The notes under the pieces: model-generated
Told to the model about the DNA's origin: nothing
What the model saw: the letters and a program-made list of their open reading frames with translations, nothing else
Database searches by the model: none
In this document: positions 1-64,000 of the stretch, piece by piece
Layout of the letters: each line of letters begins with the position of its first letter
Numbering within the stretch: position 1 is the first letter of the stretch
Translations under genes and position numbers: made by a program
Virus record (IMG/VR): IMGVR_UViG_3300048592_000443
Coordinates: 1-64,000 of that record
Origin: a virus
Strand: one strand, 5' to 3'
Length of the DNA: 64,000 nucleotides

Positions 1-420
1 CTGAGCGACGCCGACCTGAGCGACGCCGACCTGAGCGACGCCAACCTGAGCGACGCCGACCTGAGCGGCGCCAACCTGAGCGACGCCGACCTGAGCGGCG
101 CCAACCTGTACGACGCCAACCTGAGGCGCGCCAACCTGAGGCGCGCCAACCTGAGCGGCGCCGACCTGAGGTTCGCCGACCTGAGGTTCGCCGACCTGAG
201 CGGCGCCAAAAATGCACCCCTCGTGATCTTTGGTCTGCCTTGGACGGTCATCATCAATGGCCTTGGCACTATGCAGATCGGCTGCCAGTCGCACGAGGTT
301 GAGCGTTGGCGCGGCTTCACGGATCGGCAGATCGCCGCGATGGACAGCGGCGCACTCGCGTTCTGGAACCAGCACAAGGCAATGCTGCTAACACTGTGCG
401 ACAACTACAAGCACGAATAA
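1..420 (+). CDS. Pentapeptide-repeat protein, 5' end missing
   Basis: The reading frame is open from base 1, so the start lies outside the window. The first 70 codons are about fourteen tandem five-residue units of the A(D/N)LSD, A(D/N)LRR or A(D/N)LRF type, the pattern of a right-handed quadrilateral beta-helix. A non-repetitive C-terminal part of about 70 residues follows and ends in a lysine/histidine/glutamate tail. Some proteins of this family mimic DNA and protect gyrase, but most have no known role. Nothing here fixes a function. The stop lies 9 bases before the ParM-like gene, so it may be co-transcribed with it. The DNA repeat is nearly exact at 15 bp, so copy number could vary between isolates. 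Confidence 0.85.
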
Positions 421-429
421 GAGGTTGGC

Positions 430-1491
430 ATGCACTCGACAGATCGTAAGCGCTTACGCGCCGCCGTCATCAAGGCAACGGCGCAGGCAGAGGAGCGAAC
501 CGAGATGGCCGCACCCGACGTGATGACCGTTGACGTTGTGGCCGACATCGGCAACGCGACGGCAATTGTTGCCGTGGTGATTGACGGCAAGGCCGACTAT
601 TGGCGGCAGCCGACAGCCAAGGCAGAGTATTTCAACGTGCCGACCAAGGCCGCCGCAGACGACGTGATCATCGCACACGCAGACGGTGTGCCGATTGCCC
701 TCGGCTGGTCTGCCCTGCGCTACTCTGATGTGCCTACGGCGGGCAGAGGTGACGAGGGCCGGTATGGCAACTTCACTCGTGACTTTGTGCTGGCCGGCAT
801 CGCGTCAAAGGTTAAGGGCTCGCGCGTGATTGTGCGCCGCCTGATCGTCACCGTCCCGGCCGAGTATGTTGACCAGGCTCGCGACCCGCTGACGACGGCC
901 CTGCGTTGCACACACCCGTTGACCCTGCCACGCGAGATGACGATTGACGTTCGCCGTGTGCAGGTTGAGGCCGAGGGCGCGATTGCCTTGCAGGCGATCA
1001 AGGCCGAAGGCAAGACGCTTCTGATTGACGGCGGCGGCGGCACAACGCAGATCGCCCTTGCCGATGGCAGTCGGCTTCTGACGGCCCGCACGCGCGGCAC
1101 TGGCCTACAGCGCGCCATTGACATTGCTTCTGATCGGATCAGGGCACAGTACGGGCGCCACCTGACCATGCTTGAGCGCGTGCAACTGGAGCAAGCCATC
1201 AGCGGCGGCGAGGCGTTTCATATTCGCACCGATAGTGGCAGGGTAGACGTTGCCGCCGCGCTGCGCGCCGTGCTTAACCGGGTGGCCGATACGGTCATTG
1301 CCGACATTAAAGAGCGCGTGCCGGCCTGGAAGCGTTCCGACGCCATCTATCTGATTGGCGGGCAGGCATACCACCTGCGGGCGCAGTATGAAGCCGCCTT
1401 CCCTGGCATCATCATTCCCAAAGCGCCAGAATACGCCAATGTGCGCGGTGCGCTCGCGCTTCTGAACGCAAGCGAGGCGGGCGATGAGTAA
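430..1491 (+). CDS. ParM/StbA-like actin-family partition ATPase
   Basis: This 353-residue protein has the actin/Hsp70 nucleotide-binding signatures in order: phosphate-1 loop DIGNATA near residues 39-45, phosphate-2 loop IDGGGGTTQ near 199-207, adenosine motif YLIGGQA near 307-313, and the ParM-like ending PEYANVRGAL. Proteins of this family polymerise into filaments that push plasmid copies apart. A short basic protein overlapping its stop by ATGA has the size and place of the ParR adaptor. An AGAGG ribosome site supports the first ATG. This suggests the element is kept as a plasmid at some stage. A phage cytoskeletal role in moving DNA or capsids is an alternative. Confidence 0.82.
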   Translation: MHSTDRKRLRAAVIKATAQAEERTEMAAPDVMTVDVVADIGNATAIVAVVIDGKADYWRQPTAKAEYFNVPTKAAADDVIIAHADGVPIALGWSALRYSDVPTAGRGDEGRYGNFTRDFVLAGIASKVKGSRVIVRRLIVTVPAEYVDQARDPLTTALRCTHPLTLPREMTIDVRRVQVEAEGAIALQAIKAEGKTLLIDGGGGTTQIALADGSRLLTARTRGTGLQRAIDIASDRIRAQYGRHLTMLERVQLEQAISGGEAFHIRTDSGRVDVAAALRAVLNRVADTVIADIKERVPAWKRSDAIYLIGGQAYHLRAQYEAAFPGIIIPKAPEYANVRGALALLNASEAGDE

Positions 1492-1726
1492 GCGTCGAGA
1501 GCGCGAGATCACCATGGTTCTGCCGCCGGCTATCTGGAACGCCTTGCAGGCTGAGATTGCCGCAGAGGGCTTGCGGGGCGCGCATGGGGCAAAGAACACA
1601 ATCCTCCTGCGATGGATTGCCGCTCACCTACGCAGCGCCGGCAAGCTCGCCGGAGCGCACGCCGCTTCTGCCGAGACTGCTGACGATACCTCTGATGAAG
1701 AGGGTTGGGGATACAGGGAGGAATGA
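1484..1726 (+). CDS. Small basic protein, probable ParR-like adaptor
   Basis: The protein has 80 residues. The N-terminal half is basic (SKRREREITMVLPPAIW) and could form a beta strand followed by helices, as in ribbon-helix-helix proteins. The C-terminal half is acidic. It starts within the stop of the ParM-like gene (ATGA), so the two are translationally coupled. ParR proteins are small DNA-binding adaptors encoded directly downstream of parM, and they bind iterated centromere repeats. No such repeats are obvious next to this gene, so the assignment rests on position, size and charge. Confidence 0.6.
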   Translation: MSKRREREITMVLPPAIWNALQAEIAAEGLRGAHGAKNTILLRWIAAHLRSAGKLAGAHAASAETADDTSDEEGWGYREE

Positions 1727-1731
1727 CGGCG

Positions 1732-1962
1732 ATGCCTAATCTCTTCACCCGCCGCGCCCGGCTCCGCTGGCTCGAAATGCAGCGCGAGAAAGCGCAAGAG
1801 GCATGGGAGCGACTAGGACGGCTCTATATCGGCCTCTATGGTCGCGTACTCGACGGCATATGCAACCCGTCAGAGGCAATGAGAGTGCAGATCGTGATGG
1901 CTCGTGTCAGGTTCTATCTTCATACCGTTGTGCGAATGATCGCACAGGAAAGGGGCGCGTGA
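1732..1962 (+). CDS. Small basic helical protein, function unknown
   Basis: About 76 residues, rich in Arg and Leu and predicted helical throughout (for example ARLRWLEMQREKAQEAWERL). An ATG at 1723 overlaps the previous stop. The GGAGG at 1717-1721 is better spaced for the ATG at 1732, which is chosen here. It sits between the partition-like pair and a small membrane protein. No family was recognised. Confidence 0.6.
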   Translation: MPNLFTRRARLRWLEMQREKAQEAWERLGRLYIGLYGRVLDGICNPSEAMRVQIVMARVRFYLHTVVRMIAQERGA

Positions 1963-2198
1963 TGAAAGATCAGATCGCCAGACTGCGGCAACACCTCGCC
2001 GCCGTTGACTGGCACGCCGTTGCCCGCGTGGCGCTGCCCGGCGTCATTATCGCGGGCCTGATCCTGGCAAACGCCCTGCTCGCCGTCGCCCTTGTCCTGC
2101 TCAGCGCGGGCGACCCCCGCGCGCCCGCCCTGACCGTCGCCGGCCTGCTCGTGGCCGCCCTGGCCCTCGGCATCAACCAGAACGTGAGGAGGGACTAG
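1962..2198 (+). CDS. Small membrane protein with two TM segments
   Basis: 78 residues. A charged N-terminal stretch of about 22 residues is followed by two hydrophobic segments, near residues 26-48 and 55-71, then a short basic tail. The ATG overlaps the stop of the gene before. Holin-like architecture is possible, but position among partition and AAA+ genes argues for a membrane partner of that cluster. No family was recognised. Confidence 0.65.
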   Translation: MKDQIARLRQHLAAVDWHAVARVALPGVIIAGLILANALLAVALVLLSAGDPRAPALTVAGLLVAALALGINQNVRRD

Positions 2199-2200
2199 CC

Positions 2201-2509
2201 GTGGAAGAGCACTACACCGAGCCGATGAGCCTGGGCCAGCTGGTGAGCGTCACCCTGGCCGCCGTGCTGATCGCCCTGGGCGGCTTGATCATCGCCAATG
2301 AACTACGCCCGTCCCCGAGTGACACGCCGCACATCGGCAGCGCGGCGCCGCTTCCGACGCTCATGCCGACGCCGCCTATTACGCTGCCACCCCCGGCGCC
2401 TACTGCGCCCCCGGCCGTCTATGTCGAGAACTACGGCGGCAATGTGACGATCAACCAGACGAACGTTGACGTTGACGTGACCGTGTGCATCAGCCTGAGG
2501 TGTGACTGA
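2201..2509 (+). CDS. Single-pass membrane protein with proline-rich linker
   Basis: 102 residues from a GTG preceded by AGGAGGG. One transmembrane helix lies near residues 11-33. A Pro/Thr-rich stalk of about 40 residues follows, and then a C-terminal part rich in Asn, Val and Asp that ends with two Cys. The shape suggests a surface-anchored domain on a stalk. An in-frame ATG at 2225 is a weaker start. It overlaps the next gene by one base. Confidence 0.6.
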   Translation: MEEHYTEPMSLGQLVSVTLAAVLIALGGLIIANELRPSPSDTPHIGSAAPLPTLMPTPPITLPPPAPTAPPAVYVENYGGNVTINQTNVDVDVTVCISLRCD

Positions 2510-2811
2510 TGATGAATATTCGCCACCGCAACACCCTGGAAGGCCTGCTGGAGCGGGCAGGATATCCGACCGACCACGCAATCATCTGGGCTGATATGCT
2601 GCTCAGGCAGGTGCAGCCGAGCGTGGCCGATAGCACGCTGGTCTGTACCCTGATCCGGCGCGCGAGCGTTGACACCGTGCGTGATGCGCTCGCAGAGATG
2701 GCACCGCACATCTATGCGCTCTGTCTCGCACGTATGGTCGTGTTCGGTATGACCGAGGATGAGATTAAGCGGCTGATGCCTCAGGAGATAAGCCATGTTC
2801 ATGCAGGATAA
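2509..2811 (+). CDS. Helical protein of unknown function
   Basis: 100 residues, mostly predicted alpha-helical, with no motif I recognise. It starts at the last base of the preceding stop and overlaps the AAA+ ATPase gene by 17 bases. It therefore belongs to the same tightly coupled cluster and may be a partner of the ATPase. Confidence 0.6.
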   Translation: MMNIRHRNTLEGLLERAGYPTDHAIIWADMLLRQVQPSVADSTLVCTLIRRASVDTVRDALAEMAPHIYALCLARMVVFGMTEDEIKRLMPQEISHVHAG

Positions 2812-3637
2812 CGAAGGCGACTATCTGTACTATCCGATTGAGGAGCCAAGGTCAGCGCTTAAAGTGCTGCCTGCTGGCCCGTACTCGGTCAATGTGGGGC
2901 CGTCGATTTTCTTCAGGCCGCTGGCTATCACGCAGGACGGCCTAATCAGTCTCAATACCACAGTCGCCCGCAAGGTCAATCAAGAGGTTGCGAGTTTCTT
3001 TGACCAGACTACGCGCGGGCGACTTGCGGCAGCGGGGGTTAAGAACCGGCGCGGCATCATCTTGCACGGCCCTCCCGGCACAGGGAAAACAAGCCTGGTG
3101 CGCTCGCTGTTTGAAACCATGGTCAATCACGATGCGGTGATCCTGGTTGACCCGAACGCCGATTATCTGGAAAACGTTGTGTTGCCGGCTATCCACCTGA
3201 CCGATAGGGGGCGCAGTGTTGTGCTGTTCTTTGACGAGTTTGATCGCAATGCGAGCTACTCGCAAGAGGAACTGAAGCGCCTGCTTGACGGGCTCAACAG
3301 CCCTGATAACCTGCTCACGATTGGTTGCACCAATCACCTTGAGCGCGTGCCTGAGGCCTTGCGCGCCCGCCCGTCGCGGTTCTCGCTGGTGCTAGAGATG
3401 CCCGCGCCTGATCCAAAGGTGCGCGAAGCGTTTCTGCGGCGCAAGTTCCCGATGATCCCGGCCGATGTGGCATCAGACCTGACGACAATGATCGCAGACA
3501 AGCCGCTTGACTACGTGCAAGAGGTCTGTGTCCTATGGCTCAGGGGTATGGACGTTGACGAGATCCGCGACCGGATCGAAAACGTGCCGCCGTCTGTCCT
3601 GGTGATGGACGATGATAGTGAGGGTGACGACGAATGA
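2795..3637 (+). CDS. AAA+ family ATPase
   Basis: 280 residues. The Walker A motif GPPGTGKT is at 92-99, Walker B VLFFDEFD near 143-150, the sensor-1 Asn at the end of LLTIGCTN near 180, and the second region of homology with arginine fingers RARPSRF at 190-196. A substrate-recruiting N-terminal part of about 80 residues precedes the ATPase core, and the C-terminal part is helical with an acidic tail. The arrangement fits classical AAA remodelling ATPases rather than helicase loaders. It lies in a cluster with two membrane proteins and unknown acidic proteins, so a membrane-linked remodelling role is an inference only. Confidence 0.85.
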   Translation: MFMQDNEGDYLYYPIEEPRSALKVLPAGPYSVNVGPSIFFRPLAITQDGLISLNTTVARKVNQEVASFFDQTTRGRLAAAGVKNRRGIILHGPPGTGKTSLVRSLFETMVNHDAVILVDPNADYLENVVLPAIHLTDRGRSVVLFFDEFDRNASYSQEELKRLLDGLNSPDNLLTIGCTNHLERVPEALRARPSRFSLVLEMPAPDPKVREAFLRRKFPMIPADVASDLTTMIADKPLDYVQEVCVLWLRGMDVDEIRDRIENVPPSVLVMDDDSEGDDE

Positions 3638-4056
3638 GCGGCAATATCTCAGCAGTGCGCCCGGTCACGTTCACCCCTGACGGCGGCATCACGTTTGCCT
3701 ACTCGGTTGGGCGCAACATCAAGGAACTGCTTGCGAGGCACGGCGACGGGCGCGGGGTTATCCTGCTGATGGTTGACACGACGATCATCGTTCCGGGCGT
3801 GATGGAAGCCAATCAGATCGAGATGGCCTACATTCCCGGTGATGAGATCTTCGAGGATAGCCCGTTCGATGAAGAGGATCAGGGCCATATTCGCGACTGT
3901 ATGACCGCCTGTACGCCGTCTGAATACGTGCTGATCGTCGTGCTGTATCAGCACGGCCTGAATGACGAGGCGGCACAAGAGGAGGTGCATATCTGCGTCG
4001 CGTCGCGTGACTTCGAGGAAGGCCGCATCACCGTGTACGATCCGAGGAATAACTAG
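3634..4056 (+). CDS. Acidic protein of unknown function
   Basis: 140 residues, strongly acidic, with alternating hydrophobic beta-type stretches (GVILLMVDTTIIVPGV, EYVLIVVLYQHG). The ATG overlaps the ATPase stop (ATGA), which implies translational coupling. The fold is unknown; it could be a substrate or regulator of the ATPase. Confidence 0.65.
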   Translation: MSGNISAVRPVTFTPDGGITFAYSVGRNIKELLARHGDGRGVILLMVDTTIIVPGVMEANQIEMAYIPGDEIFEDSPFDEEDQGHIRDCMTACTPSEYVLIVVLYQHGLNDEAAQEEVHICVASRDFEEGRITVYDPRNN

Positions 4057-4068
4057 CAGGGAGGGTCT

Positions 4069-4209
4069 GTGAACATCGATCTTCGCAACGGCGTCGTGCC
4101 GATCAGCAAGGTTGCAAGTTCACTGGCGGTCATTCTCGACATTGATACGTATGTGAGACTGGCGGGCAAGGCGCCTGAGATGCCGGTAAGCGAGGAAGGG
4201 AGCGACTAA
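4069..4209 (+). CDS. Short protein of unknown function (46 aa)
   Basis: It begins at a GTG 12 bases after the previous stop, behind a good GGGAGGG ribosome site at 4059-4065. It encodes 46 residues with a predicted amphipathic helix (ISKVASSLAVILDIDTYVRL) and an acidic end. It is the last gene of the first + strand cluster and lies just before a terminator hairpin. Confidence 0.55.
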   Translation: MNIDLRNGVVPISKVASSLAVILDIDTYVRLAGKAPEMPVSEEGSD

Positions 4210-4239
4210 TCCTGTAAATATCCACCCCTCACAACCCCG

Positions 4240-4268
4240 GCGCCCTGCTCACTCAGCAGGGCGCTTTT
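4240..4268 (+). terminator. Intrinsic terminator between convergent genes
   Basis: A perfect 10-bp stem, GCGCCCTGCT (4240-4249) and AGCAGGGCGC (4255-4264), with a 5-base loop is followed by TTTT. It ends the first + strand cluster and overlaps the 3' end of the opposing regulator gene. Confidence 0.85.
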
Positions 4269-4584
4269 GCATGACTTCCAGTGTCACATCAAGCGTTTGT
4301 TTCTCTGCCTCTGAGAGCCGCAGGACGCGCTCTGCGCGCCTGAGATCGTCGTCAGAGGCCCCGCGCACCATGGCAGCTATCCGTTCGCGCTCGGTCGTTG
4401 CTGCCGTGCTCTGAAGGTCGTAAGGGTCATAGCCCATTGCGAGCAGCATATCGCCTAGCGACACGTCGCCAAAGGCGCGGGCCATCAGCCAGAGATGCCT
4501 GACTGATGGCTCTTGCGTCTCGCCCCTGACGACTGAGCCCGTAACCGACCACATAGCGTCTCTCATTGTCACGGTTGCGGCCAT
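4249..4584 (-). CDS. XRE-like regulator, divergent from a second XRE gene
   Basis: 111 residues. The region around 25-52 (VRHLWLMARAFGDVSLGDML followed by AMGYDP) matches the downstream half of XRE/Cro-type proteins. The C-terminal half has an LRRAERVLRL helix. The chosen ATG is preceded by AAGGGGATGG. Longer starts would run into the promoter region of the opposing gene. It is transcribed away from the regulator at 4682, an arrangement typical of a CI/Cro-like switch. No complete helix-turn-helix is visible at its N-terminus, so it may instead be a co-regulator. Confidence 0.65.
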   Translation of the reverse strand: MAATVTMRDAMWSVTGSVVRGETQEPSVRHLWLMARAFGDVSLGDMLLAMGYDPYDLQSTAATTERERIAAMVRGASDDDLRRAERVLRLSEAEKQTLDVTLEVMQKRPAE

Positions 4585-4617
4585 CTCTGTCCATCCCCTT
4601 GTGTGACTAGTTGCCTC

Positions 4618-4646
4618 TTGCAAGTAGCCAAATGTGGCGATATACT
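4618..4646 (+). promoter_or_regulatory. Sigma-70-type promoter of the XRE gene with operator-like dyad
   Basis: TTGCAA at 4618-4623, a 17-base spacer, and TATACT at 4641-4646. The spacer holds GCCA-AATG-TGGC, a perfect dyad, and shares TAGCCAAAT with the promoter at 4989. The dyad is a likely operator for one of the flanking regulators. Confidence 0.7.
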
Positions 4647-4681
4647 GACGAGTGACAACGGCACACGGGACAGGAGGCAGC

Positions 4682-4933
4682 ATGGCAGCAAAAAACCTGC
4701 AAGCGTTCGGCGCCTATCTGCGGCGTCTGCGCGAGCAGAAAGGGGTTTCCCAGGCGCGACTGGTGCGCGACCTGAATGGAGCGATCGGACTGCGTACGAT
4801 TGGCCGATGGGAGACAGGCGCGCACGAGCCGTACCTGTCCGAACTGGCGCCCGTCGTCGCCTACCTTGGCGGCACAATCGAAGATGCGGCGGCTCTGATT
4901 ACCGGGAGCGATCCGCATCAGAAAGCCGCCTGA
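4682..4933 (+). CDS. XRE-family helix-turn-helix regulator (Cro/CI type)
   Basis: 83 residues with a standard HTH_3 layout: YLRRLREQKGVSQARLVRDL, then IGLRTIGRWETGAHEPYLSE with the recognition helix, then a short C-terminal helix. It has no dimerisation or protease-like domain, so it is Cro-like in size. AGGAGG lies 4 bases before the ATG. It faces away from the regulator at 4249-4584 and is followed by a terminator, so it is a single-gene unit. Confidence 0.88.
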   Translation: MAAKNLQAFGAYLRRLREQKGVSQARLVRDLNGAIGLRTIGRWETGAHEPYLSELAPVVAYLGGTIEDAAALITGSDPHQKAA

Positions 4934-4941
4934 CGGCTCAG

Positions 4942-4974
4942 AGCCGCGCGCCTGTGCGCGGCTTTCTGTTTTGT
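4942..4974 (+). terminator. Intrinsic terminator after the XRE gene
   Basis: AGCCGCGC (4942-4949) pairs with GCGCGGCT (4956-4963) around a 6-base loop, followed by a T-rich tract TTCTGTTTTG. It separates the regulator from the early operon. Confidence 0.8.
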
Positions 4975-4988
4975 CATCTTCGCCCCTC

Positions 4989-5017
4989 TTGACTAGCCAA
5001 ATTTGACGCAGTATACT
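4989..5017 (+). promoter_or_regulatory. Early-operon promoter with shared operator sequence
   Basis: TTGACT at 4989-4994, a 17-base spacer and TATACT at 5012-5017. The spacer starts AGCCAAATTTGACG, matching the AGCCAAAT of the promoter at 4618, and a second ATTTGACC half-site lies at 5033-5040. It drives the + strand genes from 5057 on and is probably repressed by the same regulator. Confidence 0.75.
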
Positions 5018-5056
5018 GCGGGTGTAGACACATTTGACCAGTGAAAGGCACCCGCG

Positions 5057-5302
5057 ATGCAGCCCGCAGTCAACCCCTTCGACGTTCGGCACGAGCCCGC
5101 TGAGTATGTCGTACTCGACGTGCGAAACCTGCGCGAGATTGACCGCATCGCGTACGATCCGGCCGACTTCCCGAGCCGGCGCGAGGCGTTTCGTGATGCC
5201 TGCGCGCTCGCTGATGAGATGTGGACTGACGAACTGGCCCGGCTTGCGCCGGTCGCGGCATTCGAGGTAACAGATCGCCCCGAGTGGGGCAACGCGGCGT
5301 AG
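5057..5302 (+). CDS. Acidic protein of unknown function, first early gene
   Basis: 81 residues, about 40 bases downstream of the early promoter. It is rich in Asp/Glu and Arg, with no motif I recognise. Its ribosome site (GAAAGG) is modest. The next gene follows after 9 bases. Confidence 0.6.
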   Translation: MQPAVNPFDVRHEPAEYVVLDVRNLREIDRIAYDPADFPSRREAFRDACALADEMWTDELARLAPVAAFEVTDRPEWGNAA

Positions 5303-5311
5303 GGGGAAGTG

Positions 5312-5698
5312 ATGAAAACGATCAGGCTGTGCAGCGCGGCTATTGCCGCCATTCCCAACGCACATACGCTGATTGCGATGTGGGAAGATAGCAACCTTGA
5401 GGCATACGAAGAGGCGCGGGGCGTGGCGCAGTGGATTAATGAGCATTCTTCGCAGGCTTTTGTACTGATTGAGCAGTGGAACAATGTTCACGCGCCTTGT
5501 CACGCGCAGGGCGGTGATCATCATTTCCGCTGCGGTGTGTACCAGCCCGATTACGCCTTGCTGCTTGTGCCGGTTAAGGTATGGGCGGCTGCCAGGGCTG
5601 ATGCACTCGGTATTCAGGCCGAGTACGAGACGGCCGGGCGGCGCTGCAAGATTGACGATCCTGCGCCAATGCCCGGCCCTGACGATCTCCCCTTCTAA
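5312..5698 (+). CDS. Unknown protein with SSB-like C-terminal tail
   Basis: 128 residues. The body includes a His/Cys-containing stretch, HAPCHAQGGDHHFRCGVYQP, near residues 61-80 that might bind a metal. The last residues, DDLPF, closely resemble the acidic tip of bacterial single-stranded DNA-binding proteins, which recruits helicases, nucleases and primase. No OB fold is evident in the body, so this is tail mimicry or convergence rather than a clear SSB. GGGGGA at 5302-5307 favours the ATG over a GTG one codon earlier. Confidence 0.65.
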   Translation: MKTIRLCSAAIAAIPNAHTLIAMWEDSNLEAYEEARGVAQWINEHSSQAFVLIEQWNNVHAPCHAQGGDHHFRCGVYQPDYALLLVPVKVWAAARADALGIQAEYETAGRRCKIDDPAPMPGPDDLPF

Positions 5699-5714
5699 CC
5701 AGGAGCCAACCCCA

Positions 5715-5939
5715 ATGCAGCGCATCATGACAGAGCCCGTGCGAGACACTGACGGCGTAGTCCTCGGCGTGTCTTTCTCAACTGACCAGGCCAGGCTTGA
5801 CGCTCGCACTGACGGCACTTTCTATCTGGAGGCCTTCCCGCTTCTGGAGGCCGACGATCTCCGCGCCCTTCACGAGATGATCGGCGCGGTCCTCCGATCC
5901 TACACTAGCACAGGCGGCACCAGCGTGCGTCAAGGATAA
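5715..5939 (+). CDS. Small protein of unknown function
   Basis: 74 residues from an ATG with AGGAG 9 bases upstream. The beta-rich start (RDTDGVVLGVSFS) is followed by a helix that ends LRALHEMIGAVLRSY. No family was recognised. It is part of the early operon. Confidence 0.6.
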   Translation: MQRIMTEPVRDTDGVVLGVSFSTDQARLDARTDGTFYLEAFPLLEADDLRALHEMIGAVLRSYTSTGGTSVRQG

Positions 5940-5948
5940 GGCAAGGAA

Positions 5949-6302
5949 ATGGCATCATACCTGTTTGAACTGCCTGAACTGCTGTCCTATCTGGTGCAGG
6001 TGATCGCCGCCGCCGCCTATGCGTGGTTTCTTGAGAAGGTCGTCACGCGCGAGCGGTACGAGCGGGATAAAACCTATCTCACGGTCATCTGGGGCGTGTT
6101 CCAGACTGGGCTGATCGTCGCCGGCCGGCTTGTGCTCTTCCCACTGCCGCCGCTCTCGAATGCCCCTCAGGCTGTCTGGTGGACATGGTGGTATTTCGTG
6201 CTGTCATTTGCCGCGTCTGGCCTGCCTATCGTTTACTGGCAGGTGATGTTGCAGTCTGGCCGGCAGCGCGAGATTATCGAGTACCTGAAGGGCGGCGCGT
6301 GA
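5949..6302 (+). CDS. Inner-membrane protein with three TM segments
   Basis: 117 residues. Hydrophobic segments lie near 7-27, 46-66 and 82-101, and the C-terminal tail is charged (SGRQREIIEYLKGG). AAGGAA precedes the ATG. Its place between early genes suggests a host-membrane or superinfection role, but no family was recognised. Confidence 0.65.
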   Translation: MASYLFELPELLSYLVQVIAAAAYAWFLEKVVTRERYERDKTYLTVIWGVFQTGLIVAGRLVLFPLPPLSNAPQAVWWTWWYFVLSFAASGLPIVYWQVMLQSGRQREIIEYLKGGA

Positions 6303-6598
6303 TGGGCTCGCCGAATACAAAGCCGATGCTCGCGCAGCGCTGGCCTCGCAACGCGGAAAAGCAGCGCCAGAATATCTATCACTCGGCGGAGGCAGGGCGC
6401 GAGTTACTTGACGAGAGCCGCGCCGAACTGGAGCGGGCCATTACCAAGGTTGTGACCAATCCCGGACTTGCAGAACTGATGATCCGCAAGGCGATTACGA
6501 ACCTTGCAGACATTCAGACTGTGCTGGGGGATATTCAGAAGGAAGCCATGGCGGCCCGCATCGGGGTTGAGCCGCCGCAAGAGGAGACAGGCGAATGA
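6302..6598 (+). CDS. Helical protein of unknown function
   Basis: 98 residues, nearly all alpha-helical and charged. It starts in the last base of the previous stop and its own stop overlaps the RecT-like gene. That coupling suggests a role with the recombinase, though no motif supports it. Confidence 0.6.
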   Translation: MGSPNTKPMLAQRWPRNAEKQRQNIYHSAEAGRELLDESRAELERAITKVVTNPGLAELMIRKAITNLADIQTVLGDIQKEAMAARIGVEPPQEETGE

Positions 6599-7557
6599 CA
6601 GGCATGATCAAGTACGAGGCGTCACAGGGCGGCGAACTCGACGTGATGACCCTGGGGCGCGTGCTGGCCGATAGCGGCTATTTCAGCGATGCCAAAGACG
6701 CCGCGCAGGCTATCGTGAAGGTGTTGGCTGGCAGAGAGATGGGAATCGGCTCAATTGCCGCGATGACGGGTATCTATCTGGTCAAGGGGCGCGTGACCCT
6801 GAGCGCGAATCTGATGGCGGCGCAGATCAAGCGCAGCGGCAAGTACAACTATCGTGTTGCCCGGCTCGATGACACCGGCTGTGAGCTGGTGTTTTTTGAG
6901 GGCAATCAGGAGATTGGGCGCAGTAGTTTCACCGCCGACGATGCCAAGGCCGCCGGCCTGCTGAACTCCTCAGATCCCTGGCGCAAGACGCCGCGCAATA
7001 TGTACTTTGCTCGCGCAATCAGCAACGGCGCGAAGTGGTACACCCCTGACGTGTTCTCTGGCCCTGTCTACACCCCTGACGAGATGGACGGCGCGCCTAT
7101 CGACGTGACGCCACAGGCGCCCGCTCGCCCGCCGCGCCCGGCCCACAATGCAGACGGCGAGGTGATTGACGCAGAGCCCGAGGCCGATCCTTACGTCGTC
7201 TCTGGTCCTATCTATGGCGATCCGGTAGCGAAGTTCAACGGCGCGGGCGATCTGTACGTCAACCTGACCGTTGCCGGCGCTGAGTACATCATCAGGAAAG
7301 CCGCCGCCGAGTTGCAGTATCTTGAGGCGGGCGATCTGGTGATGCTCCGCTGGCACGAAGAGACGAACAGCAAGAAGAAAGACGCAGACGGCAACCCGCT
7401 GCGACTTCGCATCGTTGACGAGATTAGCGGCCCCAGGAATGCCGATGGTGATACGGCATGGCAGGAGCGGGCCGCAGAGGCAGAGGCGACGAACACCGAC
7501 GAGCCTGAGCCCGCCGCCGCCGGTATGCCTGAGGGCGATCTGCCCGCTCACCTGTAA
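6595..7557 (+). CDS. RecT-like single-strand annealing protein with C-terminal extension
   Basis: 320 residues. Residues 20-165 follow the phage RecT-type pattern: a LAxSGYFxDAKxAAQA helix, IVKVLAGREMGIG, then MTGIYLVKGRVTLSANLMAA and a TPRNMYFARAISNG segment. Such proteins anneal complementary single strands for phage recombination. A Pro/Ala linker near 165-195 leads to a beta-rich domain at about 200-285 that could be an OB-like fold. The Gam-like gene next door completes a Red-like module, but the partner exonuclease is not evident. The next gene is separated by a palindrome and hairpin. Confidence 0.78.
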   Translation: MTGMIKYEASQGGELDVMTLGRVLADSGYFSDAKDAAQAIVKVLAGREMGIGSIAAMTGIYLVKGRVTLSANLMAAQIKRSGKYNYRVARLDDTGCELVFFEGNQEIGRSSFTADDAKAAGLLNSSDPWRKTPRNMYFARAISNGAKWYTPDVFSGPVYTPDEMDGAPIDVTPQAPARPPRPAHNADGEVIDAEPEADPYVVSGPIYGDPVAKFNGAGDLYVNLTVAGAEYIIRKAAAELQYLEAGDLVMLRWHEETNSKKKDADGNPLRLRIVDEISGPRNADGDTAWQERAAEAEATNTDEPEPAAAGMPEGDLPAHL

Positions 7558-7563
7558 CCGATT

Positions 7564-7600
7564 GTGCGACCCGTCGCACGGGGCGGCATTGTGCCGCCCC
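7564..7600. promoter_or_regulatory. 16-bp palindrome followed by GC-rich hairpin
   Basis: GTGCGACCCGTCGCAC at 7564-7579 is one copy of the dispersed palindrome. Directly after it GGGGCGGC (7580-7587) pairs with GCCGCCCC (7593-7600). There is no T tract, so it may be an attenuator or mRNA-processing site between the annealing protein and the Gam-like gene. Confidence 0.6.
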
Positions 7601-7619
7601 TGACGTATCGAGGTATGCC

Positions 7620-8078
7620 ATGACAGCCGAGACAGAGCGCGCCCCGTTTGTGATTGACGACGCGGATAAGGCCTCGTGGGCGATTGACAAGATCCTGATT
7701 GCTCGCGAGCGGGTGGAACGGGTCAAGCGCCAGTTTCAGGCGGCACTTGACCAGGCTGAACTAGAGGTCAGGGACGCAGATGCGTTCTTTCTGCCGCTCC
7801 TGGAAGCGTGGTACGACGCCAACCCACCACGTAAGGGTAAGACGATCAAACTGCCGCACGGCAATCTGAGCAAGCGCACCGTGCCAGGCGGCCCGCGCGT
7901 GGTTGACCCTGACGCCGTTCTCGCGTGGGCCAAAGAGCACGGCATTCCTGGCCTGATCAGGGTGACAGAGAGTGTGAGCAAGACGGCTGTTGCTGAGTAC
8001 GTCAAGGCCACGGGCGATATGCCGGCCGGCGTTGAGGTTGTCGAGAGCCGAGAGGCGTTTGACGTGAGGGTGTCATGA
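7620..8078 (+). CDS. Gam-like host-nuclease inhibitor
   Basis: 152 residues. A long helical N-terminal part (WAIDKILIARERVERVKRQF through LEAWYDAN) is followed by GKTIKLPHGNLSKRTVPGGP and a DPDAVLAWAKEH motif. This is the layout of phage Mu Gam-type proteins, which bind DNA ends and block RecBCD-type nucleases. It sits directly after the RecT-like gene, which is the usual partnership. Confidence 0.82.
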   Translation: MTAETERAPFVIDDADKASWAIDKILIARERVERVKRQFQAALDQAELEVRDADAFFLPLLEAWYDANPPRKGKTIKLPHGNLSKRTVPGGPRVVDPDAVLAWAKEHGIPGLIRVTESVSKTAVAEYVKATGDMPAGVEVVESREAFDVRVS

Positions 8079-8464
8079 GGTATCAGCGGTCAACATTGAC
8101 CATCGCAGTGTACTATAGACGCCACATTGACGCGCAACCCATCACGGTCAGGTCATTACAGGTTGGCGATTGGCACGCGCATCTGTATAACGGGGAAGAT
8201 ACAGAACTGGGCGAGGGCGTGACGGTTGCGCACAAGAGCGGCATTGCTACGACCTGGCAGGGGCTTAGGCCCGCAACTGCCGTGCGTCTTTTGCGCGCCT
8301 ATCAGGCGTTGCCGCCCTGCCCTGTTTCGGATGATGAGTTATCCGAGCGCATCAGGACAGGGAAAACCAAGGAAGTACCAGCACTGGTTAACTGGCTCAA
8401 TCAGGCGATGCGTATTACCATGGATGTGACCAACCCGCAGAGGCATATCATCATCAGGGGCTAA
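8075..8464 (+). CDS. Protein of unknown function
   Basis: 129 residues, starting within the stop of the Gam-like gene (ATGA). The beta-rich N-terminal half and helical C-terminal half carry no motif I recognise. It lies between recombination and primase genes and is probably co-translated with them. Confidence 0.6.
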   Translation: MRYQRSTLTIAVYYRRHIDAQPITVRSLQVGDWHAHLYNGEDTELGEGVTVAHKSGIATTWQGLRPATAVRLLRAYQALPPCPVSDDELSERIRTGKTKEVPALVNWLNQAMRITMDVTNPQRHIIIRG

Positions 8465-8468
8465 CGTC

Positions 8469-9548
8469 ATGGCCGATCTGCTCACAGCCCTCTGCGACCG
8501 CTTACAGACCTCGCTTGACCGGCAGGGGCGGGCGTATGCCGACTGTCCCATGTGCGGCGCATCTGGCTTCACCAAGGGCAACAGGCCGGCGTATCATTTC
8601 TACCTATACGACATTCACGGGAAACGCGGCGCCTGTTGCTGGTCTTGCGGCTGGGGCACAAAGGGTTACAAACCAGAGCAGGGCTATAACGGCCCGCCCC
8701 CTGGCACACTTGCCGCCCTCGGCTTCATTCTCGACGTACAAGGCGCTGAGAGCCATTCTGCGGCGCCGCGCGAACTTCCACCTGCCCCGATAGCCCCATG
8801 GGCCTCAGACGACGCTCTGAGCCGCTACAGGCGGGCTATGGACGCTCGCTGGACTAGGGTTGTCAATATGTGGCAGATGTACAAGCCGCTGAGTGAGCAG
8901 ACCATCAGGGATAACAATCTGGGCGTGGGCAAACTGCCCCTGTATGACGAGGCCGGCGACAGGTGGTATGAGAGCCGCTATCCTCGGTTGCTTTACCCGC
9001 TTGTCGAGGGCGGGCGGATTGTGGGCATAGCCGGCCGCGCGTTTCTCCCTGGCGACACCGGGCCAAAGTGGCTCACCGGCTCAACCAGCACGCTCATTCT
9101 GCACGGGCTCGAAACTATCAGCCCCGGCGATACGGTTATCTGGGTTGAAAACCGCGTTGACCGGCTGCTCGTGCTGGAAGAGCGCTCAGACGTGCGCTGC
9201 CTCGCATCAGGCGGCTTGACCTGGCGCCCCGAGTGGCTTGACGCCATTGCGGCGCGGCGTCCTCGCCATGTGCTGATGATGCTTGACAACGATCTGGCAG
9301 GTTGCCCCAATTATCAGACATACGTGCGCGGCAAAGCGGCGTGGCTCGCGCGTATGCGGGCGCAGGTGAAAGCCGGCAAGATTAAGCAGATCCCGCCGTT
9401 CCAGGAGCCAAGAGGGCCGGTTATCGCCAATGCCCTGCTAGAGCGCGGCGTCAAGGCCAGTGTGTACAAGTGGGCGAACGGCACGCCAGAGCATCAGGAT
9501 ATTGGCAGCGTCATTGTTCAGGATCGTCAGCAGCGGCGTGCTGCTTAG
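8469..9548 (+). CDS. DNA primase-like protein (zinc finger plus Toprim)
   Basis: 359 residues. The zinc-binding pairs CPMC (26-29) and CWSC (57-60) give a CHC2-like N-terminal finger. A Toprim domain follows, with its Glu in VIWVENRVD near 227 and the DND motif at 273-275 in VLMMLDNDLAG. No DnaB-type helicase domain is attached, so it is a primase or primase-like protein that would work with a separate helicase. The stop overlaps a degenerate copy of the dispersed palindrome. Confidence 0.82.
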   Translation: MADLLTALCDRLQTSLDRQGRAYADCPMCGASGFTKGNRPAYHFYLYDIHGKRGACCWSCGWGTKGYKPEQGYNGPPPGTLAALGFILDVQGAESHSAAPRELPPAPIAPWASDDALSRYRRAMDARWTRVVNMWQMYKPLSEQTIRDNNLGVGKLPLYDEAGDRWYESRYPRLLYPLVEGGRIVGIAGRAFLPGDTGPKWLTGSTSTLILHGLETISPGDTVIWVENRVDRLLVLEERSDVRCLASGGLTWRPEWLDAIAARRPRHVLMMLDNDLAGCPNYQTYVRGKAAWLARMRAQVKAGKIKQIPPFQEPRGPVIANALLERGVKASVYKWANGTPEHQDIGSVIVQDRQQRRAA

Positions 9549-9565
9549 TGCGACAGGTCACACAG

Positions 9566-10423
9566 ATGGGCAATCTTCCCGAGCGACTAGAGCAAAGCCG
9601 CGCGATCTGGCAACAGGCAACCAGTCAGTATCCGCAACCATACGCCGTTGTGATGATGGTTAGCGGCGGCACTGACAGCATTACTGCTGAAGCCGTCGCG
9701 CGCTATCTGCACATTCCTGTTACGCACATTATGCACGGCATTACGCGCACCGGCATTCCAGAGACAACGCAGTTTGTGCGCGACCTCGCCGCGACCCGAG
9801 AGCCCCGCTATATCGAGGCTGACGCAGGCAGCGCTTATGAGCAGTATGTGCTACGCAAGGGCTTTTTTGGCAGGGGCGAAACGGCGCACAACTATGCCTA
9901 TCACGTCCTGAAAAGTGAGCATTTTCGCAGGGCGATCAGTCAGTATATCAGGCAAAGACAGCGCGGGCGCACAGTGATGCTATTGAATGGCGCTCGCAAG
10001 CAGGAGAGTGCGGCGCGCGGGCGCAAAATCCCTGACGCTATCCGCAAAGAGCCGAAGAGTAATAATGTTTGGGTCAGCATTATTCACGATTGGACGGCCG
10101 ATGATCGACTTGATATGCTTGACCTGATGGGAGTTGAGCGCAATCCTGTTACCGTAAAACTCTGCCGATCTGGCGAGTGTATGTGCGGTACGACACAAAA
10201 CCAGCAGGCCAGGGAAGAGGCGGCATTCTGGTATCCCGATTGGGGAAAGTGGCTTGACGATCTAGAGCGCCGCGTAATGTGTCAGTATCCCTGGAAGTGG
10301 GGCGATGATATTCCGCGTTGGTTTTCACAGACACAAGCGGGGCAGATGACCTTGCCGGGTGATGACTGGTTGCCCATGTGCCATACGTGCATCAATGCCG
10401 CCGATGATCTGAGGCCCGCGTGA
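9566..10423 (+). CDS. PAPS reductase/DndC-family PP-loop protein
   Basis: 285 residues. The PP-loop ATP-binding motif SGGTDS is at 33-38. A Cys-rich stretch, CRSGECMCGTT, near residue 200 and two more Cys near the end could bind a metal or an Fe-S cluster. Family members adenylate sulfur-containing or other substrates; they include PAPS reductase and DndC of phosphorothioation. The start is chosen at the ATG just after the palindrome-like GTGCGACAGGTCACAC. A role in phage DNA or nucleotide modification is possible given the methyltransferase further on, but no other phosphorothioation genes are visible. Confidence 0.8.
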   Translation: MGNLPERLEQSRAIWQQATSQYPQPYAVVMMVSGGTDSITAEAVARYLHIPVTHIMHGITRTGIPETTQFVRDLAATREPRYIEADAGSAYEQYVLRKGFFGRGETAHNYAYHVLKSEHFRRAISQYIRQRQRGRTVMLLNGARKQESAARGRKIPDAIRKEPKSNNVWVSIIHDWTADDRLDMLDLMGVERNPVTVKLCRSGECMCGTTQNQQAREEAAFWYPDWGKWLDDLERRVMCQYPWKWGDDIPRWFSQTQAGQMTLPGDDWLPMCHTCINAADDLRPA

Positions 10424-12408
10424 CAGCCCTGCTTGACCGTGCGCTGGCTCAGATACACGAGCCGGCGCCGGAAGCCGTTACCACGCCATTACCAGAGGCG
10501 CCCAAAGAGCGCGGGCCAATCCGCAGAGGACTGAAAAAGGTTGCCAGGGTCTACTACACCGAGCCCGAACTAACCGTAGACGAGTTGCCAGCGATGATAC
10601 ACAAGCGCGTAGCAGAATACCTTGCCGAACCGGCGCCCGGCTATGCGCTCTTGCTTGCGCTGCCGGCCGGATCGGGTAAGACAACTGCGCTTGTGCAGAC
10701 CGCAGAGCGGCACGCATCAGGCGGACAACGGGTTATCTACGCCGGCCCGCGTCATGATTTCTTCCTCGACATTCAGGCCATCGCGAGCAAGCCGCACTGG
10801 TGGTATGAGTGGCAACCGCGCCACGGGGGCGACGATACGCGAGAGGCAACTTGCCGCTGGGCGCCGCAGATGGAACGATGGCTCGCGCGCGGCTATCAGG
10901 CAATCGAGATGTGCCGCAATGCGAAGATCTGCGGCTGGAATGTCATCAAAAACGAATGCCCCTACCACGCACAGCGGGCAATCACTCAGCCGATCATCTT
11001 TGCCCAGCATCAGCACGTTGCCATTAAACACCCGCTGATGGAGCAAGCCAGCCTCTTAATCGGTGACGAGCTGCCGCTTACAGCATTCTTGCATCACTGG
11101 ACTATCCCGCCCGCATCAATCACGCTTGACGACGCTGATCCCGAGATACACGCCCTGCTGTACAAACTACGCGAGTTAACGACCCTCGCCGCCCCTCGCA
11201 AAGGCGGCTGGTCAGGGCCGCAGCTCATGGCAGAGTTGGGCGGCGCCGGCTACGTTGCAGAGTTGTGCGAGCGCCATAGCTTGATGAACGAGCATGACCT
11301 GATCAGCCCGTCGCTGTCAAGCGCATTCGAGGTTGATACGGTCGAATACGCGCATTTACCCTATCTGCTATCAATCCTGAAACAGGAGGCCAATGCGGGG
11401 TTGCGCGGCCTGCCTGAGTATGTACGCCGTATCAGGGTTAATCCCGAAGGCCTGCACCTGCTGATGCGGCGGCGCCCCGGCCAACTGCCCGCGCACATCG
11501 TCTGGTGCGACGCGACCGGCAACGCGGCGATGTATGAGAAGTTGCTCGGTATGCCTGTCGAGGTGGTACGCCCGCGCGTGAAGATGGCTGGCACGATCTA
11601 TCAGGTGTGGACTTCGCTTAACAACAAGTACACCTTGAAGGGCCTGACAGATCACACCGATGAACAGAAACAGGCCAGGGCGCGCAAGGCCGCAGACCTG
11701 AAAGCGCAGATTGACCATATCCTGAGCAAAGGCTATCAGCGCCCTGCGGTCATCTCGTACAAGAGCCTGCTTGACGAGTTGGCGCCAGACGTTGAGCAGC
11801 GCGGGCACTTTGGCGCAGAGCGCGGCACGAACCGCCTTGCCGAGTGCGACTGTCTCATCGTCGTTGGCACGCCAATGCCGCCGCAAGTAGACATACTCGC
11901 CGCCGCCGCGATGCTGTATGACGACAGAGATACGCCGTTCAATACCGATTGGACTGTCGAGGATCGGCAATTCGAGGGCACAGACCAGGCATATCCGATT
12001 GGCGGCTACTGGAGTGACCCGGCGCTGCAAGTGCTGGTTGACCAGTTCAGAGAAGCCGAATTGATGCAGGCTGTTCACAGGGCTCGCCCGTTGCGCCGGC
12101 CGGTTGACGTGTACCTGTTGACCAACGTAGCCGTGCCAGGGCTCCCGGTGACGCTCACGAGCCTCCACGGGCTGTTTGAAGCGCCTGAGGGCGTTGACCC
12201 GTATCGCTGGCCTGACGTGCGCCAGTGGGCGCGCGAGCGGCTAGAGCAGGTGGGCAGCGTCACCGCATCAGAGCTTGCCGAGCGGGCCGGCGTGCAATGG
12301 GCCGCCGGTAAGCGCTATCTCGAAGCCCTCGCAGCCCAGGACGGGTATCAGGTGCGCAAGGTTGGGCAGAGCCGGGGCAGATCGGCGCTGTCGCTTGTAA
12401 AGGGATAA
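10420..12408 (+). CDS. SF2 helicase with possible XPD/DinG-like Fe-S cysteines
   Basis: 662 residues from a GTG overlapping the previous stop. Walker A LPAGSGKTT is at 81-89 and a DExx-type motif, LLIGDELP, is near 212-219. The second RecA-like domain ends with QAVHRARPLRRPVDVY, and a helix-turn-helix-like C-terminal part follows (GSVTASELAERAGV). Between Walker A and the DE motif four Cys lie at 145, 165, 171 and 180, the place where XPD/DinG helicases hold a 4Fe-4S cluster. Its last codons form the left arm of the first long palindrome. Confidence 0.78.
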   Translation: MTALLDRALAQIHEPAPEAVTTPLPEAPKERGPIRRGLKKVARVYYTEPELTVDELPAMIHKRVAEYLAEPAPGYALLLALPAGSGKTTALVQTAERHASGGQRVIYAGPRHDFFLDIQAIASKPHWWYEWQPRHGGDDTREATCRWAPQMERWLARGYQAIEMCRNAKICGWNVIKNECPYHAQRAITQPIIFAQHQHVAIKHPLMEQASLLIGDELPLTAFLHHWTIPPASITLDDADPEIHALLYKLRELTTLAAPRKGGWSGPQLMAELGGAGYVAELCERHSLMNEHDLISPSLSSAFEVDTVEYAHLPYLLSILKQEANAGLRGLPEYVRRIRVNPEGLHLLMRRRPGQLPAHIVWCDATGNAAMYEKLLGMPVEVVRPRVKMAGTIYQVWTSLNNKYTLKGLTDHTDEQKQARARKAADLKAQIDHILSKGYQRPAVISYKSLLDELAPDVEQRGHFGAERGTNRLAECDCLIVVGTPMPPQVDILAAAAMLYDDRDTPFNTDWTVEDRQFEGTDQAYPIGGYWSDPALQVLVDQFREAELMQAVHRARPLRRPVDVYLLTNVAVPGLPVTLTSLHGLFEAPEGVDPYRWPDVRQWARERLEQVGSVTASELAERAGVQWAAGKRYLEALAAQDGYQVRKVGQSRGRSALSLVKG

Positions 12409-12495
12409 TCAGGATTTTAATTATCATCCCTCACCTATAAATAAATACTATAGATGAAGGATGATAATTAAAAACAGGGCAAACGCTTTACACTT
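12395..12495. repeat. Long inverted repeat, copy 1
   Basis: A ~100-bp imperfect palindrome. TGTAAAG at 12396-12402 pairs with CTTTACA at 12486-12492, and inner arms TTTTAATTATCATCC and GGATGATAATTAAAA surround an AT-rich centre with a CCTCACCTATA segment. The left arm encodes the last four residues and stop of the helicase. A related copy stands at 44907-45010 and another at 59477-59585. Function unknown: a transcription-ending or processing hairpin, or a MITE-like element. Confidence 0.85.
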
Positions 12496-12586
12496 AGACC
12501 AGTAACACCGCGTCCTGATGCCCGAACAGGCCGAAACGGGCGCAACGTATCAGGAAGCGGTAGCGTTAGCGGATAGAAGAGGGGTT

Positions 12587-14311
12587 ATGCACCTGCGACC
12601 ATACCAGCAAGAGGCGATTGTGGCTGTCAAGGCTGACTGGGCGGCCGGCATTCGAGAGACGTTGCTTGTAATGGCAACCGGCCTCGGCAAGACAAATACC
12701 TTTCTCGCGCTGCTGATGGCTGAGCTTGACGCCTGCCCTGATGCTCGCGCGCTTGTGCTGGCGCATCGCACTGAGTTGGTTGACCAGCCCCTTGACCGTC
12801 TGCGCTCGATTGACGAGGTATGGCTGATGGGCGGCGCGCTGAGTATGCCCCGCGTCGGCGTTATTCAGGCACAGCGGCGCGACCTTGACCGGCAACTGAC
12901 CTTTGCCACGGTTCAGAGCCTCAGGCCGCAGCGCGTGGCCGATCTGCTACGCTATGGCAAGATCACTCATCTGGTAGTAGACGAGGCGCATCACGCGACG
13001 GCGCCCACCTATCTGCAAGTGCGACAGGCGTTGCTTGATGCCAACCCTGACTTGTTTCATTTGGGCGTAACCGCTACGCCGATCCGGGCTGACGGCGATG
13101 GGTTAGCCAAGGTATACCAGAAAGATAGCGCCCGCGTCTCGATTGCAGACGGCGTGCGCTGGGGCTTTCTCACGCAGCCCCGATGGCTTGCCATCTCGAC
13201 GGGCATCAGCATTGACGGCGTGCATACCCGCTCTGGGGATTACGTCGCCTCTGAACTTGCAGATCGCTTTGACACGCCACAGGGCCGGCAGATCATTGTA
13301 CAGGCGTACCAGAAGTATGCGACGGGGCGCCGGGCCATCGCCTTTACTGCCTCGGTACAGGGTGCTGTGGACCTTGCAGCGGCGTTTAGAGACGCGGGGG
13401 TGAGCGCCTATGCTGTGAGCGGCGAAACGCCCCGAGAAGAGCGCACACGGCTTCTGGGCGCGTTCAGGAAGGGCGAATACGCTATCCTGTGCAATTGCCA
13501 GGTCGCGGTTGAGGGCTTCGACGCGCCCGGCACAAGTTGCGTGCTGATGTGTTGCCCAACCCGATCCGATGGGGCCTATATTCAAAAAATGGGGCGAGGG
13601 CTCAGGCCGGCGGCCGGGCGCGCAATGGAGGGCGAGGACTGCCTAATCCTCGACTTCGTACCAGAGGGCTCGCGCAATATTGTGATGGCCGGTGACGTGC
13701 TCGGCATTCCCAAAGAGCAAGCCAAGGCCGCCCGCGAACTCTTGCAGGAAGAGGCAGAGCCGGGCGAGGTGCAGCTTGGCTTCACCTTCGACGGTCACAA
13801 CTTCGATACGAGCGGCACGCCGCTGGAAATCATCGCGCGCCAACTCGATTACCTGAATGCAAGCCGCTGGCAATGGGACCGGCGCGACGGCTGGTTGACC
13901 CTTGGCCTTGGCCCTGGCGCTGACGGGGTTGACCGCACGCTGGCGATTGCGCCAACCGACGAAGGGCATACCCTCTACGGCCTGCGTAGGGAGCCTGTAG
14001 GCGCCTCTGAGGACGGCAAGGCGCGTTATGGGCAGTGGAAGATAGCATTCACCCGTAGCGGGGCTCTGGAGGCGTTGTGCGAGCTTGCAGAGCGACAGGC
14101 AGACCGCTACGCCGTGGCAGTGCTGGCGCAGAAAAATCGAACCTGGCACAAGCGCCCGGCAACCGAGGGGCAGATCAAATACCTGCGCCGCCTTGCTCCG
14201 AAGGGTGAGAAGTTGCCAGGCTTTCTGACAAGTGGTGACGCGGCGAGCCTGATTACACACTTCCAGGTCAAGCAGGCCGTTGCGCGCCTGTGCGACACGG
14301 CGCACGGATAG
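12587..14311 (+). CDS. DEAD/DEAH-box SF2 helicase (UvsW/SSL2-like)
   Basis: 574 residues from the ATG at 12587, which has AGAGGGG 4 bases upstream; an ATG at 12518 would add 23 residues but lacks a ribosome site. It opens with the Q-motif-like LRPYQQEAI. Walker A MATGLGKT, DEAH, the GVTATP of motif III, and QKMGRGLRP of motif VI follow in order. The C-terminal ~200 residues are not helicase-like. T4 UvsW-type helicases act in recombination-dependent replication and branch migration; that role is plausible beside the annealing protein. Confidence 0.88.
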   Translation: MHLRPYQQEAIVAVKADWAAGIRETLLVMATGLGKTNTFLALLMAELDACPDARALVLAHRTELVDQPLDRLRSIDEVWLMGGALSMPRVGVIQAQRRDLDRQLTFATVQSLRPQRVADLLRYGKITHLVVDEAHHATAPTYLQVRQALLDANPDLFHLGVTATPIRADGDGLAKVYQKDSARVSIADGVRWGFLTQPRWLAISTGISIDGVHTRSGDYVASELADRFDTPQGRQIIVQAYQKYATGRRAIAFTASVQGAVDLAAAFRDAGVSAYAVSGETPREERTRLLGAFRKGEYAILCNCQVAVEGFDAPGTSCVLMCCPTRSDGAYIQKMGRGLRPAAGRAMEGEDCLILDFVPEGSRNIVMAGDVLGIPKEQAKAARELLQEEAEPGEVQLGFTFDGHNFDTSGTPLEIIARQLDYLNASRWQWDRRDGWLTLGLGPGADGVDRTLAIAPTDEGHTLYGLRREPVGASEDGKARYGQWKIAFTRSGALEALCELAERQADRYAVAVLAQKNRTWHKRPATEGQIKYLRRLAPKGEKLPGFLTSGDAASLITHFQVKQAVARLCDTAHG

Positions 14312-14345
14312 GATCTGAATACAGGGGAATTGATAACCAATAGAT

Positions 14346-14376
14346 GTGCGACAGGTCGCACGGGGCGTGCTAATAT
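14346..14376 (+). promoter_or_regulatory. Palindrome plus extended -10, upstream of RHH gene
   Basis: A perfect GTGCGACAGGTCGCAC at 14346-14361 is followed by TGCTAATAT (14368-14376), an extended -10. The palindrome covers the position of a -35 element, GCGACA at 14348-14353, 17 bases upstream. A protein bound here would block the promoter of the small DNA-binding gene at 14410. Confidence 0.6.
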
Positions 14377-14409
14377 TGTGCCACATTCGCAAGTGACAAG
14401 GTTAACGAA

Positions 14410-14607
14410 ATGGGCAACGCGGCAGAGGTGAATTATTCGGTTCGATTGACCGCAGATGAGCGTGAAGCGCTGCGCCGTCTTTCTGTCATTTACGAGCGCA
14501 GGCCCGGCGAAACGCTACGCGCCATCCTTCGCGCTGAGGCTCGCAAGCGGAATGTTTGGGTTGACGAGCCTCAGCATCTTTCATCTGAGCAGGAGCAAGC
14601 CAACTAA
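14410..14607 (+). CDS. Ribbon-helix-helix-type small DNA-binding protein
   Basis: 65 residues. VNYSVRLTADEREALRRLSV near residues 7-26 has the strand-then-helix pattern of Arc/MetJ-type proteins. The second helix is RPGETLRAILRAEARKR. It is preceded by a perfect dispersed palindrome overlapping its promoter, so it is a candidate for the repressor that binds this site family. It is coupled to the exonuclease gene by a one-base overlap. Confidence 0.7.
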   Translation: MGNAAEVNYSVRLTADEREALRRLSVIYERRPGETLRAILRAEARKRNVWVDEPQHLSSEQEQAN

Positions 14608-15185
14608 TGCACACGGGCAACCACGCAGAGGACAAGGCCGCCGCCGCTGAATGGGCCTGGAAATGTTTACAGGAGCCTGAAACGGTAATTCTGGATTCAG
14701 AAACATCAGGATTGGGATCTGATGCCGAGATTATCCAGATCGCCATTCTCGACATGCGCGGCACCGTGTTGCTTGACCGGCTCATCAGGCCGAATGGCAA
14801 CATTCCTGCGGAGGCGTCGGCAATCCACGGCATCACGTTCAAGACGGTTGAGGATCAGCCGACATTCAAGGCGGTTGCACCTGACATCAGGAGTGCCCTG
14901 GAGGGCCGCCGCTGTCTCATCTATAATCGCAGTTACGATCACCGGCTCTTAAAGCAGAGCGCCATGCTTGATGGCCTTGACCCGTACGCGGCGCTTCCCT
15001 CGTCAACCAGGTTTGAATGCGTGATGCTTCCCTATTCGGCCTGGGTGGGCGAGTCCGGCAAATACCGAGGCGAATGGCGATGGCAACGCCTGCCGAGCGG
15101 CGATCATAGCGCTCTTGGCGATGTACTTGCCGTGCGCCGCTTGTTATTCAAAATGGCCGGGCTCGAATGGTTGTGCGACAGATGA
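14607..15185 (+). CDS. DnaQ-like DEDDh 3'-5' exonuclease
   Basis: 192 residues. Exo I is ILDSETSG (Asp 30, Glu 32), Exo II includes NRSYDHRLL near residue 112, and Exo III is DHSALGDVLAVRRL near the C-terminus. It is a stand-alone exonuclease domain of the usual length. Roles include proofreading for a host polymerase or RNA/DNA trimming. Its stop overlaps the start of the HNH gene (ATGA). Confidence 0.88.
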   Translation: MHTGNHAEDKAAAAEWAWKCLQEPETVILDSETSGLGSDAEIIQIAILDMRGTVLLDRLIRPNGNIPAEASAIHGITFKTVEDQPTFKAVAPDIRSALEGRRCLIYNRSYDHRLLKQSAMLDGLDPYAALPSSTRFECVMLPYSAWVGESGKYRGEWRWQRLPSGDHSALGDVLAVRRLLFKMAGLEWLCDR

Positions 15186-15991
15186 CACAAGTAGACGCAA
15201 TAACTTCCTGGTCAGATCGTTTCTGGGCCAATGTCCAGAAAAGCGATGACGATTGCTGGCTATGGCAAGGTACGATTGATCATTACGGATACGGAACTTT
15301 ATCTATTCGCGGCCACCCGTACAAAGCCCATCGCCTTTCTTATTTACTTGCACATCGCACATTGCCGGGAGATAAGTTCGTGCTGCATAGTTGCGATGTG
15401 CGGCATTGCGTCAATCCCGCGCACTTGGAACTCGGCACGCATAACGATAACTTAGAGCATATGCGTGTCAGGGAGCGGTTTACCAACCAATCGCTATACA
15501 AGCCTATTGCTGAGAGGCTAAGGACAGAGCGGCGCAATCGGCCTAAGCCCTCACGGGAGGAGCGTTTTTGGTCAAAGGTTGACAGGTCTGGTGATTGCTG
15601 GAATTGGATTGGTGGCAAAAACCGTGATGGATACGGATCATTCTACTTTAACGGGCAAACAATTAACTCGTCTCGCGTTGCTTATATTTTGACTAGTGGC
15701 GAGATTGAGCCAGGATTAGTTGTTTGTCACTCGTGCGATAACCGCGCCTGTTGCAATCCTGATCACTTGTTCCTTGGCACTCAGGCTGAGAACATAGCCG
15801 ATATGGAGCGCAAGGGCAGGAGGGGCGCCATAAAAGGCGAAAGCCATCCCAGGGCGAAAATAACAGATGCTCAGGTTTCCGAGATGCGACAACTGTACGC
15901 ATCGGGCGGTTATAGCCTCCGAGAACTGGGCCGAATGTTTGACGTGCATCATTCATATGTTGGCAAACTTGTCAACGGAAAGCATCGCTAG
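15182..15991 (+). CDS. Homing endonuclease with two tandem HNH domains
   Basis: 269 residues. Two copies of the same domain follow each other: residues ~10-95 with CWLWQG, HSCDVRHCVNP, HLELGT, and residues ~125-205 with CWNWIGG, HSCDNRACCNP, HLFLGT. The C-terminus is a helix-turn-helix-like DNA-binding part (QLYASGGYSLRELGRMF). Base composition is visibly more AT-rich than its neighbours, which suggests transfer. Its 5' end resembles the 5' end of the next gene (TGACACA followed by a GAC), as if a target was copied. Such genes spread by cutting alleles that lack them. Confidence 0.88.
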   Translation: MTQVDAITSWSDRFWANVQKSDDDCWLWQGTIDHYGYGTLSIRGHPYKAHRLSYLLAHRTLPGDKFVLHSCDVRHCVNPAHLELGTHNDNLEHMRVRERFTNQSLYKPIAERLRTERRNRPKPSREERFWSKVDRSGDCWNWIGGKNRDGYGSFYFNGQTINSSRVAYILTSGEIEPGLVVCHSCDNRACCNPDHLFLGTQAENIADMERKGRRGAIKGESHPRAKITDAQVSEMRQLYASGGYSLRELGRMFDVHHSYVGKLVNGKHR

Positions 15992-17404
15992 GTGACACAG
16001 ATGGACTACTCTTCGTTCCTTGCCTCAAAGCGGCTCATTCATCAGCCGTCAGGCTTTGAGGTTGCGCTAGACGACATCAGCGCGCAAGGCTTCGACTATC
16101 AGCGCGTCATCGTGCGCTGGGCACTCCGCAAGGGCAAATGCTGCCTGTTTCTCGACACGGGCAACGGCAAGAGCTTTTGCTTTCTGGAGTGGGGCCGGCT
16201 CGTCTACCAGCACACCGGCCGCGACGTACTCATTCTCGCACCCCTCGCCGTCAGTCATCAGATTGCCCGTGAGGGTGAGAAGTTCGGCGTACCTGTGACC
16301 GTCTGCCGCGAGCAGAGCGATTGCCGCCCTGGCCTGAACGTGACCAATTACGAGCGTCTGCACAAGTTTGACGCCTCGCAGTTTGGCGCTGTGGTCTGTG
16401 ATGAGGGCTCAATCCTCAAGAGCCGCGACGGCAAAACGAGGACGCAGATCCTTGATACGTTCGCCGCGACGCCATATAAGCTGGTCGCGACCGCAACGCC
16501 ATCGCCCAATGACCAGATGGAACTAGGCACCTACGCCGAGTTTCTAGGGGTGATGAGTTATACCGAAATGCTCGCCACGTTCTTCACGCACGACGGCGGC
16601 GACACCAGCCAGTGGCGACTGAAGGGCCATGCCGAGAGCGACTTTTACAAGTGGCTGGCCTCGTGGGCTGTGGCGATGCGCTCACCTGCCGATCTCGGCT
16701 TTGATGCCTCTCGGCACGTTCTGCCGCCGAAGGTTCGGCACCAGATTGAGGTTGCCGCCGACGATGACACGGCGCTCAGGCAGGGTACGCTCTTCGCAAT
16801 GGAAGCTCAGGCCCTTATCGAGCGGCGACAGGCACGCAAGGCCAGTTTGCCGGAGCGGGTCAAGGCGGCGGCCGATATCGTCAACGGCCTGCCAGCCGAT
16901 GAGAAGGTCGCGATCTGGTGCAACCTGAACGCCGAGGGTGACGCACTCACAGCGGCGATTGCGGGTGCAAAGCAGGTGAGCGGCAGTGACAGTGCCGAGT
17001 ACAAAGAGCAGACGATCCTGGACTTTGCACACGGCGGGCTCAATCGGATCGTCACTAAACCTGAGATCGCAGGGCACGGGCTCAACCTGCAAGCCTGCCG
17101 CTATACCGTGTTTGTTGGCCTGTCTGACAGCTTCGAGATGCTGTACCAGGCAGAGCGGCGCTTCTGGCGCTTTGGACAGTCCAGAGAAGTCAACATCTGG
17201 ATTATCACAAGCGAGTTGGAAGGCGCAGTTGTCAGGAATATCGAGCGCAAAGAGGCGCAGCATCATGCGCTAATGGACGGACTAGTCGCGCACATGCGCG
17301 CGGCGATGGCTGAGGAACTAGGCAGCACGATACGGCAGACCGAGGCGTATAACCCCAGCAAGGTCATGCGGCTTCCCGCGTGGCTCAAGAGTGAGGCAGC
17401 GTAA
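15992..17404 (+). CDS. SNF2-like SF2 helicase
   Basis: 470 residues from a GTG. A Walker-A-like loop, DTGNGKS, is at 55-61, motif II is CDEGS at 136-140, motif III VATATP near 163, motif V GHGLNLQAC, and motif VI QAERRFWRFGQ. The DEGS in place of DEAH and the layout are typical of phage SNF2-type translocases found next to DNA methyltransferases, as here. It probably remodels protein-DNA complexes or works with the methyltransferase. Confidence 0.83.
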   Translation: MTQMDYSSFLASKRLIHQPSGFEVALDDISAQGFDYQRVIVRWALRKGKCCLFLDTGNGKSFCFLEWGRLVYQHTGRDVLILAPLAVSHQIAREGEKFGVPVTVCREQSDCRPGLNVTNYERLHKFDASQFGAVVCDEGSILKSRDGKTRTQILDTFAATPYKLVATATPSPNDQMELGTYAEFLGVMSYTEMLATFFTHDGGDTSQWRLKGHAESDFYKWLASWAVAMRSPADLGFDASRHVLPPKVRHQIEVAADDDTALRQGTLFAMEAQALIERRQARKASLPERVKAAADIVNGLPADEKVAIWCNLNAEGDALTAAIAGAKQVSGSDSAEYKEQTILDFAHGGLNRIVTKPEIAGHGLNLQACRYTVFVGLSDSFEMLYQAERRFWRFGQSREVNIWIITSELEGAVVRNIERKEAQHHALMDGLVAHMRAAMAEELGSTIRQTEAYNPSKVMRLPAWLKSEAA

Positions 17405-17405
17405 A

Positions 17406-17717
17406 ATGGAATTTCGTAAGGGACAGGACAGGAACGATCCTGGCACCGTGGCAGACGAGTACCGCATTGATGTTACTGATCGGGCGCGTGCCGTATTCGG
17501 TGACATTGCGCAGTCTGCTGAACAGGTCGTTGACAATGCTCACAGCCCCTGCACGCTGTCAGAGGACAGGGCCAGATACCGCGCGCATCGTATTCAGACC
17601 GAGGCCGCCGATCAACTGAATCTGGCGCACGGCGATGTGATTATCACTTTTGTTAATGGCGCCGTGGTTCGTATCAGTTCGTCTGAGTGGGGACACGTCA
17701 TCAGGGAGGCGGCGTAA
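17406..17717 (+). CDS. Small acidic protein between helicase and methyltransferase
   Basis: 103 residues. The central helical part is followed by a beta-rich end (DVIITFVNGAVVRISSSEW). It begins one base after the helicase stop and ends at the methyltransferase start, so the three are one unit. No family was recognised; a specificity or accessory subunit is conceivable. Confidence 0.6.
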   Translation: MEFRKGQDRNDPGTVADEYRIDVTDRARAVFGDIAQSAEQVVDNAHSPCTLSEDRARYRAHRIQTEAADQLNLAHGDVIITFVNGAVVRISSSEWGHVIREAA

Positions 17718-18728
17718 ATGGCAACCAAGGTACTTGACCAGGCCCACGGCGAGATGTTTACCCTGTATCACGGTGATTGTGTTGAGGGCATGCGCGGCGT
17801 GCCTGACAACTCGGTTGACTTTAGCATCTTCTCGCCGCCGTTCGCCTCGCTGTACACCTATTCCAACAGCGAGCGCGACATGGGTAACACCCTGACCCAT
17901 GCCGGCTTCTTTCAGCAGTATCGCTATCTGATTGCCGAGCAGATGCGAACCATGAAGCCCGGCCGGCTGATCTCGGTTCACTGTATGCAGTTGCCTGCGA
18001 CCAAAGAGCGCGACGGCTTCATTGGCCTTCACGACTTCCGAGGCGACATTATCAGGGCATACCAGGACGCCGGCTTTATCTATCACTCTGAGGTTGTGAT
18101 CTGGAAAGATCCCGTGACCGCAATGCAGCGCACCAAGGCGCTAGGGCTGCTGTATAAGCAGCTCAAAAAGGACAGCGCCCGCAGTCGTCAGGGCATTCCT
18201 GACTATCTCGTGACCTTTCAGAAGCCAGGCACCAACCCTGACCCGGTGACGAAAACCCCTGAGGAATTCCCGGTTGAACTGTGGCAGCAGGAAGCCTCGC
18301 CGGTCTGGAACTACGGCGAGAACGATCCGCCGGTTAAGCAGTTTCTCGACTGGATCATGGGCTTCTTTCGTCACCCTGACACCCTGCCAGTATGGCAGCG
18401 CTATCAGGATGCCGTCTGGTACGACATTAACCCCTCTGACACCCTGCAATATCGCAGCGCTCGCGAGCATCAAGACGAGCGGCATATCTGCCCCTTGCAG
18501 CTCGAAGTCATCAGGCGGGCGATCCGGCTCTGGACGAACCCCGGTGACGTGGTTCTCTCGCCCTTTGCCGGCATCGGCTCTGAACTGGTGACAGCACTGG
18601 AGATGGGCCGGCGCGCGGTTGGCTTTGAACTCAAGAAGTCCTACTATGAGCAGGCCCGGCGCAACTGCCAGGCCGCAGAGCAGGCCGCCCATCAGCCAAC
18701 CCTCTTTGGCCTTCTCGACGCCGCCTAG
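17718..18728 (+). CDS. N4/N6-type DNA methyltransferase
   Basis: 336 residues. Catalytic motif IV is SPPF at 39-42 and the SAM-binding motif FAGIGSE comes much later, near 280, so the motif order is that of beta-class amino-methyltransferases. SPP(F/Y) is typical of N4-cytosine enzymes, though N6-adenine cannot be excluded. No restriction enzyme is nearby, so it likely protects phage DNA or marks it. A perfect dispersed palindrome starts at its last base. Confidence 0.87.
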   Translation: MATKVLDQAHGEMFTLYHGDCVEGMRGVPDNSVDFSIFSPPFASLYTYSNSERDMGNTLTHAGFFQQYRYLIAEQMRTMKPGRLISVHCMQLPATKERDGFIGLHDFRGDIIRAYQDAGFIYHSEVVIWKDPVTAMQRTKALGLLYKQLKKDSARSRQGIPDYLVTFQKPGTNPDPVTKTPEEFPVELWQQEASPVWNYGENDPPVKQFLDWIMGFFRHPDTLPVWQRYQDAVWYDINPSDTLQYRSAREHQDERHICPLQLEVIRRAIRLWTNPGDVVLSPFAGIGSELVTALEMGRRAVGFELKKSYYEQARRNCQAAEQAAHQPTLFGLLDAA

Positions 18729-18743
18729 TGCGACAGGTCGCAC
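18728..18743. repeat. Dispersed palindrome GTGCGAC-AG-GTCGCAC
   Basis: A perfect copy beginning at the G of the methyltransferase TAG stop and 18 bases before the next ATG. No -10 motif is attached here. Confidence 0.75.
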
Positions 18744-18761
18744 ACAGAAAGGAACTGACCC

Positions 18762-19100
18762 ATGGCAAAGAAGAGTGACGACAAGGCGCCCGGCTATGAC
18801 GCGACCGGCTACACGGGCGTGGCGGGCTATCTCTGGTCAACCTTCAAGCGGGGAACTGAGGCGCAGTATCGGGAGATCGGCCCGCGTATCGAGGGCCGCG
18901 ACGTGGTGTACACCTTCCTGACGATCCTGAAGAGTGACGAGGCCGTGAAGACGGCCGAGGTCCAGACGGCGATTGCCAAGCTCCTGAACAAGCCTGCCAA
19001 GATGATCACGGTCGTGATGACCCACGAGCCGGCGCCCGATGCGCCGCCGCCCCTTGCCGGCGTTGACGCGCCGGCCGTGAAAGAGGTTGTCAATGCTTGA
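18762..19100 (+). CDS. Protein of unknown function
   Basis: 112 residues. The start is Lys/Asp-rich, the middle is helical, and the C-terminal linker is Pro/Ala-rich. AAAGGAA lies upstream. Possibly a small DNA-metabolism accessory protein; no motif supports it. Confidence 0.6.
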   Translation: MAKKSDDKAPGYDATGYTGVAGYLWSTFKRGTEAQYREIGPRIEGRDVVYTFLTILKSDEAVKTAEVQTAIAKLLNKPAKMITVVMTHEPAPDAPPPLAGVDAPAVKEVVNA

Positions 19101-19485
19101 CGAGTTAGAGCGGGCGATTGCCAGCGTTGACCGGCTCGATTGGCGTATCGCACAGGAGCCTGATGGCGAGTGGGTTGCGTGGTTTCACCCTGACTGGCAG
19201 TCAGACCCCGTGCGCGTCGTCCTAGCAGACGAAGAGCCAAGCAAGAACGAGGTTGCCGCTATCGCGGCGCTGCAACTGATGCTGGCGCACGCGCCTAGAT
19301 TGGTTGAGATGGCTGGCGCAGTGCGGAACTATCGCGCTATGTGGAAGTTGGCCGATGACGCGCTGACACAGGGCAGCGACCCGCAGACAACTGATCGCCT
19401 GCTAGGCGAGGAAAACACCGCGCGCGAGCATCTGTTTACGTTGCTCCGACAGCTCGAAGAGGCAGGCGGCACGCGAGAAGGCTAA
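19093..19485 (+). CDS. Acidic helical protein of unknown function
   Basis: 130 residues from the ATG at 19093, which has AAAGAGG 5 bases upstream; a TTG two codons earlier is less likely. Several long helices, two Trp-rich segments near 19-37 and a Gly-rich end. No family was recognised. Confidence 0.6.
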   Translation: MLDELERAIASVDRLDWRIAQEPDGEWVAWFHPDWQSDPVRVVLADEEPSKNEVAAIAALQLMLAHAPRLVEMAGAVRNYRAMWKLADDALTQGSDPQTTDRLLGEENTAREHLFTLLRQLEEAGGTREG

Positions 19486-19489
19486 CGCC

Positions 19490-19711
19490 ATGCTGCGCCG
19501 AGAGGTCATTACGCGCGCCCGTGACCCGGCCCGGCATCGGGCGCGCACATGCCGAGGAAAGAAGCGCTATCGCCGCCGTTGGCTGGCCGAAGTTGACGCC
19601 AAGAAGGTGAGTGGCCTCACAGGCGGCATGATCGTCGCCTACGCCTGCCGGTATTGCTGGGGCTGGCACATCGGGCATTTAGTGAGGAGCAATCCATATG
19701 AACGCGACTGA
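19490..19711 (+). CDS. Small zinc-ribbon-like basic protein
   Basis: 73 residues with RTCRGKKRYRRRWLAEVDAK and then YACRYCWGWHIGH. The CRYC pair plus the upstream Cys and two His could bind zinc. Such short proteins are common in phage DNA-metabolism operons, without known function. It overlaps the MazG gene start by 14 bases. Confidence 0.68.
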   Translation: MLRREVITRARDPARHRARTCRGKKRYRRRWLAEVDAKKVSGLTGGMIVAYACRYCWGWHIGHLVRSNPYERD

Positions 19712-20048
19712 GTACCAGCGGCTCGCCGCTCGCACGCTGATTGACCGGCCTGATTTCGAGATCACAGACAAGCAGATCATGATCGTCTGGTGTGCGGTTG
19801 GCCTTGCCGGCGAGACAGGCGAAGTAATGGAGCATGTCAAGAAAGGCATCTTTCATCAGCACGGCCTTGACCCTGAGAAGATGCGCAAAGAGTTGGGCGA
19901 TGTGCTGTGGTACGTCGCCGGCCTCTGTTCGACACTCGGACTGGACATGGGCGAGGTGATGACCGAGAACGTCGAGAAGTTGCGCCGCCGCTACCCGAAC
20001 GGCTATTCGTCGGCTGATAGTATCCGCCGTGTGGACACAGAGGCGTAG
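19698..20048 (+). CDS. MazG-like nucleotide pyrophosphohydrolase
   Basis: 116 residues. The all-alpha NTP-PPase metal motif is visible as GLAGETGEVMEHVKKG (ExxE) and ELGDVLWYVAGLC (ExxD). These enzymes hydrolyse NTPs or modified nucleotides to monophosphates. In phages they are thought to adjust nucleotide pools or alarmone levels during infection. Confidence 0.88.
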   Translation: MNATEYQRLAARTLIDRPDFEITDKQIMIVWCAVGLAGETGEVMEHVKKGIFHQHGLDPEKMRKELGDVLWYVAGLCSTLGLDMGEVMTENVEKLRRRYPNGYSSADSIRRVDTEA

Positions 20049-20050
20049 CG

Positions 20051-20917
20051 ATGCGCAAGACTGGACAGCGCCACAATGCGCAAGAGGTGAGCAAGGCGGC
20101 CGAACGGGCCCGCACATGGTTACGCGAGAACGGCGCCAGTCGCCGCTGGCATCGCGGCTCAACTGACAGAGAGGCGATTGACCAGTTCTTGATCCTCTCG
20201 CACGGTGAGTTGCCCCTGAATGACCAGGCCGCTTACATCGGCCTGTCGGCGCACGGGATTAAGGCGCGGCGGCGCCGGTTGTACCGGGAAGGGCGCATCG
20301 TCGAGACAGAGCGCGCCAACTGCCCGACTTTGGAAGAGACAGACCGCGAAGAGATCCGGCGCCTATACGCCAATGGCTACAGTCAGCGGGCGATTGCCGC
20401 GATGCGCCAGATTGGCCCCGAGCGCGTGCGCCGACTGGTTAAGGGCGTGCGTCGCGCGCCAGCCCTACTGATGACCGACATCGAACGCATTTTCGGAGTG
20501 AGCGATACCACGGCGGGCGATTGGGTCAGGCGCGGTTGGCTGCCAGAAGAGCGCACCAATCCAGAGAACAGCCGGTCACACTATCGCTTCACGCGGGCAG
20601 ACCTGTTCGAGTTTGCCGCCAATCGCCACACCTGGCCGGCGTGGCAACCCGCACAGGTGAACGATCCTGAACTGCGCGCCTTTGCCGAGTTGCAGCGCCA
20701 GTCTGCCGGCGCCCGCTGGTGGAGTGTGAAGGAACTCGCGCTCTACTGGGGCGTGACCCGCGATACGATGCACAGTTACATCAGTTGGGGTTATCTCTCA
20801 GATGCGGGCGAGCGGCGCACAACCTACGGCCGGGCCTGCTACTACTGGTTTCGAGAGCCGCCACCGATTACCCATCAGCGCCCCGCAAAACGACGGCGCG
20901 CAATCGCCGCAGACTAA
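20051..20917 (+). CDS. DNA-binding protein with several helix-turn-helix units
   Basis: 288 residues, highly basic. At least three HTH-like units can be seen: LNDQAAYIGLSAHGIKARRRRL, ANGYSQRAIAAMRQIGPERV, and a MerR-like IERIFGVSDTTAGDWVRRGW. A fourth, WSVKELALYWGVTRDTMHSY, lies near the C-terminus. It could act as a transcription factor for later genes or as a replication-origin binder. It begins just after the MazG stop. Confidence 0.7.
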   Translation: MRKTGQRHNAQEVSKAAERARTWLRENGASRRWHRGSTDREAIDQFLILSHGELPLNDQAAYIGLSAHGIKARRRRLYREGRIVETERANCPTLEETDREEIRRLYANGYSQRAIAAMRQIGPERVRRLVKGVRRAPALLMTDIERIFGVSDTTAGDWVRRGWLPEERTNPENSRSHYRFTRADLFEFAANRHTWPAWQPAQVNDPELRAFAELQRQSAGARWWSVKELALYWGVTRDTMHSYISWGYLSDAGERRTTYGRACYYWFREPPPITHQRPAKRRRAIAAD

Positions 20918-20922
20918 CTGCT

Positions 20923-21150
20923 ATGACACGTCGCCCTGTCACCCTGTATGACCCTGACGGCGCAGAGATCGGCAAGCCGCTTGCCGAAGCGCTCGAAATC
21001 CTCGGATGCTCGCGCGCCCTGGTATACAAAATCTCAGAGCCCGTCGAGGGCGGGCGTAAGTTGACCCGATGGCCGAAGCGCTACGGGCAGCGCGGGCCAG
21101 ACAAGCGCAAACGCAAACAGCGGTATGACACATGGGAGCCAACGCTATGA
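20923..21150 (+). CDS. Small basic DNA-binding-like protein
   Basis: 75 residues: a beta-rich start, then an HTH-like PLAEALEILGCSRALVYKIS and a very basic tail (RGPDKRKRKQR). It lies directly after the multi-HTH protein and may share its role. It overlaps the DUF1064 gene by ATGA. Confidence 0.62.
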   Translation: MTRRPVTLYDPDGAEIGKPLAEALEILGCSRALVYKISEPVEGGRKLTRWPKRYGQRGPDKRKRKQRYDTWEPTL

Positions 21151-21569
21151 CCCGCGTCTCTTCCCTTGCCGATCTGCCGCTTTCAGACGATGTGCGCCGA
21201 CTCAACCCTGATGCGGTCGCGCCTGAGCAGCCGAGCAAGGCGAGCAAGTACGGCAACGTGAGAACACAGATCGATGGGATCTGGTTTGATAGCAAAGCAG
21301 AGGCAAACAGGTATGCAGAACTGCGGCTCTTGCAGCGTGAAGGGTTGATCGCCATGCTCTGCCCCTCGCCTGAACAGCCCAAAAAGCAGCGCTTTAAGTT
21401 GACTGCCGGCCTGACCTTCACACCTGACTTTACGTACTTCGAGCAAGGCAAGCAGGTTGCCGAAGATGTGAAGGGCGGCAAGGCGACGATGACCCAGGCC
21501 GCGACAATGCGGGTGAAGCTCTTTCGTGAGTGCTATCCGCAGATCGAACTGAGGATTGTTGAAAGGTAA
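21147..21569 (+). CDS. DUF1064-type PD-(D/E)XK nuclease
   Basis: 140 residues. The family pattern is clear: KYGNVRTQIDGIWFDSKAEA, then TFTPDFTYFE and EDVKGGKA, with the catalytic Asp and Glu/Lys of a PD-(D/E)XK fold. Such small phage nucleases may resolve branched DNA. The start overlaps the previous stop (ATGA). Confidence 0.82.
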   Translation: MTRVSSLADLPLSDDVRRLNPDAVAPEQPSKASKYGNVRTQIDGIWFDSKAEANRYAELRLLQREGLIAMLCPSPEQPKKQRFKLTAGLTFTPDFTYFEQGKQVAEDVKGGKATMTQAATMRVKLFRECYPQIELRIVER

Positions 21570-21575
21570 ACCCTC

Positions 21576-21791
21576 GTGAACTTCATCGCCTGGTACGACG
21601 ACGACAGAAAGCGTACTCTTGCTCAGAAGATAGCCGACGCCTGCGAGGCATTCCAGTCCCGCATGGGCATTGCGGCAACCGTCGCCCTGATTAGCCTGGA
21701 CGATGGTCCTGCGCCCGCTGATGCGCTCGTGCGGATTGAGTCGCGCAGCACGATCCGGCGCAATACCGTATGGGCAGGCCGCGATGAGTGA
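21576..21791 (+). CDS. Small protein of unknown function
   Basis: 71 residues from a GTG 6 bases after the nuclease. An N-terminal helix (LAQKIADACEAFQSRM) and beta-strands follow. It overlaps the HD phosphohydrolase start. No family was recognised. Confidence 0.55.
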   Translation: MNFIAWYDDDRKRTLAQKIADACEAFQSRMGIAATVALISLDDGPAPADALVRIESRSTIRRNTVWAGRDE

Positions 21792-22362
21792 CAAAGCGCA
21801 GTATGCCGCCATCGGCGCCTACCTTGGTGTGCAGAATGGCGACGACTGGATACAGACCGCATCAGGCAAGGCGTTCTATCCGCTGCGCCCCCGGCCTGAT
21901 GACATCTGCCTGACTGACATTGCGCATGCCCTCGGCAACCTGTGCCGATACGGCGGCCAATGCCGCGCGTTCTACTCGGTTGCTGAGCACTCGGTATTGC
22001 TCTCGTACGCCGTGCCGCCTGAACTTGCCCAATGGGCACTGATGCACGATGCGTCTGAGGCCTATCTGATTGACATTCCGAAGCCGCTCAAGCCATTTCT
22101 GCCGCAGTATCTTGATGCAGAGCGGCGCCTGATGGAACTGATCGCGGCGCGCTACGGGCTTGAATGGCCTGAGCCTGAGACGCTTCACGAGTACGACACA
22201 CGCATTCTGCACAATGAACAGGCCGCGCTACACCCTCACCCGCCGCGACCTTGGAACATTCCAGGGCAACCGCTCGCAGGGATTACGATTACGGGCTGGC
22301 CGCCGCTGATGGCACGCACTCGCTTTCTGGGCCGCTGTCAGGAGTTAGGCATCAATGACTGA
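21784..22362 (+). CDS. HD-domain phosphohydrolase (YfbR-like nucleotidase)
   Basis: 192 residues. The HD signature reads FYSVAEHSVLLSYAV, then LMHDASEAYLIDIP, which places the metal-binding His, HD pair and distal Asp (ILHNEQAA region) as in 5'-deoxynucleotidases of the YfbR type. It likely dephosphorylates dNMPs and would fit with MazG in nucleotide-pool control. Confidence 0.83.
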   Translation: MSDKAQYAAIGAYLGVQNGDDWIQTASGKAFYPLRPRPDDICLTDIAHALGNLCRYGGQCRAFYSVAEHSVLLSYAVPPELAQWALMHDASEAYLIDIPKPLKPFLPQYLDAERRLMELIAARYGLEWPEPETLHEYDTRILHNEQAALHPHPPRPWNIPGQPLAGITITGWPPLMARTRFLGRCQELGIND

Positions 22363-22780
22363 CACCAGCGTTATCACCAATGAGCAGGGGACGCTCATCG
22401 CCGTTGTGATCAATAACACCCGCTTTAGCCCGGAGGCAATCACCATGGCCTGTGCGCAACTGGAAGAGAGCCGGCGCAACGCCGAGTTGTGGAAAGAAGC
22501 CGCAGCCGAAGCGCTGAACGGTCAAGATATACTGCGGCGCAAGTTGCACGAGGCGCGTGAGACGGCCGAACAGTACGCGGCACGCATTGCCGATGCCGAG
22601 CAGGCCATGGCCCTGATGGTTGACGATATGATGAAACGCGGCGAGACGGCAGAGGCTATCGGCCGGGTGATGCGCTACGCCCGCGAGTATGTTGCACTCA
22701 GGACCGATACGGCATTCGAGGGGCTGGTTCGCTCCCTTGCCGAGTATGACGAATTGAGGAAGCACGATGACAAACGATAA
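22355..22780 (+). CDS. Coiled-coil protein of unknown function
   Basis: 141 residues. A short beta-rich start leads into long helices (EESRRNAELWKEAAAEAL, HEARETAEQYAARIADAEQA) that could form a coiled coil. It overlaps both neighbours by a few bases. Confidence 0.6.
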   Translation: MTDTSVITNEQGTLIAVVINNTRFSPEAITMACAQLEESRRNAELWKEAAAEALNGQDILRRKLHEARETAEQYAARIADAEQAMALMVDDMMKRGETAEAIGRVMRYAREYVALRTDTAFEGLVRSLAEYDELRKHDDKR

Positions 22781-23069
22781 GCCTGTTTTCGGCGATCTTG
22801 TGACCGTGTATGCTGTTTTAAAACGGCGTCGGCGCCATCTTGAAAGAGGCCAGGGCGAAAGAAAATACTGGCAACCCTGGCCTATTAACAAGCGAACCGG
22901 ACTATACATCGGCTATCGCACTCTGTACGACGGTCGTGTAGATTGGATCGATAGCGAGGCGGGAACAGTGTTTTACCCTGAAAGTCATTTTCAGGCAGCG
23001 CTGGTTGTGTTCTCGGAGCGTGAGCGCCCTGCGCTTGTGCCGTTTGATAAGTTGAGGGTGATGCCATGA
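22767..23069 (+). CDS. Basic protein of unknown function
   Basis: 100 residues, beta-rich and rich in Tyr, Trp and Arg (KRRRRHLERGQGERKYW). It might bind nucleic acid. Overlaps at both ends show it belongs to the same operon. Confidence 0.58.
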   Translation: MTNDKPVFGDLVTVYAVLKRRRRHLERGQGERKYWQPWPINKRTGLYIGYRTLYDGRVDWIDSEAGTVFYPESHFQAALVVFSERERPALVPFDKLRVMP

Positions 23070-23281
23070 TGATCTGTTACACGCCTTATCTTACTGACTT
23101 GCCCGGCATTGCCACTGAGTACGCCGAGTGGGCCACGCTCAACCCCGAGCAGGCGCGGGCCGCGCTCTGGCACTGTTACAATTCGGAGCTTCGCGGCGTG
23201 GCCTGGCGCTACTACTACCCGCCTCAGCCGTCGGATGTGGCGCACCGCATTAGGAGAGCGCGCGATGGCCGGCAAGCGTAA
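23066..23281 (+). CDS. Small protein of unknown function
   Basis: 71 residues with aromatic clusters (WHCYNSELRGVAWRYYYPPQ) and a basic C-terminus. It begins in the preceding stop. No family was recognised. Confidence 0.55.
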   Translation: MMICYTPYLTDLPGIATEYAEWATLNPEQARAALWHCYNSELRGVAWRYYYPPQPSDVAHRIRRARDGRQA

Positions 23282-23447
23282 GCCGTCGCGTGCGACCGCT
23301 CGCACGGATAGAACGCCTGCGCCGCCTGTGGACTGGAAGGGCAGGCCGCCGATGATTTGCACCCTCGGCAGTGACTTGGAAGAGAGCCGGCGCCTGCAAG
23401 AGCGGCTAGAGCAACTGAGACAGCGCACTAGACAGGGGATGGTATGA
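23265..23447 (+). CDS. Short basic protein
   Basis: 60 residues from an ATG preceded by TAGGAGA. The start is highly basic (AGKRKPSRATARTDR) and the end is helical (DLEESRRLQERLEQLRQRTR). It overlaps genes on both sides. Part of its 5' region contains GTGCGA-CCGC-TCGCAC, a variant of the dispersed palindrome. Confidence 0.55.
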   Translation: MAGKRKPSRATARTDRTPAPPVDWKGRPPMICTLGSDLEESRRLQERLEQLRQRTRQGMV

Positions 23448-23638
23448 TGACCGTAACGGATCAGGCGCCGCAGCGGTTACAGGTCACAATCGAAGAAGCT
23501 GCCCGTATGCTGTCTTACGATGTGTCAACGGTTCGGCGCAAGATTGCCAGGGGCGAGATTAAAGCTACGGGACACGGGCGCGGGCGCCGTGTGCCTGTTG
23601 CCAGCTTGCAAGAGTATATCGAGCGCGAACAGGAGTAG
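23444..23638 (+). CDS. Excisionase-like winged-helix protein
   Basis: 64 residues. VTIEEAARMLSYDVSTVRRK and IARGEIKATGHGRGRRVPVA form the MerR-like winged helix of excisionase-family (Xis/AlpA) proteins. It directly precedes the integrase stub, the order expected for an xis-int pair. With the integrase broken, it may persist as a regulator. Confidence 0.8.
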   Translation: MMTVTDQAPQRLQVTIEEAARMLSYDVSTVRRKIARGEIKATGHGRGRRVPVASLQEYIEREQE

Positions 23639-23976
23639 TGCCATGGCTCGCCGTCGTACCAAGGGTGAAGGGTCAATACCAGGCGGCGCGTCATCAGGTG
23701 GTCGCTGTCCAGCTCGGGCGGCTGCTCGAAGAAGGTGTCGCCACACTCCAGGCACTTGAAGCGGCGACGGAGGAGGAGGATACCCACCCGCTTCCCGTGC
23801 ATCGGGGTGTCGATGAACAGTTGCGGGCGCGTCTCGTGGCGGTAGAGGCGGGGCTGGACGTGACCGCAGCGAGGGCACGCCGAAGGGAGCGGGGTGTACT
23901 CCGCCGTGTAGCGGGTCGCTCCCTCAGCGTGCTCCTCGCCGCTAATCTGCCAGTTGGGGAAGCCGAGAGGGTTCAC
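23515..23976 (-). pseudogene. ISL3-family transposase, truncated N-terminal fragment
   Basis: From a GTG at 23976, residues 34-80 carry the ISL3 zinc-finger pattern CPRCG and CLECG, with RHETRPQLFIDTPMHGKRV between. ELDSDHLMTRRL at 89-99 matches the start of the family's next region. Homology stops at about 23679. The remaining ~50 codons are the antisense of the excisionase and integrase starts. It cannot encode a transposase. It follows the Cas8c-like gene after 3 bases. Confidence 0.78.
23643..23680 (+). pseudogene. Tyrosine integrase, N-terminal remnant only
   Basis: An ATG with AGGAG 7 bases upstream opens MARRRTKGEGSI, the very common N-terminus of phage tyrosine recombinases (KGEGSI followed by YxR-DGRW). 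The match ends abruptly at about 23679, where opposite-strand ISL3 transposase sequence begins. The frame then runs on without sense to a stop near 23759. No other integrase part is visible in the window. Confidence 0.7.
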
Positions 23977-23979
23977 GGG

Positions 23980-24420
23980 CTACGCCTCGTGACGGGCACG
24001 GGCATCACGAAGCAAGGCGCGAATGAGCTTGTCGCCGCCATTGGCCTTAACCCAGGCTTTCAGGTCGGCATCCATTCGCAGCTCGTATCTGCTGTCAAGC
24101 TCTGGTTCGGCGTCGAGGAGCTTCGGCAGGCGACCGGCGCGGAACTCGGCGCGCTGGTGGTAGTAGCCAAGCGAGAAGTCGCCCTGCTGCGACATGATGA
24201 GCGACCCTTCAAAGGCGTCGGCAGGCAGCTCGGCCATAATCGGCAGCAGCAGCTCGCGGGCCTCCTCGCCGCCGTTCTTGGTGGCCTGCATCAGCAATGG
24301 GGTCAGGTGGGACGGGACGATGCTCGCCTTCTCGTACATCCGCTCGACGTTGGGGACAACGCCCAAGCGGTCGAGAGCGGCCAGCAGCCGCCCCAGGTGG
24401 TATCCGGTGCGAGTGCTCAT
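23980..24420 (-). CDS. Cas8c/Csd1 C-terminal-like (Cas11c-like) protein fused to RHH-like tail
   Basis: 146 residues. Residues 7-92 follow the C-terminal part of Cas8c (Csd1) of type I-C CRISPR Cascade: YHLGRLLAALDRL, an ASIVPSHLTPLL segment, then MSQQGDFSLGYYHQRAEF with the hallmark QG-F-LGYYHQR. In true I-C systems this region also gives the small subunit Cas11c from an internal start. Here it is a free-standing gene with no cas neighbours. Residues 111-141 (RYELRMDADLKAWVKANGGD and a helix) look like a ribbon-helix-helix domain. It could be a Cascade mimic, an anti-CRISPR or a repressor; none is shown by the sequence. Confidence 0.72.
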   Translation of the reverse strand: MSTRTGYHLGRLLAALDRLGVVPNVERMYEKASIVPSHLTPLLMQATKNGGEEARELLLPIMAELPADAFEGSLIMSQQGDFSLGYYHQRAEFRAGRLPKLLDAEPELDSRYELRMDADLKAWVKANGGDKLIRALLRDARARHEA

Positions 24421-24423
24421 TGG

Positions 24424-24699
24424 TTAGCTCCTGCACTCGCAAGCGCCGCCCCAGTGGCCGGCGCACCCACCGTCGTGCTGCTCGCGCTTGGCCGGAGCGG
24501 CAGCGACGACCCGCAGGCCGCGATAGCCCAGCCACTCAGCAGGCGTGTTCAGCGTGTCGCCGCCCATCGCCACTTTGACCGCCTCGGCGCTGATCACCCA
24601 GGTCTTGGTGGTGCCGTCGAACTTGCCGCCGAGCTGCTTGGCCGTGCTGACGCCCTTGCCAAACACCTTGGGGTTCACGCTGACGGTGATGGTAGCCAT
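24424..24699 (-). CDS. Small protein with GGKFDGTTKTW motif and Cys-rich tail
   Basis: 91 residues. The segment AKQLGGKFDGTTKTWVIS at 20-37 resembles the short 'GA-W-D-KTW' domains of the DUF5710 kind found in plasmid proteins. The C-terminus, HDGGCAGHWGGACECRS, has three Cys and two His and may bind a metal. It is the first gene after the promoter at 24742-24770 and is followed 3 bases later by the Cas8c-like gene. The function is unknown. Confidence 0.65.
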   Translation of the reverse strand: MATITVSVNPKVFGKGVSTAKQLGGKFDGTTKTWVISAEAVKVAMGGDTLNTPAEWLGYRGLRVVAAAPAKREQHDGGCAGHWGGACECRS

Positions 24700-24706
24700 T
24701 GCCTTG

Positions 24707-24789
24707 CCTTTCGTCCGTACACGCTTCGTCTCTGTACGTACATATTAGCACCGTGTACGTACAAAGTCAAGGGGTGTACGGACGAAAGG
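24707..24789 (-). promoter_or_regulatory. Promoter with twin TGTACGTACA operators inside a 16-bp inverted repeat
   Basis: On the minus strand, -35 TTGACT (24765-24770), a 17-base spacer and -10 TAATAT (24742-24747). Two identical palindromes TGTACGTACA lie at 24733-24742 and 24754-24763, with centres 21 bp apart, two helical turns. One fills the spacer and one lies at the transcript start. The whole is flanked by a perfect 16-bp inverted repeat, CCTTTCGTCCGTACAC (24707-24722) and its complement (24774-24789). It should drive the Cas8c-like operon, and the RHH-like tail of its product could bind it. Confidence 0.8.
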
Positions 24790-24798
24790 AGGATCAGT

Positions 24799-24909
24799 TT
24801 GAAAGGTACGATTCCACGAACTACGCCGACTCAACTACCGAACGTTCGTGCTGCCTCTCCACGAGGTACGCCGATTAGCCCTATTTGTAACCCACGACCT
24901 TCTGATTGA
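24799..24909 (+). CDS. Possible 36-aa peptide divergent from the Cas8c-like operon
   Basis: A TTG start with a strong AAAGGAGG 6 bases upstream, reading away from the promoter region. The product is Pro/Thr/Arg-rich and matches nothing I know. No + strand promoter is evident. It could be the cut remnant of a longer gene at the right edge of the foreign block. Confidence 0.3.
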   Translation: MKGTIPRTTPTQLPNVRAASPRGTPISPICNPRPSD

Positions 24910-24915
24910 TAGTCA
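24879..24915. other. tRNA-like sequence, candidate attachment site remnant
   Basis: On the minus strand a 6-bp stem, TTCTGA and TCAGAA, encloses a 7-base loop CTATCAA. AGGTCGTGGGTT follows, like a tRNA anticodon arm, variable loop and T-arm start. The T-arm is not completed, so it is not a tRNA gene. Phage attP sites often copy this part of a tRNA, and the site lies about 1.2 kb from the integrase stub. The stem is also AT-rich enough to be fortuitous. Confidence 0.35.
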
Positions 24916-24962
24916 GAATTACGGCATAACACTGCCGCTATATGAAAGGGTGCGTAGAGGGT

Positions 24963-25478
24963 TTAGCCAATTCTCGTCACACTGACATGGTTATACAGGC
25001 TATCGTTTAGCAGTGCGAGCGCCGCGCCCGTGTTCTGAAATGCCCGCACGTCGAGCGTGTCGCCCGTGCTGCACGCGATCACGTCGGCCCCGCTGAGGCT
25101 TACGGCGAGCGCCGTCGCCGCCGGGTAGCCGTCGCGACGGGCAAGCATACCGACCGAGACCCCGTTCTTGAACACCTCGATCTGCGCGTCCTCGGCGGGG
25201 TCCCACGCCGTCGTGCTGGCCCACGTCACGGTGGCGGTGACGAGGTAGTAGCCGTCGACGGGGCAGGTGAAGACCCAGCCCGCGCCGGTCGTGACCAGGG
25301 AGAGCGGGTCGTAATCCACATCCTCAAAGTTAACAACGGTGAATGAGTTGTTGGGGATGCTCTGCCCGGCGTTGCTGGTGTAGCGGGCGCCCACAAAGCG
25401 CGACAACTCGACTGACGCCATTTGATCGCGCCACTTTTCGAGCGCGGCCAGTCGCCGATACAGATCAGGGTCACTCAC
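24963..25478 (-). CDS. C1q-like receptor-binding tail protein
   Basis: 171 residues. After a helical N-terminal ~25 residues (LYRRLAALEKWRDQM) comes a beta-sandwich typical of phage C1q/TNF-like fibre tips: NNSFTVVNFEDVDYDP, GWVFTCPVDGYYLVTATVTW, an EVFKNGVSVG strand and the end YNHVSVTRIG. It is probably a trimeric host-binding tip. It is the last gene of the tail operon and overlaps the hub gene by ATGA. Confidence 0.75.
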   Translation of the reverse strand: MSDPDLYRRLAALEKWRDQMASVELSRFVGARYTSNAGQSIPNNSFTVVNFEDVDYDPLSLVTTGAGWVFTCPVDGYYLVTATVTWASTTAWDPAEDAQIEVFKNGVSVGMLARRDGYPAATALAVSLSGADVIACSTGDTLDVRAFQNTGAALALLNDSLYNHVSVTRIG

Positions 25479-26575
25479 AGCGCCAACCCCGTATTGTCAT
25501 AGACAAAGCGAATGTCAAGTTGCTCGCCGTTGCGGCCGAATGAGACGCGCACCGGGTCAACCCGCACATCAAACTGTTGCCCGTAATCATTGATGGTCAA
25601 CAGGTCGCCCCAGCGATAGTGCAAGCCATAGATGAAGCCGGGCGCGTCCTGGCCTCTGGCCTCGTACCGCACGCGCCCACGCCGCGCATACAGCTCGCCC
25701 TGTGCGTAGCCGTCAAGAATATCTTGATCGTCTGTCGAGTTGACCTGATAGTGACCTTCGATACGGCCGTAGGGTGACGAGCCCTCTGCGGCGGTATTCT
25801 GCGCCGTGCCGACAGATCGCTCAGCCTGCTCGCCTTTGCCAAGCGCATAGATGAACGTCTCTTCATCGGACCAATCTTCATCTAGGCTGCTTTCGGCAAT
25901 CGCGCCGGAGGTGAGCGGCACGGGCAGGTAGTTGCCCGATCCGTAGCGCCGGTCAACCCCGCGATGGCTGGTATATGTGACCAGAGTAAGCGCCGTGCCA
26001 ATTGTCCTGACCTCGAAGCCAAGATACACACCCTGCGCGGCGGCATCGTCACAGATATCCTGTGCGACGGTGAGCACATTACGGCGCGAGAATGACTTGT
26101 CAATGGTTGGGCCGAGGCCTTGATCGCTCTCGACTGACAGGCCGGTCATCGTGCGGGTTGTATCAGTCGGCGCGGTGAAGTTCTCGCGCACGAGGGCCTT
26201 GATCATATCGTCGCCCGCGTCGCTCTTGCTGGCCTCTGCGGAGCCGGCCGCATAGGCGACAATGCGCCGATCAAGCAGGTTATTCGCGTGCTGTGCCCAG
26301 ACCGTGATCAGCCGCTCGCGCCCTTCCAAGCTTTGTTGACGCCGCCTGATAATCCAGGTTGCATCACCTTCCAGATAGAAGCCGGCGCCGATGTCCCGGT
26401 TCAACCGGAGCAAGCCATCTTTTTGCAGATTGGCAATCGGATAGGACGGCGGCAAGGTCACTTTGAGTGTGCCAACACCGCGCTCAGTGAGTACATATTC
26501 AACCGCAATCGGCACAACCGAGGGCAGTTGCACGCCTGACGAGGTAAATACATCGAGACGATAACTGGTACTCAT
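25475..26575 (-). CDS. Baseplate hub/tail protein (ReqiPepy6 Gp37-like)
   Basis: 366 residues. It follows the Siphovirus ReqiPepy6 Gp37-like family: YRLDVFTSSG at the start, ATWIIRRRQQSL near 74, a WAQHANNLLDRRIVAY motif near 93, and FDVRVDPVRVSFG near the end. Such proteins resemble the gp27-like hub at the tail tip. It overlaps the genes on both sides by 4 bases. Confidence 0.8.
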   Translation of the reverse strand: MSTSYRLDVFTSSGVQLPSVVPIAVEYVLTERGVGTLKVTLPPSYPIANLQKDGLLRLNRDIGAGFYLEGDATWIIRRRQQSLEGRERLITVWAQHANNLLDRRIVAYAAGSAEASKSDAGDDMIKALVRENFTAPTDTTRTMTGLSVESDQGLGPTIDKSFSRRNVLTVAQDICDDAAAQGVYLGFEVRTIGTALTLVTYTSHRGVDRRYGSGNYLPVPLTSGAIAESSLDEDWSDEETFIYALGKGEQAERSVGTAQNTAAEGSSPYGRIEGHYQVNSTDDQDILDGYAQGELYARRGRVRYEARGQDAPGFIYGLHYRWGDLLTINDYGQQFDVRVDPVRVSFGRNGEQLDIRFVYDNTGLAL

Positions 26576-29079
26576 TGGAGTGCAGGGGTTAGGGTTGCGT
26601 CGTCCAGGCTCTCATACTGCGGCGTAAACGAAAGCGTTGCCGTGACCGTGCTGCTCGCCGCGAACAGTGACAGGCTGTTGCTTCCCTTCACCAGTGCAAA
26701 GTCATAGTCAGAGCCGGGGAGGATTGCCGAGTTGATCGCCCCTCGAAACGACGTGCGCAAACTGAGGGTGTTGCCGGTTGCCGTCAGGTAGGCGGTTTCA
26801 CCTGCTGAAAGCGCCAGATCAAAGTATACCGCGCTGCCGGTTCTGTTGTTTGTGATGCTATAGATGCGGCTCGTGCCGCTTGTCGGCCCGGTAATGGTGA
26901 GCGCAAATCCCGCAGGGATGGTGCCGGGGTTTGAAACCGTGGTCACACTGGCCGCCGTCGCCGTACCTGATGTGTTATAGGCAACGGTCAACGCCCCGTC
27001 GCGGCTAAAGAAAAAATCGCTCACCGATGCAGTGCCCGGCAAGTCGATTGGCACAGGCGACCATGCACTACCTGTCCAGAGTGCGGCATTATCAGGCAGC
27101 ACGATACCTGCAACTGTAGAAAACGACAATCCGCCAATATACATATTGTTATCAGGCGCAAATCTCACGACAAACACTTGCGATCCTGATGGCATATTGG
27201 CGCCAATGTCAGCCCATGCCGATCCGTTCCAGCCGGCGATTTTCCGAATAGTCAACCCGCCGATAGTGTTAAACACACCGCCCGCATACAGTGTGCCGTT
27301 TGGGGCAAAGGCGAGCGCTTGAACGATATTGTCCGCGCCCGTACCAAGCGCAGACCAGGCCGAGCCATTCCATCGGGCGATATAGTTTGCCGTCACACCG
27401 CCCACCGTTGCGAAGTTGCCGCCCAGGTATAGCGAGTTGTCAGGCCCGACGACAAGCGCCAATCCCGATCCGGCCGCAATGCCCGTGCCAAGCGCAGACC
27501 AGGCCGAACCGTTCCAGGAAGCGACACGGTTTGCTGCCCCGCCGCCAGCGGTCGTGAATGCCCCGGCTGCATACAATGTGCCGCTTGGAGCAAAGGCGAG
27601 CGCAAGCACGGCATCACCCATACCCGTGCCGAGGGCAGACCACGCCGAACCGTTCCAGCGGGCGATGTATGCTGTATTCGCCACGCCCCCGGCAGATGTA
27701 AAGTTGCCGCCAACATACAGCGATCCATCAGGGCCAACCGCAAGCGCGCGCACCGATGCATTGGTACCCGTACCGAGGGCAGCCCAACTTGACCCGTTCC
27801 AGCGGGCGATATAGTTTGCTGCTACACCGCCAATCGATGTAAAGTCGCCGGCAGCATAGAGTGAGCCGTCAGGGGTTTCGATAACGTTTGTAACCTGTGC
27901 GTTAGCGCCTGTGCCGAGTGCAGACCACGCGCCCGCCGCAGAGCGCTGCAAGATATAGTTGGCGTTGCTGACACTGGTCTGCGGTGAAAGCGTAGTGCCC
28001 CGGCTGCCGCTGCTCATCAGGGCCGGCAAGAACGACTGGAACTGCACGCTGACTTTCTCATCAAAGGGCTGCGTCATCTCTTCGCCTAGTCCTTCCAGAT
28101 AGGACGCGGCGATGGTCACTTGATCGCCTATCGGGTCGCGCCCGTCGAAGCGCTGCAAGCGCATCACGAGCGGCTGATCAACACCGCTGAGATCATGCGA
28201 CAGAAGCGAGCGAAGCGCGCCCCGTCGCGCAGAGAGTGAGCGCGGGTCAGACCCGTCAAACATACCTGCAATCGTAAACTCGCGGCTCTCGCGAATAGTG
28301 CGCTGGTACAGATTGCCATCGGCCAGGCCAAGCGGCGTACTAATCACGCTCCGCTGTGAGAAACCGAGGCCAATCAGGGCCAAGATCGTGAGCCCGTAGC
28401 GCGCGACACTCATAGGTCGTCCTCCCGCGCGAGTTGTGCCGCTTCTCACGCTGGTTGAGGCGTGCGGCGTGCCAGTCCAGTAATAGGCCGGTGGGCTCTC
28501 AATCGGCAAGAGCCCAGGCTGATCGCCATCACAGTAGGTTGTGCAATAGCCCTTGGCTTCCAGTTGCGCCGCGTCAACGTAGAAGATGTTGCCAGGTGAA
28601 CCAATCACCCGGATACCGACGCCGCTTGTGCTGGTTGACAGCCATGTCTTTTCGACCCTGTACCACCCACCTGCTATATACGAGATGCTATCCCAATCGG
28701 TTACAGCGCCGTTGACAAACGCCTTGCAGTTGGCGCCGCGCACAATGCCGCCATTCGAGCGGCGCACATGAAACGACATGCTGTATTGCGTCGCATTCGA
28801 GATAGATGCATTGACCAGTTGCCCATAGGTGCCGTTCGTCGGGCGAATGGTCAACTGTGCCGAGTAGGCGCCTTTGAATTGTCGCGTTGTGCTGCGCTGG
28901 TACGGCGTGCCGCTTGACCCGTCGCTAGAGTTTGTCCAGTTTGTTGTGTTTGTTTCCCATGAGGGGTTAAGAAAAAGATTGGTTGTACCCTCAGGCAGCA
29001 CGATCTCTAGCGCAACAGCAAGCGGTGCGCCGGTTGGATTGTCAGGCTCAGAGTAAAGATTGTAACGACGTGCAAGCAT
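26572..29079 (-). CDS. Distal-tail-type protein with inserted carbohydrate-binding and beta-propeller domains
   Basis: 835 residues. Residues ~30-200 look like a carbohydrate-binding module (NLFLNPSWET, then a jelly-roll pattern). Residues ~225-375 resemble a distal tail protein. Residues ~385-690 are about seven tandem units of ~45 residues with WNGSAWSALGTG, ALAFAPNGTLYAGG and an FTTxGG pattern, a beta-propeller. A beta-rich end (YESLDDATLTPAL) follows. The propeller may bind host glycans. The repeat makes the DNA at 27040-27960 internally homologous, so recombination could change unit number. Confidence 0.78.
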   Translation of the reverse strand: MLARRYNLYSEPDNPTGAPLAVALEIVLPEGTTNLFLNPSWETNTTNWTNSSDGSSGTPYQRSTTRQFKGAYSAQLTIRPTNGTYGQLVNASISNATQYSMSFHVRRSNGGIVRGANCKAFVNGAVTDWDSISYIAGGWYRVEKTWLSTSTSGVGIRVIGSPGNIFYVDAAQLEAKGYCTTYCDGDQPGLLPIESPPAYYWTGTPHASTSVRSGTTRAGGRPMSVARYGLTILALIGLGFSQRSVISTPLGLADGNLYQRTIRESREFTIAGMFDGSDPRSLSARRGALRSLLSHDLSGVDQPLVMRLQRFDGRDPIGDQVTIAASYLEGLGEEMTQPFDEKVSVQFQSFLPALMSSGSRGTTLSPQTSVSNANYILQRSAAGAWSALGTGANAQVTNVIETPDGSLYAAGDFTSIGGVAANYIARWNGSSWAALGTGTNASVRALAVGPDGSLYVGGNFTSAGGVANTAYIARWNGSAWSALGTGMGDAVLALAFAPSGTLYAAGAFTTAGGGAANRVASWNGSAWSALGTGIAAGSGLALVVGPDNSLYLGGNFATVGGVTANYIARWNGSAWSALGTGADNIVQALAFAPNGTLYAGGVFNTIGGLTIRKIAGWNGSAWADIGANMPSGSQVFVVRFAPDNNMYIGGLSFSTVAGIVLPDNAALWTGSAWSPVPIDLPGTASVSDFFFSRDGALTVAYNTSGTATAASVTTVSNPGTIPAGFALTITGPTSGTSRIYSITNNRTGSAVYFDLALSAGETAYLTATGNTLSLRTSFRGAINSAILPGSDYDFALVKGSNSLSLFAASSTVTATLSFTPQYESLDDATLTPALQ

Positions 29080-29082
29080 AGG

Positions 29083-32000
29083 CTATCCTGAGGTTGCAAA
29101 CGCCCGCATCACCGCAAAATCCTGCGACGGTTGGCGAGGCGCCGAACCATACGACGGCGAGTAATTAAAGTTGTTGACCGTGCTGCTGCTCACACTGCCG
29201 CCCCGTGCCAGTGCCGGCGCAGCCGGCCGCACGAGCCCGGCGGCCATATTGGCGACGGCGCCCATCGCAACCGGCATGGCCTGCTGTACACCTAACGCAA
29301 CACCCTCGGAGATTGGCATACCGACTTGCTGCGCAAACACTATCGACGGCGAGCGGATACCAAGTTGCTGTTGTGCCACCCTCAGCGCGTTTGCCATCAC
29401 CTCAGACAGTGCGCTGCTCAGCGCGTCGGATTTCTCCTGGATACCTTTAATCAGACCGTCAACAATCGAGACGCCGGTTTTTTCAAAGTCGTCGCCAACC
29501 GAGGCCAGTTCCTTCTGGCGCTTCTCCATGGCGATCTTGAACTGTTCCAACTCGGCTGCTTGCGCGGCCCGCTCCAGTTCTAGGATGCGGTTCGCCCGCG
29601 CCTGCTGCTCTTTTGTCTCGGCGCCGTCGCGCTCAGCTTCCAGTTCCAGGATTTTGAGGATCTGATCTTCGCGCAGGGCCAGATAGTCACGCGCCGCAAC
29701 CGCGTCAACCTTCGCAATCTCGGATGCCTCGTTCTGCGCCGCCGCGCGCATACGCTCAGCCTCTTGCATACGAGCAGAGAGCCGCTGATATTCCGCGTCG
29801 AGTTTGGCGCGGTTGCCTGAGATTTCGGTTTGCAGCGCGCTCATGCGGGCGACAATCGTATTGTACTCCTCTTCGTCGTACGCCTCGCCCTTGTCGCGTA
29901 GGGCCGCCAACTCTGCGCGCCGCCTCAGAAGCCCGTGCATCTCTTCGCGCTGTTCATCGGTTGTAACACCCGCGCGCCGTTGCTCGCGCAACTCGACCAA
30001 TTTATCCTCGAATTTCCCCCAATCCCGTAGCGCCTGCTGGCGTGTCCTAATAATCCCCAGGCGACCGCTCAGCGCATCGTCAAACATCTTCGCAGCGGCC
30101 TGCCCGATGCCCTCGAAGGCCTTGATCGCCTTGTCTTTTGTCTCGCCAGCCAACTCCTCAATCGCGTCGGCAACCTCAGGTATGCCGTCGAGAATGCCCT
30201 GCGCGACGCCCTGCGTGATTGGGTAGCCTACTTCATTTGCAAAGACTTTCGAGGGTGAAGAGATGCCAAGCAGGCTTTTTGCCGCATCAAGGGCAGCCTG
30301 TGCGGCACTTGATGCGGCCTCGGCAATCGCAGAGGCGCCCGCACTGACCGCATTCACAATACCGTCAATGATGTTCTGGCCTAGTTCTGATGCCGCGCTC
30401 AGGAAGTCAGGCCCGAGATCGGTAATCAGGCTCACGATATTGTTAAACGTGTCAGTCAGGTAATCGGAGATGCCGTCAACAATCTGCTGAATGCCCTCGC
30501 TTGCCTTCTCCCAATCGCCGGTAACGATGCCAAGAATGGTTGTGACGATACCCTGAATGGTATTCATCACAAGGTCAATCGTATTCCTGATATTGTTCCA
30601 GGCAAAGTCAAGCACGCGCTGAATGGTCGCGCCGTGCTCATTCAGGAAGTCAGCAATTGTGCTGAATACGCGGGTGACAATCTCAGCGACGATTGCAACC
30701 ACGGTGCCCACGATCTCTTGCACCTGTGACCATGTGCGCTGCGCCGTCGCCATAATGTCAGCGCCGTTGCGGTTCCAGAACTCTGTCACCACGCCGAGAA
30801 CTGAAGTGATGACCTTCTGAACCGCCGCCATGGCGGTCTGCGTTTTCTCCTGGATACCGCCAAAGTTGCTATCCCATGCGCCCTTCAGCGCGGCGGCGGC
30901 CACGCCCACGGCGGCAAAGATGGCGATTACCGGAGCGGCGGCAACCACGGCAGCGCCAAAGGCGGCAGCACCGGCCGCGAGAGCCGGCACCAGGGCGGCG
31001 GCGAGAATGCCGCCCGCGACGGCGACGGCCGCTTGCCAGTTGTTTTGCAGGAAACTAACAACCTGATTGACGCCGAGCATCAGCGGTTGCAGCGCCGGGT
31101 GAACCAAACTCAGAGCTTCGGCAAACTCGATTGAGAATGGGCCGGCTTCCATAAAGGCATCGGCCAAAATCTGCAATACCGTCGCTACTTGCTGTAGCGG
31201 CGGCGAGAGCGATGCAAGCGCTTCCTGATTGCCTGTGAGCGCGCCCGCAAACTGCGCCACGATGGCAAGGCCGGGCAGGATTGTGCCTTCGATGAATTGG
31301 GTTAAGATTGGCAGTAGCGCCGTACCAATAATGATCTGAATGGTTTCGAGCGTGCCAGCGAGCTGATCCATTGCAAAATCAAAGCCCTGATTTTGAATGG
31401 CCGCCGTCTCACTCGCCGTGCCGGCCGCCGCCATGCTGTCGCCCATGGCGTTGAAGCCCTCGGCGCCCGCGTTTGCCACTGCGGCGGCGGCGCGAATGGC
31501 ATCAGCGCCGAAGATGGTTTGAAAGGCCGATAGGCGCTGCTCTTCGCTCAGGTCTGCGGTTGCGGTCTGCAAGAGGCGCGCAGCCTCTTCCATTCCGACA
31601 AACGAGCCTTCCATATCATAGAAAACAGATTGATCGAAACTTGACCAAACTTTTTGCGTTTCTTTAGCCGTCCATCCCTGTTGCGCTGCAAACGCGGTAA
31701 ACTGATTACCAAGCGTGTCAAGGTCATTACCAAGCGGCGTAATTCCTTTTTCGGTTAAGTATTCAAAGATTTTGGTTGTATTCGTCGTCATCAGGCCAAG
31801 TTCGGCCATGGCGTCTTTTGCCGGCGCCGTACTTGGAATGAGACGAGCAAGAAACGTCTTGAAACTCGTACCCGCATCGCTCGCGCTAGAGAAGTTCGGC
31901 GCAATCAGCGCCATACTCTGCACAAGTTCATCAAACTCAACACCGGCTGTTTTTGCCGTGCCGCCCGCCTGTGCTAGACCAAGTGCAAGATCTTCAGCGC

Positions 32001-32604
32001 CGACAGTCGAGGCGTTTGATGCCTGGGTGATCAGGTCAACAACATTTGCTGTGGTGACGCCGGTTTCGCCCCAGACGCCGAACTGCTTTGCAACAATCTC
32101 AGCCGCCGGCCCTAGTTCAATACCAGCGGCGGCGGCAAGGGCGAGTGTGTGATCCGTCGCCTCTGCCATCACCTGAGAGACAGGCACGCCGCCCTTGACC
32201 AGCTCAGTCATCGCCGCGATTGACTGAGATGCGGAATAGGCGGTATCGATGCCGAGTTGTAATGCCTTGTCGCTTACGTCGTCGAAACTGAAGCCAGCAT
32301 CAGCCAGGGCCGTACCAGAGACGGCGGCGAGATTGTTAACCGCGCCCTCGAACTCACCCGCAACACTGACACTCTGGGCAATCGCGCCGCCAATGCCCTG
32401 CACCAGTTGCGCACCAGCGGTAATAGCCGCCTCGCCAATCTTGCGAAGCGCGCCAATGCCGACTTGCTCAAGTGCTGAGAAGCCGCCGCCGCTGTCTTTG
32501 GCCTTATTGCCGATCTGGCCTACGGCATCGCCCGCCCGCCCTAGTTCGCTGTAGAACGAACCAGGGTCGAGTACTAACTTGATGCCAATTTCCTGAAGTG
32601 CCAT
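29083..32604 (-). CDS. Tail tape measure protein
   Basis: 1,173 residues, the longest gene. The N-terminal third matches TP901-type tape measure proteins: FEGAVNNLAAVSG, then AASIAAMTELVKGG-like and SASDAGTSFKTFLARLIPS stretches. Hydrophobic helices lie around 440-600, coiled coil follows at ~850-1050, and a repeated SLLGISSPSKVFANEVGYPI / QLGIRSPSIVFAQQVGMPIS pair is near 800 and 1115. It sets tail length (on the usual ratio about 170-180 nm) and follows the chaperone genes as expected. Confidence 0.92.
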   Translation of the reverse strand: MALQEIGIKLVLDPGSFYSELGRAGDAVGQIGNKAKDSGGGFSALEQVGIGALRKIGEAAITAGAQLVQGIGGAIAQSVSVAGEFEGAVNNLAAVSGTALADAGFSFDDVSDKALQLGIDTAYSASQSIAAMTELVKGGVPVSQVMAEATDHTLALAAAAGIELGPAAEIVAKQFGVWGETGVTTANVVDLITQASNASTVGAEDLALGLAQAGGTAKTAGVEFDELVQSMALIAPNFSSASDAGTSFKTFLARLIPSTAPAKDAMAELGLMTTNTTKIFEYLTEKGITPLGNDLDTLGNQFTAFAAQQGWTAKETQKVWSSFDQSVFYDMEGSFVGMEEAARLLQTATADLSEEQRLSAFQTIFGADAIRAAAAVANAGAEGFNAMGDSMAAAGTASETAAIQNQGFDFAMDQLAGTLETIQIIIGTALLPILTQFIEGTILPGLAIVAQFAGALTGNQEALASLSPPLQQVATVLQILADAFMEAGPFSIEFAEALSLVHPALQPLMLGVNQVVSFLQNNWQAAVAVAGGILAAALVPALAAGAAAFGAAVVAAAPVIAIFAAVGVAAAALKGAWDSNFGGIQEKTQTAMAAVQKVITSVLGVVTEFWNRNGADIMATAQRTWSQVQEIVGTVVAIVAEIVTRVFSTIADFLNEHGATIQRVLDFAWNNIRNTIDLVMNTIQGIVTTILGIVTGDWEKASEGIQQIVDGISDYLTDTFNNIVSLITDLGPDFLSAASELGQNIIDGIVNAVSAGASAIAEAASSAAQAALDAAKSLLGISSPSKVFANEVGYPITQGVAQGILDGIPEVADAIEELAGETKDKAIKAFEGIGQAAAKMFDDALSGRLGIIRTRQQALRDWGKFEDKLVELREQRRAGVTTDEQREEMHGLLRRRAELAALRDKGEAYDEEEYNTIVARMSALQTEISGNRAKLDAEYQRLSARMQEAERMRAAAQNEASEIAKVDAVAARDYLALREDQILKILELEAERDGAETKEQQARANRILELERAAQAAELEQFKIAMEKRQKELASVGDDFEKTGVSIVDGLIKGIQEKSDALSSALSEVMANALRVAQQQLGIRSPSIVFAQQVGMPISEGVALGVQQAMPVAMGAVANMAAGLVRPAAPALARGGSVSSSTVNNFNYSPSYGSAPRQPSQDFAVMRAFATSG

Positions 32605-32661
32605 AACGACAAGCGCCGCCTATCGTGTGATAGGCGGCGTGCGCGCGGGTGATGCGGTTAT

Positions 32662-33087
32662 CTAGCGCGGGCGATTGACGATGTAATGATCGGTGATGGC
32701 GTTGATCTGGTTCTTACTGCGGTAAACAGCGAGGCAGAGCGCTTGATAGTCAGGATCTAATCTATCCCATCGGGCGGGCTCAATCCCCCAGGCCATCGCG
32801 CACAGGTACATTTCAAGTACGCAGCTGTATTCAAACCCCGCCGATGGCACCTTCCAGGTGAAGATGTCACGCCCTTTATACGTCGGCCCCGTTGCCGTTG
32901 GGTGATACGGCGGGCGGAAAGGTGGCAAGGTGCGCTTGTACGCCCTCCTCTGATACCGCAGAGCGCTGGGTGAGTGCCTGATAGAACTCTTGCAGATCCT
33001 CGGTTGAGCCAATCGCAACGTGCAAGAGCCAGACGATCCGGTCATTTTCCGCTGGTGTGTAGCGGTCAAAGTAGGGCAGTTCCACAC
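32662..33087 (-). CDS. Tail assembly chaperone, downstream frame (gpT-like)
   Basis: The frame is open from 33087, but the part up to about 32960 is the antisense-free overlap with the upstream chaperone and has no credible start. The likely product is the part after about 32930: FTWKVPSAGFEYSCVLEMYL and CAMAWGIEPARWDRLDPDYQ. A position just before the tape measure and a different frame from the preceding gene suggest expression by ribosomal frameshifting (+1 or -2). An internal ribosome-site-like AGAGGAGG lies at 32944-32951. Confidence 0.65.
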   Translation of the reverse strand: MWNCPTLTATHQRKMTGSSGSCTLRLAQPRICKSSIRHSPSALRYQRRAYKRTLPPFRPPYHPTATGPTYKGRDIFTWKVPSAGFEYSCVLEMYLCAMAWGIEPARWDRLDPDYQALCLAVYRSKNQINAITDHYIVNRPR

Positions 33088-33496
33088 CTTCCAGGCTCAG
33101 AGAGCGGCGCACGCGCTGCGCGGCGGCGGCAATCTCTTCATCGCTCGTGTCAAGCGGCTCGATTGCCGTGATTGCCGCGATGCGCAGGAAACGCTCATTC
33201 GCCTCACCCATGGCCCACCGGCCCCAGCGGTCAAGCGCCGCCAGATAGTCAGGGTGATTTTCGTTGCGCTCTTCCCGGATTTCGCCGCCCATGTCCACCC
33301 GCTCAACCGGCGGCTCAGGCAGTTTGTGCTCATGGGCCGCCGGCAGCGCCCTGGCCTCCGCCCTGACAGTCTCCGCGATGCGCTGCAAGGTTGTCGGGCT
33401 GAGTTTGTGCAACTCGACTTCGATCCCCGTGTCCCTGAACAGGTGGCGAGGGCGGGCGTTGACGCGCCGGCCGCGCGTGATAGGAATGGGCTCCAT
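32876..33496 (-). CDS. Tail assembly chaperone, upstream frame (gpG-like)
   Basis: 206 residues, helical and charged. Its place between the tail-tube gene and the tape measure, and the overlapping second frame at its 3' end, are those of lambda gpG/gpGT-type chaperones, which coat the tape measure before tube assembly. The C-terminus (PPAVSPNGNGADV) is low-complexity, as if the shift site lies near it. Confidence 0.72.
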   Translation of the reverse strand: MEPIPITRGRRVNARPRHLFRDTGIEVELHKLSPTTLQRIAETVRAEARALPAAHEHKLPEPPVERVDMGGEIREERNENHPDYLAALDRWGRWAMGEANERFLRIAAITAIEPLDTSDEEIAAAAQRVRRSLSLEGVELPYFDRYTPAENDRIVWLLHVAIGSTEDLQEFYQALTQRSAVSEEGVQAHLATFPPAVSPNGNGADV

Positions 33497-33551
33497 AATC
33501 CTCCCTTATGGCGTCAGGGGCCGGGCAACCGCTGCCCGGCCCCATACTCGA

Positions 33552-35108
33552 CTAGAGGAGCGCACTTGCACCGATCAGCAGCACGCCGTCAGTACCGGCG
33601 GCGCCGTCGCGCCCGGCAACCCCGAGAAAGGCACAGTTGAGATCGGGCGTGCTGTTCGGCACCGCGACGCGGTTGACTTGCTGGAACGAAGGCCATCCCT
33701 GCACCCGGCTACTCAACTCGCCGTTGCCAACATCGGCCCAATCGTGACCGCCGTTCAGGGTCGCCTGAATGCGCGCGGCCGGGGTTGCCGTGTTGTACAC
33801 CGTGTACCCAACCTCAGGCGTTGCGAACACGATATCGGTGATGGTACTCGCACCCGCAATCGCCTGCTGCGCCCAACTCACCCCGGCATTGCGGGTGTAG
33901 TAGCGCGAGGCGCCGCCCACCCACCAGTGATACGCATCCTTGACACTGACCGCCGTCAGGGCCGCCGCACCGGGCGCAGCGCTCGCGGTCTGCCACGATG
34001 TACCACCGTTCGCGCTATAGACCACGGTCGCGGCGGCGCCCACGGCAACCAGGGTAGAGGCCCCGTCGCCGTGAATGCGGTTGAGGTTCTGCGTGGTCGC
34101 GTCGCCCGCGTCGAGGGTCGTAACGCCCTGGGTGACGCTGGTCAGGCTATAGATATAGCCGCCATCGCCAACCAGATAGGCCTGGAACGGGTTTGCGACG
34201 AAAATATCGTTGGGCTCTTTCGTCGCGACGATGCCGGTTGTGACTTCGGTGAAACTGCCGAGGGTGCCGTCAAGCGAGTTGATCGCCGCATAGGCGTAGG
34301 AACCTGCGTCATTCGAGACGACGATCAGGTAATCGCCCATGATGTCGATTGCCGAGGGCTGCTCACTCGTGGTGAGATAGGTGAGCGGATACTGATAGAC
34401 CGTGGTTGCGCCTGTCACCGCGTCGCGGTTAACATACACAACCTCGGCTTGCAGGCCGGGTGAGGCGGCGCCGCTGCTCTGCGTCACGGCATACAGGCGG
34501 GTCGCGCCGTCATCGGCCGGGCCGCAGTTGCCGCAGTTCACCCCGCCGCCCCATACCACGTCAACCACCTCGCGGTCAACCCCGGTCGCGGCCTTCTCGC
34601 CAAACGATAGGCGCCCAACCTTGTACATCTCGGCGATCTTGAGACTGTACGCATTGGTCAGCGCCTCGTCGCCGTCCTGGGGAAACACGTCGCCGCCGTC
34701 GCGGTCCTCTGCGATACAGCCGCCGTAGACTTCCACGTAATCCCAACCGTTATTGAAATCGGCCAGGCTCTTGCAGTTGCCCACGGGGCGATACAGGTTG
34801 AACTCGCAGCCTTGCTTGCCGAGGTCGCGCGGCACAAAGCCGATCTTTTCCATCAGGGTCAGATTGGCCGTGCCGAGATCGGGCTGTGACCGCTGCCGGC
34901 CCACGATCTGATACCTGTCAGTGACGACGGGATCTTTGACGTAGATCGGGTCAACCGACCCGTAACTCTCCGACACGCCGTCAAGCATCGCGTACTGTGC
35001 ATTCAGCCCGTAATAGGCCCATGCGCTGTTGGGGAATGGCCCGCCGATCTGAAAGAACAGGCGGTTCATTCGCTGCGTATAAATGTCGCTCCGAGTGAGA
35101 CGCGGCAT
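33552..35108 (-). CDS. Tail-tube-type protein with BNR/YCF48-like propeller
   Basis: 518 residues. The N-terminal ~250 residues are beta-rich with paired Cys (NCGNCG near 193) and come at the position of the major tail protein. The C-terminal half has Asp-box repeats typical of BNR/YCF48 propellers: SANGGTSWQTA, TRNAGVSWAQQ and TLNGGHDWADV. A tube protein bearing a displayed propeller is a reasonable reading. An alternative is a distinct tail decoration protein, with the true tube gene unrecognised. Confidence 0.68.
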   Translation of the reverse strand: MPRLTRSDIYTQRMNRLFFQIGGPFPNSAWAYYGLNAQYAMLDGVSESYGSVDPIYVKDPVVTDRYQIVGRQRSQPDLGTANLTLMEKIGFVPRDLGKQGCEFNLYRPVGNCKSLADFNNGWDYVEVYGGCIAEDRDGGDVFPQDGDEALTNAYSLKIAEMYKVGRLSFGEKAATGVDREVVDVVWGGGVNCGNCGPADDGATRLYAVTQSSGAASPGLQAEVVYVNRDAVTGATTVYQYPLTYLTTSEQPSAIDIMGDYLIVVSNDAGSYAYAAINSLDGTLGSFTEVTTGIVATKEPNDIFVANPFQAYLVGDGGYIYSLTSVTQGVTTLDAGDATTQNLNRIHGDGASTLVAVGAAATVVYSANGGTSWQTASAAPGAAALTAVSVKDAYHWWVGGASRYYTRNAGVSWAQQAIAGASTITDIVFATPEVGYTVYNTATPAARIQATLNGGHDWADVGNGELSSRVQGWPSFQQVNRVAVPNSTPDLNCAFLGVAGRDGAAGTDGVLLIGASALL

Positions 35109-35117
35109 GGTTGCTCC

Positions 35118-36398
35118 CTAGAACGAATAGCCTAGCACTTGCTGATTGTCTTTCACCCGGCGCCAGACGTGGATATGCCCCCGTCTCGTGCCGAATGGAT
35201 TGTCAAGATCAGCCGTGCTGATAGCGTATGCTTCATCATTCGCGCCCGCCGTGCGGGCCATGTCGAATTGCCAGTGGTGCAGGCGTTGCCTGACACCTTC
35301 GCACGCGCAGATCGGCCCTTCCAGTTCGGCCAGGGCCATGTACGTGACGAACTCCTGCCACGACCGATCCATCTGCCCGTTAGTCAATGGCAAGCCGGCG
35401 AGGTAGCGAACCTCGGCCCGATCCGGCTCGAAACCAGTTGACCAGTTGACCCGCAACCACTCGCCCGATGTGCTGTTATAGACAGCCTCACCCGGCGTAA
35501 CGATGCCGTTTGCCGCGTCCCTGATGCCAACGCGGGCAACGGCCTTGCCCACGGCGGCAGGATCAGACGCATTCGGCTCATATGGCGAGGCGCCTGAGGT
35601 CAGGCACCAGAACGGCCATGGCTGCGTTTCCCAAATGAGCGTTGCCTGCGCGTCGTCAACGGTCTGCCCATTCGGGTTAATGTACTCGCGATAGATCGTC
35701 AGGCTCTCGGCATAGATTGTCTCGTCTGCCGGGTCATAGTAGGTTGTGGGGTCAACCACGTCGGCATACAGGATCGGCCTGACGATCTGCCAGACGTTAC
35801 CCCGGATCGTTGCCGTGCCGCCTGAGATTACCACGCTAATTGGCTGGATCTTCCAACTATCCAGCGGTGCGAGATCATCCCATCGGTCGGCTGTAGTGAA
35901 GTAGGCGGCAATCTGCGACGTGTCAGCAACGGTCGTGGTAATCGTCGCGGTGAAGGTGTCAATCAGCCCGTCGTTATTCGCATCAGACAGGGTGACAGCG
36001 GCATCGCCAATGCTCGTGCGCGTGAGCGCGCCGACAGACCGCACCTGCTTATAGGGCAGTTGCACGCTGATCGCCCGGTCAATCGCGCCCCAATCGCCGT
36101 AGCGCCATTCCGTCTGATTGAACCGACGCGGCCACTCGACACTATCAGTCCGATAGCGCGGCGCAACGTCATACCTGAGCCAGTCGCGTAGTTTGCGCTC
36201 CGCAACGTCAATCGCCTGCCTGATGCTTGACCGGCTCATCGCGTAGGCGTTCTGCCAGTCCTCTTCATACAGCACATCGTCACAGGGGTTGGCGCTCTGC
36301 AACGTCGCGTTGTCGAGTTGCCAGAACCGATACGGGTGCATCTTGACGATGCGCCTGAACTGTTCCAGTGACAAGAGGGTGACAGGTTGCCCAGTCAT
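35118..36398 (-). CDS. Head-tail connector-like structural protein
   Basis: 426 residues from the ATG at 36398, which overlaps the stop of the gene before. The helical N-terminus (RSSIRQAIDVAERKLRDWLR) resembles the start of phage adaptor proteins, followed by a long beta-rich insert with an EF-like DANNDGLIDTF segment and a C-terminal helical part. Its position before the tail-tube gene fits a connector. Confidence in the exact role is modest. Confidence 0.58.
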   Translation of the reverse strand: MTGQPVTLLSLEQFRRIVKMHPYRFWQLDNATLQSANPCDDVLYEEDWQNAYAMSRSSIRQAIDVAERKLRDWLRYDVAPRYRTDSVEWPRRFNQTEWRYGDWGAIDRAISVQLPYKQVRSVGALTRTSIGDAAVTLSDANNDGLIDTFTATITTTVADTSQIAAYFTTADRWDDLAPLDSWKIQPISVVISGGTATIRGNVWQIVRPILYADVVDPTTYYDPADETIYAESLTIYREYINPNGQTVDDAQATLIWETQPWPFWCLTSGASPYEPNASDPAAVGKAVARVGIRDAANGIVTPGEAVYNSTSGEWLRVNWSTGFEPDRAEVRYLAGLPLTNGQMDRSWQEFVTYMALAELEGPICACEGVRQRLHHWQFDMARTAGANDEAYAISTADLDNPFGTRRGHIHVWRRVKDNQQVLGYSF

Positions 36399-36724
36399 TA
36401 CGAGCCGCCTATCTGGAACAGGAAGAGCACGCCGCCGGCAATGGGCAACCACAGCCCGAATGCAGTTGCGACCGGGGCGCCTGCTACCTGAGTGACAAGG
36501 AATGCCGCCGGGAGCGCAAGCCAGAATGAGACGCAGAGCGGGCAGGCCAGCCCGCGCGCAATCCAGTGCGAGCGGCGCCGGTTGCCCTCGGCGTTGTCTG
36601 GCAGTCGAGATGCCGCCGCCCTGAGCCGGTCAAACACGTCGAATGGCCCTTCCTCGCGCGTGACCATCATGGCCAGTCGGTAGACGGCTAGGATTGCAGC
36701 GGTTGTGAACAGGGCGAGTGTCAT
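36398..36724 (-). CDS. DUF1360-like membrane protein
   Basis: 108 residues. The pattern AVYRLAMMVTREEGPFDVFD with a basic linker and then ACPLCVSFWLALPAAF matches DUF1360 phage membrane proteins. Hydrophobic segments lie near 5-20 and 62-105. The function is unknown. Its start lies 16 bases downstream of a terminator-like hairpin containing the dispersed palindrome. Confidence 0.75.
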   Translation of the reverse strand: MTLALFTTAAILAVYRLAMMVTREEGPFDVFDRLRAAASRLPDNAEGNRRRSHWIARGLACPLCVSFWLALPAAFLVTQVAGAPVATAFGLWLPIAGGVLFLFQIGGS

Positions 36725-36726
36725 AG

Positions 36727-36765
36727 AAAAAGGCTGATGCGTGCGACAGGTCGCACAGATCAGCC
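36727..36765 (-). terminator. Hairpin terminator/attenuator built on the dispersed palindrome
   Basis: On the minus strand GGCTGAT pairs with ATCAGCC (outer arms), and inside them lies a perfect GTGCGAC-CT-GTCGCAC (36741-36756). The hairpin is followed by a T-rich run, TTTTTCT, just before the DUF1360 ATG. It has all parts of an intrinsic terminator, placed within the tail/sugar operon. Confidence 0.7.
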
Positions 36766-36917
36766 GTCAAAGCGGGCGGATATTCGTTTGTAACCTCGTC
36801 TCTCCGAGGCGTCACGCCTGTACTGCCTACGCGACACGCTATCTCTACAGGCCAGCGTTTACCTGTATTGAACCACGGTCGCAACGGGCATCGCAGATAG
36901 CGGCAGTCGCCACCTGA

Positions 36918-36953
36918 ATTATAGCATAGCCGTCAACGTGCGACAGGTCGCAC
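36918..36953 (-). promoter_or_regulatory. Extended -10 promoter with palindromic operator
   Basis: On the minus strand, TTGAC-N5-TGCTATAAT at 36936-36918, with the palindrome GTGCGAC-CT-GTCGCAC (36938-36953) just upstream of it. It probably starts transcription of the genes from 36724 leftward, restarting after the sugar genes. The intervening ~190 bases carry no gene I can support. Confidence 0.6.
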
Positions 36954-37357
36954 TAGCGGGGCGGCACGAACTCCGGCCAGTGCCAGGTGCCGCCGGCCGG
37001 CGCCTCTGTTGCGTCGTGCCAGGCGACCGCAGTAAAGGGCGGCTCGTTCACTGGAAAGACAGTAAGCGCCTGCATAGTCACCTCGCCTACGCCCTCAGGC
37101 ACGGTGAATGCCGGATCGGTGATGATTGCCGGAACATGCTTGTCGCCATACACGAAATGCACAACCCGACCCACGCTCGGAACCTGCTGCGGCTGACCCT
37201 GGTAGGGGTTTGCGATATTCTTCTCACTCACCTTGCGTTTCTCCTGTCGCTTTTTCCACTCATCAGCGGCATACAGCGCGTATGCCGGATCGTCACCCCG
37301 TCTGATGTGCCGATAGTAAATATCCTGCCAGGTGGAAGGGCGGCGCGACACTGTCAC
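36953..37357 (-). CDS. Phage protein of unknown function
   Basis: 134 residues from a GTG overlapping the previous stop. A helical basic N-terminus is followed by a beta-rich barrel-like part (VGRVVHFVYGDKHVPAIITD) and the ending AVAWHDATEAPAGGTWHWPE, a segment I associate with small structural phage proteins. Its role is not known. Its stop codon overlaps a dispersed palindrome. Confidence 0.6.
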   Translation of the reverse strand: MTVSRRPSTWQDIYYRHIRRGDDPAYALYAADEWKKRQEKRKVSEKNIANPYQGQPQQVPSVGRVVHFVYGDKHVPAIITDPAFTVPEGVGEVTMQALTVFPVNEPPFTAVAWHDATEAPAGGTWHWPEFVPPR

Positions 37358-40209
37358 CCCTGCTTGCGCGGGCGCCCGCGCTGCTTGTGCTGCTGCGCCT
37401 TGTTCTCGACGGCCCGATCAAGCGCCGCCTTGTCGAATGCCGCCGCGATCTCTGCGGCATCTGCGACTGGCGCATCGTCGTCACTCGCCGCCGCCGCGCG
37501 CTCTGCGGCAAACTGCGCCGGGGCGGGTGCTGTGACGCGCTGTGCGGGCTCAGGAGCGGCGATAGGCGCCGGGGGCGGCTGATGCGACACGGGCGCGGGC
37601 GCGGGGCTCTCAGCGGCGTCTAGCGCCCTCCGAAAGCCGATGCCCTCCATAAAAGCAACATCTTCATTCCAGACGGCGATTAGGCGCTGATCGCCACCGT
37701 AGGTGTAGCGCACGGGTCGCCCGTCAACGCGCTTCGTGCGGCTTTGCACGTTGGTCGTACCGGCCTTGTTGCCGGTATACTCCATAAGGGTCTGGCCCGC
37801 TTGCAGGTCCATACTCATGATCTCCCCTTCCGTGAGTGACTGTCGTATTCGCATCAAGGCCGCGCCAGACGGCCCGCAACCGCATGCCATCGGTTTTACT
37901 CCCTCGTATCTGCCCCGGATCAGCGGTGCAAGTTTCTCGCCATTGGCCCATGCCGCATTCCGTTGCGTGCCTGAATACTTCCGATAGCCGAGCAAGGCGC
38001 CGGGTTGCCTGACACCGCAGAAACCACGGGCGGCGAGCTTCGCGAAGAAATCCCAATCTTCCCAACCCGGCAACGCCTCGTCAAAGCCGTCAACCGCTCG
38101 CGCCCATTCGGTAGGGACAAGAGCGGTAACGGCGTGCTGACCCTTCACGAACCAGGCCTGCGGGTCATACTCTGGCGCTTGGTCCTCCCACGGGTCGCGC
38201 CCCTGTTCAAAGTTGACCCAATCCGAGTACACATACTTGCCGGTCAAGGCTTGCTTTTTGAACATCAGGCGCAGCGCATCAGGATCGGCTAGCCAATCAT
38301 CGGCATCAAGGAACAGGACCAGCGGCGCAGTTGCGGCATGCAACCCCAGGTTGCGCGCGGCGGCAGGCCCGCGCCCGCCCTCGGTCTGCAACACCTTGCA
38401 GAACGGGTATGCGGGCAGATCAAGATCCTCGCCGCTGTCATTCACGACAATACATTCCCATTGGCGATAGGTCTGCATCAGCAGGCTATCAATTGCGCCG
38501 GGCAGGTAGCGGGCGTGGTTTGGCCCAACGGGAATGATGACGCTGATCAGCGGTCGCGCGTAACTCAGGACCGTGGGCGGCTTCTCGGAGGGTGCTGCGA
38601 ACGGGAATTGACGGTCGCGCATCCAGGGGTGATAGCCCGAATAGTCGAAATAGCGCCGTGTCTTACTGGCGCCCCCCGCGTGATTGCGATACCAGATCCA
38701 TGGCTCGTCTGCCACCTTGCGCGCGGCGTAGCCGACTGAGAGCCCGCGCGTATAGAACTCGGCATCTTCACCCGGCGCAAACACCTGACGATAGCCGCCG
38801 GCCCGTTGCCAGAGTGAGCGCCGGAACATCGCCGCCGTTGGCACACAGGTGCGCGGGGGATTGCCCGGCGTGCTCTGATGCTCCCAATCAAAGGCGGGCG
38901 GGAATGCCGAGGGCGTGACCCTGCCATCGTCGGCAAGCAAGCCAAGGCCAGTATACGCAATGCCGAGGGCGCGATCTGCTTTCAAGGCGGCGCGGCAGAC
39001 CCGAATATAGTCAGGTGCGAGTTGATCATCTGCGTCGAGACAGATCACATACTCGCACTCGGTTGCCGCAACGCCGTTGTTTCGCGCGGCGGCTACACCT
39101 TGATTGGACTGAGGAATATAGCGCACGCCAGCGGCGGCATGCACCGCTAGTGCATCAAGCGCAACATCATCGGTATGGTCTGTGCTGCCATCATTGACAA
39201 TGACAATTTCGTCAGGCGCATCAGACTGCACTAGCAGACTGTCAACGGCGCCTTTCAAGTATTGACCATAGTTATAACTGGTCACAACCACACATACCCG
39301 GTGCCGCTCGCGCGCCTTCTCCTCTGCGATGCGATGGTACAGATCAACATAGGCGCGCATGGCCGCGTCCCATGTGCATGATACGCCTGTGATTGCGGCA
39401 TTCTGGCTGTACTGCTGCCAGTTATCCATCAGCGCATAATAGCCCTGGTATAGCCCCTCGGTGTCGCCGGGCTCGACAAGCCAACCCGTAATACCGTGTT
39501 CTACCAGATCGGACGTGCCACACCAGCGATAGCCGAGGATTGGCACGCCGGCCGCCATCGCCTCTAGCGTGCCAATGCCAAATGTCTCAGGCGTCGTTGC
39601 GAGGTATACCGAGGCGTGTCTGATGAACGTCCGCATTTTGTCGTGAGGCTGCACGCCAATCACGAACAGGGTTTCAGGTCGCGTGCCGGCGTCACCAAAG
39701 GTCGTGATGACTGGCACGCCGCGCCGCGCAAGCGCACAGGCCGGGCGCGGGTCGCATACGTCACTGCTACGGCTCTTATTCCACAGCGCATAGCCGCGCC
39801 GCTCTTCTCTCGACAGGGGTGCCCACTCGGCCGGGTCAATGCCATGGCCGATGACGAGCGGATCGAGGCGCATATCGCGCTTGAACGTCTCTGCGACCCA
39901 GGGCGAGGGAACGGTGATCACGCGAGCGCCGCGCGCCGTCGCCGCAATACGCTTGTTCGCCTCGTAATGCCAGGCCTGATACTTCTCGTGCGGCAAATCC
40001 TCAACATACAGCCCGTGGCAGTGCAGCACGTCAACGTTGCGCCCGTTGCTCTCGATATGACAGGCGGTTACATCTGCCGTATCGGGCGATCCGACCAACT
40101 CAACCCCATAGCGCGGCAACAGGTCATACTGCGCCTTGACAATGCGACCAATGCCGTTGTTGTCGTCAACGGCAGTCGGGTCAGGAGTGAGGTGTAGGCG
40201 GAGGGTCAT
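37354..40209 (-). CDS. Three-domain glycosyltransferase (GT4-GT2-GT2) with unknown tail
   Basis: 951 residues. Residues ~1-290 are a GT-B (GT4-like) enzyme with PETFGIGTLEAMAAGVPILG near 206-225. Residues ~300-520 are a GT-A family 2 domain (VVVTSYNYGQYL, NDGSTDHTDD, CLDADDQLAPDYI with DxD). Residues ~545-760 are a second GT2 domain (VIIPVGPNHARYL, FLDADDWLADPD). The ~160-residue C-terminal part is Pro/Ala-rich and ends RGRPRKQG. It would build a short sugar chain on an unknown acceptor, perhaps virion protein, phage DNA or host surface. Confidence 0.85.
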   Translation of the reverse strand: MTLRLHLTPDPTAVDDNNGIGRIVKAQYDLLPRYGVELVGSPDTADVTACHIESNGRNVDVLHCHGLYVEDLPHEKYQAWHYEANKRIAATARGARVITVPSPWVAETFKRDMRLDPLVIGHGIDPAEWAPLSREERRGYALWNKSRSSDVCDPRPACALARRGVPVITTFGDAGTRPETLFVIGVQPHDKMRTFIRHASVYLATTPETFGIGTLEAMAAGVPILGYRWCGTSDLVEHGITGWLVEPGDTEGLYQGYYALMDNWQQYSQNAAITGVSCTWDAAMRAYVDLYHRIAEEKARERHRVCVVVTSYNYGQYLKGAVDSLLVQSDAPDEIVIVNDGSTDHTDDVALDALAVHAAAGVRYIPQSNQGVAAARNNGVAATECEYVICLDADDQLAPDYIRVCRAALKADRALGIAYTGLGLLADDGRVTPSAFPPAFDWEHQSTPGNPPRTCVPTAAMFRRSLWQRAGGYRQVFAPGEDAEFYTRGLSVGYAARKVADEPWIWYRNHAGGASKTRRYFDYSGYHPWMRDRQFPFAAPSEKPPTVLSYARPLISVIIPVGPNHARYLPGAIDSLLMQTYRQWECIVVNDSGEDLDLPAYPFCKVLQTEGGRGPAAARNLGLHAATAPLVLFLDADDWLADPDALRLMFKKQALTGKYVYSDWVNFEQGRDPWEDQAPEYDPQAWFVKGQHAVTALVPTEWARAVDGFDEALPGWEDWDFFAKLAARGFCGVRQPGALLGYRKYSGTQRNAAWANGEKLAPLIRGRYEGVKPMACGCGPSGAALMRIRQSLTEGEIMSMDLQAGQTLMEYTGNKAGTTNVQSRTKRVDGRPVRYTYGGDQRLIAVWNEDVAFMEGIGFRRALDAAESPAPAPVSHQPPPAPIAAPEPAQRVTAPAPAQFAAERAAAASDDDAPVADAAEIAAAFDKAALDRAVENKAQQHKQRGRPRKQG

Positions 40210-40481
40210 TGCGGTAACTCCGGCAATCCTTCACCTTTTTTCAGGCTTTCAATTGCAACTTGCCACGCCGCACGCCATATCATTTGATTGGAGTGCGGCA
40301 TCTTGGCCGCATACGCTACAATGCAAGCGTCATAGGCTTTTACTTCCTCAAATGGCACGCCAAGGCATACCGCCTGATGCCATGTTTGCTCTTGATCTGC
40401 AAGCATTTCATACTGCGCACGTACATCAGCCGGTAAAACTCCCATAGACAGAGCAAGGCTTTGTAGTAATTTTCCGTGCAT
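40206..40481 (-). CDS. Small helical protein of unknown function
   Basis: 91 residues. The ATG at 40481 overlaps the methyltransferase stop; a GTG one codon earlier is possible. Trp- and Met-rich helices, no recognised motif. Overlaps the glycosyltransferase gene by 4 bases, so it is part of the sugar operon. Confidence 0.6.
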   Translation of the reverse strand: MHGKLLQSLALSMGVLPADVRAQYEMLADQEQTWHQAVCLGVPFEEVKAYDACIVAYAAKMPHSNQMIWRAAWQVAIESLKKGEGLPELPQ

Positions 40482-41035
40482 CACTTCACCCTGAATGAAA
40501 TCAGCGTGTCAACAAACGACACTTGCTCATATCTGCCGACAAGCAATTCCTTGACGGCCTTATTGACGCCGTGCCAAACCTTGACTTTTTTCTCGTAATC
40601 ATGAACGGCCATAATGCCGCCCGGCTTGATATGCCGTAACCAGATAGTAATATCGCCTTTGGCCTCGTGGTACTGATGGCCGCCGTCAACAAACACGAGG
40701 TCAACCGGGCCATACTCCCAACGCTTACCGACTTCCTTGCTATCACCGTGGATTTGCGTATGGCGCGGGTCGCCCCAGAAGCCGGCCGATCTGAATACCG
40801 CTTCCTCGCCTTCCAGACAGCCAAAGGGGCTGCTTTCCTTCTGAATGTCGATTGTGAAGAGCCTGAGATCGGGGCGCGCTTCCATAAAAGCCAGGCCTGA
40901 TGTGCCGTTGCCGGCGCCAATGTTTACGATTGACGCATGCTCAGGCAGGGAGCGGGCCATCTCCTGTAGTGCGTCAACCTCGGCATGGGTCAGGTAGTTT
41001 GTCCAATCAACAACGCTATGTGCGGTATGGCCCAT
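40481..41035 (-). CDS. SAM-dependent methyltransferase, probably on sugars
   Basis: 184 residues. Motif I is IVNIGAGNGTSGLAFM near 36-51, the acidic end of strand 2 is FTIDIQ, and LVFVDGGHQYHEAKGDI with IKPGGIMAVHDY matches the small class I Methyltransf_24-type enzymes of glycan loci. It lies between the PLP enzyme and the glycosyltransferase, so sugar O-methylation is the most likely activity. Confidence 0.8.
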   Translation of the reverse strand: MGHTAHSVVDWTNYLTHAEVDALQEMARSLPEHASIVNIGAGNGTSGLAFMEARPDLRLFTIDIQKESSPFGCLEGEEAVFRSAGFWGDPRHTQIHGDSKEVGKRWEYGPVDLVFVDGGHQYHEAKGDITIWLRHIKPGGIMAVHDYEKKVKVWHGVNKAVKELLVGRYEQVSFVDTLISFRVK

Positions 41036-42226
41036 CTATGCCGCCTTTCGCATAACAAGCGAATTGACACCCTCAGTGATCACTTCCGCCATATAGGTAA
41101 TGTCGCTTGCGGTCAAATCCTGGTGCGAAGCGACGTAAAAGCCGCTCCGGTTAACCCAGTCGGCAACCGGATAGTGCGACGGGTCGCACCAATCAGCATA
41201 GGCGGGCTGATTGGTAAGCGGCAACATCTCGCGCGTTTCAATGCCGCGCTCTTCTAGATACGCGCACAGCGCGTCTTTAGGCGCGTGCCTGATGACCAGG
41301 GGCAGCATCATAAAGGCATGGCCGGTGTGCGGTCGCACCTGAGGCAACTGCAACAGGTCAGAGACAGGATTGAGCGCGTGGCACAGGGCCATGGCATTGG
41401 CCCGCCGCTGTGCGATCATCTCCTGCCAGGTTTCGAGTTGTGCGAGGCCTAAGGCCGCTTCTAGTTCGGTAATCCGAAACGAATGTCCGATGCGCTCAAA
41501 GCGAAAGCGCTTGCTGATGACTTCGCGCAACTCGGCGCCGCTCTTGCCGGCGTCGTCGTCAATCGCGATATAGATCCCATCGCGCCCGTGGTTGACGAGC
41601 GAACGCATCACGGCGGCGATCTCAGGGTCATTGGTTGTCGCGATGCCGCCCACGCCCGTTGTCAGCAGGTGCGCAACGTAGGTCGAAAAACAGCCTACGT
41701 CACCCCACGAGCCGGCCGCGCGCCCGTGGTGACTGACAAACATGCATTCGCAACTATCCTCGATAACCGCAAGGCTGTGCTGTGCAGCGAGAGCCTGCAC
41801 AGCCTTCATATCACACGGCATGCCGAACAGGTGTACCGGCAGAATGGCGCGCGTGCGCGGCGTGATGGACGCCTCAATCTGGCGTGCGTCAATGCCGTAG
41901 TAGCCTGGTTCCACGTCAACCAGCACAGGCGTCAAACGGCAGTGCAGCACAACATTAACGGTCGCAACAAAGGTGAGCGACGGCACGATCACTTCGTCGC
42001 CGTCTGCCCACCCGTGCAACTCTTTGAGGGTTTGCAGAGCTACTTGCAGACTTGAGGTGCCGCTATTCGATAGCACGGCATAGCGGCTATCGTGCAAGGC
42101 GGCGAACTGCTGTTCAAAAGCGCGCGACATGGGGCCATAGGAGATGCGCCCGCTGTCGAGTACCTGATTGACCAGCTCGCGCATGCGCTCAGTGGTGCGA
42201 AAGGTGCCAACGCCGATTTGCTTCAT
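41036..42226 (-). CDS. DegT/DnrJ-family PLP enzyme with His in place of the Lys (ColD-like)
   Basis: 396 residues. The fold-type I pattern of sugar aminotransferases is clear: SNSGTSSLQVAL near 54, PSLTFVATVNVV, VIEDSCECM near 155, and GCFSTYVAHLLTTGVGGIAT near 178-197. The PLP-binding Lys normally in this last segment is replaced by His. The same change is known in ColD, a GDP-4-keto-6-deoxymannose 3-dehydratase, so deoxygenation at C3 rather than amination is expected. It is coupled to the gene before by ATGA. One dispersed-palindrome copy lies inside the coding sequence (41174-41189). Confidence 0.85.
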   Translation of the reverse strand: MKQIGVGTFRTTERMRELVNQVLDSGRISYGPMSRAFEQQFAALHDSRYAVLSNSGTSSLQVALQTLKELHGWADGDEVIVPSLTFVATVNVVLHCRLTPVLVDVEPGYYGIDARQIEASITPRTRAILPVHLFGMPCDMKAVQALAAQHSLAVIEDSCECMFVSHHGRAAGSWGDVGCFSTYVAHLLTTGVGGIATTNDPEIAAVMRSLVNHGRDGIYIAIDDDAGKSGAELREVISKRFRFERIGHSFRITELEAALGLAQLETWQEMIAQRRANAMALCHALNPVSDLLQLPQVRPHTGHAFMMLPLVIRHAPKDALCAYLEERGIETREMLPLTNQPAYADWCDPSHYPVADWVNRSGFYVASHQDLTASDITYMAEVITEGVNSLVMRKAA

Positions 42227-42480
42227 TGAAATCTGCCGCCTTCATGACGTGTGCTTACGGGGGGATATACGGTTATGCGCTCACTAAGCGCCGCGATAAT
42301 CAAATCAGCGCACCGCTCTGCCGAACTCCCTACTTCCGGTCGGATTGCATCAACGATGATGCGGCGCCATTCGCGGGTCAAATGCTCGTGCTGCGCCTCA
42401 ATTGCCGCTTTCGCGGCGTCTCCGTACACATCGCCCATCTTATCAACACGAGGAAGCCATAAAGTAAATCTTGTATTCAT
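42223..42480 (-). CDS. Small protein of unknown function
   Basis: 85 residues from an ATG overlapping the previous stop. The sequence has a helical middle (AAKAAIEAQHEHLTREWRRI) and a second helix (ERCADLIIAALSER). It overlaps the ColD-like gene. No family was recognised. Confidence 0.58.
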   Translation of the reverse strand: MNTRFTLWLPRVDKMGDVYGDAAKAAIEAQHEHLTREWRRIIVDAIRPEVGSSAERCADLIIAALSERITVYPPVSTRHEGGRFQ

Positions 42481-43187
42481 TCCACACCCCACGGCTTAAG
42501 ATAGCCGAGTGCGGTCAACTCGGCAACGTCTGACGGGTCAAGTTCGTCAAGTAGCAGTTTGGCACTATCGCCACCTCGAAATGCCAGGGTATGACGCACG
42601 GGCCATACCCGCGAACCGAGGACGATCATTTCGTCGCGCATCGCCCGTAGGCGCGGCGTGCCGTTTAACTCGACTTCCCATGGCGTCTCGCCCGGAATGA
42701 GCACACGGCGCAGGTTGCGCGGGCTCCAGATAGCGGTCATCAGCGACATATGATACTGGCTCTCGGGGTCAGACCAGATCAGATCCAGATGACCGCACTT
42801 GCCGTAGAGGCTTGCGCCCTGCGCGTGTAGCCTGTCGCCGGTCAGGTCCATACGGCAGACGTAGCCGAACTGGCGGCAGTAGTCTGCGAGCATACGCACC
42901 GCCTCAACCTGCACCGGGCGCGTAATCCAGTAATCTTCGAGCATCAAGGCGAAGGGCTCGTCAGGGATGACGCTCAGGAGTTTCAGCAGCGCGTCTGACC
43001 AGCGGTTGACCGGATAGTCAGAGAAGGTGCCAAGGCTCAGGAAGTCGGCAAACGGGGGTAACTCGAAATCAGGCGACGTGAAGCCGCAGACTGTGACCGT
43101 CTGCCCCGGCCAGTATTTACCGAACAGCCAGAGAAACGGCCGCACGGCGGGAAGATATTTATCCGAGGTCATCACATACACGCGCAT
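42477..43187 (-). CDS. Putative glycosyltransferase-like protein
   Basis: 236 residues from the ATG at 43187, just after the epimerase stop. A Rossmann-like start, MRVYVMTSDKYLPAVRPFLW, and the acidic segment FALMLEDYWITRPV near 87-100 look like a GT-A-type fold, but no clear DxD is seen. Its place in the sugar cluster supports a transferase role. It may also be an unrelated nucleotide-sugar binding protein. Confidence 0.55.
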   Translation of the reverse strand: MRVYVMTSDKYLPAVRPFLWLFGKYWPGQTVTVCGFTSPDFELPPFADFLSLGTFSDYPVNRWSDALLKLLSVIPDEPFALMLEDYWITRPVQVEAVRMLADYCRQFGYVCRMDLTGDRLHAQGASLYGKCGHLDLIWSDPESQYHMSLMTAIWSPRNLRRVLIPGETPWEVELNGTPRLRAMRDEMIVLGSRVWPVRHTLAFRGGDSAKLLLDELDPSDVAELTALGYLKPWGVE

Positions 43188-44134
43188 TAGCGAACACCTC
43201 TGTACCAATCGACGGTGCGTTGCAAGCCGTCATACAGGCTGAACACGTGCGACCAGCCAAGCGCCTGCAAGCGCGATGCGTCACTGTAGCGCGCCGGGTC
43301 GCCTGGGTCGTAATCGCTCGCAAACTCGACAGTCTTATCAGTGCCGCACGCCGCCTGAATGAGTGTCACCAGCTCGCGAATGCTCACACAAGTTGCGCCG
43401 CTCGTGCCGATGTTATAGGCCTTGCCGTGCTCGCCGCGCTCCAGGGCTGTCAGCATGCCCTGCGCAACGTCGGCGACATAGATAAACTCGCGCCGCTCGT
43501 GACCTGAACCGTTGACGCGGATCGTCGCATCGTTCAGCGCCTTGCGAATGAGCGCCGGGATAACGTGCGCCCGCTCGTCAAAGTAGTCGCGCGGGCCAAA
43601 GACGTTTGACGGCCGCACAATGACGGCGTGCGCGAGATCTGCCCACTCGGTAACGCGCTCACCAATCCGCTTTGACCAGGCATAGCCATTATTCGCGGCG
43701 TGCGGCTCGTCTCTGCGCCCGAACACCTCGTAGGCCGGCGCGTTGTGATCAGGCGAGTACACGCACACGGACGAGGCTTGCAGGACGTGCGGCACGCTGC
43801 GCACGGCGGCGGCAATCATCGGCACGGTCTGCAATCTGACGTTGCGCTCGAACATCAGTGCATGATTGTGCTGATTGTAGGCCACGCCCGCGACATAGGC
43901 AGCGAGATTGAACAGGGCGAAAGCGCCGTCAAGCGCCTTGGTCATCGCCCGCTCATCACCCGCGTCAACCCGGATCAGGCGAGAACCCGGCACGAACGTG
44001 CTGCCCCGGCTCATATCGTCAATGACCAGCACCTCGGCGCCCCGGTCAATCAGCAACTCGGCAAGTGCCGATCCGACCATGCCGGCGCCGCCCGTTACCA
44101 CAACCCGCTGACCTGCGTAGAAATCAGGTGTCAT
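43187..44134 (-). CDS. NAD(P)-dependent nucleotide-sugar epimerase/reductase
   Basis: 315 residues of the extended SDR family. The nucleotide-binding motif is VVVTGGAGMVGSAL near 11-24, the catalytic pair is YAWSK near 149-153, and IVRPSNVFGPRDYFD follows. The overall pattern is close to GDP-fucose synthase (5-epimerase/4-reductase) and ColC. With the ColD-like enzyme downstream, a colitose-like deoxy sugar pathway is possible; the earlier steps would come from the host. Confidence 0.85.
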   Translation of the reverse strand: MTPDFYAGQRVVVTGGAGMVGSALAELLIDRGAEVLVIDDMSRGSTFVPGSRLIRVDAGDERAMTKALDGAFALFNLAAYVAGVAYNQHNHALMFERNVRLQTVPMIAAAVRSVPHVLQASSVCVYSPDHNAPAYEVFGRRDEPHAANNGYAWSKRIGERVTEWADLAHAVIVRPSNVFGPRDYFDERAHVIPALIRKALNDATIRVNGSGHERREFIYVADVAQGMLTALERGEHGKAYNIGTSGATCVSIRELVTLIQAACGTDKTVEFASDYDPGDPARYSDASRLQALGWSHVFSLYDGLQRTVDWYRGVR

Positions 44135-44376
44135 CGCACCAATCCCGCTTTCTTTGCCCGATCAAGCCATTCTGTAGGCGCCGTCATTCGATACGGCCAG
44201 ACAAGCCCGGCGCAGATGCGTGCGTGCTCAAAGGCGATAGCCCGGTCGCGGATTAACTCTAGTCCGTCCTGAAGGTCGGCATGGCGCTGCGCCAACACAA
44301 GTGCAGCCATTGCGCTCGCAGCGTTGCTCACAGCGCTTGACAAACTCTCCCCAAACTCGCGAAAGGCATCACTCAT
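44131..44376 (-). CDS. Small helical protein of unknown function
   Basis: 81 residues from an ATG overlapping the previous stop. An Ala/Ser-rich helix (SSAVSNAASAMAALVLAQRH) is followed by a WPYRMTAPTEWLDRAKKAG end. No family was recognised. It overlaps the epimerase gene. Confidence 0.6.
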   Translation of the reverse strand: MSDAFREFGESLSSAVSNAASAMAALVLAQRHADLQDGLELIRDRAIAFEHARICAGLVWPYRMTAPTEWLDRAKKAGLVR

Positions 44377-44564
44377 CGCCCACGCCTCCGCTTGACCCTG
44401 AAGGCCCCTAGGACGGCGCCTACGGCGTGATAGCAGGCCGATAGGCATATCCAGGCAAAGCAGACTGTTGCGAACGTCTGCGCGCCGTCTAGCCCGTTCT
44501 GCGAGGCAACCAGCATACCGACCAGCACGGCGACGATGACGACAAGCGCACCTTGTATGGTCAT
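44373..44564 (-). CDS. Small membrane protein, possible holin
   Basis: 63 residues with two hydrophobic segments (~3-21 and ~30-53) and a short very basic tail (KRRRGR). This shape suits a class II holin, but no endolysin is recognisable nearby, so the role is open. Confidence 0.6.
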   Translation of the reverse strand: MTIQGALVVIVAVLVGMLVASQNGLDGAQTFATVCFAWICLSACYHAVGAVLGAFRVKRRRGR

Positions 44565-44821
44565 TCGTCACCCCTCGGCGGCTCAGGCGGCAGCGTATCC
44601 CAAAAGGGCGCCTGTGGCATATGGTCAGGCCAAAGGGAGCGGCACAGGTTCAGAAAGAACCAGTCGCGGGTCAGGGTCGCGGCAAGGTTGCTCGGAACGT
44701 GCGTATCGAGACTGACGAACAGAGCGCCGGCCAGTGCGCCTAGTTGCTCGATGCCCGCCTGTGATTGGTCTGCCTCAACAGACCGCAAGAGCCGCCGCGC
44801 GACTTCATCTGCGTCACTCAC
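44561..44821 (-). CDS. Small acidic protein, first gene of the left late operon
   Basis: 86 residues from a GTG, with AGGGTGAG near it. Helical; ends in a Pro-rich acidic segment. It is the first gene downstream of the promoter near 45095 and the second long palindrome, which lies between. Confidence 0.58.
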   Translation of the reverse strand: MSDADEVARRLLRSVEADQSQAGIEQLGALAGALFVSLDTHVPSNLAATLTRDWFFLNLCRSLWPDHMPQAPFWDTLPPEPPRGDE

Positions 44822-44906
44822 CCTGCTACACCTTTCCGCTACCGCTAACGGCTACTATTCAAGCCCGGTTGGGCGGCGATGGCTTTCTGATGCGCTTCCC
44901 TGTCAG

Positions 44907-45010
44907 GAAGTGTAAGGGGTTTAGGGAGATTTTAATTATCATCCCTCACCTATAAGAGTAATTTATAGGTGAGGGATGATTAATCGAAACCTGGCTATCG
45001 CTTTACAGGT
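44907..45010. repeat. Long inverted repeat, copy 2
   Basis: The same ~100-bp palindrome as at 12395 and 59477. Here the inner arms are the best preserved: ATCATCCCTCACCTATAA and TTTATAGGTGAGGGATGAT with a 6-base centre. TGTAAGG and CTTTACA mark the outer ends. It lies in the 383-base gap between the two divergent units and overlaps no gene. Confidence 0.85.
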
Positions 45011-45094
45011 CGCTCGCGCACTCGGGCGCACGGCGGGGCGGCCCTGGTACGGGGCGCGAGCTGACAGGCTGTGAAGCGGGAAGCGCATAGGACC

Positions 45095-45132
45095 AGTATA
45101 GCATTTTTGTCAATCTGTGCGACCTGTCGCAA
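45095..45132 (-). promoter_or_regulatory. Leftward promoter with dispersed palindrome
   Basis: On the minus strand TTGAC-N5-TGCTATACT (45113-45095), preceded by the palindrome at 45117-45132 (one end mismatch). It likely drives 44821 and the sugar/tail operon. It is back-to-back with the + strand promoter at 45140. Confidence 0.62.
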
Positions 45133-45139
45133 AAACAGG

Positions 45140-45168
45140 TAGACAATCATTACCACTAGTGCTATAGT
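45140..45168 (+). promoter_or_regulatory. Rightward promoter with CACTAGTG operator
   Basis: TAGACA (45140-45145), 17-base spacer, TATAGT (45163-45168). The spacer contains the palindrome CACTAGTG at 45154-45161, and CATTACC occurs twice, at 45149 and 45169. It drives the + strand island from 45205. Confidence 0.7.
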
Positions 45169-45204
45169 CATTACCAGAAGAGGCGGTGACGAAAGGAACC
45201 GGCA

Positions 45205-45711
45205 ATGCTCACTACTGAGATCAAAACGAAGCTTTACACCCTGGTTGGCATCTCTGACGAGCACACCGACTGCGACTGCTGCGGGCGCTCCGGCCTTAAG
45301 CGGACCATGGTTCTCAGGCCGACTGACGGCACCAGCGCTGATGGCTCGTTTGACTTCGTGTACTTCGGCACGGGCTGCGGCGCTAAGGCGCTGATGTGGG
45401 CGGAGGGCGAGAAGCCGGCAAAGAAAATGGGCGCTGATGCTCTGGCCCGCAAGGCGCAAGAGGCGCAGCGTATGGCCGATATGAAGCGCAAGAGCGCCGA
45501 GTATCAGGCGCAGATGGAAGCGCACCGGCTCTGGCCCCTGGTTGTCGAGACTGAGGCCCGGATTACGACCCCTGAGGGTATGACCTTTCGCGAGCATATG
45601 AATGCTCTCAGGGCCAACCCTGACGCCTATGCTTTCTACCGCAGTCAGCGCGACTATGCCAACGGTCTGCGCGAGCGCATCAAGGCTGAGATTGGCCCGC
45701 TAAAGTTTTAG
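45205..45711 (+). CDS. Cys-containing protein of unknown function
   Basis: 168 residues. The N-terminal part has HTDCDCCGRSGLKRTM and FGTGCGAKAL, a possible metal site, followed by long charged helices. GAAAGGAA lies upstream. It is the first gene of the + strand island and may be expressed early. Confidence 0.62.
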   Translation: MLTTEIKTKLYTLVGISDEHTDCDCCGRSGLKRTMVLRPTDGTSADGSFDFVYFGTGCGAKALMWAEGEKPAKKMGADALARKAQEAQRMADMKRKSAEYQAQMEAHRLWPLVVETEARITTPEGMTFREHMNALRANPDAYAFYRSQRDYANGLRERIKAEIGPLKF

Positions 45712-45720
45712 GAGACGCAC

Positions 45721-45936
45721 ATGACCCCTGACGATCTGCTCACTCCAAAGGCCGCCGCCGCAATCATCGGCATAGAGCGACGGCAAGTTCTGAACCATAT
45801 CAAGGCCGGGCGCCTGCTAGCGGTCAACCTCGGCACTGACGAGCCGCACGGCGCCCGCTATTTCGTCAAGCGAGCTGACGCAGAGGCATTCGCCAAAATT
45901 GATCGAAAACCCGGCCCCAAACCCCTTGACAGTTAG
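45721..45936 (+). CDS. Excisionase-type HTH protein
   Basis: 71 residues. LLTPKAAAAIIGIERRQVLN and HIKAGRLLAVNLG fit the winged-helix pattern of MerR/excisionase-like proteins, as does the related protein at 46574. It may be a regulator of the CACTAGTG promoters. The promoter for the next gene starts inside its last codons. Confidence 0.72.
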   Translation: MTPDDLLTPKAAAAIIGIERRQVLNHIKAGRLLAVNLGTDEPHGARYFVKRADAEAFAKIDRKPGPKPLDS

Positions 45937-45954
45937 TGCCACTAGTGGTACCAT
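45926..45954 (+). promoter_or_regulatory. Internal promoter with CCACTAGTGG operator
   Basis: A perfect TTGACA (45926-45931), a 17-base spacer and TACCAT (45949-45954). The palindrome CCACTAGTGG (45939-45948) fills the spacer end, as in the promoter at 45140. The leader GACGAAAGG is also shared. Confidence 0.72.
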
Positions 45955-45994
45955 TAGCACATAGCAGACAGGTAATGACGAAAGGGCAACCGAG

Positions 45995-46201
45995 ATGACA
46001 ACGCAGATTTGGCGCGAGCGCTCCGAAGGTCACATCGTAGCGGTGGAACTGCACAGCGGGCAGGTGACGCGGGCGATGCTCGTCACCTGTGAGGATATGG
46101 AGGCCCTGGTGAGTGACGGCATTCCGGCCGGCGCCGACGATGCCGATCTGCTTGACCTTATCGAGATGACCGGCTATGACGGCTTTGACTTCCTCGGCTA
46201 G
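45995..46201 (+). CDS. Small acidic protein of unknown function
   Basis: 68 residues, strongly acidic in the second half (DADLLDLIEMTGYDGFDFLG). CGAAAGGG lies upstream. DNA-mimic or partner-binding roles are possible for such a protein, but nothing specific is seen. Confidence 0.6.
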   Translation: MTTQIWRERSEGHIVAVELHSGQVTRAMLVTCEDMEALVSDGIPAGADDADLLDLIEMTGYDGFDFLG

Positions 46202-46223
46202 TTAGTGCAAGAGGCAACGGGCA

Positions 46224-46493
46224 ATGAGCACCCTCAACTTTCACGATGCGAAGTCCGGCAAGTGGTTCAGGTACGATAGCCGTTGTGCTGCCTGTTACCT
46301 GAACCATGAGCATAGCCACGCCGATCACTGCAAAGCACTCGCTGGCGCCCGCGCTCAGGAAGTCGCCGCCACTGCGCCCGATTGGCGCGATACCGGCTAC
46401 TGGCAGCGCGTTGAGGAGATCGGCAACCTGACGCGCGCGCTTCTGCCGACTGTGACCGCTGACACGCCGCTGCTGAATGGGGCATGGGAGTAA
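46224..46493 (+). CDS. Small Cys/His protein of unknown function
   Basis: 89 residues. RCAACYLNHEHSHADHCKAL near 20-40 has three Cys and several His, suggesting a metal-binding centre. The rest is helical. A 20-codon reading frame at 46499-46558 may follow it but is too short to call. Confidence 0.6.
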   Translation: MSTLNFHDAKSGKWFRYDSRCAACYLNHEHSHADHCKALAGARAQEVAATAPDWRDTGYWQRVEEIGNLTRALLPTVTADTPLLNGAWE

Positions 46494-46573
46494 CGGCGAT
46501 GAGACTACGAACAGGTCAGGTTGATTTGGCGGCTGTGACGATTACATGTCCTAGCTAGAGCAGGAGTTAAGTA

Positions 46574-46936
46574 ATGCTCACCACCGCAGAAGCCGCCGCG
46601 ATCCTCGGCATCACGCGCACAACGGTGCTGGCCCACATCAAGGCCAGCAACCTGAAAGCCGAGAAGCACGGGCGCGATTGGCTTATCGAGCAAACCGAGG
46701 TTGACCGCTTCAAGCAGGGCCGGCGCACGTCGAAGGGATCGGGGAGGAAGGCGAGCAAGGTTCTTGCCATTTCCGCACCCGCCAAAGAGGGTGAAGTAAT
46801 TGACGTGTTGAGCAGCGGCGATACGCTCAATATCACATTCACTGTAACCGATGGCAAGTTACGAGGCGCGCCGGAGGCAGAAATCATTCGCAAGCGTCGA
46901 TTAAACGAAGAAGGGGACGGTAATGCGGACAGGTGA
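46574..46936 (+). CDS. Excisionase-type HTH protein with extension
   Basis: 120 residues. LTTAEAAAILGITRTTVLAH and IKASNLKAEKHGRDWLIEQ form a clear excisionase-like winged helix at 1-50. A basic linker (GRRTSKGSGRKASK) and a beta-rich C-terminal ~50 residues follow. The extension could bind a ligand or a partner. It is related to the proteins at 45721 and 23444, so three such regulators occur. Confidence 0.75.
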   Translation: MLTTAEAAAILGITRTTVLAHIKASNLKAEKHGRDWLIEQTEVDRFKQGRRTSKGSGRKASKVLAISAPAKEGEVIDVLSSGDTLNITFTVTDGKLRGAPEAEIIRKRRLNEEGDGNADR

Positions 46937-47138
46937 CAGGGTGCGCGTGCTGGCGACGGGCGATGACCGGCTTGATTGGGCCGCAGGGCTGGAGGGTGAG
47001 GTTGTTAACATCAAGCCAATCTGGACTTTGGCAGGCTATGATGGGGGATGGCCGGTATATTACACCTATCATAGTGTGACTGTTCGCACGGCGCAGGGCG
47101 ATGTGACCGTGAATGATAACGAGGTTGAAGCGCTATGA
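46923..47138 (+). CDS. Small SH3/KOW-like protein
   Basis: 71 residues, beta-rich. GDRVRVLATG, GLEGEVVNIKP and SVTVRTAQGDVTVNDNEVEA look like a small SH3-type barrel. It overlaps the previous gene by 14 bases. Role unknown. Confidence 0.6.
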   Translation: MRTGDRVRVLATGDDRLDWAAGLEGEVVNIKPIWTLAGYDGGWPVYYTYHSVTVRTAQGDVTVNDNEVEAL

Positions 47139-47422
47139 CACCAGAAGAGCGGGCGCGCGAGATTGCGTACAGTTTTGACCTTGATGAATTTGATTGGCGC
47201 GAAGACGAGCCCGGCAACGCGCTTCGCCTCATCAATCGCAGGTGGCTTGCTGAGAAGATCGCCGCCACAATCCGCGCCGCAGTCGAGGCAGAGCGCGAGC
47301 GGTGCGCACAGGTGGCAGAGGAGCACGCCGGGCCATTTGGCGGCGTTGGGCGCCTGATCCTGGCAGACAAGATCGCAGAGGCCATCAGAAACACCAACGC
47401 CCCGGCTGAACCGGAGCGCTGA
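47135..47422 (+). CDS. Helical phage protein of unknown function
   Basis: 95 residues. The ending EAERERCAQVAEEHAG with helices on either side is a pattern seen in many small phage proteins without assigned function. Overlaps the previous stop by ATGA. It is the last of the small genes before the HNH unit. Confidence 0.62.
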   Translation: MTPEERAREIAYSFDLDEFDWREDEPGNALRLINRRWLAEKIAATIRAAVEAERERCAQVAEEHAGPFGGVGRLILADKIAEAIRNTNAPAEPER

Positions 47423-47512
47423 TGCGTCGCCGCGCACTATCCAGGTTACACCCGCTACATAGTACACAGAGGGATCATAGCATATGAAGTGGTAGATTGT
47501 AACGTTGAACGG

Positions 47513-47573
47513 TTGTGCGAACGGTCGCACGAATGGTATAATACGAGGCGTCAGGGCTGCAATCCCTGACGCC
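47513..47573 (+). promoter_or_regulatory. HNH-gene promoter with palindrome and 5' hairpin
   Basis: TTGTGC (47513-47518) and TATAAT (47537-47542) are 18 bases apart; the palindrome GTGCGA-ACGG-TCGCAC (47515-47530) lies over the -35 and spacer. A 10-bp stem, GGCGTCAGGG and CCCTGACGCC (47547-47573), would form at the very 5' end of the transcript. It could protect the mRNA or act as a terminator for the upstream genes. Confidence 0.65.
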
Positions 47574-47607
47574 TCTTTCGTGGCCCTTGTGCAGAAAGGC
47601 CAGCCCC

Positions 47608-48174
47608 ATGAGTGTAGCATATCTCCCCGATCCGTCAATGACCGAGAAGCCCTGCAAGCGCTGCGGCGTCGTGCGCTCTGTTGACCAGTTCAACAAAGAC
47701 AAGCGATACCGAGACGGCTATCAGTCCTGGTGCAAGCCGTGTTATGCCGAATATCACAACCAGCCAGCAGAGAAGGCGAAGCAGAAAGAGCGATACAAGA
47801 GGCGCTATGCTGATCCTGAATACAGGGATAAATATAGGATTAAACAGAATAAGCATTACCGTGAGCGCTGGCGGCAGGATCAAACTTTTAGGAAGCGAAA
47901 AAATGCTAGCAAGAGCATGTTTAACCATGCTCGGCGCACAATCGCAGCGCAAGGCGATCTTACTTTTGAGCAGTGGCAGGCAATATGCGCGTATTACGGT
48001 AATCAGTGTTTGTGTTGCGGCAGGCCCGAAATTACGCTTGACCATATTAAGCCAGTGTCGCGCGGCGGAAAACATACCGCATCAAACGTTCAGCCATTGT
48101 GCAAGTTTTGTAACAGTAGCAAGATGACCAAAACGATTGACTATAGACCTGACAAAGGCGCATGGATAGGCTAA
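47608..48174 (+). CDS. HNH endonuclease with N-terminal zinc finger
   Basis: 188 residues. The N-terminal finger has CKRCG and CKPCYAEYH. The middle is very basic. The C-terminal HNH core has LCCGRPEITLDHIKPVSRGG (first His in DHI), then NVQPLCKFCNSSKMTK with CxxC. The coding sequence is more AT-rich than its surroundings. It lies between two transcription units with its own promoter, so it is likely a mobile free-standing endonuclease. A role in DNA packaging, known for some phage HNH proteins, is less likely so far from terminase. Confidence 0.86.
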   Translation: MSVAYLPDPSMTEKPCKRCGVVRSVDQFNKDKRYRDGYQSWCKPCYAEYHNQPAEKAKQKERYKRRYADPEYRDKYRIKQNKHYRERWRQDQTFRKRKNASKSMFNHARRTIAAQGDLTFEQWQAICAYYGNQCLCCGRPEITLDHIKPVSRGGKHTASNVQPLCKFCNSSKMTKTIDYRPDKGAWIG

Positions 48175-48177
48175 TCC

Positions 48178-48209
48178 AAAAGCCGCCGGGCTGTTGCTCG
48201 GCGGCTTTT
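48178..48209. terminator. Bidirectional terminator between HNH and capsid genes
   Basis: AAAAGCCGCC (48178-48187) and GGCGGCTTTT (48200-48209) form a symmetric stem with A and T runs on both sides, so it can work in both directions at this convergent junction. Confidence 0.88.
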
Positions 48210-48225
48210 GTCCGACTGAAAAACA

Positions 48226-49689
48226 CTACGACACGGGCGGGTAATAACTCGGCGCATTCGAGGCGCCCGAAGTGTTGCCCCCGTTCGCCCAGTAGGGGCT
48301 CGACGGATCGTAGCTCCTGAGGTCATTGAGGCGGCTGTAGCGCACGTTATCGATCCTCGCCGCAAGGTACGGCGTGAGCAGCTTCAGGCGCGGCTCGGTG
48401 TAGGCAAGCACCTGCACACACAGGTTCGTCGGCGCCTTCTTCACCACGAGGAAGCGGCCGTTGTCGGTCGTCTGGAAGAAGCCATTAGGCGCGAAGCGGG
48501 CGGCGTCCTGAGGCACGCCAATCGCATCGTAGTTGATGTACTCCAGGTACGTGACCGGCTGCCCGCCGAGGACCGTGAGCGGAATGAAGTAGATCGAGGC
48601 CTGCTGCACGCCGCCACCGATGGCCGTCTCGGGAATGCTGTCATCGATGATGACCGGCACATTCTGCCCGAAGATCTTCAGGTGCGTCCCGGTGCGATTG
48701 GTCAGATCGCCGCGCATCTCGTCACGCATGCGGATCTGGTCGCCCGCGTCAATTCGCACCACGTCAGTGCTGCAACCATCGGTCAGGTACGAGCAGGGCC
48801 AGATGCGGGTGAGCTGGTAGAAGAGCGACTGAGGCATCGCGAGCACCCAGCGCACCGGGGCGAGGTTGACGCGGGCGGCCAGATCCATCAGCACGTAGTA
48901 GGTTTCGAGGATCTGGGTCACGGCGGCGCTGCCCGCCGTCGCGACGTTCTGACCCGCAAACGACTTCACGATGCTGTCAGCGGCGGCACAGGCAACACCG
49001 CTCACCGCGTCCTGATAGCCCGTGTTGATCAGCTCGTTCAGGCCGTAGAACTCCTTATAGCCGCCGCCCGCGCTGTTGTTGGCCGGGTTGCCGGTGTAGA
49101 TCTGCTGCGCGAAGTCGCGTGCCCACGCGACCATCCACGAGTAGATCAGCCGGCCCGTGTTCGTGTTGGCAGACTGATTGATGTCAGTCAGGCCCGGCAC
49201 CGAGGGCGTCCACGGGTTGCGGTTGGCGTTCGGCGTGTTGAACGGGTCGCCGTACACCAGGAAGTCACGATGCTCGCCACGCGACGCAAGTCGGGTGCCC
49301 TCCCTGATGTTGTACACCGAGGTCTGCCGGGCGAACAGACCGAGGGGAAACGACCGCTGGCAGAGCTTGGTCAGGCCAGTCGTGGGCGGGTCATCACAGA
49401 GGCCCGAGGCCTCGTTACCCGTGGTGTCGGTGACACCCGTGATGATGCCATCAAGCGGGTCGGTGACCATTGTTTCGCGCACGGGCAGCACGAACTGAAT
49501 GCCGCTGAACGGGGTGATCACCGTCGAGTACAACGGGCGCTCCAGTGCCGGATTGGCAAAGAGCCCGGTTGCCCCGTGGGCGTAGTTGGTATTCGGCGTG
49601 CTGCCGGCGGCCTTCATCGCCATCTGCCACATGCGGTTAAAGGCGAGATCGCTCACCTTCTCGGCAAGGGCGTTATCGCTCAGATACAC
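48226..49689 (-). CDS. Major capsid protein
   Basis: 487 residues from a GTG. Its position after the protease/scaffold gene, its size, and the pattern of a long beta-rich chain with IYFIPLTVLGGQPVTYLEYI near the end fit an HK97-fold capsid protein with insertions. Residues 31-49 (TPNTNYAHG, GLFANPAL) recur at the N-terminus of the protein at 50980-53013. It would be assembled on the scaffold part of the neighbouring gene. A bidirectional terminator follows. Confidence 0.82.
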   Translation of the reverse strand: MYLSDNALAEKVSDLAFNRMWQMAMKAAGSTPNTNYAHGATGLFANPALERPLYSTVITPFSGIQFVLPVRETMVTDPLDGIITGVTDTTGNEASGLCDDPPTTGLTKLCQRSFPLGLFARQTSVYNIREGTRLASRGEHRDFLVYGDPFNTPNANRNPWTPSVPGLTDINQSANTNTGRLIYSWMVAWARDFAQQIYTGNPANNSAGGGYKEFYGLNELINTGYQDAVSGVACAAADSIVKSFAGQNVATAGSAAVTQILETYYVLMDLAARVNLAPVRWVLAMPQSLFYQLTRIWPCSYLTDGCSTDVVRIDAGDQIRMRDEMRGDLTNRTGTHLKIFGQNVPVIIDDSIPETAIGGGVQQASIYFIPLTVLGGQPVTYLEYINYDAIGVPQDAARFAPNGFFQTTDNGRFLVVKKAPTNLCVQVLAYTEPRLKLLTPYLAARIDNVRYSRLNDLRSYDPSSPYWANGGNTSGASNAPSYYPPVS

Positions 49690-49717
49690 GGTAGTAACTC
49701 CTCTGCTGTGTCGATTG

Positions 49718-49733
49718 GTGCGACAGGTCGCAC
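49718..49733. repeat. Dispersed palindrome upstream of the capsid gene
   Basis: A perfect GTGCGAC-AG-GTCGCAC (read on +) in the 48-base gap between the protease/scaffold stop and the capsid start. No TGCTATAAT motif is attached. Confidence 0.75.
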
Positions 49734-49737
49734 GATG

Positions 49738-50973
49738 CTACGAAGTCAGACCCTCAACCCATGCGCCAATGGCATCGGCGGGGTGCGAGTAGGCCGGGGC
49801 GCCGCTCTTCTTTGTGACCTCGAACTTGTCAGGCGTCTCGACGGCGGCAACCGTGCGCCCGCTCTCACTGGCGACGGCGGCTGGCTGATCGCCCAGCAGT
49901 TCCGAGAGCTGATCGGTCAGGGTTTTCACCCTGGTCTGCGTCTCAGTGAGCGCGGCCTGAAGGGCTTCGATCTGCTCGGCCCGGCTCGCGTCTTTCTGAG
50001 ACGTGCCGCTCATATAGCCCTTCATCTCTTCCATCATGGCGCCCATCTTCTCGGCCATATTGAGCCGAGTATTCAGCGCCTTCATCTCAGAGGCCATGCC
50101 GCCCATTGCCACCTTGACGGCCTCGGCAACCAGAGCCTTGAAATCGCCGACGCTCATATCGCCGGCATAGTCCATGGCCTCTTCCTCGCCGTCGTCGCCC
50201 TCGGCCTCAGCCTCGACGACCTCAGCAGCGGCGGCCGGCTTGTCCTCGGCCTTGCTCTCTGCCATCGCCTTCAGGGCGGCGATCTGCGCTTCCATCTCGG
50301 CGATCTTGGTCGCGATCCCGTCATCCTTGAACCGCAGGCCGGCGGCTTCAGCCGTCTTTGTGGCACTGGCGGTGTACTTGCTGATCATGCTCTCAATCTC
50401 TCCCTGCGCGGCGGGATTGCCGTCAAGCAGAGCCTTGAGCGCTCGCATCTGCTGCTCATTCACGCTGGTTGCTCCTGGAACGTAGAAGGCTGTGAGCGGG
50501 TTAGACACCCGGCCGTGTGGGGCTAGTGACCGCTCAAAGCGTCGAATATGGGAAAACACTCCATCGGCGTCAGGCTCGCCTCTGGGGTGAAAAAAGCCGA
50601 GACTGATTGCCATATCGCCCGCCTTGCGGGCTACGGCCTCACCTATCGCGTCGCTGGCAAATGTGCCGCTTTCGACCAGGAATGGCCCGCTCATCGCCGC
50701 GAAGTCACACCAGCCGAGGTCAACCCCTGGCCCCCATGGCTCGTCAAGGTTCGTCGGGTCCGGGTTGCCGCAGTGCCACCAGCGCAGCGGGCCATACAGC
50801 CCGTCTCTCGCCGTGCGCTCAACATCGGTCGCGAGCGCCTTGGTGCTAACAATCTCCCTGTCTTTGTCCTCAAAGCCATTCGAGGAAAAGGCGATCCATC
50901 GCAGCCCCTTTGCCGTTTTGTAGACGGCAAACGACGATGCGCTATCGGTTTTCGTGGCAATCAGGTCTGTCAT
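49738..50973 (-). CDS. Prohead protease fused to scaffold domain
   Basis: 411 residues. Residues ~1-165 resemble phage serine prohead proteases: KGLRWIAFSSNGFEDKDREI, the WWHCGNPDP segment near 65, and KAGDMAISLGFFHPR. Residues ~215-370 are acidic and coiled-coil-like (EMEAQIAALKAMAES, ALQAALTETQTRVKTLTDQL), as expected of a scaffold. The final ~40 residues could bind the capsid shell. It directly precedes the capsid gene. Confidence 0.83.
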   Translation of the reverse strand: MTDLIATKTDSASSFAVYKTAKGLRWIAFSSNGFEDKDREIVSTKALATDVERTARDGLYGPLRWWHCGNPDPTNLDEPWGPGVDLGWCDFAAMSGPFLVESGTFASDAIGEAVARKAGDMAISLGFFHPRGEPDADGVFSHIRRFERSLAPHGRVSNPLTAFYVPGATSVNEQQMRALKALLDGNPAAQGEIESMISKYTASATKTAEAAGLRFKDDGIATKIAEMEAQIAALKAMAESKAEDKPAAAAEVVEAEAEGDDGEEEAMDYAGDMSVGDFKALVAEAVKVAMGGMASEMKALNTRLNMAEKMGAMMEEMKGYMSGTSQKDASRAEQIEALQAALTETQTRVKTLTDQLSELLGDQPAAVASESGRTVAAVETPDKFEVTKKSGAPAYSHPADAIGAWVEGLTS

Positions 50974-50979
50974 GGGTGT

Positions 50980-53013
50980 CTACCTGCGTCGTCTGGCCTC
51001 AACGGCGGCCCGGCGCTCCGCTGTTGCCCGCTCGCGCGCCATGCGGTTGCGCGCATCCTGCAACGCCGCCTGATAGCCGCGCACGTCGCCGCGCTCTAAT
51101 GCCGTCAGCGCACGCCTGCCCTGGTCAGTCGCCTCGCCACCGCTTGTGAAACCGAGCCGAGCAAGCGCATCGTTGCCGCCGCCTGTCTCGGCCGCAGCGC
51201 GCAGGGAGCTGTAATCATCAGGCGAGATGCCAACCTTGCGCGCCGTATCGCGCGCCGTCGCCCGCCGATCCTGGTCGCGCCGTATGGCCCGCTCATCTGC
51301 GGCCGGCTTTGCTTGTTTCGGCTTCTCAGGTGAGTTGCGCGGGCCGCCAGACGAGCCGCCACTAGCAGGGCGTGCGTTGCCGGCGGGGCTGATGTTGCGC
51401 AGGGCGTTCGTATTGTTCTTTGACGGCTTCTCGTCTTTGCCCTTGCCGCCCCCGCCGCCCTTCTTTGGCTTGGCTTCCTTCGGATCTTTCCCTTGCTCTT
51501 TGGCGTTGCGCGCTGCCTCACGAGCCGCCCGGCGCTCCTCAATCTCGCGCCGCCGCTGTGCGCGCTGCTCACCCCTTCCGAGTGCGTCACGCGCCTTGCT
51601 CACATCGCCCGTTCGTGCCGCCGCGATATACGACCGGCCGGCGCCGCTGATGCGATAGGAGCCGTCAGGGTTTTTCTCGACAAGCCCTTTGGCGAGCAAG
51701 GCTTCAGCGTTCTGCGGTGCAAGGGTGATATTTTCGTCAGGGCTGGCAAATTCGAGCAAGGCATCAGACAGACTGGCGCCAAGGCCGGCGCCATCGCCTA
51801 CAGCCTTTTCATTCTCGCGCCGCTTGGCGTCGCGCTCGGCTTCACGCTGCGCCTGCTTTGCAAGCCGCTCTTGCTCTTTCTGTGCGTCTGATTTCTTCGG
51901 CTTACTGCCTTTGCTGCCACCCTTCTTTGGCTTCTTTTTCTTATCGGGGAAGCCGGACAGGTCAAGTTTGAACGGCTTTGACCCACTGGCGCTACCTGCG
52001 CTGGTGAACTTGCCATCGGCGCCACGTTTCAGATTGCCGCGAATAGTCTCGCCCGCGCGAGCGCTATACCCGCGCCCACCGCTCGGCGCAGGGCGGCCGC
52101 TCGCGCCCTCATCGCTTTCGGCTTTAAGCGCGGCGGCAAGGCGCCGCTGTGCTGACTTGCTCTTGCGCGCAACCCGCTCAGGCAGGCGACGAAACGCGGC
52201 CGTATCGCCCGTCTCATCTGCCCAGCGCTCTGCGAACGGCTGACCTGTGCTAAAAGCCCATCTTTGCTGAGCGCGAGAGGCGAACGGCTTGGTTGTGATA
52301 GCCGGCGCTTTTTCTGTCGAAATTTCTCCAGCCATATGCGGCGCAAGCGGCTGCTTGCCGAGTAATGGCAGATCGATGCGCTCACCAGCCCATACCAGAC
52401 TGATAGCCTCAAAGCGCAGCGGCGTGCGCTTGCGCTCCAGTCGCGGCATAGGCGTGCTGGCAGGCAGGTAGCACAACGTAATGTGCGGCGTGAAGCCGTA
52501 GCGATCTTCCAGGGGGATAGCAAGTCCCGAAGCGCGCATATACACCGCTTGCCTGAGCCAAGGCAACTGCGGGCTATTCAGGAGCATCACGAGCGGGTAT
52601 TGCTCGTCATCGCCGGCAAAGGCGCCGTAGCCGTTGACTGCCACCTCAACCGGCTCGGTCATACTTGCCAGCACGGCAAGCGACGAAAGCAGGGCCGCCT
52701 TGCGGTCCTCAATCGCCGCCGCGTCCTGAGCCAGATAGATCAGGGTGCAGTGGTCTGCCTCTTTGGCGAGGCGCCCCGGTATGCCTTCGGTAATCTCGGC
52801 TGTCTGCTCAGGAGTGAGCATCAGCGCGAGCATTGCACCGGGATTAGCGTCAGGGTCAATCTGTACTGCCTTATACACCTGCGCCGCTCGCGCCTTCTCC
52901 GCCCGTCGCTGTGCTGACTTGCTGCGACGCCTGCCCATAGCACTAAGGGCGGGATTGCTGAACAATCCGCCCGGCCCGTGTGCATAGTTCGTATTTGGCG
53001 TCGGATCAGTCAT
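50980..53013 (-). CDS. Virion-associated protein with 2H phosphoesterase domain
   Basis: 677 residues from the ATG at 53013. The N-terminus repeats the capsid motif (TPNTNYAHG, GLFSNPAL at residues 5-23). Residues ~55-230 are a 2H phosphoesterase (LigT-like) domain with HCT at 88-90 and HIT at 177-179. The rest is long, basic and low-complexity, including KKKKPKKGGSKGSKPKK, and a helical end. Position before the protease gene suggests a capsid-internal protein. 2H enzymes cleave 2'-5' or cyclic nucleotide bonds. Confidence 0.75.
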   Translation of the reverse strand: MTDPTPNTNYAHGPGGLFSNPALSAMGRRRSKSAQRRAEKARAAQVYKAVQIDPDANPGAMLALMLTPEQTAEITEGIPGRLAKEADHCTLIYLAQDAAAIEDRKAALLSSLAVLASMTEPVEVAVNGYGAFAGDDEQYPLVMLLNSPQLPWLRQAVYMRASGLAIPLEDRYGFTPHITLCYLPASTPMPRLERKRTPLRFEAISLVWAGERIDLPLLGKQPLAPHMAGEISTEKAPAITTKPFASRAQQRWAFSTGQPFAERWADETGDTAAFRRLPERVARKSKSAQRRLAAALKAESDEGASGRPAPSGGRGYSARAGETIRGNLKRGADGKFTSAGSASGSKPFKLDLSGFPDKKKKPKKGGSKGSKPKKSDAQKEQERLAKQAQREAERDAKRRENEKAVGDGAGLGASLSDALLEFASPDENITLAPQNAEALLAKGLVEKNPDGSYRISGAGRSYIAAARTGDVSKARDALGRGEQRAQRRREIEERRAAREAARNAKEQGKDPKEAKPKKGGGGGKGKDEKPSKNNTNALRNISPAGNARPASGGSSGGPRNSPEKPKQAKPAADERAIRRDQDRRATARDTARKVGISPDDYSSLRAAAETGGGNDALARLGFTSGGEATDQGRRALTALERGDVRGYQAALQDARNRMARERATAERRAAVEARRRR

Positions 53014-53073
53014 ACAGCAAAAGCCGCCTATCTCAGTCGAGACAGGCGGCAAAGCGCGCGGGTGATTGATTTG

Positions 53074-53295
53074 CTACGGTCGCTTCGTGCGGGTCGCGGT
53101 GTATGTGCCGTTGATCAGGTCATCAATAGAAATTTCGCCATAGTAGCGCGTGCCATCGATCTTGCAGTAGTTCCTGACAACCTGCCGGCCGGGGTGATAC
53201 TCGCACCAGAGATGGCCCTGAGGGTCGCGAATGGCAATCCAGCCATCATCGGGCGTACGACCCGTCGCACAGTTTGATTGTAGCAGATTAGTCAA
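53074..53295 (-). CDS. Small protein of unknown function
   Basis: 73 residues from a TTG, since no ATG or GTG exists in frame. WIAIRDPQGHLWCEYHPGRQ and YYGEISIDDL suggest a small beta-fold. A promoter-like motif overlaps its start, so the real start is uncertain. Confidence 0.5.
   Translation of the reverse strand: MTNLLQSNCATGRTPDDGWIAIRDPQGHLWCEYHPGRQVVRNYCKIDGTRYYGEISIDDLINGTYTATRTKRP
53255..53295 (-). promoter_or_regulatory. Promoter-like motif with dispersed palindrome
   Basis: On the minus strand TTGAC-N5-TGCTACAAT (53295-53277), followed by the palindrome GTGCGAC-GG-GTCGTAC (53270-53255), one base from consensus. The arrangement matches those at 54052 and 61273. It would serve the gene at 53074 or the capsid module. 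Confidence 0.55.
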
Positions 53296-53304
53296 GATAC
53301 ACCA

Positions 53305-53568
53305 TTAGGGATTGACGACATATACCGGGATAGGTGCGACGTTGCCGGCGACGGCGCGCCCGTCAGACACAACCACTATCGGCACCGGCACATTGCCCCG
53401 TGTGCCCCACTGCGCCGCCTCAGCCTCAGACACAATATAGACCGGAATTGCAGGCCCGCCCCGCGTCGTCAGGCCATCATCACGATACACCCGCAACGCC
53501 GGTTGCGCGACGGGCGCCGTTGTCGCGATACTGACAGGGAGAGCCGGGGCGGCGGTGTACTCAGTCAT
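53305..53568 (-). CDS. Small beta-rich structural-type protein
   Basis: 87 residues, rich in Ala, Pro and Val. Short repeats of the AIPVYIVSE / PVPIVVVSD / PIPVYVVNP kind suggest a three-fold beta motif. Overlaps the gene before it by 4 bases. Likely a minor virion component; no family was identified. Confidence 0.58.
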   Translation of the reverse strand: MTEYTAAPALPVSIATTAPVAQPALRVYRDDGLTTRGGPAIPVYIVSEAEAAQWGTRGNVPVPIVVVSDGRAVAGNVAPIPVYVVNP

Positions 53569-54038
53569 GCAACCCCCTGCTTGACAGCTTCCTGCATACG
53601 CTTCGGATACTCGACACGGGCGATCTTGGCCGCCGCCTCGTCAAACTTGCGCGCCTCAGTGCCAGGGTGAAACACCTGTCGCCGGAATGTATCCGCCGGC
53701 CCACGAGATCCCGCCCCGCTGTCGAGACTGCCGGGGCTCGTCTTTGGGCTGCTAGCACTCGGAAAGTTCAGGTAGCGCGCATTCTTGGCCCGAATGACGT
53801 GCGGGCGCGTGCCGCCACTCACATAGCCGTAAATCTCATTCGACGTCGAGATCGTGCGGCCGTTGGCAATGGCCTTGATCTGGAATGCGACTTTGGTTTG
53901 CCATGTGCTGGTTGGCTTCTGGAGGTTGGTATAGACCTTTTGCGCGCTGTCCTCTAGTCCATCTTCCAGCGCAGTGCGAAGCCGGCCTATGTCGATAAGG
54001 CCGGCTTTCGGCATCGTCACCTGTACCGAGACTTTCAA
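53565..54038 (-). CDS. HK97 gp10-like head-tail joining protein
   Basis: About 157 residues. The first plausible starts are TTG codons; the one at 54038 has AAGGG 8 bases upstream, with another two codons earlier. TWQTKVAFQIKAIANGRTIS and the ending FHPGTEARKFDEAAAKIAR resemble gp10-like tail-completion proteins. It follows a promoter-like element with a dispersed palindrome. Confidence 0.65.
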   Translation of the reverse strand: MKVSVQVTMPKAGLIDIGRLRTALEDGLEDSAQKVYTNLQKPTSTWQTKVAFQIKAIANGRTISTSNEIYGYVSGGTRPHVIRAKNARYLNFPSASSPKTSPGSLDSGAGSRGPADTFRRQVFHPGTEARKFDEAAAKIARVEYPKRMQEAVKQGVA

Positions 54039-54051
54039 CGGCAATGCCCTT

Positions 54052-54090
54052 GTGTGACAGGTCGCACGGATAGTATAGCAGAGCGGTCAA
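54052..54090 (-). promoter_or_regulatory. Promoter with dispersed palindrome
   Basis: On the minus strand TTGAC-N5-TGCTATACT (54090-54072), followed after 4 bases by the palindrome GTGCGAC-CT-GTCACAC (54067-54052). It stands directly upstream of the gp10-like gene and overlaps the stop of the gene at 54087. Confidence 0.6.
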
Positions 54091-54455
54091 GGCGCCGTGC
54101 GGGTCACATCACGCCGAATTAACAGCGTGCCATCGGCAACCGTGAACGTCTCATCGGGCGTGCCATCTTTGGCAATCTGGACATCCCAGACACAACTGGT
54201 GTCAACCGTGAGCGTGTTTGTGCTGTCACGCTCTGGTTGCATCTCGGCAAGGCCGCCCGCCGCGTTCGTAATCGTAATCGTACCGTCAACCGTCGAGAGC
54301 TGAAAGACGGCATCAGCATCAGCCTGGTCAATGCTGGTTTTCGCCGTCATACGGATCGTGTACCCACTCAGGTTGAACGCGGCGCCGTCTTCGTCAATAA
54401 CAGTCAACTCCCATACCGGAGTATCGCCCCGGCGCATCTCTAGTCGCGTGCTCAT
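54087..54455 (-). CDS. BppU-N-like beta-sandwich baseplate protein
   Basis: 122 residues from the ATG at 54455, 9 bases after GGAGG. MRRGDTPVWELTVIDEDGAA, FNLSGYTIRMTAKTSI and a closing TFTVADGTLLIRRDVTRT match the Ig-like N-terminal domain of baseplate upper proteins. It may connect fibres to the baseplate. Confidence 0.72.
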   Translation of the reverse strand: MSTRLEMRRGDTPVWELTVIDEDGAAFNLSGYTIRMTAKTSIDQADADAVFQLSTVDGTITITNAAGGLAEMQPERDSTNTLTVDTSCVWDVQIAKDGTPDETFTVADGTLLIRRDVTRTAP

Positions 54456-54480
54456 TGGCATATGCCTCCGCTACACGCGA

Positions 54481-55047
54481 CTAGGAAATGGTCAGCGTGA
54501 GTGTCACTTGCAGCGTGGTTGCGCTCGTCTTCGTCCCCAGACTGGAAACAAGGCGGTTCAGCATCGTACCAAGCTCGGTTGTGAAGTTTGGCCCGTCGTT
54601 GAAGAGCGCCGCTTCCTGAATGCTGAAATTGCCCTCGGACGCGCCGAATGTGCAGCGCCAGCTCATTGTCTGGCCTGAACGCGAAGGAAAGGTCGCATCC
54701 ATTGCGGCTTTGACCTTGTTTGTCACTGCCTGCAAATCGGTTTGCCCGGCCGCCGCCGCCGTGTTGCTATCGCCAATGCCGATGTACGCATTGCTGTTGT
54801 CATAGACCGTGCCGCCCGCGCCAATCAGCAGATCCAGCATCAACTGAATGCCGACATTGACGAGCAGGTTATCAGCCTCGTACACTTCGACGGGCGCCCC
54901 GGCAAGGCCCTGGTCAATCTCCTCTGCCGTCCAGCCTCCTGCATAGTACGCTGCCTGCCAGCGACCCTTGACCGTCAGACCCTCGTGAAGCCCGGCGCCG
55001 ATCTGCGCGCTCACACTCTCGCCGCTCTTACCCTGCTCGCTGATCAT
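54481..55047 (-). CDS. Virion structural protein, tail-fibre associated family
   Basis: 188 residues. The pattern YIGIGDSNTAAAAGQTDL, then SGQTMSWRCTFGASEGNFSI, QEAALFNDGP and SLGTKTSATTLQVTLTLTIS is a common phage structural family of the fibre region. The exact function is unknown. It overlaps the repetitive gene by 4 bases. Confidence 0.7.
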   Translation of the reverse strand: MISEQGKSGESVSAQIGAGLHEGLTVKGRWQAAYYAGGWTAEEIDQGLAGAPVEVYEADNLLVNVGIQLMLDLLIGAGGTVYDNSNAYIGIGDSNTAAAAGQTDLQAVTNKVKAAMDATFPSRSGQTMSWRCTFGASEGNFSIQEAALFNDGPNFTTELGTMLNRLVSSLGTKTSATTLQVTLTLTIS

Positions 55048-56243
55048 GATGCACTCCTGAGTGTGACAGTCGCGCTAGGATTGCGCGCCGTCACGGTTGC
55101 TGATACCTGTTGCACCGTGAGTGTTGCCGAAGGCGCAGCGCGGTCAGTCACCCGCCCTGTAATCCGCCGTGTCGTAACCGTTGCGCTCGGCATAGTCGTG
55201 CGAACGGTCGCACTGCCGGGCAAGGCTGTAACCAGGGGCGGGAAGATGCTGATGCCGTCAGCCCCGGCCCCCGTCTCCGCAAGAGCCGCCGCGTACAGTG
55301 CCGAGATAGCGTCAAGACCGGCGCCTGTCTCGTCAAGCGTAGCACCCGGCACGGCTGAAACACTATCGGCGCCTATGCCCGTCTCGACAAGTCCAGCCGA
55401 GTAGGCGCCCGCCGTCGCATCTGCCCCTATGCCGCTCTCAGCGGGCTCAGAAGCGTTTGCCCCTGCGGCGGTGTCACTCCCTGCCCCCGCATCGCTCAGA
55501 AGCCCGGACAGCGCGCCTGAGAGGCCATCGGCGCCCGCGCCACTCTCGGCAAGGGTTGCCAGGTATGCGGCGCCCGCCGCATCGGCGCCGGAACCCGTAT
55601 CCGGCGCGGTGACAGCTCCGGCACCGCCCGCCGATACGTTGTCACCCCCTGCGCCTGTCTCTGCCAGGATCGCGAAGAACGCGCCCGCTACGGCGTCACT
55701 GCCGACGCCCGTATCGTCAAACGCGGCGCCCTGCTGTGCCGAGAGCGCATCAGCCCCGCTGCCAGCCTCTACAAGCGTCCCTGCGTAGGCGCCCCCTGCC
55801 GTATCACTCCCGGCGCCCGTCTCGTCGCTCTCCGCCCCGCTCAGCGCGCTCAGCGCGTCAACGCCGGTGCCTGTCTCGGCGATGGTCGCAACGCCCGCCC
55901 CGCTTGCGGCGTCTGACCCGGCGCCACTCTCGTCAACCGTCGCCGCCGAGACAGCGGTCGCGGCATCAGCGCCGCCCCCTGTCTCGGCATAGGTCGCGCC
56001 GTGTTGAGCGGCAAGCGCATCTGCGCCAGTGCCCGTATCAGCGAGCGTGCCCGCAGAGGCCCCCGAGACGGCATCTGCGCCGCTTGCCGTGTCTGCGAGG
56101 GTCGCAGCGTAGTCCCCGGCGCCTGCGTCGGCGCCAGATCCCGTATCATCGGCCTGCGCCGACTGCGCATCTGCCCCGCCGACAAATCCTGCGCCGACTG
56201 CCTCGTCGTCGTCATCGCCGCCGATGTAGAGTGCGTCACTCAC
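55044..56243 (-). CDS. Highly repetitive Ala/Gly/Asp-rich structural protein
   Basis: 399 residues. Residues ~30-330 are about 16 units of roughly 18-19 residues with the core ETG(A/S)G(A/S)DA and a variable Ala-rich stretch. A charged start (GGDDDDEAVG) and a C-terminal ~65 residues of Val/Thr/Arg-rich beta-type repeats (SATVTTRRITGRVT) flank them. Such proteins may form a fibre shaft or a sheath. One dispersed-palindrome variant lies in its coding sequence (55198-55213). Tandem DNA repeats make length variation likely. Confidence 0.65.
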   Translation of the reverse strand: MSDALYIGGDDDDEAVGAGFVGGADAQSAQADDTGSGADAGAGDYAATLADTASGADAVSGASAGTLADTGTGADALAAQHGATYAETGGGADAATAVSAATVDESGAGSDAASGAGVATIAETGTGVDALSALSGAESDETGAGSDTAGGAYAGTLVEAGSGADALSAQQGAAFDDTGVGSDAVAGAFFAILAETGAGGDNVSAGGAGAVTAPDTGSGADAAGAAYLATLAESGAGADGLSGALSGLLSDAGAGSDTAAGANASEPAESGIGADATAGAYSAGLVETGIGADSVSAVPGATLDETGAGLDAISALYAAALAETGAGADGISIFPPLVTALPGSATVRTTMPSATVTTRRITGRVTDRAAPSATLTVQQVSATVTARNPSATVTLRSAS

Positions 56244-56758
56244 GATAGACCGACCCAGTAAGACAGACTGTGCTCAGACATGCCTGAGAGCGTCAAACTT
56301 GACGGGAGCGAGGTCTGCCCCGTGAGGATAGATGCCCAGCGCATCTGTCCGCTGCCGAGACCCAGGTTGCCCGCCGCCGTCGCGATGCCGCGCGCGAAGC
56401 TCGGCCGCGTCGTGCCGTTACACAATATCGCCACATACACCCACCCGACGGCAAGCGTGATTGGCGCGGTGAGCGCGATATGTTTGTAGCCGTTTGATGC
56501 CCAACTAGAGGCCTGATCAGCCGAAACGGCGAGGCGCGTCCCGCCCGTATCGTAGAGGCCTACAAAGTTTTGACCGCTATCCAGTCCTGATCCGGCCGTG
56601 CGGATCACTACATCGATGTAACTAATCTCCTGCTCAACGGGGTTCCAGATCTTAATCAGGTTAATCGATCCGTCGCCCGCTGCCGAGCTGTCGTAGGCGT
56701 TGACAACGTCCCCAGACCAGGCCTTAAGACCGTACCCCCACGGCTCCCAACCGTGCAC
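56240..56758 (-). CDS. Fibre-type protein, downstream half after an amber codon
   Basis: 172 residues from a GTG at 56758. It is beta-rich (KIWNPVEQEISYIDVVIRTA, ALTAPITLAVGWVYVAILCN) like a fibre tip domain. The same frame continues upstream, without any stop, to the TAG that ends the gene at 56789, so the two may be one protein of about 320 residues. No good ribosome site precedes the GTG. Confidence 0.62.
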   Translation of the reverse strand: MHGWEPWGYGLKAWSGDVVNAYDSSAAGDGSINLIKIWNPVEQEISYIDVVIRTAGSGLDSGQNFVGLYDTGGTRLAVSADQASSWASNGYKHIALTAPITLAVGWVYVAILCNGTTRPSFARGIATAAGNLGLGSGQMRWASILTGQTSLPSSLTLSGMSEHSLSYWVGLS

Positions 56759-56788
56759 GGGCGGCAGAACAGCCCGATTATCGCCGTC

Positions 56789-57202
56789 CTACAGATTATC
56801 GGCCGCCACGATAGTTGCGGCCGCCGGCCACCAGACGCGCCAGAGTGGGACATGCCCGGCCGGGGTCGCGGGCGGTAGCGGGTTTGTGCCCGCCGCCCCC
56901 GCCGTCGCCGTCTTCACGCCGGCGCTGCTGACCGAGATCAGCACCCACATCGGGTTGCTGCCGTCAGATGACGGCATGGTCACGTTGCCCGCTGTCCAAC
57001 TCACGTAGACGTTACCTGAGAGCCCGGCGCCGGCTGCGACGGCAACCGTCCCGTCGGGCGTGCCCTGGGGCGTAACAGCGCCGCCCCACAGCACGCCGGT
57101 GCCGTGAACGCCGGCCATCATCGTATCAATGTGCGCCTGCGCCAACTTCGCCTGACGGACGTCAAGGCTGACATCGGCTTTGTTTGGGAGCGTCAGGGCC
57201 AT
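56789..57202 (-). CDS. Fibre-type protein, upstream half ending in an in-frame TAG
   Basis: 137 residues from the ATG at 57202, with AGAAAGG upstream. KADVSLDVRQAKLAQAHIDT and NVTMPSSDGSNPMWVLISVS suggest a baseplate or fibre protein N-terminus. It ends AAATIVAADNL at a TAG (56791-56789), after which DGDNRAVLPPVHGWEPWG continues in frame. See the gene at 56240. This is either a mutation in a single gene or read-through. Confidence 0.62.
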   Translation of the reverse strand: MALTLPNKADVSLDVRQAKLAQAHIDTMMAGVHGTGVLWGGAVTPQGTPDGTVAVAAGAGLSGNVYVSWTAGNVTMPSSDGSNPMWVLISVSSAGVKTATAGAAGTNPLPPATPAGHVPLWRVWWPAAATIVAADNL

Positions 57203-57266
57203 CGCTATACCTTTCTCCGCCTCACGGGCCAATCACCCGCAAGGGCTGTACGAATTAGATTATCCG

Positions 57267-57275
57267 TGCTATAAT
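57267..57275 (+). promoter_or_regulatory. Extended -10 of the Vsr-like endonuclease gene
   Basis: TGCTATAAT, 36 bases before the ATG at 57304, with AGGAG at 57289-57293. This gives the inserted + strand gene its own promoter within a minus-strand operon. Confidence 0.55.
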
Positions 57276-57303
57276 ACGGAAGCAAGATAGGAGAAACAAT
57301 GCT

Positions 57304-58224
57304 ATGACGCAACGGCTTTGCGGACAATGCGAACAGCCATTCACGCCTAGAAAAAATTATTCTAAAGAGCAGCAGGCAAAGCAGCGGTTTTGTTCTGGCG
57401 ACTGCGCCAGAAGGGCCAATGCATTGCTTGCTAAAGGTAAGAAGCCTCGCATCAAAGGTAAGCCGTGCGAGCGTTGCGGGCGCATTGGCTATGATCGAGT
57501 CAATCCGATTTGCCGGTATTGCCAAAAAGAATTGCGTGATCCAGGAGGGGAGCGTAACCCGAAATGGCGCATTACTCGCCGTGTTTACTGGAACGACGAA
57601 AAAGATGCGGTGCTGAAAGAGCACTATTCGACTAAAGGCGCTGAATACTGCGCCAATCAACTTGACATTAGTGCTCAGGCTGTGCGTTGCCGCGCCAATA
57701 GACTTGGCTTGCGTTTGACGAAAGACGCCACTAAGCGCATTGTCAACGCAAAAGCCAAAGAGTATATGATAAAACACAATCCTATGAAAAGAGATGAAGT
57801 CAAAGAAAAGGTTAAAAAGTTTTATAATGAGCATCCAGAAACAAGAGAGGCTGTTAATGCAGCATTGCATCGTGGACAGGCCGAGTTGCAACGCCGCAAG
57901 GTGAGTAAACTCGAATTGGCTTTGCGTGTTATCCTTGACGGCTTTGGCGTTTCTTATGAAGCTTCCGTAGAGATTAAGCCGAATTTTATTGTTGACATAC
58001 GCATTGGTCAACTGATAATTCAAGCCGATGGCGATTACTGGCACGGCCATTCGCGTTTTGAGCCGCTCACCGAAAGGCAGCAAAAACAAAAGCAGCGCGA
58101 CGCAGCCCAGGATGATTACTTGCGCGCTTGCGGTTATACTGTTGCGCGTATATGGGAAAGCGATATGAGCGCTGATAGTGTTTTGCATATTCTGGATATC
58201 CATGCTATACCGCGCGCGGCCTAA
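57304..58224 (+). CDS. Vsr-like (EDxHD-type) homing endonuclease
   Basis: 306 residues. Two zinc fingers lead: CGQCEQPF with CSGDC (6-35), then CERCG with CRYCQKEL (56-78). A Myb/SANT-like HTH (NDEKDAVLKEHYSTKGAEYC) follows at ~97-135. The C-terminal catalytic part has VDIRIGQLIIQADGDYWHGH near 239-258 and CGYTVARIWESDM near 279-291, the Asp, His and Trp-Glu pattern of Vsr-fold nucleases such as I-Bth0305I. It is antisense to the structural operon and more AT-rich. The 3' end overlaps the convergent minor-head gene by 20 bases. Confidence 0.8.
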   Translation: MTQRLCGQCEQPFTPRKNYSKEQQAKQRFCSGDCARRANALLAKGKKPRIKGKPCERCGRIGYDRVNPICRYCQKELRDPGGERNPKWRITRRVYWNDEKDAVLKEHYSTKGAEYCANQLDISAQAVRCRANRLGLRLTKDATKRIVNAKAKEYMIKHNPMKRDEVKEKVKKFYNEHPETREAVNAALHRGQAELQRRKVSKLELALRVILDGFGVSYEASVEIKPNFIVDIRIGQLIIQADGDYWHGHSRFEPLTERQQKQKQRDAAQDDYLRACGYTVARIWESDMSADSVLHILDIHAIPRAA

Positions 58225-58822
58225 CAATATGATCGCCTTCCAGCATCGGGCAATCCTTGCAATGGTTTTCCGGCTTTGTCATAGTTCTTGTGACTATGCC
58301 AGTTCCGTCGCCATTATCAATGACATCGCTTAAAACACAACCGCAATTCCCCAGACAAGTTTGCCGACCCGGCAAGATGCGATCCGGTATTTCCCAACCT
58401 GCCAGCCTTTGCTCAAAATAGAATGGCTTTATGCTTGTGGCGTAGAGGTTCGCCCTGGCCGCGATAGCCGCCGGGCTCATATCGCCGCTCCTGATGTCTA
58501 TCACGAAGCCTGAGAGGTATTCGAGCTGCCGGTTGACTGCGGCCTGAATGTCCTGCTTCTCAGCACGGCTTAGCCGCTGCCGGCTGATGAGCGGCGAGTT
58601 AGCCGGGATGTTCAACCGCTCTGCCGTCGCCGCGATGTAGGCTGCCGTGTGCGCCCGTAGCAAGTGCTCGCGCATCTCGCGCTGCCAGCGGTCAACGTTG
58701 CCGCTCGCGATCAGGTCGCGCGTGCTGGCCTGGATTGATGCCAGGTTCAGGCCGATCAGGCGGTCAAGCGTATCGCCCGGCGCCTTGAGGGCGACAACGG
58801 CCATTTCGAGAGCGGCTGTCAT
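58205..58822 (-). CDS. MuF/SPP1 gp7-like minor head protein
   Basis: 205 residues. A helical N-terminal part is followed by a C-terminal zinc-like pattern, CLGNCGCVLSD and ENHCKDCP, which recurs in the MuF C-terminal domain of head morphogenesis proteins. Its place downstream of the portal gene fits. The start overlaps the previous stop (ATGA). Confidence 0.72.
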   Translation of the reverse strand: MTAALEMAVVALKAPGDTLDRLIGLNLASIQASTRDLIASGNVDRWQREMREHLLRAHTAAYIAATAERLNIPANSPLISRQRLSRAEKQDIQAAVNRQLEYLSGFVIDIRSGDMSPAAIAARANLYATSIKPFYFEQRLAGWEIPDRILPGRQTCLGNCGCVLSDVIDNGDGTGIVTRTMTKPENHCKDCPMLEGDHIVRPRAV

Positions 58823-59073
58823 CAGGCGCCCACATAGGCAGGCACGAGCGTGCCGCCGCCGCTATCGTCGTCGTCATTGTCGCGGCTCACTTCGATCTGC
58901 ACATCAAGCCGCTGCCAACCTGAGCCGTAGTCAATCTGCCAACAGGCAATCCAGGCCACGAGGTTTGCCCACGGCTGCAAGAGCCCGTCAGGTAGGAAGC
59001 GACAGGCAAAGAGCAGGTAGTAAGCCCACGGGCGGCGGCATCGGATTGTGACCGTCTGATGTGATTGCGCCAT
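58822..59073 (-). CDS. Small protein of unknown function
   Basis: 83 residues from the ATG at 59073, 5 bases after the previous stop; a TTG at 59109 would be in the overlap. Aromatic-rich (WAYYLLFACRFL, WANLVAWIACW), with a very acidic stretch DNDDDDSGG. The upstream AGGTAGCACAAATGG leader matches that of the gene at 59079. Confidence 0.58.
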   Translation of the reverse strand: MAQSHQTVTIRCRRPWAYYLLFACRFLPDGLLQPWANLVAWIACWQIDYGSGWQRLDVQIEVSRDNDDDDSGGGTLVPAYVGA

Positions 59074-59078
59074 TTGTG

Positions 59079-59450
59079 CTACCTGTCGTGCAATCTCGGT
59101 TGACCGCAAGTAGGACAGGGATACTCACCCGATGGCCCTGTATCAGGATCGTGAACAGGACAGCCGCTCTCAGGCACAAAGCCGTACGGCATCTGCCAAC
59201 CGCAGGCAAGCTCGCACGACTTGAGCGGCGCAGGGGTGATATGGAAACTCTCGCCGGCCCCATAGCCCTGTGCGTCGTATGTCTCCCATTTGACTTGGAA
59301 GCCGCTATCAGACCGCTCAATTCTCAGGCGCCAGCGCTCGCCATACTCGGCCGTCAGGCAGTCGTGAAGCATCTGCACAGCAGCGGAGATAGTACGGACA
59401 TAGGGCGATGGCCTGTGAACATAGCCACTGTCAGGTGTCTGATTGTCCAT
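59079..59450 (-). CDS. Small protein with C-terminal zinc ribbon
   Basis: 123 residues. The first half is helical and beta mixed. The second half has CELACG, CPVHD and YPCPTCGQPR, enough Cys and His for a zinc site. It is the first gene after the portal and the third long palindrome. Its function is unknown. Confidence 0.6.
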   Translation of the reverse strand: MDNQTPDSGYVHRPSPYVRTISAAVQMLHDCLTAEYGERWRLRIERSDSGFQVKWETYDAQGYGAGESFHITPAPLKSCELACGWQMPYGFVPESGCPVHDPDTGPSGEYPCPTCGQPRLHDR

Positions 59451-59476
59451 TTGTGCTACTTTCTACCTGTTACCGT

Positions 59477-59585
59477 GAAGTGTAAAGAGTTTTCGGCCTG
59501 TTTGAATTATCATCCCGCTCCTATAAGAAATTAATATATAGGCGAGGGATGATTAATCGAAACCTGCTTATCCCTTTACACTTCG
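59477..59585. repeat. Long inverted repeat, copy 3
   Basis: GAAGTGTAAAG (59477-59487) pairs with CTTTACACTTC (59575-59585); the inner arms TTATCATCCC and AGGGATGATTAA are also complementary. The right arm encodes the last codons and TAA of the portal gene on the minus strand. It fills the 125-base gap between portal and the next gene. Confidence 0.85.
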
Positions 59586-61258
59586 CTCCGCTGTAGCGCT
59601 GCCTCAGCCCATCTGAGGGCGTCATCATAGATCGCTGAGATCTCATCTTCGGTGATTTCACCCCCTGCCGGATCTGCTTTGACCGCATGCGGCGTCCCTG
59701 GCCCGCCCTCCTCTGCATACCCGCTTTCGGAAGGGTTGACAGCCGGCGCCTTGAGCCCGCTTAACACGTCGCGCAGGCTTGGCTCTGTGGCCGGCGTCTC
59801 GGCAACGCGCACGCTCTCTGCCTCACCTTCCTCTAGCGGCTTCTCATCGTCGCGCAGCTCGTCTTGTGGCGTGGTGTCGTCTGCGGGTAGAAACTCGCGC
59901 GGGATCAACTCCTCGTCAACCATGATCTGTAGTGCCTGCCCTGCCGAGAGCACGCCCTTTTCAACCAGGGTCGTGAGGGCCTTTGCGCGCATATCAAACA
60001 CCTCGGCCTTGGCTTTCTTATCTGACAGGCTCTCGCCCTCCCAGACAAACTCAACCGTCTGCGGCAAGAGGTTCGAACCAGCCCAATGCACCCACCATTT
60101 CAGGAAGCGCGAGAAGCCGGTATCTTCGGCTTGCTCGGCCTCAACCTCTGCCGTGCGCCCGCTGTTGAGCCCTGCTGGCGCGGGTTGCAGGTCGCGCGAG
60201 GGCAGGCCAAGGGCGTTTGCGTATTCGAGCCGGGTATCTTCACGCTCCTGTTGCGGTTCAAACCCGTCAGGGATCTCGGCAATCGGAATGCGATGGCCCG
60301 TGATGCCCGCGTCAGGCTTGATGCCAGGGATCACCACGACGCCGCGATATTGCTGCTGATTGCGGCTTCTGGCCTGATCCTGGCTGCTCGCCATTGCGGC
60401 TTCGAACTGCGATTGCATGATGCCGCTGACGAGATGTATCTCTTTGGGCTGTGAGCCGGTTATCTTCTCGGCAAGATACCGCTCCATACTGGCATCTTTG
60501 AAAATGGTCTGGTACACCCGATGAGCAGCACAGATGCCCGTGCCGCGCAGTTCAGATCGCGGGCTCGTCAGGTCGCTTGTCGCCCCTACCTGCCAACGCC
60601 AGAGCAGATGATAGCGGCCCCACAGGTCGTAATACATCACGGGAAAGTTGCCCGCATGTACCTCGTCAGGGCGAATGTTCCAGTAGGCGGCAAGCGTCTC
60701 GCGGTATGGGTACAGGTCAACGTCGTGCATCCTGGTACAGCGCACGCTGTCGAGATGCTGAATGCCAAGCGGGCGCCCTACGGGCTGTAACTGCCCGTTG
60801 CGCCCGCGCCTGACCTCCAGGGTTGACCAGATGACTTCACAAAATCCGCCGTTGTTGGTCAGGGCGTAGTCAGTCAGGAATTGGGTCAGGAAGTTAATCC
60901 AACCCTTACCTTTGTTGGCATTCAGCAAAAGCGAACGGGCGCGGTCTGTGCGCTGCTCACTTCCTGCTACGTCGCGGACGGTCCAATCCAGCGATGCCAC
61001 CTTGCCGATAGCCTTGGCAACGGCATTGGCCCACTTCGCGCTGTGGTCAATCGTACTGCTCAAAATGTAATCGCCCGCGCGCGTCCAACGCGGCGGGAGA
61101 TCAATCGGCAGGACTGTTGACTGGCGCCCGTAGATTGACGGGAAGTAGAAGTGCAGTACGCCGCCGGGTGCGCTTGGCTCTCGGCTGACAAGCGATGCAT
61201 CGCCGTCAAACCGGGTAATGCTGTGGGCGTGCAGTTCGTCAACAGAGGGCTGTGTCAT
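59576..61258 (-). CDS. Portal protein
   Basis: 560 residues from the ATG at 61258 (a TTG two codons earlier is possible). The pattern of DUF935/SPP1-type portals is visible: HSAKWANAVAKAIGKVASLD, TDYALTNNGGFCEVIW, and YANALGLPSRDLQPAPAGLN near 345-365, with an acidic C-terminus. It lies directly after terminase. Portal forms the dodecameric DNA gate of the capsid vertex. A promoter with the dispersed palindrome lies just upstream. Confidence 0.88.
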   Translation of the reverse strand: MTQPSVDELHAHSITRFDGDASLVSREPSAPGGVLHFYFPSIYGRQSTVLPIDLPPRWTRAGDYILSSTIDHSAKWANAVAKAIGKVASLDWTVRDVAGSEQRTDRARSLLLNANKGKGWINFLTQFLTDYALTNNGGFCEVIWSTLEVRRGRNGQLQPVGRPLGIQHLDSVRCTRMHDVDLYPYRETLAAYWNIRPDEVHAGNFPVMYYDLWGRYHLLWRWQVGATSDLTSPRSELRGTGICAAHRVYQTIFKDASMERYLAEKITGSQPKEIHLVSGIMQSQFEAAMASSQDQARSRNQQQYRGVVVIPGIKPDAGITGHRIPIAEIPDGFEPQQEREDTRLEYANALGLPSRDLQPAPAGLNSGRTAEVEAEQAEDTGFSRFLKWWVHWAGSNLLPQTVEFVWEGESLSDKKAKAEVFDMRAKALTTLVEKGVLSAGQALQIMVDEELIPREFLPADDTTPQDELRDDEKPLEEGEAESVRVAETPATEPSLRDVLSGLKAPAVNPSESGYAEEGGPGTPHAVKADPAGGEITEDEISAIYDDALRWAEAALQRSEV

Positions 61259-61272
61259 TGGCAATGCCTATC

Positions 61273-61311
61273 GTGCGACGGGTCGCACAGGTAGTATAGC
61301 ATGCCGCGCAA
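61273..61311 (-). promoter_or_regulatory. Promoter with dispersed palindrome before portal
   Basis: On the minus strand TTGCG-N5-TGCTATACT (61311-61293), followed after 4 bases by a perfect GTGCGAC-CC-GTCGCAC (61288-61273). The ATG of portal is 15 bases further. The 102-base gap contains no gene. Confidence 0.62.
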
Positions 61312-61360
61312 GGCATAGCGATGCCCCCCTCCCCACAGTCAGGAAAGGGCGCGACGAGGG

Positions 61361-62788
61361 CTACCCGTTGTGCAACTCGCCTAGTTCGTACATCAGGCGA
61401 TAGTGCGCCATCGAACAGGCGACGGCAAGGTCAATACGCGCCGTCCCGGTGCGCTTCACGATGCGTAGTTTCCGCTCCTGTGCATCGATCTGCTTGTCGG
61501 CATTCCTGATATGCTCGCGCAGCTCGGCATTGCCATCGTGCCAGACGCGCCGGGCCATGATGCCGTCCCAAAAGCTCTTATCGGCTTCTAGCCGTAACGG
61601 TCCCTGATTGAACGGGTCAACCCAGATCGGGCGCGACGGTTCGCCCTGCGCGGTCCTGAGCAATCCGGCCTCGGCACGCTGCGCAATGCTGACCATCTGG
61701 TACGGGTCAAAGGCGAGTTGCACGACGTTCCAATCGCGCGTGGCCTGCGCAATGGTCTGCTCAATCGGCGTATAGTCCAGCCAGAGGCCGCCGCCGACAG
61801 GCGCGAACGGCCTGACCCAGCGCACGGCGGCATGGCCCGGCTTCGACGGGTGCGCAGTTAAGCCGGCAAGCGCGAAGGTATCGCCCGAGATTGAGGCGTC
61901 TGCGGCAATGACCATAGGCGCCTGGCCGTCATACGGGGGCAGGGTATCTTTGCAGGCGTCCCATAGGGCTATATCGGCAATGAAGCGCTCTGCGCCTGTC
62001 ATCGCAAACGCCTCTGCGGCTGTTCCAGGATACTCCTGTCGCATTGCCGCAGATGAGATAGCGTCGCGCTCAGTCGCCGCGTACCACGCCGCATCGCGGC
62101 CAGGTCGCGCGTGCCAGGGCAGGAAGATAGGCACAAAGCCGCCAACGCCGCTTGCCGCTTTCTCCCATAGCGGGTGAAAGAATGGATCGGCGCCGTTGGC
62201 CGTCGAGAACACAATCAACTGCCCGCCCGCGTCAATCGTCGGCTTCAGTGCGGTGTAGAGGGTTGCGGCCCACTGACTAAAGGCGGCCTCGTCCATCAGG
62301 ACCAGTGACGCGGTAAACGAACGGCCCGCGTTCTGTGTTGCCGGCATGCTCACGATGCGCGAACCGTTCGCCCATTCCAGTTCAGCCGTCAGTGGTCGCG
62401 TAAGGGCGGGCAACTGCGCTTTCAGCCAATCCGGCAAGCGGTCATATAGCACTCTGATGCGCCGGATTAACTCATTGGCCTCGGTCTGGCCTTTCGAGAA
62501 ACAGAGCACACTGCGGCCGGGCCGGAACAGACACAACCAGAGGGCATAGCCACAACAGAGCCAACTAATCCCGAGTTGGCGCGCTTTGAGAATGACAATC
62601 AACCGATGCAGCATAAACTGCCACATCGTTTGAACCTGAGCCGGCCATAGGCGAAAGCGCACGGCAGACGCACTGCCATCGCCTTGCGGGTCATCTATCC
62701 AGCCGTAGGCGTCAAGAAAGTACGCCGCGTCGGCGTCACACTTCAGCCATTCGACTGTTTCAGCGCCTCTTGCTGTTGCCGTCGCCAT
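61361..62788 (-). CDS. Terminase large subunit
   Basis: 475 residues. The ATPase has a Walker A variant, ILKARQLGIS near 66-75, Walker B SLVLMDEAAF near 161-170, and the coupling motif VFSTANG near 193. The nuclease has VIAADASISG and LAFDPYQMV with Asp residues, and a DLAVACSMAH segment at the end. It cuts and pumps DNA into the capsid. Its start overlaps TerS by 46 bases. Confidence 0.92.
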   Translation of the reverse strand: MATATARGAETVEWLKCDADAAYFLDAYGWIDDPQGDGSASAVRFRLWPAQVQTMWQFMLHRLIVILKARQLGISWLCCGYALWLCLFRPGRSVLCFSKGQTEANELIRRIRVLYDRLPDWLKAQLPALTRPLTAELEWANGSRIVSMPATQNAGRSFTASLVLMDEAAFSQWAATLYTALKPTIDAGGQLIVFSTANGADPFFHPLWEKAASGVGGFVPIFLPWHARPGRDAAWYAATERDAISSAAMRQEYPGTAAEAFAMTGAERFIADIALWDACKDTLPPYDGQAPMVIAADASISGDTFALAGLTAHPSKPGHAAVRWVRPFAPVGGGLWLDYTPIEQTIAQATRDWNVVQLAFDPYQMVSIAQRAEAGLLRTAQGEPSRPIWVDPFNQGPLRLEADKSFWDGIMARRVWHDGNAELREHIRNADKQIDAQERKLRIVKRTGTARIDLAVACSMAHYRLMYELGELHNG

Positions 62789-63405
62789 TCGGCTAGATCT
62801 GCCTCTGCTCTGGCCTTATCCTCGGTTGTGATCTGGAGTGGCGCGCCGTTTGGCCCGCTCACCTCTTGCCGTTCCACAAAGGCGCGGTGATACTTGCCAA
62901 GCAACTGCTGCGCCTCCAGTGCCGAGTATAGTTCAATCTCTGGCCCGTGCTCACCCCACTTAAGTTTCTTGAGCGCCCCGAGCACGCCGCGCCGCTTGGC
63001 TTTGGCGAGGTCGAGGCGCCAATGCCCAGGGTGAGGCGTGCGTGGTTTGCCCTCGCCGCCCTCTGGTGTCTCTGGCTGCCCATAGTCAGGGAATGTGCTG
63101 TCATCGGCGCCGGCTTCCGCCTCAAGTGTGATGAAATCCTCAAGGCTTGCGGAGGCAATTGCACTAATGCGCGCAATCACCTCGTCTTTCTGCATTGCTT
63201 TGCGCTCAAAGCCTAAGCGTAATGCGTCTTTAATGTCAGGTTTTCTAAGGTTCTCAGATGCGGTTTGGTACAGGCTTCGCGCGGCATACCCCGCTTGCCG
63301 TGCCGCTTCGGCAGCATTCAAGCAATCAAGATATGCAAGAACAAAAGCCCGCTGTTTTCCAGTAAGCTTTTCTAGCGCCTGTTCAAATGTTAGTTGCTCA
63401 CTCAT
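62743..63405 (-). CDS. Terminase small subunit
   Basis: 220 residues. The N-terminal LTGKQRAFVLAYLDCLNAAE, AARQAGYAARSLYQTASENL and IKDALRLGFERK form the HTH and coiled-coil of Terminase_2-type small subunits. It recognises the packaging site. The gene lies directly before TerL. Confidence 0.9.
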   Translation of the reverse strand: MSEQLTFEQALEKLTGKQRAFVLAYLDCLNAAEAARQAGYAARSLYQTASENLRKPDIKDALRLGFERKAMQKDEVIARISAIASASLEDFITLEAEAGADDSTFPDYGQPETPEGGEGKPRTPHPGHWRLDLAKAKRRGVLGALKKLKWGEHGPEIELYSALEAQQLLGKYHRAFVERQEVSGPNGAPLQITTEDKARAEADLAEWRRQQQEALKQSNG

Positions 63406-63667
63406 TCATCACCACAATCGGCAACCACTGACACGGGCTCTCAATCACCGTCCCCTGCCACCGGATCAGCCGACACTTGCCCGTCGCAAGCAGTGTCAGT
63501 CTGCCATTGCCGTTGCCGTCGCTGGTGCAAAAGACATCGGCCTTGGCATACTCGACGGTCAAGCCGGGCGGCAACTTGTCAACCGTCGAGACGCCGTCAA
63601 GCGTGCATTCCTCAGTATACGGCGGAATACCATCAAACAGATACACGCTCTGCATCTCGGTCTGCAT
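63398..63667 (-). CDS. Protein of unknown function, start uncertain
   Basis: 89 residues from the ATG at 63667. A GTG at 63757 would add a hydrophobic signal-peptide-like start (SGFACSVLFAVSITVIGAQA) but overlaps the preceding gene by 125 bases. Third-position GC is higher in this frame than in the competing one through the overlap. The product is Cys-containing and beta-rich. It overlaps TerS by 8 bases. Confidence 0.5.
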   Translation of the reverse strand: MQTEMQSVYLFDGIPPYTEECTLDGVSTVDKLPPGLTVEYAKADVFCTSDGNGNGRLTLLATGKCRLIRWQGTVIESPCQWLPIVVMNE

Positions 63668-63854
63668 GATCCGGGTGACGATAGGTTGCGCCTGAGCCCC
63701 AATCACGGTAATAGATACCGCAAACAGGACAGAACAGGCAAAACCACTGATTACCACGAATAACCAGCATTGTACGCCAGTAGGTACGACAGGTGATGCA
63801 CTGCGCCGCCATGTACTGAGCGCGCGGCTGATGCTGATATACGCCTCGCGGCAT
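63633..63854 (-). CDS. Small zinc-finger-like protein
   Basis: 73 residues. CITC and CLFCPVC are 20 residues apart and could hold a zinc ion, near the Com-type fold. It begins 3 bases after the preceding stop, the usual operon spacing. The frame competes with the longer version of the gene at 63398, so one of the two may be smaller than given. Confidence 0.55.
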   Translation of the reverse strand: MPRGVYQHQPRAQYMAAQCITCRTYWRTMLVIRGNQWFCLFCPVCGIYYRDWGSGATYRHPDHADRDAERVSV

Positions 63855-63857
63855 CGA

Positions 63858-64000
63858 TTACTCACCGTCAATCCTATCGGTATAGGTGCCATCTGCCGAC
63901 GCGTCGCGCCCTCGCATCTCTTCCAGTTGCTTCAGGATAAATACCACCTGATGCGCGGTGCGACTGTCGGCGCGATTGATCATTAACTCGCCAAACTCCG
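63858..64000 (-). CDS. Protein cut by the window edge
   Basis: The frame is open to base 64000. The visible 46 codons end in MRGRDASADGTYTDRIDGE. A possible start is the ATG at 63981 with a 40-residue product, helical (TAHQVVFILKQLEEMRGR). Nothing can be said about its function. Confidence 0.5.
   Translation of the reverse strand, partial: EFGELMINRADSRTAHQVVFILKQLEEMRGRDASADGTYTDRIDGE

Follow-up and report, generated by a model that had tools for sequence, protein, structure and literature searches.

What is a free-standing copy of the C-terminal end of Cas8c, joined to an additional tail, doing in a tailed phage: does it act on CRISPR, on DNA, or on both? The question is raised by a protein of 146 amino acids, here called P0001, which is encoded at 23980..24420 on the minus strand of a 64,000-nucleotide window (the whole stretch of DNA analysed). 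The window belongs to a 69.9-kb source record (IMG/VR record IMGVR_UViG_3300048592_000443; G000 below). A preliminary description, made by eye, had related the protein to Cas8c (Csd1) and proposed that it poisons Cascade assembly, acts as an anti-CRISPR, or has been turned into a repressor. The rarity with which viruses recruit Cas proteins as CRISPR inhibitors was called an enigma by a 2024 review (PMC11656645). P0001 is a clear case of Cas11c standing on its own in phages, a putative inhibitor of cas-gene origin whose chain also carries what appears to be a regulatory module.

Genomic context of P0001

The P0001 reading frame opens with an ATG and has an AGGAG close upstream, and its coordinates are as previously given. 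The gene comes second in a short operon of two, in which the stop codon of gene 1 (24424..24699, minus strand, 91 amino acids) lies just 5' of the P0001 start. Gene 1 has a weak DUF5710-like match, below cut-off, and a search of the phage collection found no relatives of it. The operon sits at the junction between the structural genes of G000, which lie on the minus strand, and the non-structural genes, which lie mostly on the plus strand; the terminase matches of this phage are remote.

No gene for Cas7, Cas5 or Cas1 was found in the whole 69.9-kb record, so that the earlier statement that no cas gene lies nearby holds for these three well beyond the immediate surroundings. CRISPR-array-like repeats were likewise absent from the record, apart from a 15-bp-based tandem repeat (CTGAGCGACGCCGAC) at both of its ends (1-95 and 69788-69946), which looks as though the genome were circular or circularly permuted and had been opened within the repeat. 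Without Cas1, Cas5 and Cas7 and without array-like repeats, the idea that P0001 is a component of a viral CRISPR system was rejected. A single copy of GGATTGAAAC, resembling the end of a type I-C CRISPR repeat, occurs near the record end and outside the window (68755-68764); since it is only a 10-mer, the match is possibly due to chance. A check for RNA anti-CRISPRs gave no Rfam matches in the window.

Directly after the stop codon of P0001 begins the N-terminus of an ISL3-family transposase (23672..23976, minus strand, approximately 100 amino acids). An integrase-like start, recognised by eye (MARRRTKGEGSI, 23643..23678, plus strand), is cut at the same place as this transposase fragment, and no integrase catalytic domain is left anywhere in the G000 record.

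The front domain of P0001 corresponds to Cas11c

Profile comparisons firmly identify the front domain of P0001 (residues 1-97; 24130..24420, minus strand) as a homologue of Cas8c/Cas11c. Residues 2-93 match positions 450-558 of the 559 positions of Pfam PF09709 (Cas_Csd1) with an E-value of 1.4e-11 and 44.2 bits, where the cut-off is 27 bits, and NCBIfam TIGR01863 is matched at positions 473-582 (E 3.6e-9). The TIGR01863 score of 35.7 bits, against a cut-off of 218.65 for the complete Cas8c equivalog, reflects a match to the C-terminal end only. Four Cas8c models of PADLOC also match P0001 (E ~1e-9), and hhalign aligned residues 4-97 with Cas8c C-termini at a probability of 98.8 and an E-value of 4e-17. 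A two-sequence profile of P0001 and one relative retrieved the solved Cas11c chain 8g9s_H with an E-value of 4.3e-5, aligning query residues 5-91 with residues 9-109 of the 124 of the chain; as a single sequence, P0001 gave weak matches only to solved Cas11c.

Cas11c is the small subunit of type I-C Cascade and is produced in cells from the end of cas8c; in Desulfovibrio vulgaris it corresponds to Cas8c residues 489-612, translation starting at an internal ribosome site (PMC7684278). P0001 is a stand-alone gene, not one encoded inside cas8c in a cas operon, and it starts at about the Cas11c start, which argues that the phage carries the small-subunit unit rather than an arbitrary fragment. The assignment of this region to the Cas11c small subunit, already proposed in the preliminary description, is borne out by this start point and by the match to the solved chain. 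The region had been called the C-terminal third of Cas8c; C-terminal it is, but it amounts to approximately the last fifth (about 110 of about 560 positions), which is the Cas11c unit.

The signature QGDFSLGYYHQR (residues 79-90; 24151..24186, minus strand) is near-invariant among Cas8c C-termini. Of 28 positions that are near-invariant in an alignment of P0001 with seven Cas8c/Cas11c sequences, 15-16 are retained, including Y..GRL and F..GYYHQ. Compared with cellular Cas11c, a conserved H-x-x-K segment between helices is gone from both phage copies (P0001 and the relative described below) and the loops are shorter. The difference in net charge between the phage and cellular domains varies with the boundaries chosen, and it is therefore not used as an argument here.

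Besides the P0001 gene, a scan of viral contigs for F-x-[hydrophobic]-GYYHQR picked up chance matches and two Cas8c genes, both complete. Chance matches to the peptide pattern (L008-L011, L013 and L014) have no accompanying Cas8c match; for P0001 a chance peptide match was rejected, as profile and fold cover the whole domain.

An AlphaFold2 model of P0001, built from six aligned sequences, has a pLDDT of approximately 90 or above for residues ~5-94. All ten of the best Foldseek matches in the PDB were type I-C Cas8c/Cas11c. VIA-align superposed model residues 1-94 on Cas11c residues 6-117 with a Z-score of 12.6 (rmsd 2.3, 91 aligned). Next came CasB, the small subunit of type I-E, with 5.7; the first unrelated fold scored 3.6. 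The front domain is thereby predicted to adopt the helical-bundle fold of Cas11c, a prediction that depends in part on the sequence match because the alignment given to the predictor held cellular Cas8c ends. The preliminary description had set this comparison of profiles and structural model with Cas8c/Cas11c beforehand, and had named as evidence against itself the lack of a profile relation, or a match confined to GYYHQR with a different modelled fold; neither was found, because the match exceeds GYYHQR and the fold agrees.

Four phage proteins in BFVD (A0A8S5LWF5, A0A8S5MS93, A0A8S5QYQ3 and A0A8S5MN34) have a predicted fold that resembles the Cas11c-like model (Foldseek probability 0.92-1.00). 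One of them is named as an HTH protein; they are otherwise unannotated.

A conserved tail and promoter in three phages

A single full-length relative of P0001, 58% identical, is present in IMG/VR. It is carried by G001 (54 kb), where its gene neighbours differ from those in G000. The search for the same domain pair, suggested in the preliminary description for phages and plasmids, was thus productive in one phage: INPHARED phages yielded no relatives of P0001, and the matches in the plasmid collection were annotated cas8c genes of low identity, all three of those inspected lying in type I-C operons. A scan of genome contigs with narrow peptide patterns gave one cas8c and nothing else.

The C-terminal tail of P0001 (residues 108-146, RYELRMDADLKAWVKANGGDKLIRALLR...; 23983..24099, minus strand) is a putative DNA-binding module that is kept in G001 and in a third phage, G010. 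It is almost identical in G001; the codons of the two tails differ by 17 synonymous and 6 non-synonymous changes, and this excess of synonymous differences argues that the tail is under selection. In G010 the tail is 51% identical over approximately 43 amino acids and is attached to a different front domain. A search with the tail only found just these two phages. That P0001 is a fusion with a separate tail was correctly recognised at the outset, while the ribbon-helix-helix label then attached to it is unconfirmed: hhalign scores against ribbon-helix-helix sequences fall within those of shuffled controls, Pfam and PDB profiles gave no ribbon-helix-helix match, and the tail forms two helices in the P0001 monomer model, the strand-helix-helix appearance being a reading by eye.

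Upstream of the operon is a sigma-70-like promoter (24742..24770, minus strand) composed of TTGACT (24770-24765), a 17-bp spacer and TAATAT (24747-24742). The palindrome TGTACGTACA occurs in the spacer (24754..24763) and again where the -10 hexamer ends, extending downstream of it (24733..24742), a double site seen in none of 100 shuffles. A degenerate third copy (TGTACGGACG on the minus strand, 24712..24721) follows 21 bp on and adjoins the ribosome site of gene 1, and a degenerate fourth copy (TGTACGGACG, 24775..24784) lies upstream of the -35 hexamer at the same 21-bp spacing. The G001 promoter has the same palindrome arrangement, including the degenerate third copy. In G000, G001 and G010 alike, two GTACGTAC palindromes lie over the sigma-70-like core; the GTACGTAC count is exactly two in each, always in the promoter of the tail-encoding operon.

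G010 came to light in a search of viral contigs with the operator pair and promoter pattern; the other operator-bearing loci from this search encode proteins without a P0001-type tail. Its tail-bearing protein (155 amino acids; L022 2124-2588) is likewise the product of operon gene 2. By blastn, G000 and G001 have in common only the gene and its promoter, G000 and G010 only the promoter, and G001 and G010 no DNA at all. Beyond a few distantly similar proteins, the three are largely unrelated phages. In all three the layout is of the acr-aca type, namely a small operon with a variable gene 1, which is different in each of the three, and a candidate regulator as gene 2. New here are the G001 relative and the finding that promoter and tail are common to three phages in which the front domains are swapped.

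Putative operators within the operon's own promoter thus accompany a tail-bearing protein in three of three phages, an association at the level of sequence. As promoter and tail are conserved and the front domains are swapped, this association suggests that the tail binds the operon promoter.

A second family with a similar plan

Scanning viral contigs for QG-x-F-x-hydrophobic-GYYH yielded four proteins of approximately 170 amino acids whose front remotely resembles Cas11c and whose end is HTH-like; they belong to phrog_12690 (PHROG annotation: function unknown). Proteins of this family are encoded at L054 4623-5132, L055 838-1359, L057 11381-11887, L059 974-1483 and L060 3974-4489. In Mannheimia phages the gene is close to the integrase and is gene 2 of a two-gene unit; the remaining genes have a small variable ORF in front. 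In single comparisons, the phrog_12690 front matched Cas8c C-termini by hhalign with an E-value of 2e-6, over 36 columns only, and P0001 with an E-value of 4.5e-6 over 82 columns.

Like P0001, phrog_12690 combines a remote Cas11c-like front with a C-terminal DNA-binding-like domain in the product of a second gene; unlike P0001, it has an HTH in place of the P0001 tail and scores below the Pfam cut-off. It therefore constitutes a second, more distant family on the plan of P0001, and probably a separate capture, because it is far more diverged from Cas8c. Since phrog_12690 also pairs a Cas11c-like front with an HTH, it seems that a Cas11c-like domain has been joined to a DNA-binding or DNA-binding-like domain more than once.

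Proposed function and alternative explanations

In our best explanation, to which we would give an even chance, P0001 is a self-regulated anti-CRISPR of the Acr-Aca fusion type: as a decoy for Cas11c it would poison type I-C Cascade, and it would also repress its own operon. The front domain, as a viral copy of Cas11c, would replace Cas11c in the host Cascade or dock on Cas7/Cas8c, and a Cascade bearing the decoy would be non-functional, being unable to hold the R-loop. By binding the TGTACGTACA operators that overlap the promoter of its own operon, the tail would shut the operon down once an early burst had passed. The activities that we infer for P0001 are binding to Cascade, inhibition of CRISPR, binding of the tail to DNA, and repression. 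Among the three functions proposed at the outset, the new evidence, all of it comparative, favours a combination, and the genomic context adds an argument for self-regulation. The order of the operon, with a variable gene followed by P0001, would suit an acr gene followed by a plain regulator equally well.

Such a pure regulator, with the anti-defence activity residing in gene 1, is the main rival to the fusion reading, and we regard it as rather unlikely yet deserving of attention. P0001 would then be an Aca-like repressor only, its Cas11c-like bundle having been captured for dimerisation. This would agree with its position behind a single other gene in an operator-bearing operon, the layout of acr-aca operons, with the same gene order in the phrog_12690 operons, and with the unrelated front domain that takes its place in G010; however, the Cas8c signature retained around F-x-LGYYHQ (15-16 of 28 positions) exceeds what a dimerisation bundle would need. 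Distinctly less probable is that P0001 is a sensor, whose Cas11c-like domain would be drawn to a host type I-C Cascade so that the repressor leaves the operators and the operon is on only in such hosts. The two parts of P0001 do predict two partners, Cascade and operator, and AcrIIA15 can bind promoter DNA and its Cas9 target simultaneously (PMC10901769), but with the other front domain of G010 the trigger would need to be a different one. We see a similarly small chance that the whole is a modular cassette, in which a constant tail and operator-promoter serve interchangeable fronts and the Cas11c copy senses the host type I-C Cascade, which would draw the repressor away from DNA so that the cassette is active only when required.

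The truncated ISL3 transposase and the interrupted integrase-like start that adjoin P0001 would fit a decaying or passenger cas8c fragment, imported beside a transposon and functionless. This is very improbable, given that the reading frame is intact with a good ribosome site, that the fusion is also found at full length in another phage, among other genes, that the changes in the tail are mostly synonymous and that the promoter is conserved. Hardly credible is a resemblance to a common helical bundle only, with no descent from Cas8c: middling structural scores are frequent among such bundles, but the sequence profiles agree independently and unrelated folds score no higher than 3.6.

The self-regulated anti-CRISPR that we favour has its closest known counterparts in AcrIB4, AcrIF24 and AcrIIA15. 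P0001 itself resembles Cas11c (the C-terminal part of PF09709) in its sequence profile and predicted fold, in where it starts and in the GYYHQR signature, and departs from it in being a phage gene of its own without Cas1, Cas5 or Cas7, in its shorter loops, in lacking the H-x-x-K segment and in its added tail. AcrIB4, from a Listeria element, is a tested inhibitor that is homologous to the Cas8b C-terminal domain and impairs CRISPR (review PMC13131331); like P0001, it lies on a mobile element and is related to a C-terminal domain of Cas8 while standing alone. In contrast to P0001 it concerns type I-B, and at 9.1 kDa in the table of that review it is apparently without a P0001-type tail. In AcrIB3, an inhibitor that resembles Cas5, part of Cas5 is missing (PMC13131331), just as the phage Cas11c copies lack the H-x-x-K segment of their Cas parent, a parallel in favour of the inhibitor reading. 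For AcrIF24 and AcrIIA15, experiments have shown both CRISPR inhibition and repression of their own promoters (PMC9638941, PMC10901769). They combine an inhibitor and an operator-binding part on one chain, as proposed for P0001; unlike P0001, they use HTH-type DNA binding, are not derived from Cas11 and concern other CRISPR types. Should the front domain block type I-C, P0001 would be a small-subunit decoy; otherwise, a regulator would have taken up Cas11c as one of its parts.

Further candidate domains and operators

The conserved promoter and tail offer a handle for discovering more counter-defence domains. The front domain of the G010 protein, which has no family match, is a candidate for a further one; a single-sequence model of this protein was uninformative (pLDDT 35).

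TGTACGTACA palindromes spaced 20-22 bp apart were also observed near unrelated genes, at L020 (locus end), L033 (981-1085, minus strand), L018, L031, L037 and L041. In these contigs they lie upstream of or between genes, in tandem arrays of up to six, and some overlap TTGAC promoters. By a rough estimate, such arrays are commoner in other viral contigs than expected.

Follow-up and report, generated by a model that had tools for sequence, protein, structure and literature searches.

Gene organization and copies of the motif

The viral record IMGVR_UViG_3300048592_000443 consists of 69,946 bases, and the window analyzed here comprises its bases 1 to 64,000. The minus-strand units that lie behind copies of a recurrent TTGAC-containing motif carry tail, aminotransferase/glycosyltransferase, RNA-ligase-like, portal and N-acetylmuramoyl-L-alanine amidase genes. 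The tail operon (24963-36724, minus strand) includes the genes of the distal tail protein (26572-29079) and the tape measure (29083-32604), and the portal protein gene (59576-61258, minus strand) has a weak match to PHROG 146 together with portal homologues in the related phages G005, G006, G013 and G014. On the plus strand we found helicases, Gam-like, RecT-like and primase-like proteins, a methylase and MazG.

The motif has the consensus TTGAC-N5-TGCTAYAMT and occurs six times in the record, always on the minus strand, with five copies in the window and one beyond it. All five minus-strand positions listed in an earlier note on this DNA (36918, 45095, 53277, 54072 and 61293) were recovered: the copies at 36918, 45095 and 54072 match exactly, the one at 53277 has a single mismatch (TGCTACAAT) and the one at 61293 carries a TTGCG box. 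Candidate promoter 1 (36918-36936, TTGAC-N5-TGCTATAAT) heads the tail operon, which runs from 36724 down to 24963, and candidate promoter 2 (45095-45113, TTGACAAAAATGCTATACT) heads the operon from 44571 to 37354 with the aminotransferase and glycosyltransferase genes. These are followed by candidate promoters 3 (53277-53295, TTGACTAATCTGCTACAAT), 4 (54072-54090, TTGACCGCTCTGCTATACT) and 5 (61293-61311, TTGCGCGGCATGCTATACT), the last of which has the degenerate box and heads the portal gene. The sixth copy, TTGACCAATATGCTACAAT, is located just past the window end at record positions 65638-65656.

Using a weight matrix, the six sites scored between 21 and 29 bits and the best remaining site in the record 14 bits; with the same matrix, one of 20 simulated genomes contained a site above 18 bits, with a maximum of 23.5. 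Analysis of all spacings from 0 to 25 between TTGAC and TAYAHT resulted in five occurrences at spacing 8, two at 17 and none or one at each other distance. TTGAC-N8-TAYAHT was present on average 0.075 times per simulated genome (maximum 1), and the full motif did not appear in any of 200 dinucleotide-model shuffles. Neither the five spacer bases nor the flanking sequences are the same from copy to copy, so the six sites do not represent one duplicated stretch. Judging from gene content, the TTGAC class is most likely late, and the late promoter proposed in the earlier note is supported by this content as well as by strand and conservation.

Extended -10 elements and promoter class

All six sites contain TGC-TAYAMT, which corresponds to an extended -10 element, a TGN followed by a TATAAT-like hexamer. 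The earlier statement that TTGAC is not a normal -35 is supported, since with spacers of 15 to 19 no site has more than three of six matches to TTGACA. Two other readings of the sites were discarded: the GG-N10-GC signature of a sigma-54 (-24/-12) promoter is absent from all six, and inspection by eye revealed no TATAAT-like hexamer about 17 bp downstream of TTGAC that could serve as a hidden normal -10. Taken together, the six sites look like extended -10 promoters that lack a usable -35.

The record also contains promoters of the ordinary -35/-10 type, which have this extended -10 too. They comprise the two sites with spacing 17 (47638, minus strand; 69589, plus strand) and a sigma-70-like promoter (45140-45168, plus strand, TAGACA-17-TATAGT), which is divergent from candidate promoter 2. 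The occurrence of these promoters alongside the TTGAC class indicates two promoter classes in the record. Among the proteins scanned, which were a subset of the genes, no phage-encoded RNA polymerase or sigma factor was detected; the region 20051-20917 of the window contains several helix-turn-helix (HTH) motifs and a weak match to sigma region 4.

The dispersed palindrome

A palindrome, GTGCGACNNGTCGCAC, is found with no or one mismatch within 6 nt of all five motif copies in the window, the chance being 0.014 per random site. Just as the earlier note described, two palindromes are upstream of the motif and three downstream. The upstream ones are a copy at 36938-36953 (GTGCGACAGGTCGCAC), 1 nt from candidate promoter 1 at about -42 to -27, and a copy with one mismatch at 45117-45132, which is placed between candidate promoter 2 (gap of 3 nt) and the divergent plus-strand promoter. 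The downstream ones cover the expected start sites of candidate promoters 3 (53255-53270, one mismatch, gap 6), 4 (54052-54067, one mismatch, gap 4) and 5 (61273-61288, gap 4). The sixth motif copy only has the half-site GTGCGAC 3 nt upstream, followed by GGGTTGAC.

Counting up to two mismatches, the record contains about 20 palindromes, most of them away from the motif and often between genes. Exact copies were also detected in two unrelated phages, 25 in G001 (L080-L083, IMGVR_UViG_3300045970_000154) and three in G002 (L084-L085), where they occur without the motif and many of them directly ahead of ribosome-binding sites. No protein common to the phage studied here and G001 or G002 was detected by tblastn or phmmer, and a search of viral contigs for exact motif-plus-palindrome patterns gave no match. 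The link between motif and palindrome, as claimed in the earlier note, stands by position in this phage and does not extend beyond it: the motif copies of the relatives G013 and L094 have no palindrome beside them, and in unrelated phages the palindrome occurs with no motif.

The palindrome is best seen as a separate element, an operator of another regulator. Its presence in unrelated phages would allow for binding by a host protein. Positions over the start site (candidate promoters 3 to 5) or in the -35 region (candidate promoters 1 and 2) would both fit repression. As a short site that is repeated many times between genes across the genome, the palindrome, and the palindrome only, resembles the stoperators of mycobacteriophages, but it differs from them in being symmetrical, 16 bp long and common to phages without a detectable shared protein.

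Terminators and a shared element in the leaders

At three of the six sites (1, 3 and 6) a strong hairpin with a T-run is located just before the start codon, with 7 to 12 nt between the start of the T-run and the start codon. The three stems begin roughly at +25, +147 and +221. The site 1 terminator (36724-36765, minus strand) consists of a 34-nt hairpin of -20.9 kcal/mol followed by TTTTT, and the ATG comes 7 nt from where the T-run begins; a palindrome copy (36741-36756) is contained in the stem. The site 3 terminator (53015-53050, minus strand, -23.1 kcal/mol, then TTTT) precedes the ATG of the RNA-ligase-like gene at 53013, and a small ORF (53074-53295) is inserted between promoter and terminator. 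For site 6 the hairpin at record positions 65575-65607 has -12.1 kcal/mol.

No ordinary terminator was found before the gene at sites 2, 4 and 5. The leaders of sites 4 and 5 are short and carry the palindrome where transcription is expected to start; that of site 2 is long, with an inverted repeat of about 100 nt but no T-run on the strand that is transcribed.

An 18-nt element, CCGCSCGCTTTGMCGSCT, is located at the 5' foot of each of the three leader hairpins and has exactly three matches genome-wide, the next best sequence having three mismatches. On the minus strand it is present as CCGCCCGCTTTGACGGCT at 36762-36779 (site 1) and as CCGCGCGCTTTGCCGCCT at 53044-53061 (site 3).

A further promoter-terminator leader was observed on the plus strand of the window at 47515-47580. 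Here, the palindrome is followed by TGGTATAAT (47534) and directly by a terminator-like hairpin, AGGCGTCAGGG...CCCTGACGCCT, which precedes an HNH gene at 47608.

Conservation in related phages

Terminase searches of IMG/VR identified G005, G006, G013 and G014 as relatives with syntenic late genes. The motif search in related phages that the earlier note had suggested as a check was positive: the motif is kept in G013 and in L094. G013, whose TerL is 45% identical, has three copies, two of them with a spacing of 8 (TTGACAATCATGTTATAAT, TTGACACGCATGGTATAAT) and one with a spacing of 9 (TTGACAAGTAGTGCTATAAT), and simulations for this genome average 0.1 for the looser form of the motif. A terminator precedes the gene at all three copies, and the copy at 15394 reproduces the order of site 3 in the window, with promoter, small ORF, terminator and an ATG about 10 nt further on. 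The single copy in L094, also at spacing 9, is situated between the portal gene and the next late gene and is followed by a terminator. Thus, two of the four copies in relatives have a spacing of 9 instead of 8.

The TTGAC motif is absent from G005, G006 and G014. Their late genes have promoter-terminator leaders with repeated sequences of their own, including a conserved element (CAGAGC...) just before the leader terminators of G005 and G006. Leader elements CGCAGAGCYNACAGGCGCGCG and CCAGAGCGAGTGAGCGCG are repeated directly before the leader terminators of G006 (L107-L108; 3983, 6651 and 19910) and G005 (L105; 2977, 5754 and 13954), about 10 to 16 nt below the -10. Terminator leaders with differing boxes indicate that the layout is common to the clade and that the box varies.

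The TerL of the window (61361-62788) is 61 to 63% identical to L005 and L096-L098 over the N-terminal 270 residues only, and other contigs match it over the full length at 42 to 54%, a pattern suggesting that the nuclease half has undergone domain shuffling. L005, a candidate relative found via TerL, was set aside: it is related in the N-terminal half of TerL only and has neither motif nor palindrome. A TerL search of cellular genomes found no relatives.

A putative loading site for an antiterminator

If TATAMT occupies -12 to -7, the start being assumed from the position of the -10, TTGAC is located at -25 to -21. The box has this antiterminator register at five of the six sites and also in G013 and L094 (-26 to -22 where the spacer is N6). 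AlpA binds GGGACG at -25 to -20, each base of which is required (PMC9371919); the key C of TGAGCA, subsite 1 of 21Q, is at -21 (PMC6606751). AlpA carries the polymerase past intrinsic terminators immediately upstream of its target genes, which begin 26 to 247 nt after the start site (PMC7969949), and a gene transfer agent likewise has its putative GafZ element between -10 and -35 (PMC11150451). Because both the box position and the terminator placement match, we regard TTGAC as a candidate antiterminator loading site. On balance it is probable that the six sites are late promoters at which an antiterminator of the Q/AlpA type loads at the TTGAC box. Given the box position and a terminator between promoter and gene, this fits better than the recognition with an activator suggested in the earlier note.

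According to this model, RNA polymerase of the host, carrying the main sigma factor, would start at the six sites via the extended -10, without a -35. A phage-encoded antiterminator (lambda-Q, 21Q or AlpA type) would dock at the TTGAC box, positioned around -25 to -21. As long as this protein is absent, the polymerase would stop at the leader terminator before the first gene (sites 1, 3 and 6). Once made, the antiterminator would bind the box, board the polymerase and allow read-through into the late genes. The same box at six promoters would give separate late operons one signal, and the palindromes would be operators of a different regulator, overlaid on five of the promoters. Weighing against this model are the lack of an ordinary terminator at sites 2, 4 and 5, the spacing of 9 in half of the copies from relatives, and the failure to find either a clear -10-like pause element at the start site or, by sequence, an antiterminator gene.

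The AlpA promoters of Pseudomonas aeruginosa (alpB, PA0807) are similar in that one regulator serves several promoters, a box of 5-6 bp occupies -25 to -20 and the first gene is directly preceded by an intrinsic terminator (PMC7969949, PMC9371919). GGGACG and TTGAC share GAC at -23 to -21, preceded by GG there and by TT here. In contrast to AlpA, there are six promoters here, no -35, no AlpA-like protein found and no evident pause element: by eye, the site alignment showed no shared -10-like pause hexamer near the start, and a TAT near the expected start is common to four sites (site 2 of the window and the three in G013). The pR' promoters of lambda-type Q systems (lambda, 21) likewise combine late genes, an element between the -35 and -10 positions and a leader terminator, and 21Q subsite 1 has the same register as TTGAC. 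However, these systems depend on pR', a late promoter whose pause sequence resembles a -10, compared with six promoters here, and 21Q requires a further subsite (-17 to -12), whereas the box here has no second copy. The GafZ element of the Caulobacter gene transfer agent also combines a putative box between -10 and -35 with a phage-like structural operon and terminator read-through (PMC11150451), but has a single target promoter and is helped by IHF and GafY. In T4 middle promoters, consisting of a MotA box plus TATAAT, a phage box similarly takes the place of the -35 ahead of a good -10, whereas MotA/AsiA acts at initiation and not at termination. The MotA box is further upstream than the TTGAC box.

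Alternative explanations

A phage protein acting at the stage of initiation, either an activator or a sigma-remodelling factor of the T4 MotA/AsiA or P23-45 gp39 type, might read TTGAC instead of a -35, with the terminators being a separate matter. The missing -35 and the strong extended -10 are in agreement with this idea, as proteins of this kind push sigma region 4 aside and work in favour of promoters with an extended -10 (PMC7403470), and so are sites 2, 4 and 5, which have no ordinary leader terminator. Yet the box is only 8 bp away from the -10, within the usual spacer, and the family-wide terminators between promoter and start codon would be left unexplained; we therefore consider this explanation rather unlikely. 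Still less probable is an RNA-based or leader-binding antitermination via CCGCSCGCTTTGMCGSCT, in which TTGAC would only strengthen the promoter. The leaders are short, all three copies of the 18-nt element are found at the foot of a leader terminator, and G005 and G006 have their own element in front of their leader terminators. Against this, the element is missing at sites 2, 4 and 5, which do have the TTGAC box, and G013 and L094 have kept the box, in the register of Q and AlpA.

The proximity of a palindrome to every motif copy in the window, together with the half-site and GGGTTGAC at the sixth, could also be explained by a single compound operator, TTGAC plus palindrome, of a repressor or activator. 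We regard this as very improbable, since the palindromes are on either side of the motif at varying distance, most of them lack a motif, the relatives have the motif without a palindrome nearby and the 25 and three palindromes of the unrelated phages have no motif. That the sites arose by chance, or are decayed remnants of a single repeat and play no part as promoters, is hardly credible: only the functional positions are conserved, with spacer bases and flanks differing between the copies.

Candidate regulators

The antiterminator model calls for a Q- or AlpA-like protein in the genome; no Pfam or PHROG match to such a protein was found among the proteins scanned. To our knowledge, the known Q proteins have no sequence similarity to each other, and the absence of a match is consequently weak evidence. 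A possible regulator is encoded at record positions 66011-66643 (L004:6011-6643), adjoining the first late promoter and divergent from it. The protein has 210 amino acids with a confidently modelled C-terminal helix-turn-helix, within single-sequence models of two HTH proteins that are mostly of low confidence. It has no detected relatives, and Foldseek returned nothing below an E-value of 0.9. The 18-nt leader element provides a second possible regulatory target, which the antiterminator model does not use.

It is quite possible, if short of probable, that the TTGAC box is read by a new, sequence-unrelated class of antiterminators that loads at several late promoters per genome, and that the box was swapped between lineages of this uncultured clade while the promoter-terminator-gene layout was kept. 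The box-loaded antiterminators known to us are each limited to one or a few promoters. If true, a clade with one loading box at several late promoters would offer a rule for finding unknown antiterminators by their box, and its natural pairs of box and leader would form a variant set for testing how a box selects its protein.

Additional repeats and reading frames

The window also contains a plus-strand ORF (57304-58224, 306 amino acids) with weak matches to Vsr/DUF559 nucleases, which is antisense to a long minus-strand ORF. It has its own AGGAG site and TGCTATAAT at 57267, and is likely to be an endonuclease gene that was inserted here.

Neither the Rfam scan nor the tRNA scan of the window gave a hit. 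The inverted repeat of about 100 nt mentioned for the leader of candidate promoter 2 is a second dispersed element, AATTATCATCCCTCACCTATAA...TTATAGGTGAGGGATGATAATT, which is present at four intergenic places (window 12396-12492, 44911-45007 and 59485-59588; record 66720-66750). Another inverted repeat, with 36-nt arms and a TGTACGTACA core, is found at 24707-24789 of the window, at the end of the plus-strand block and next to the convergent junction.
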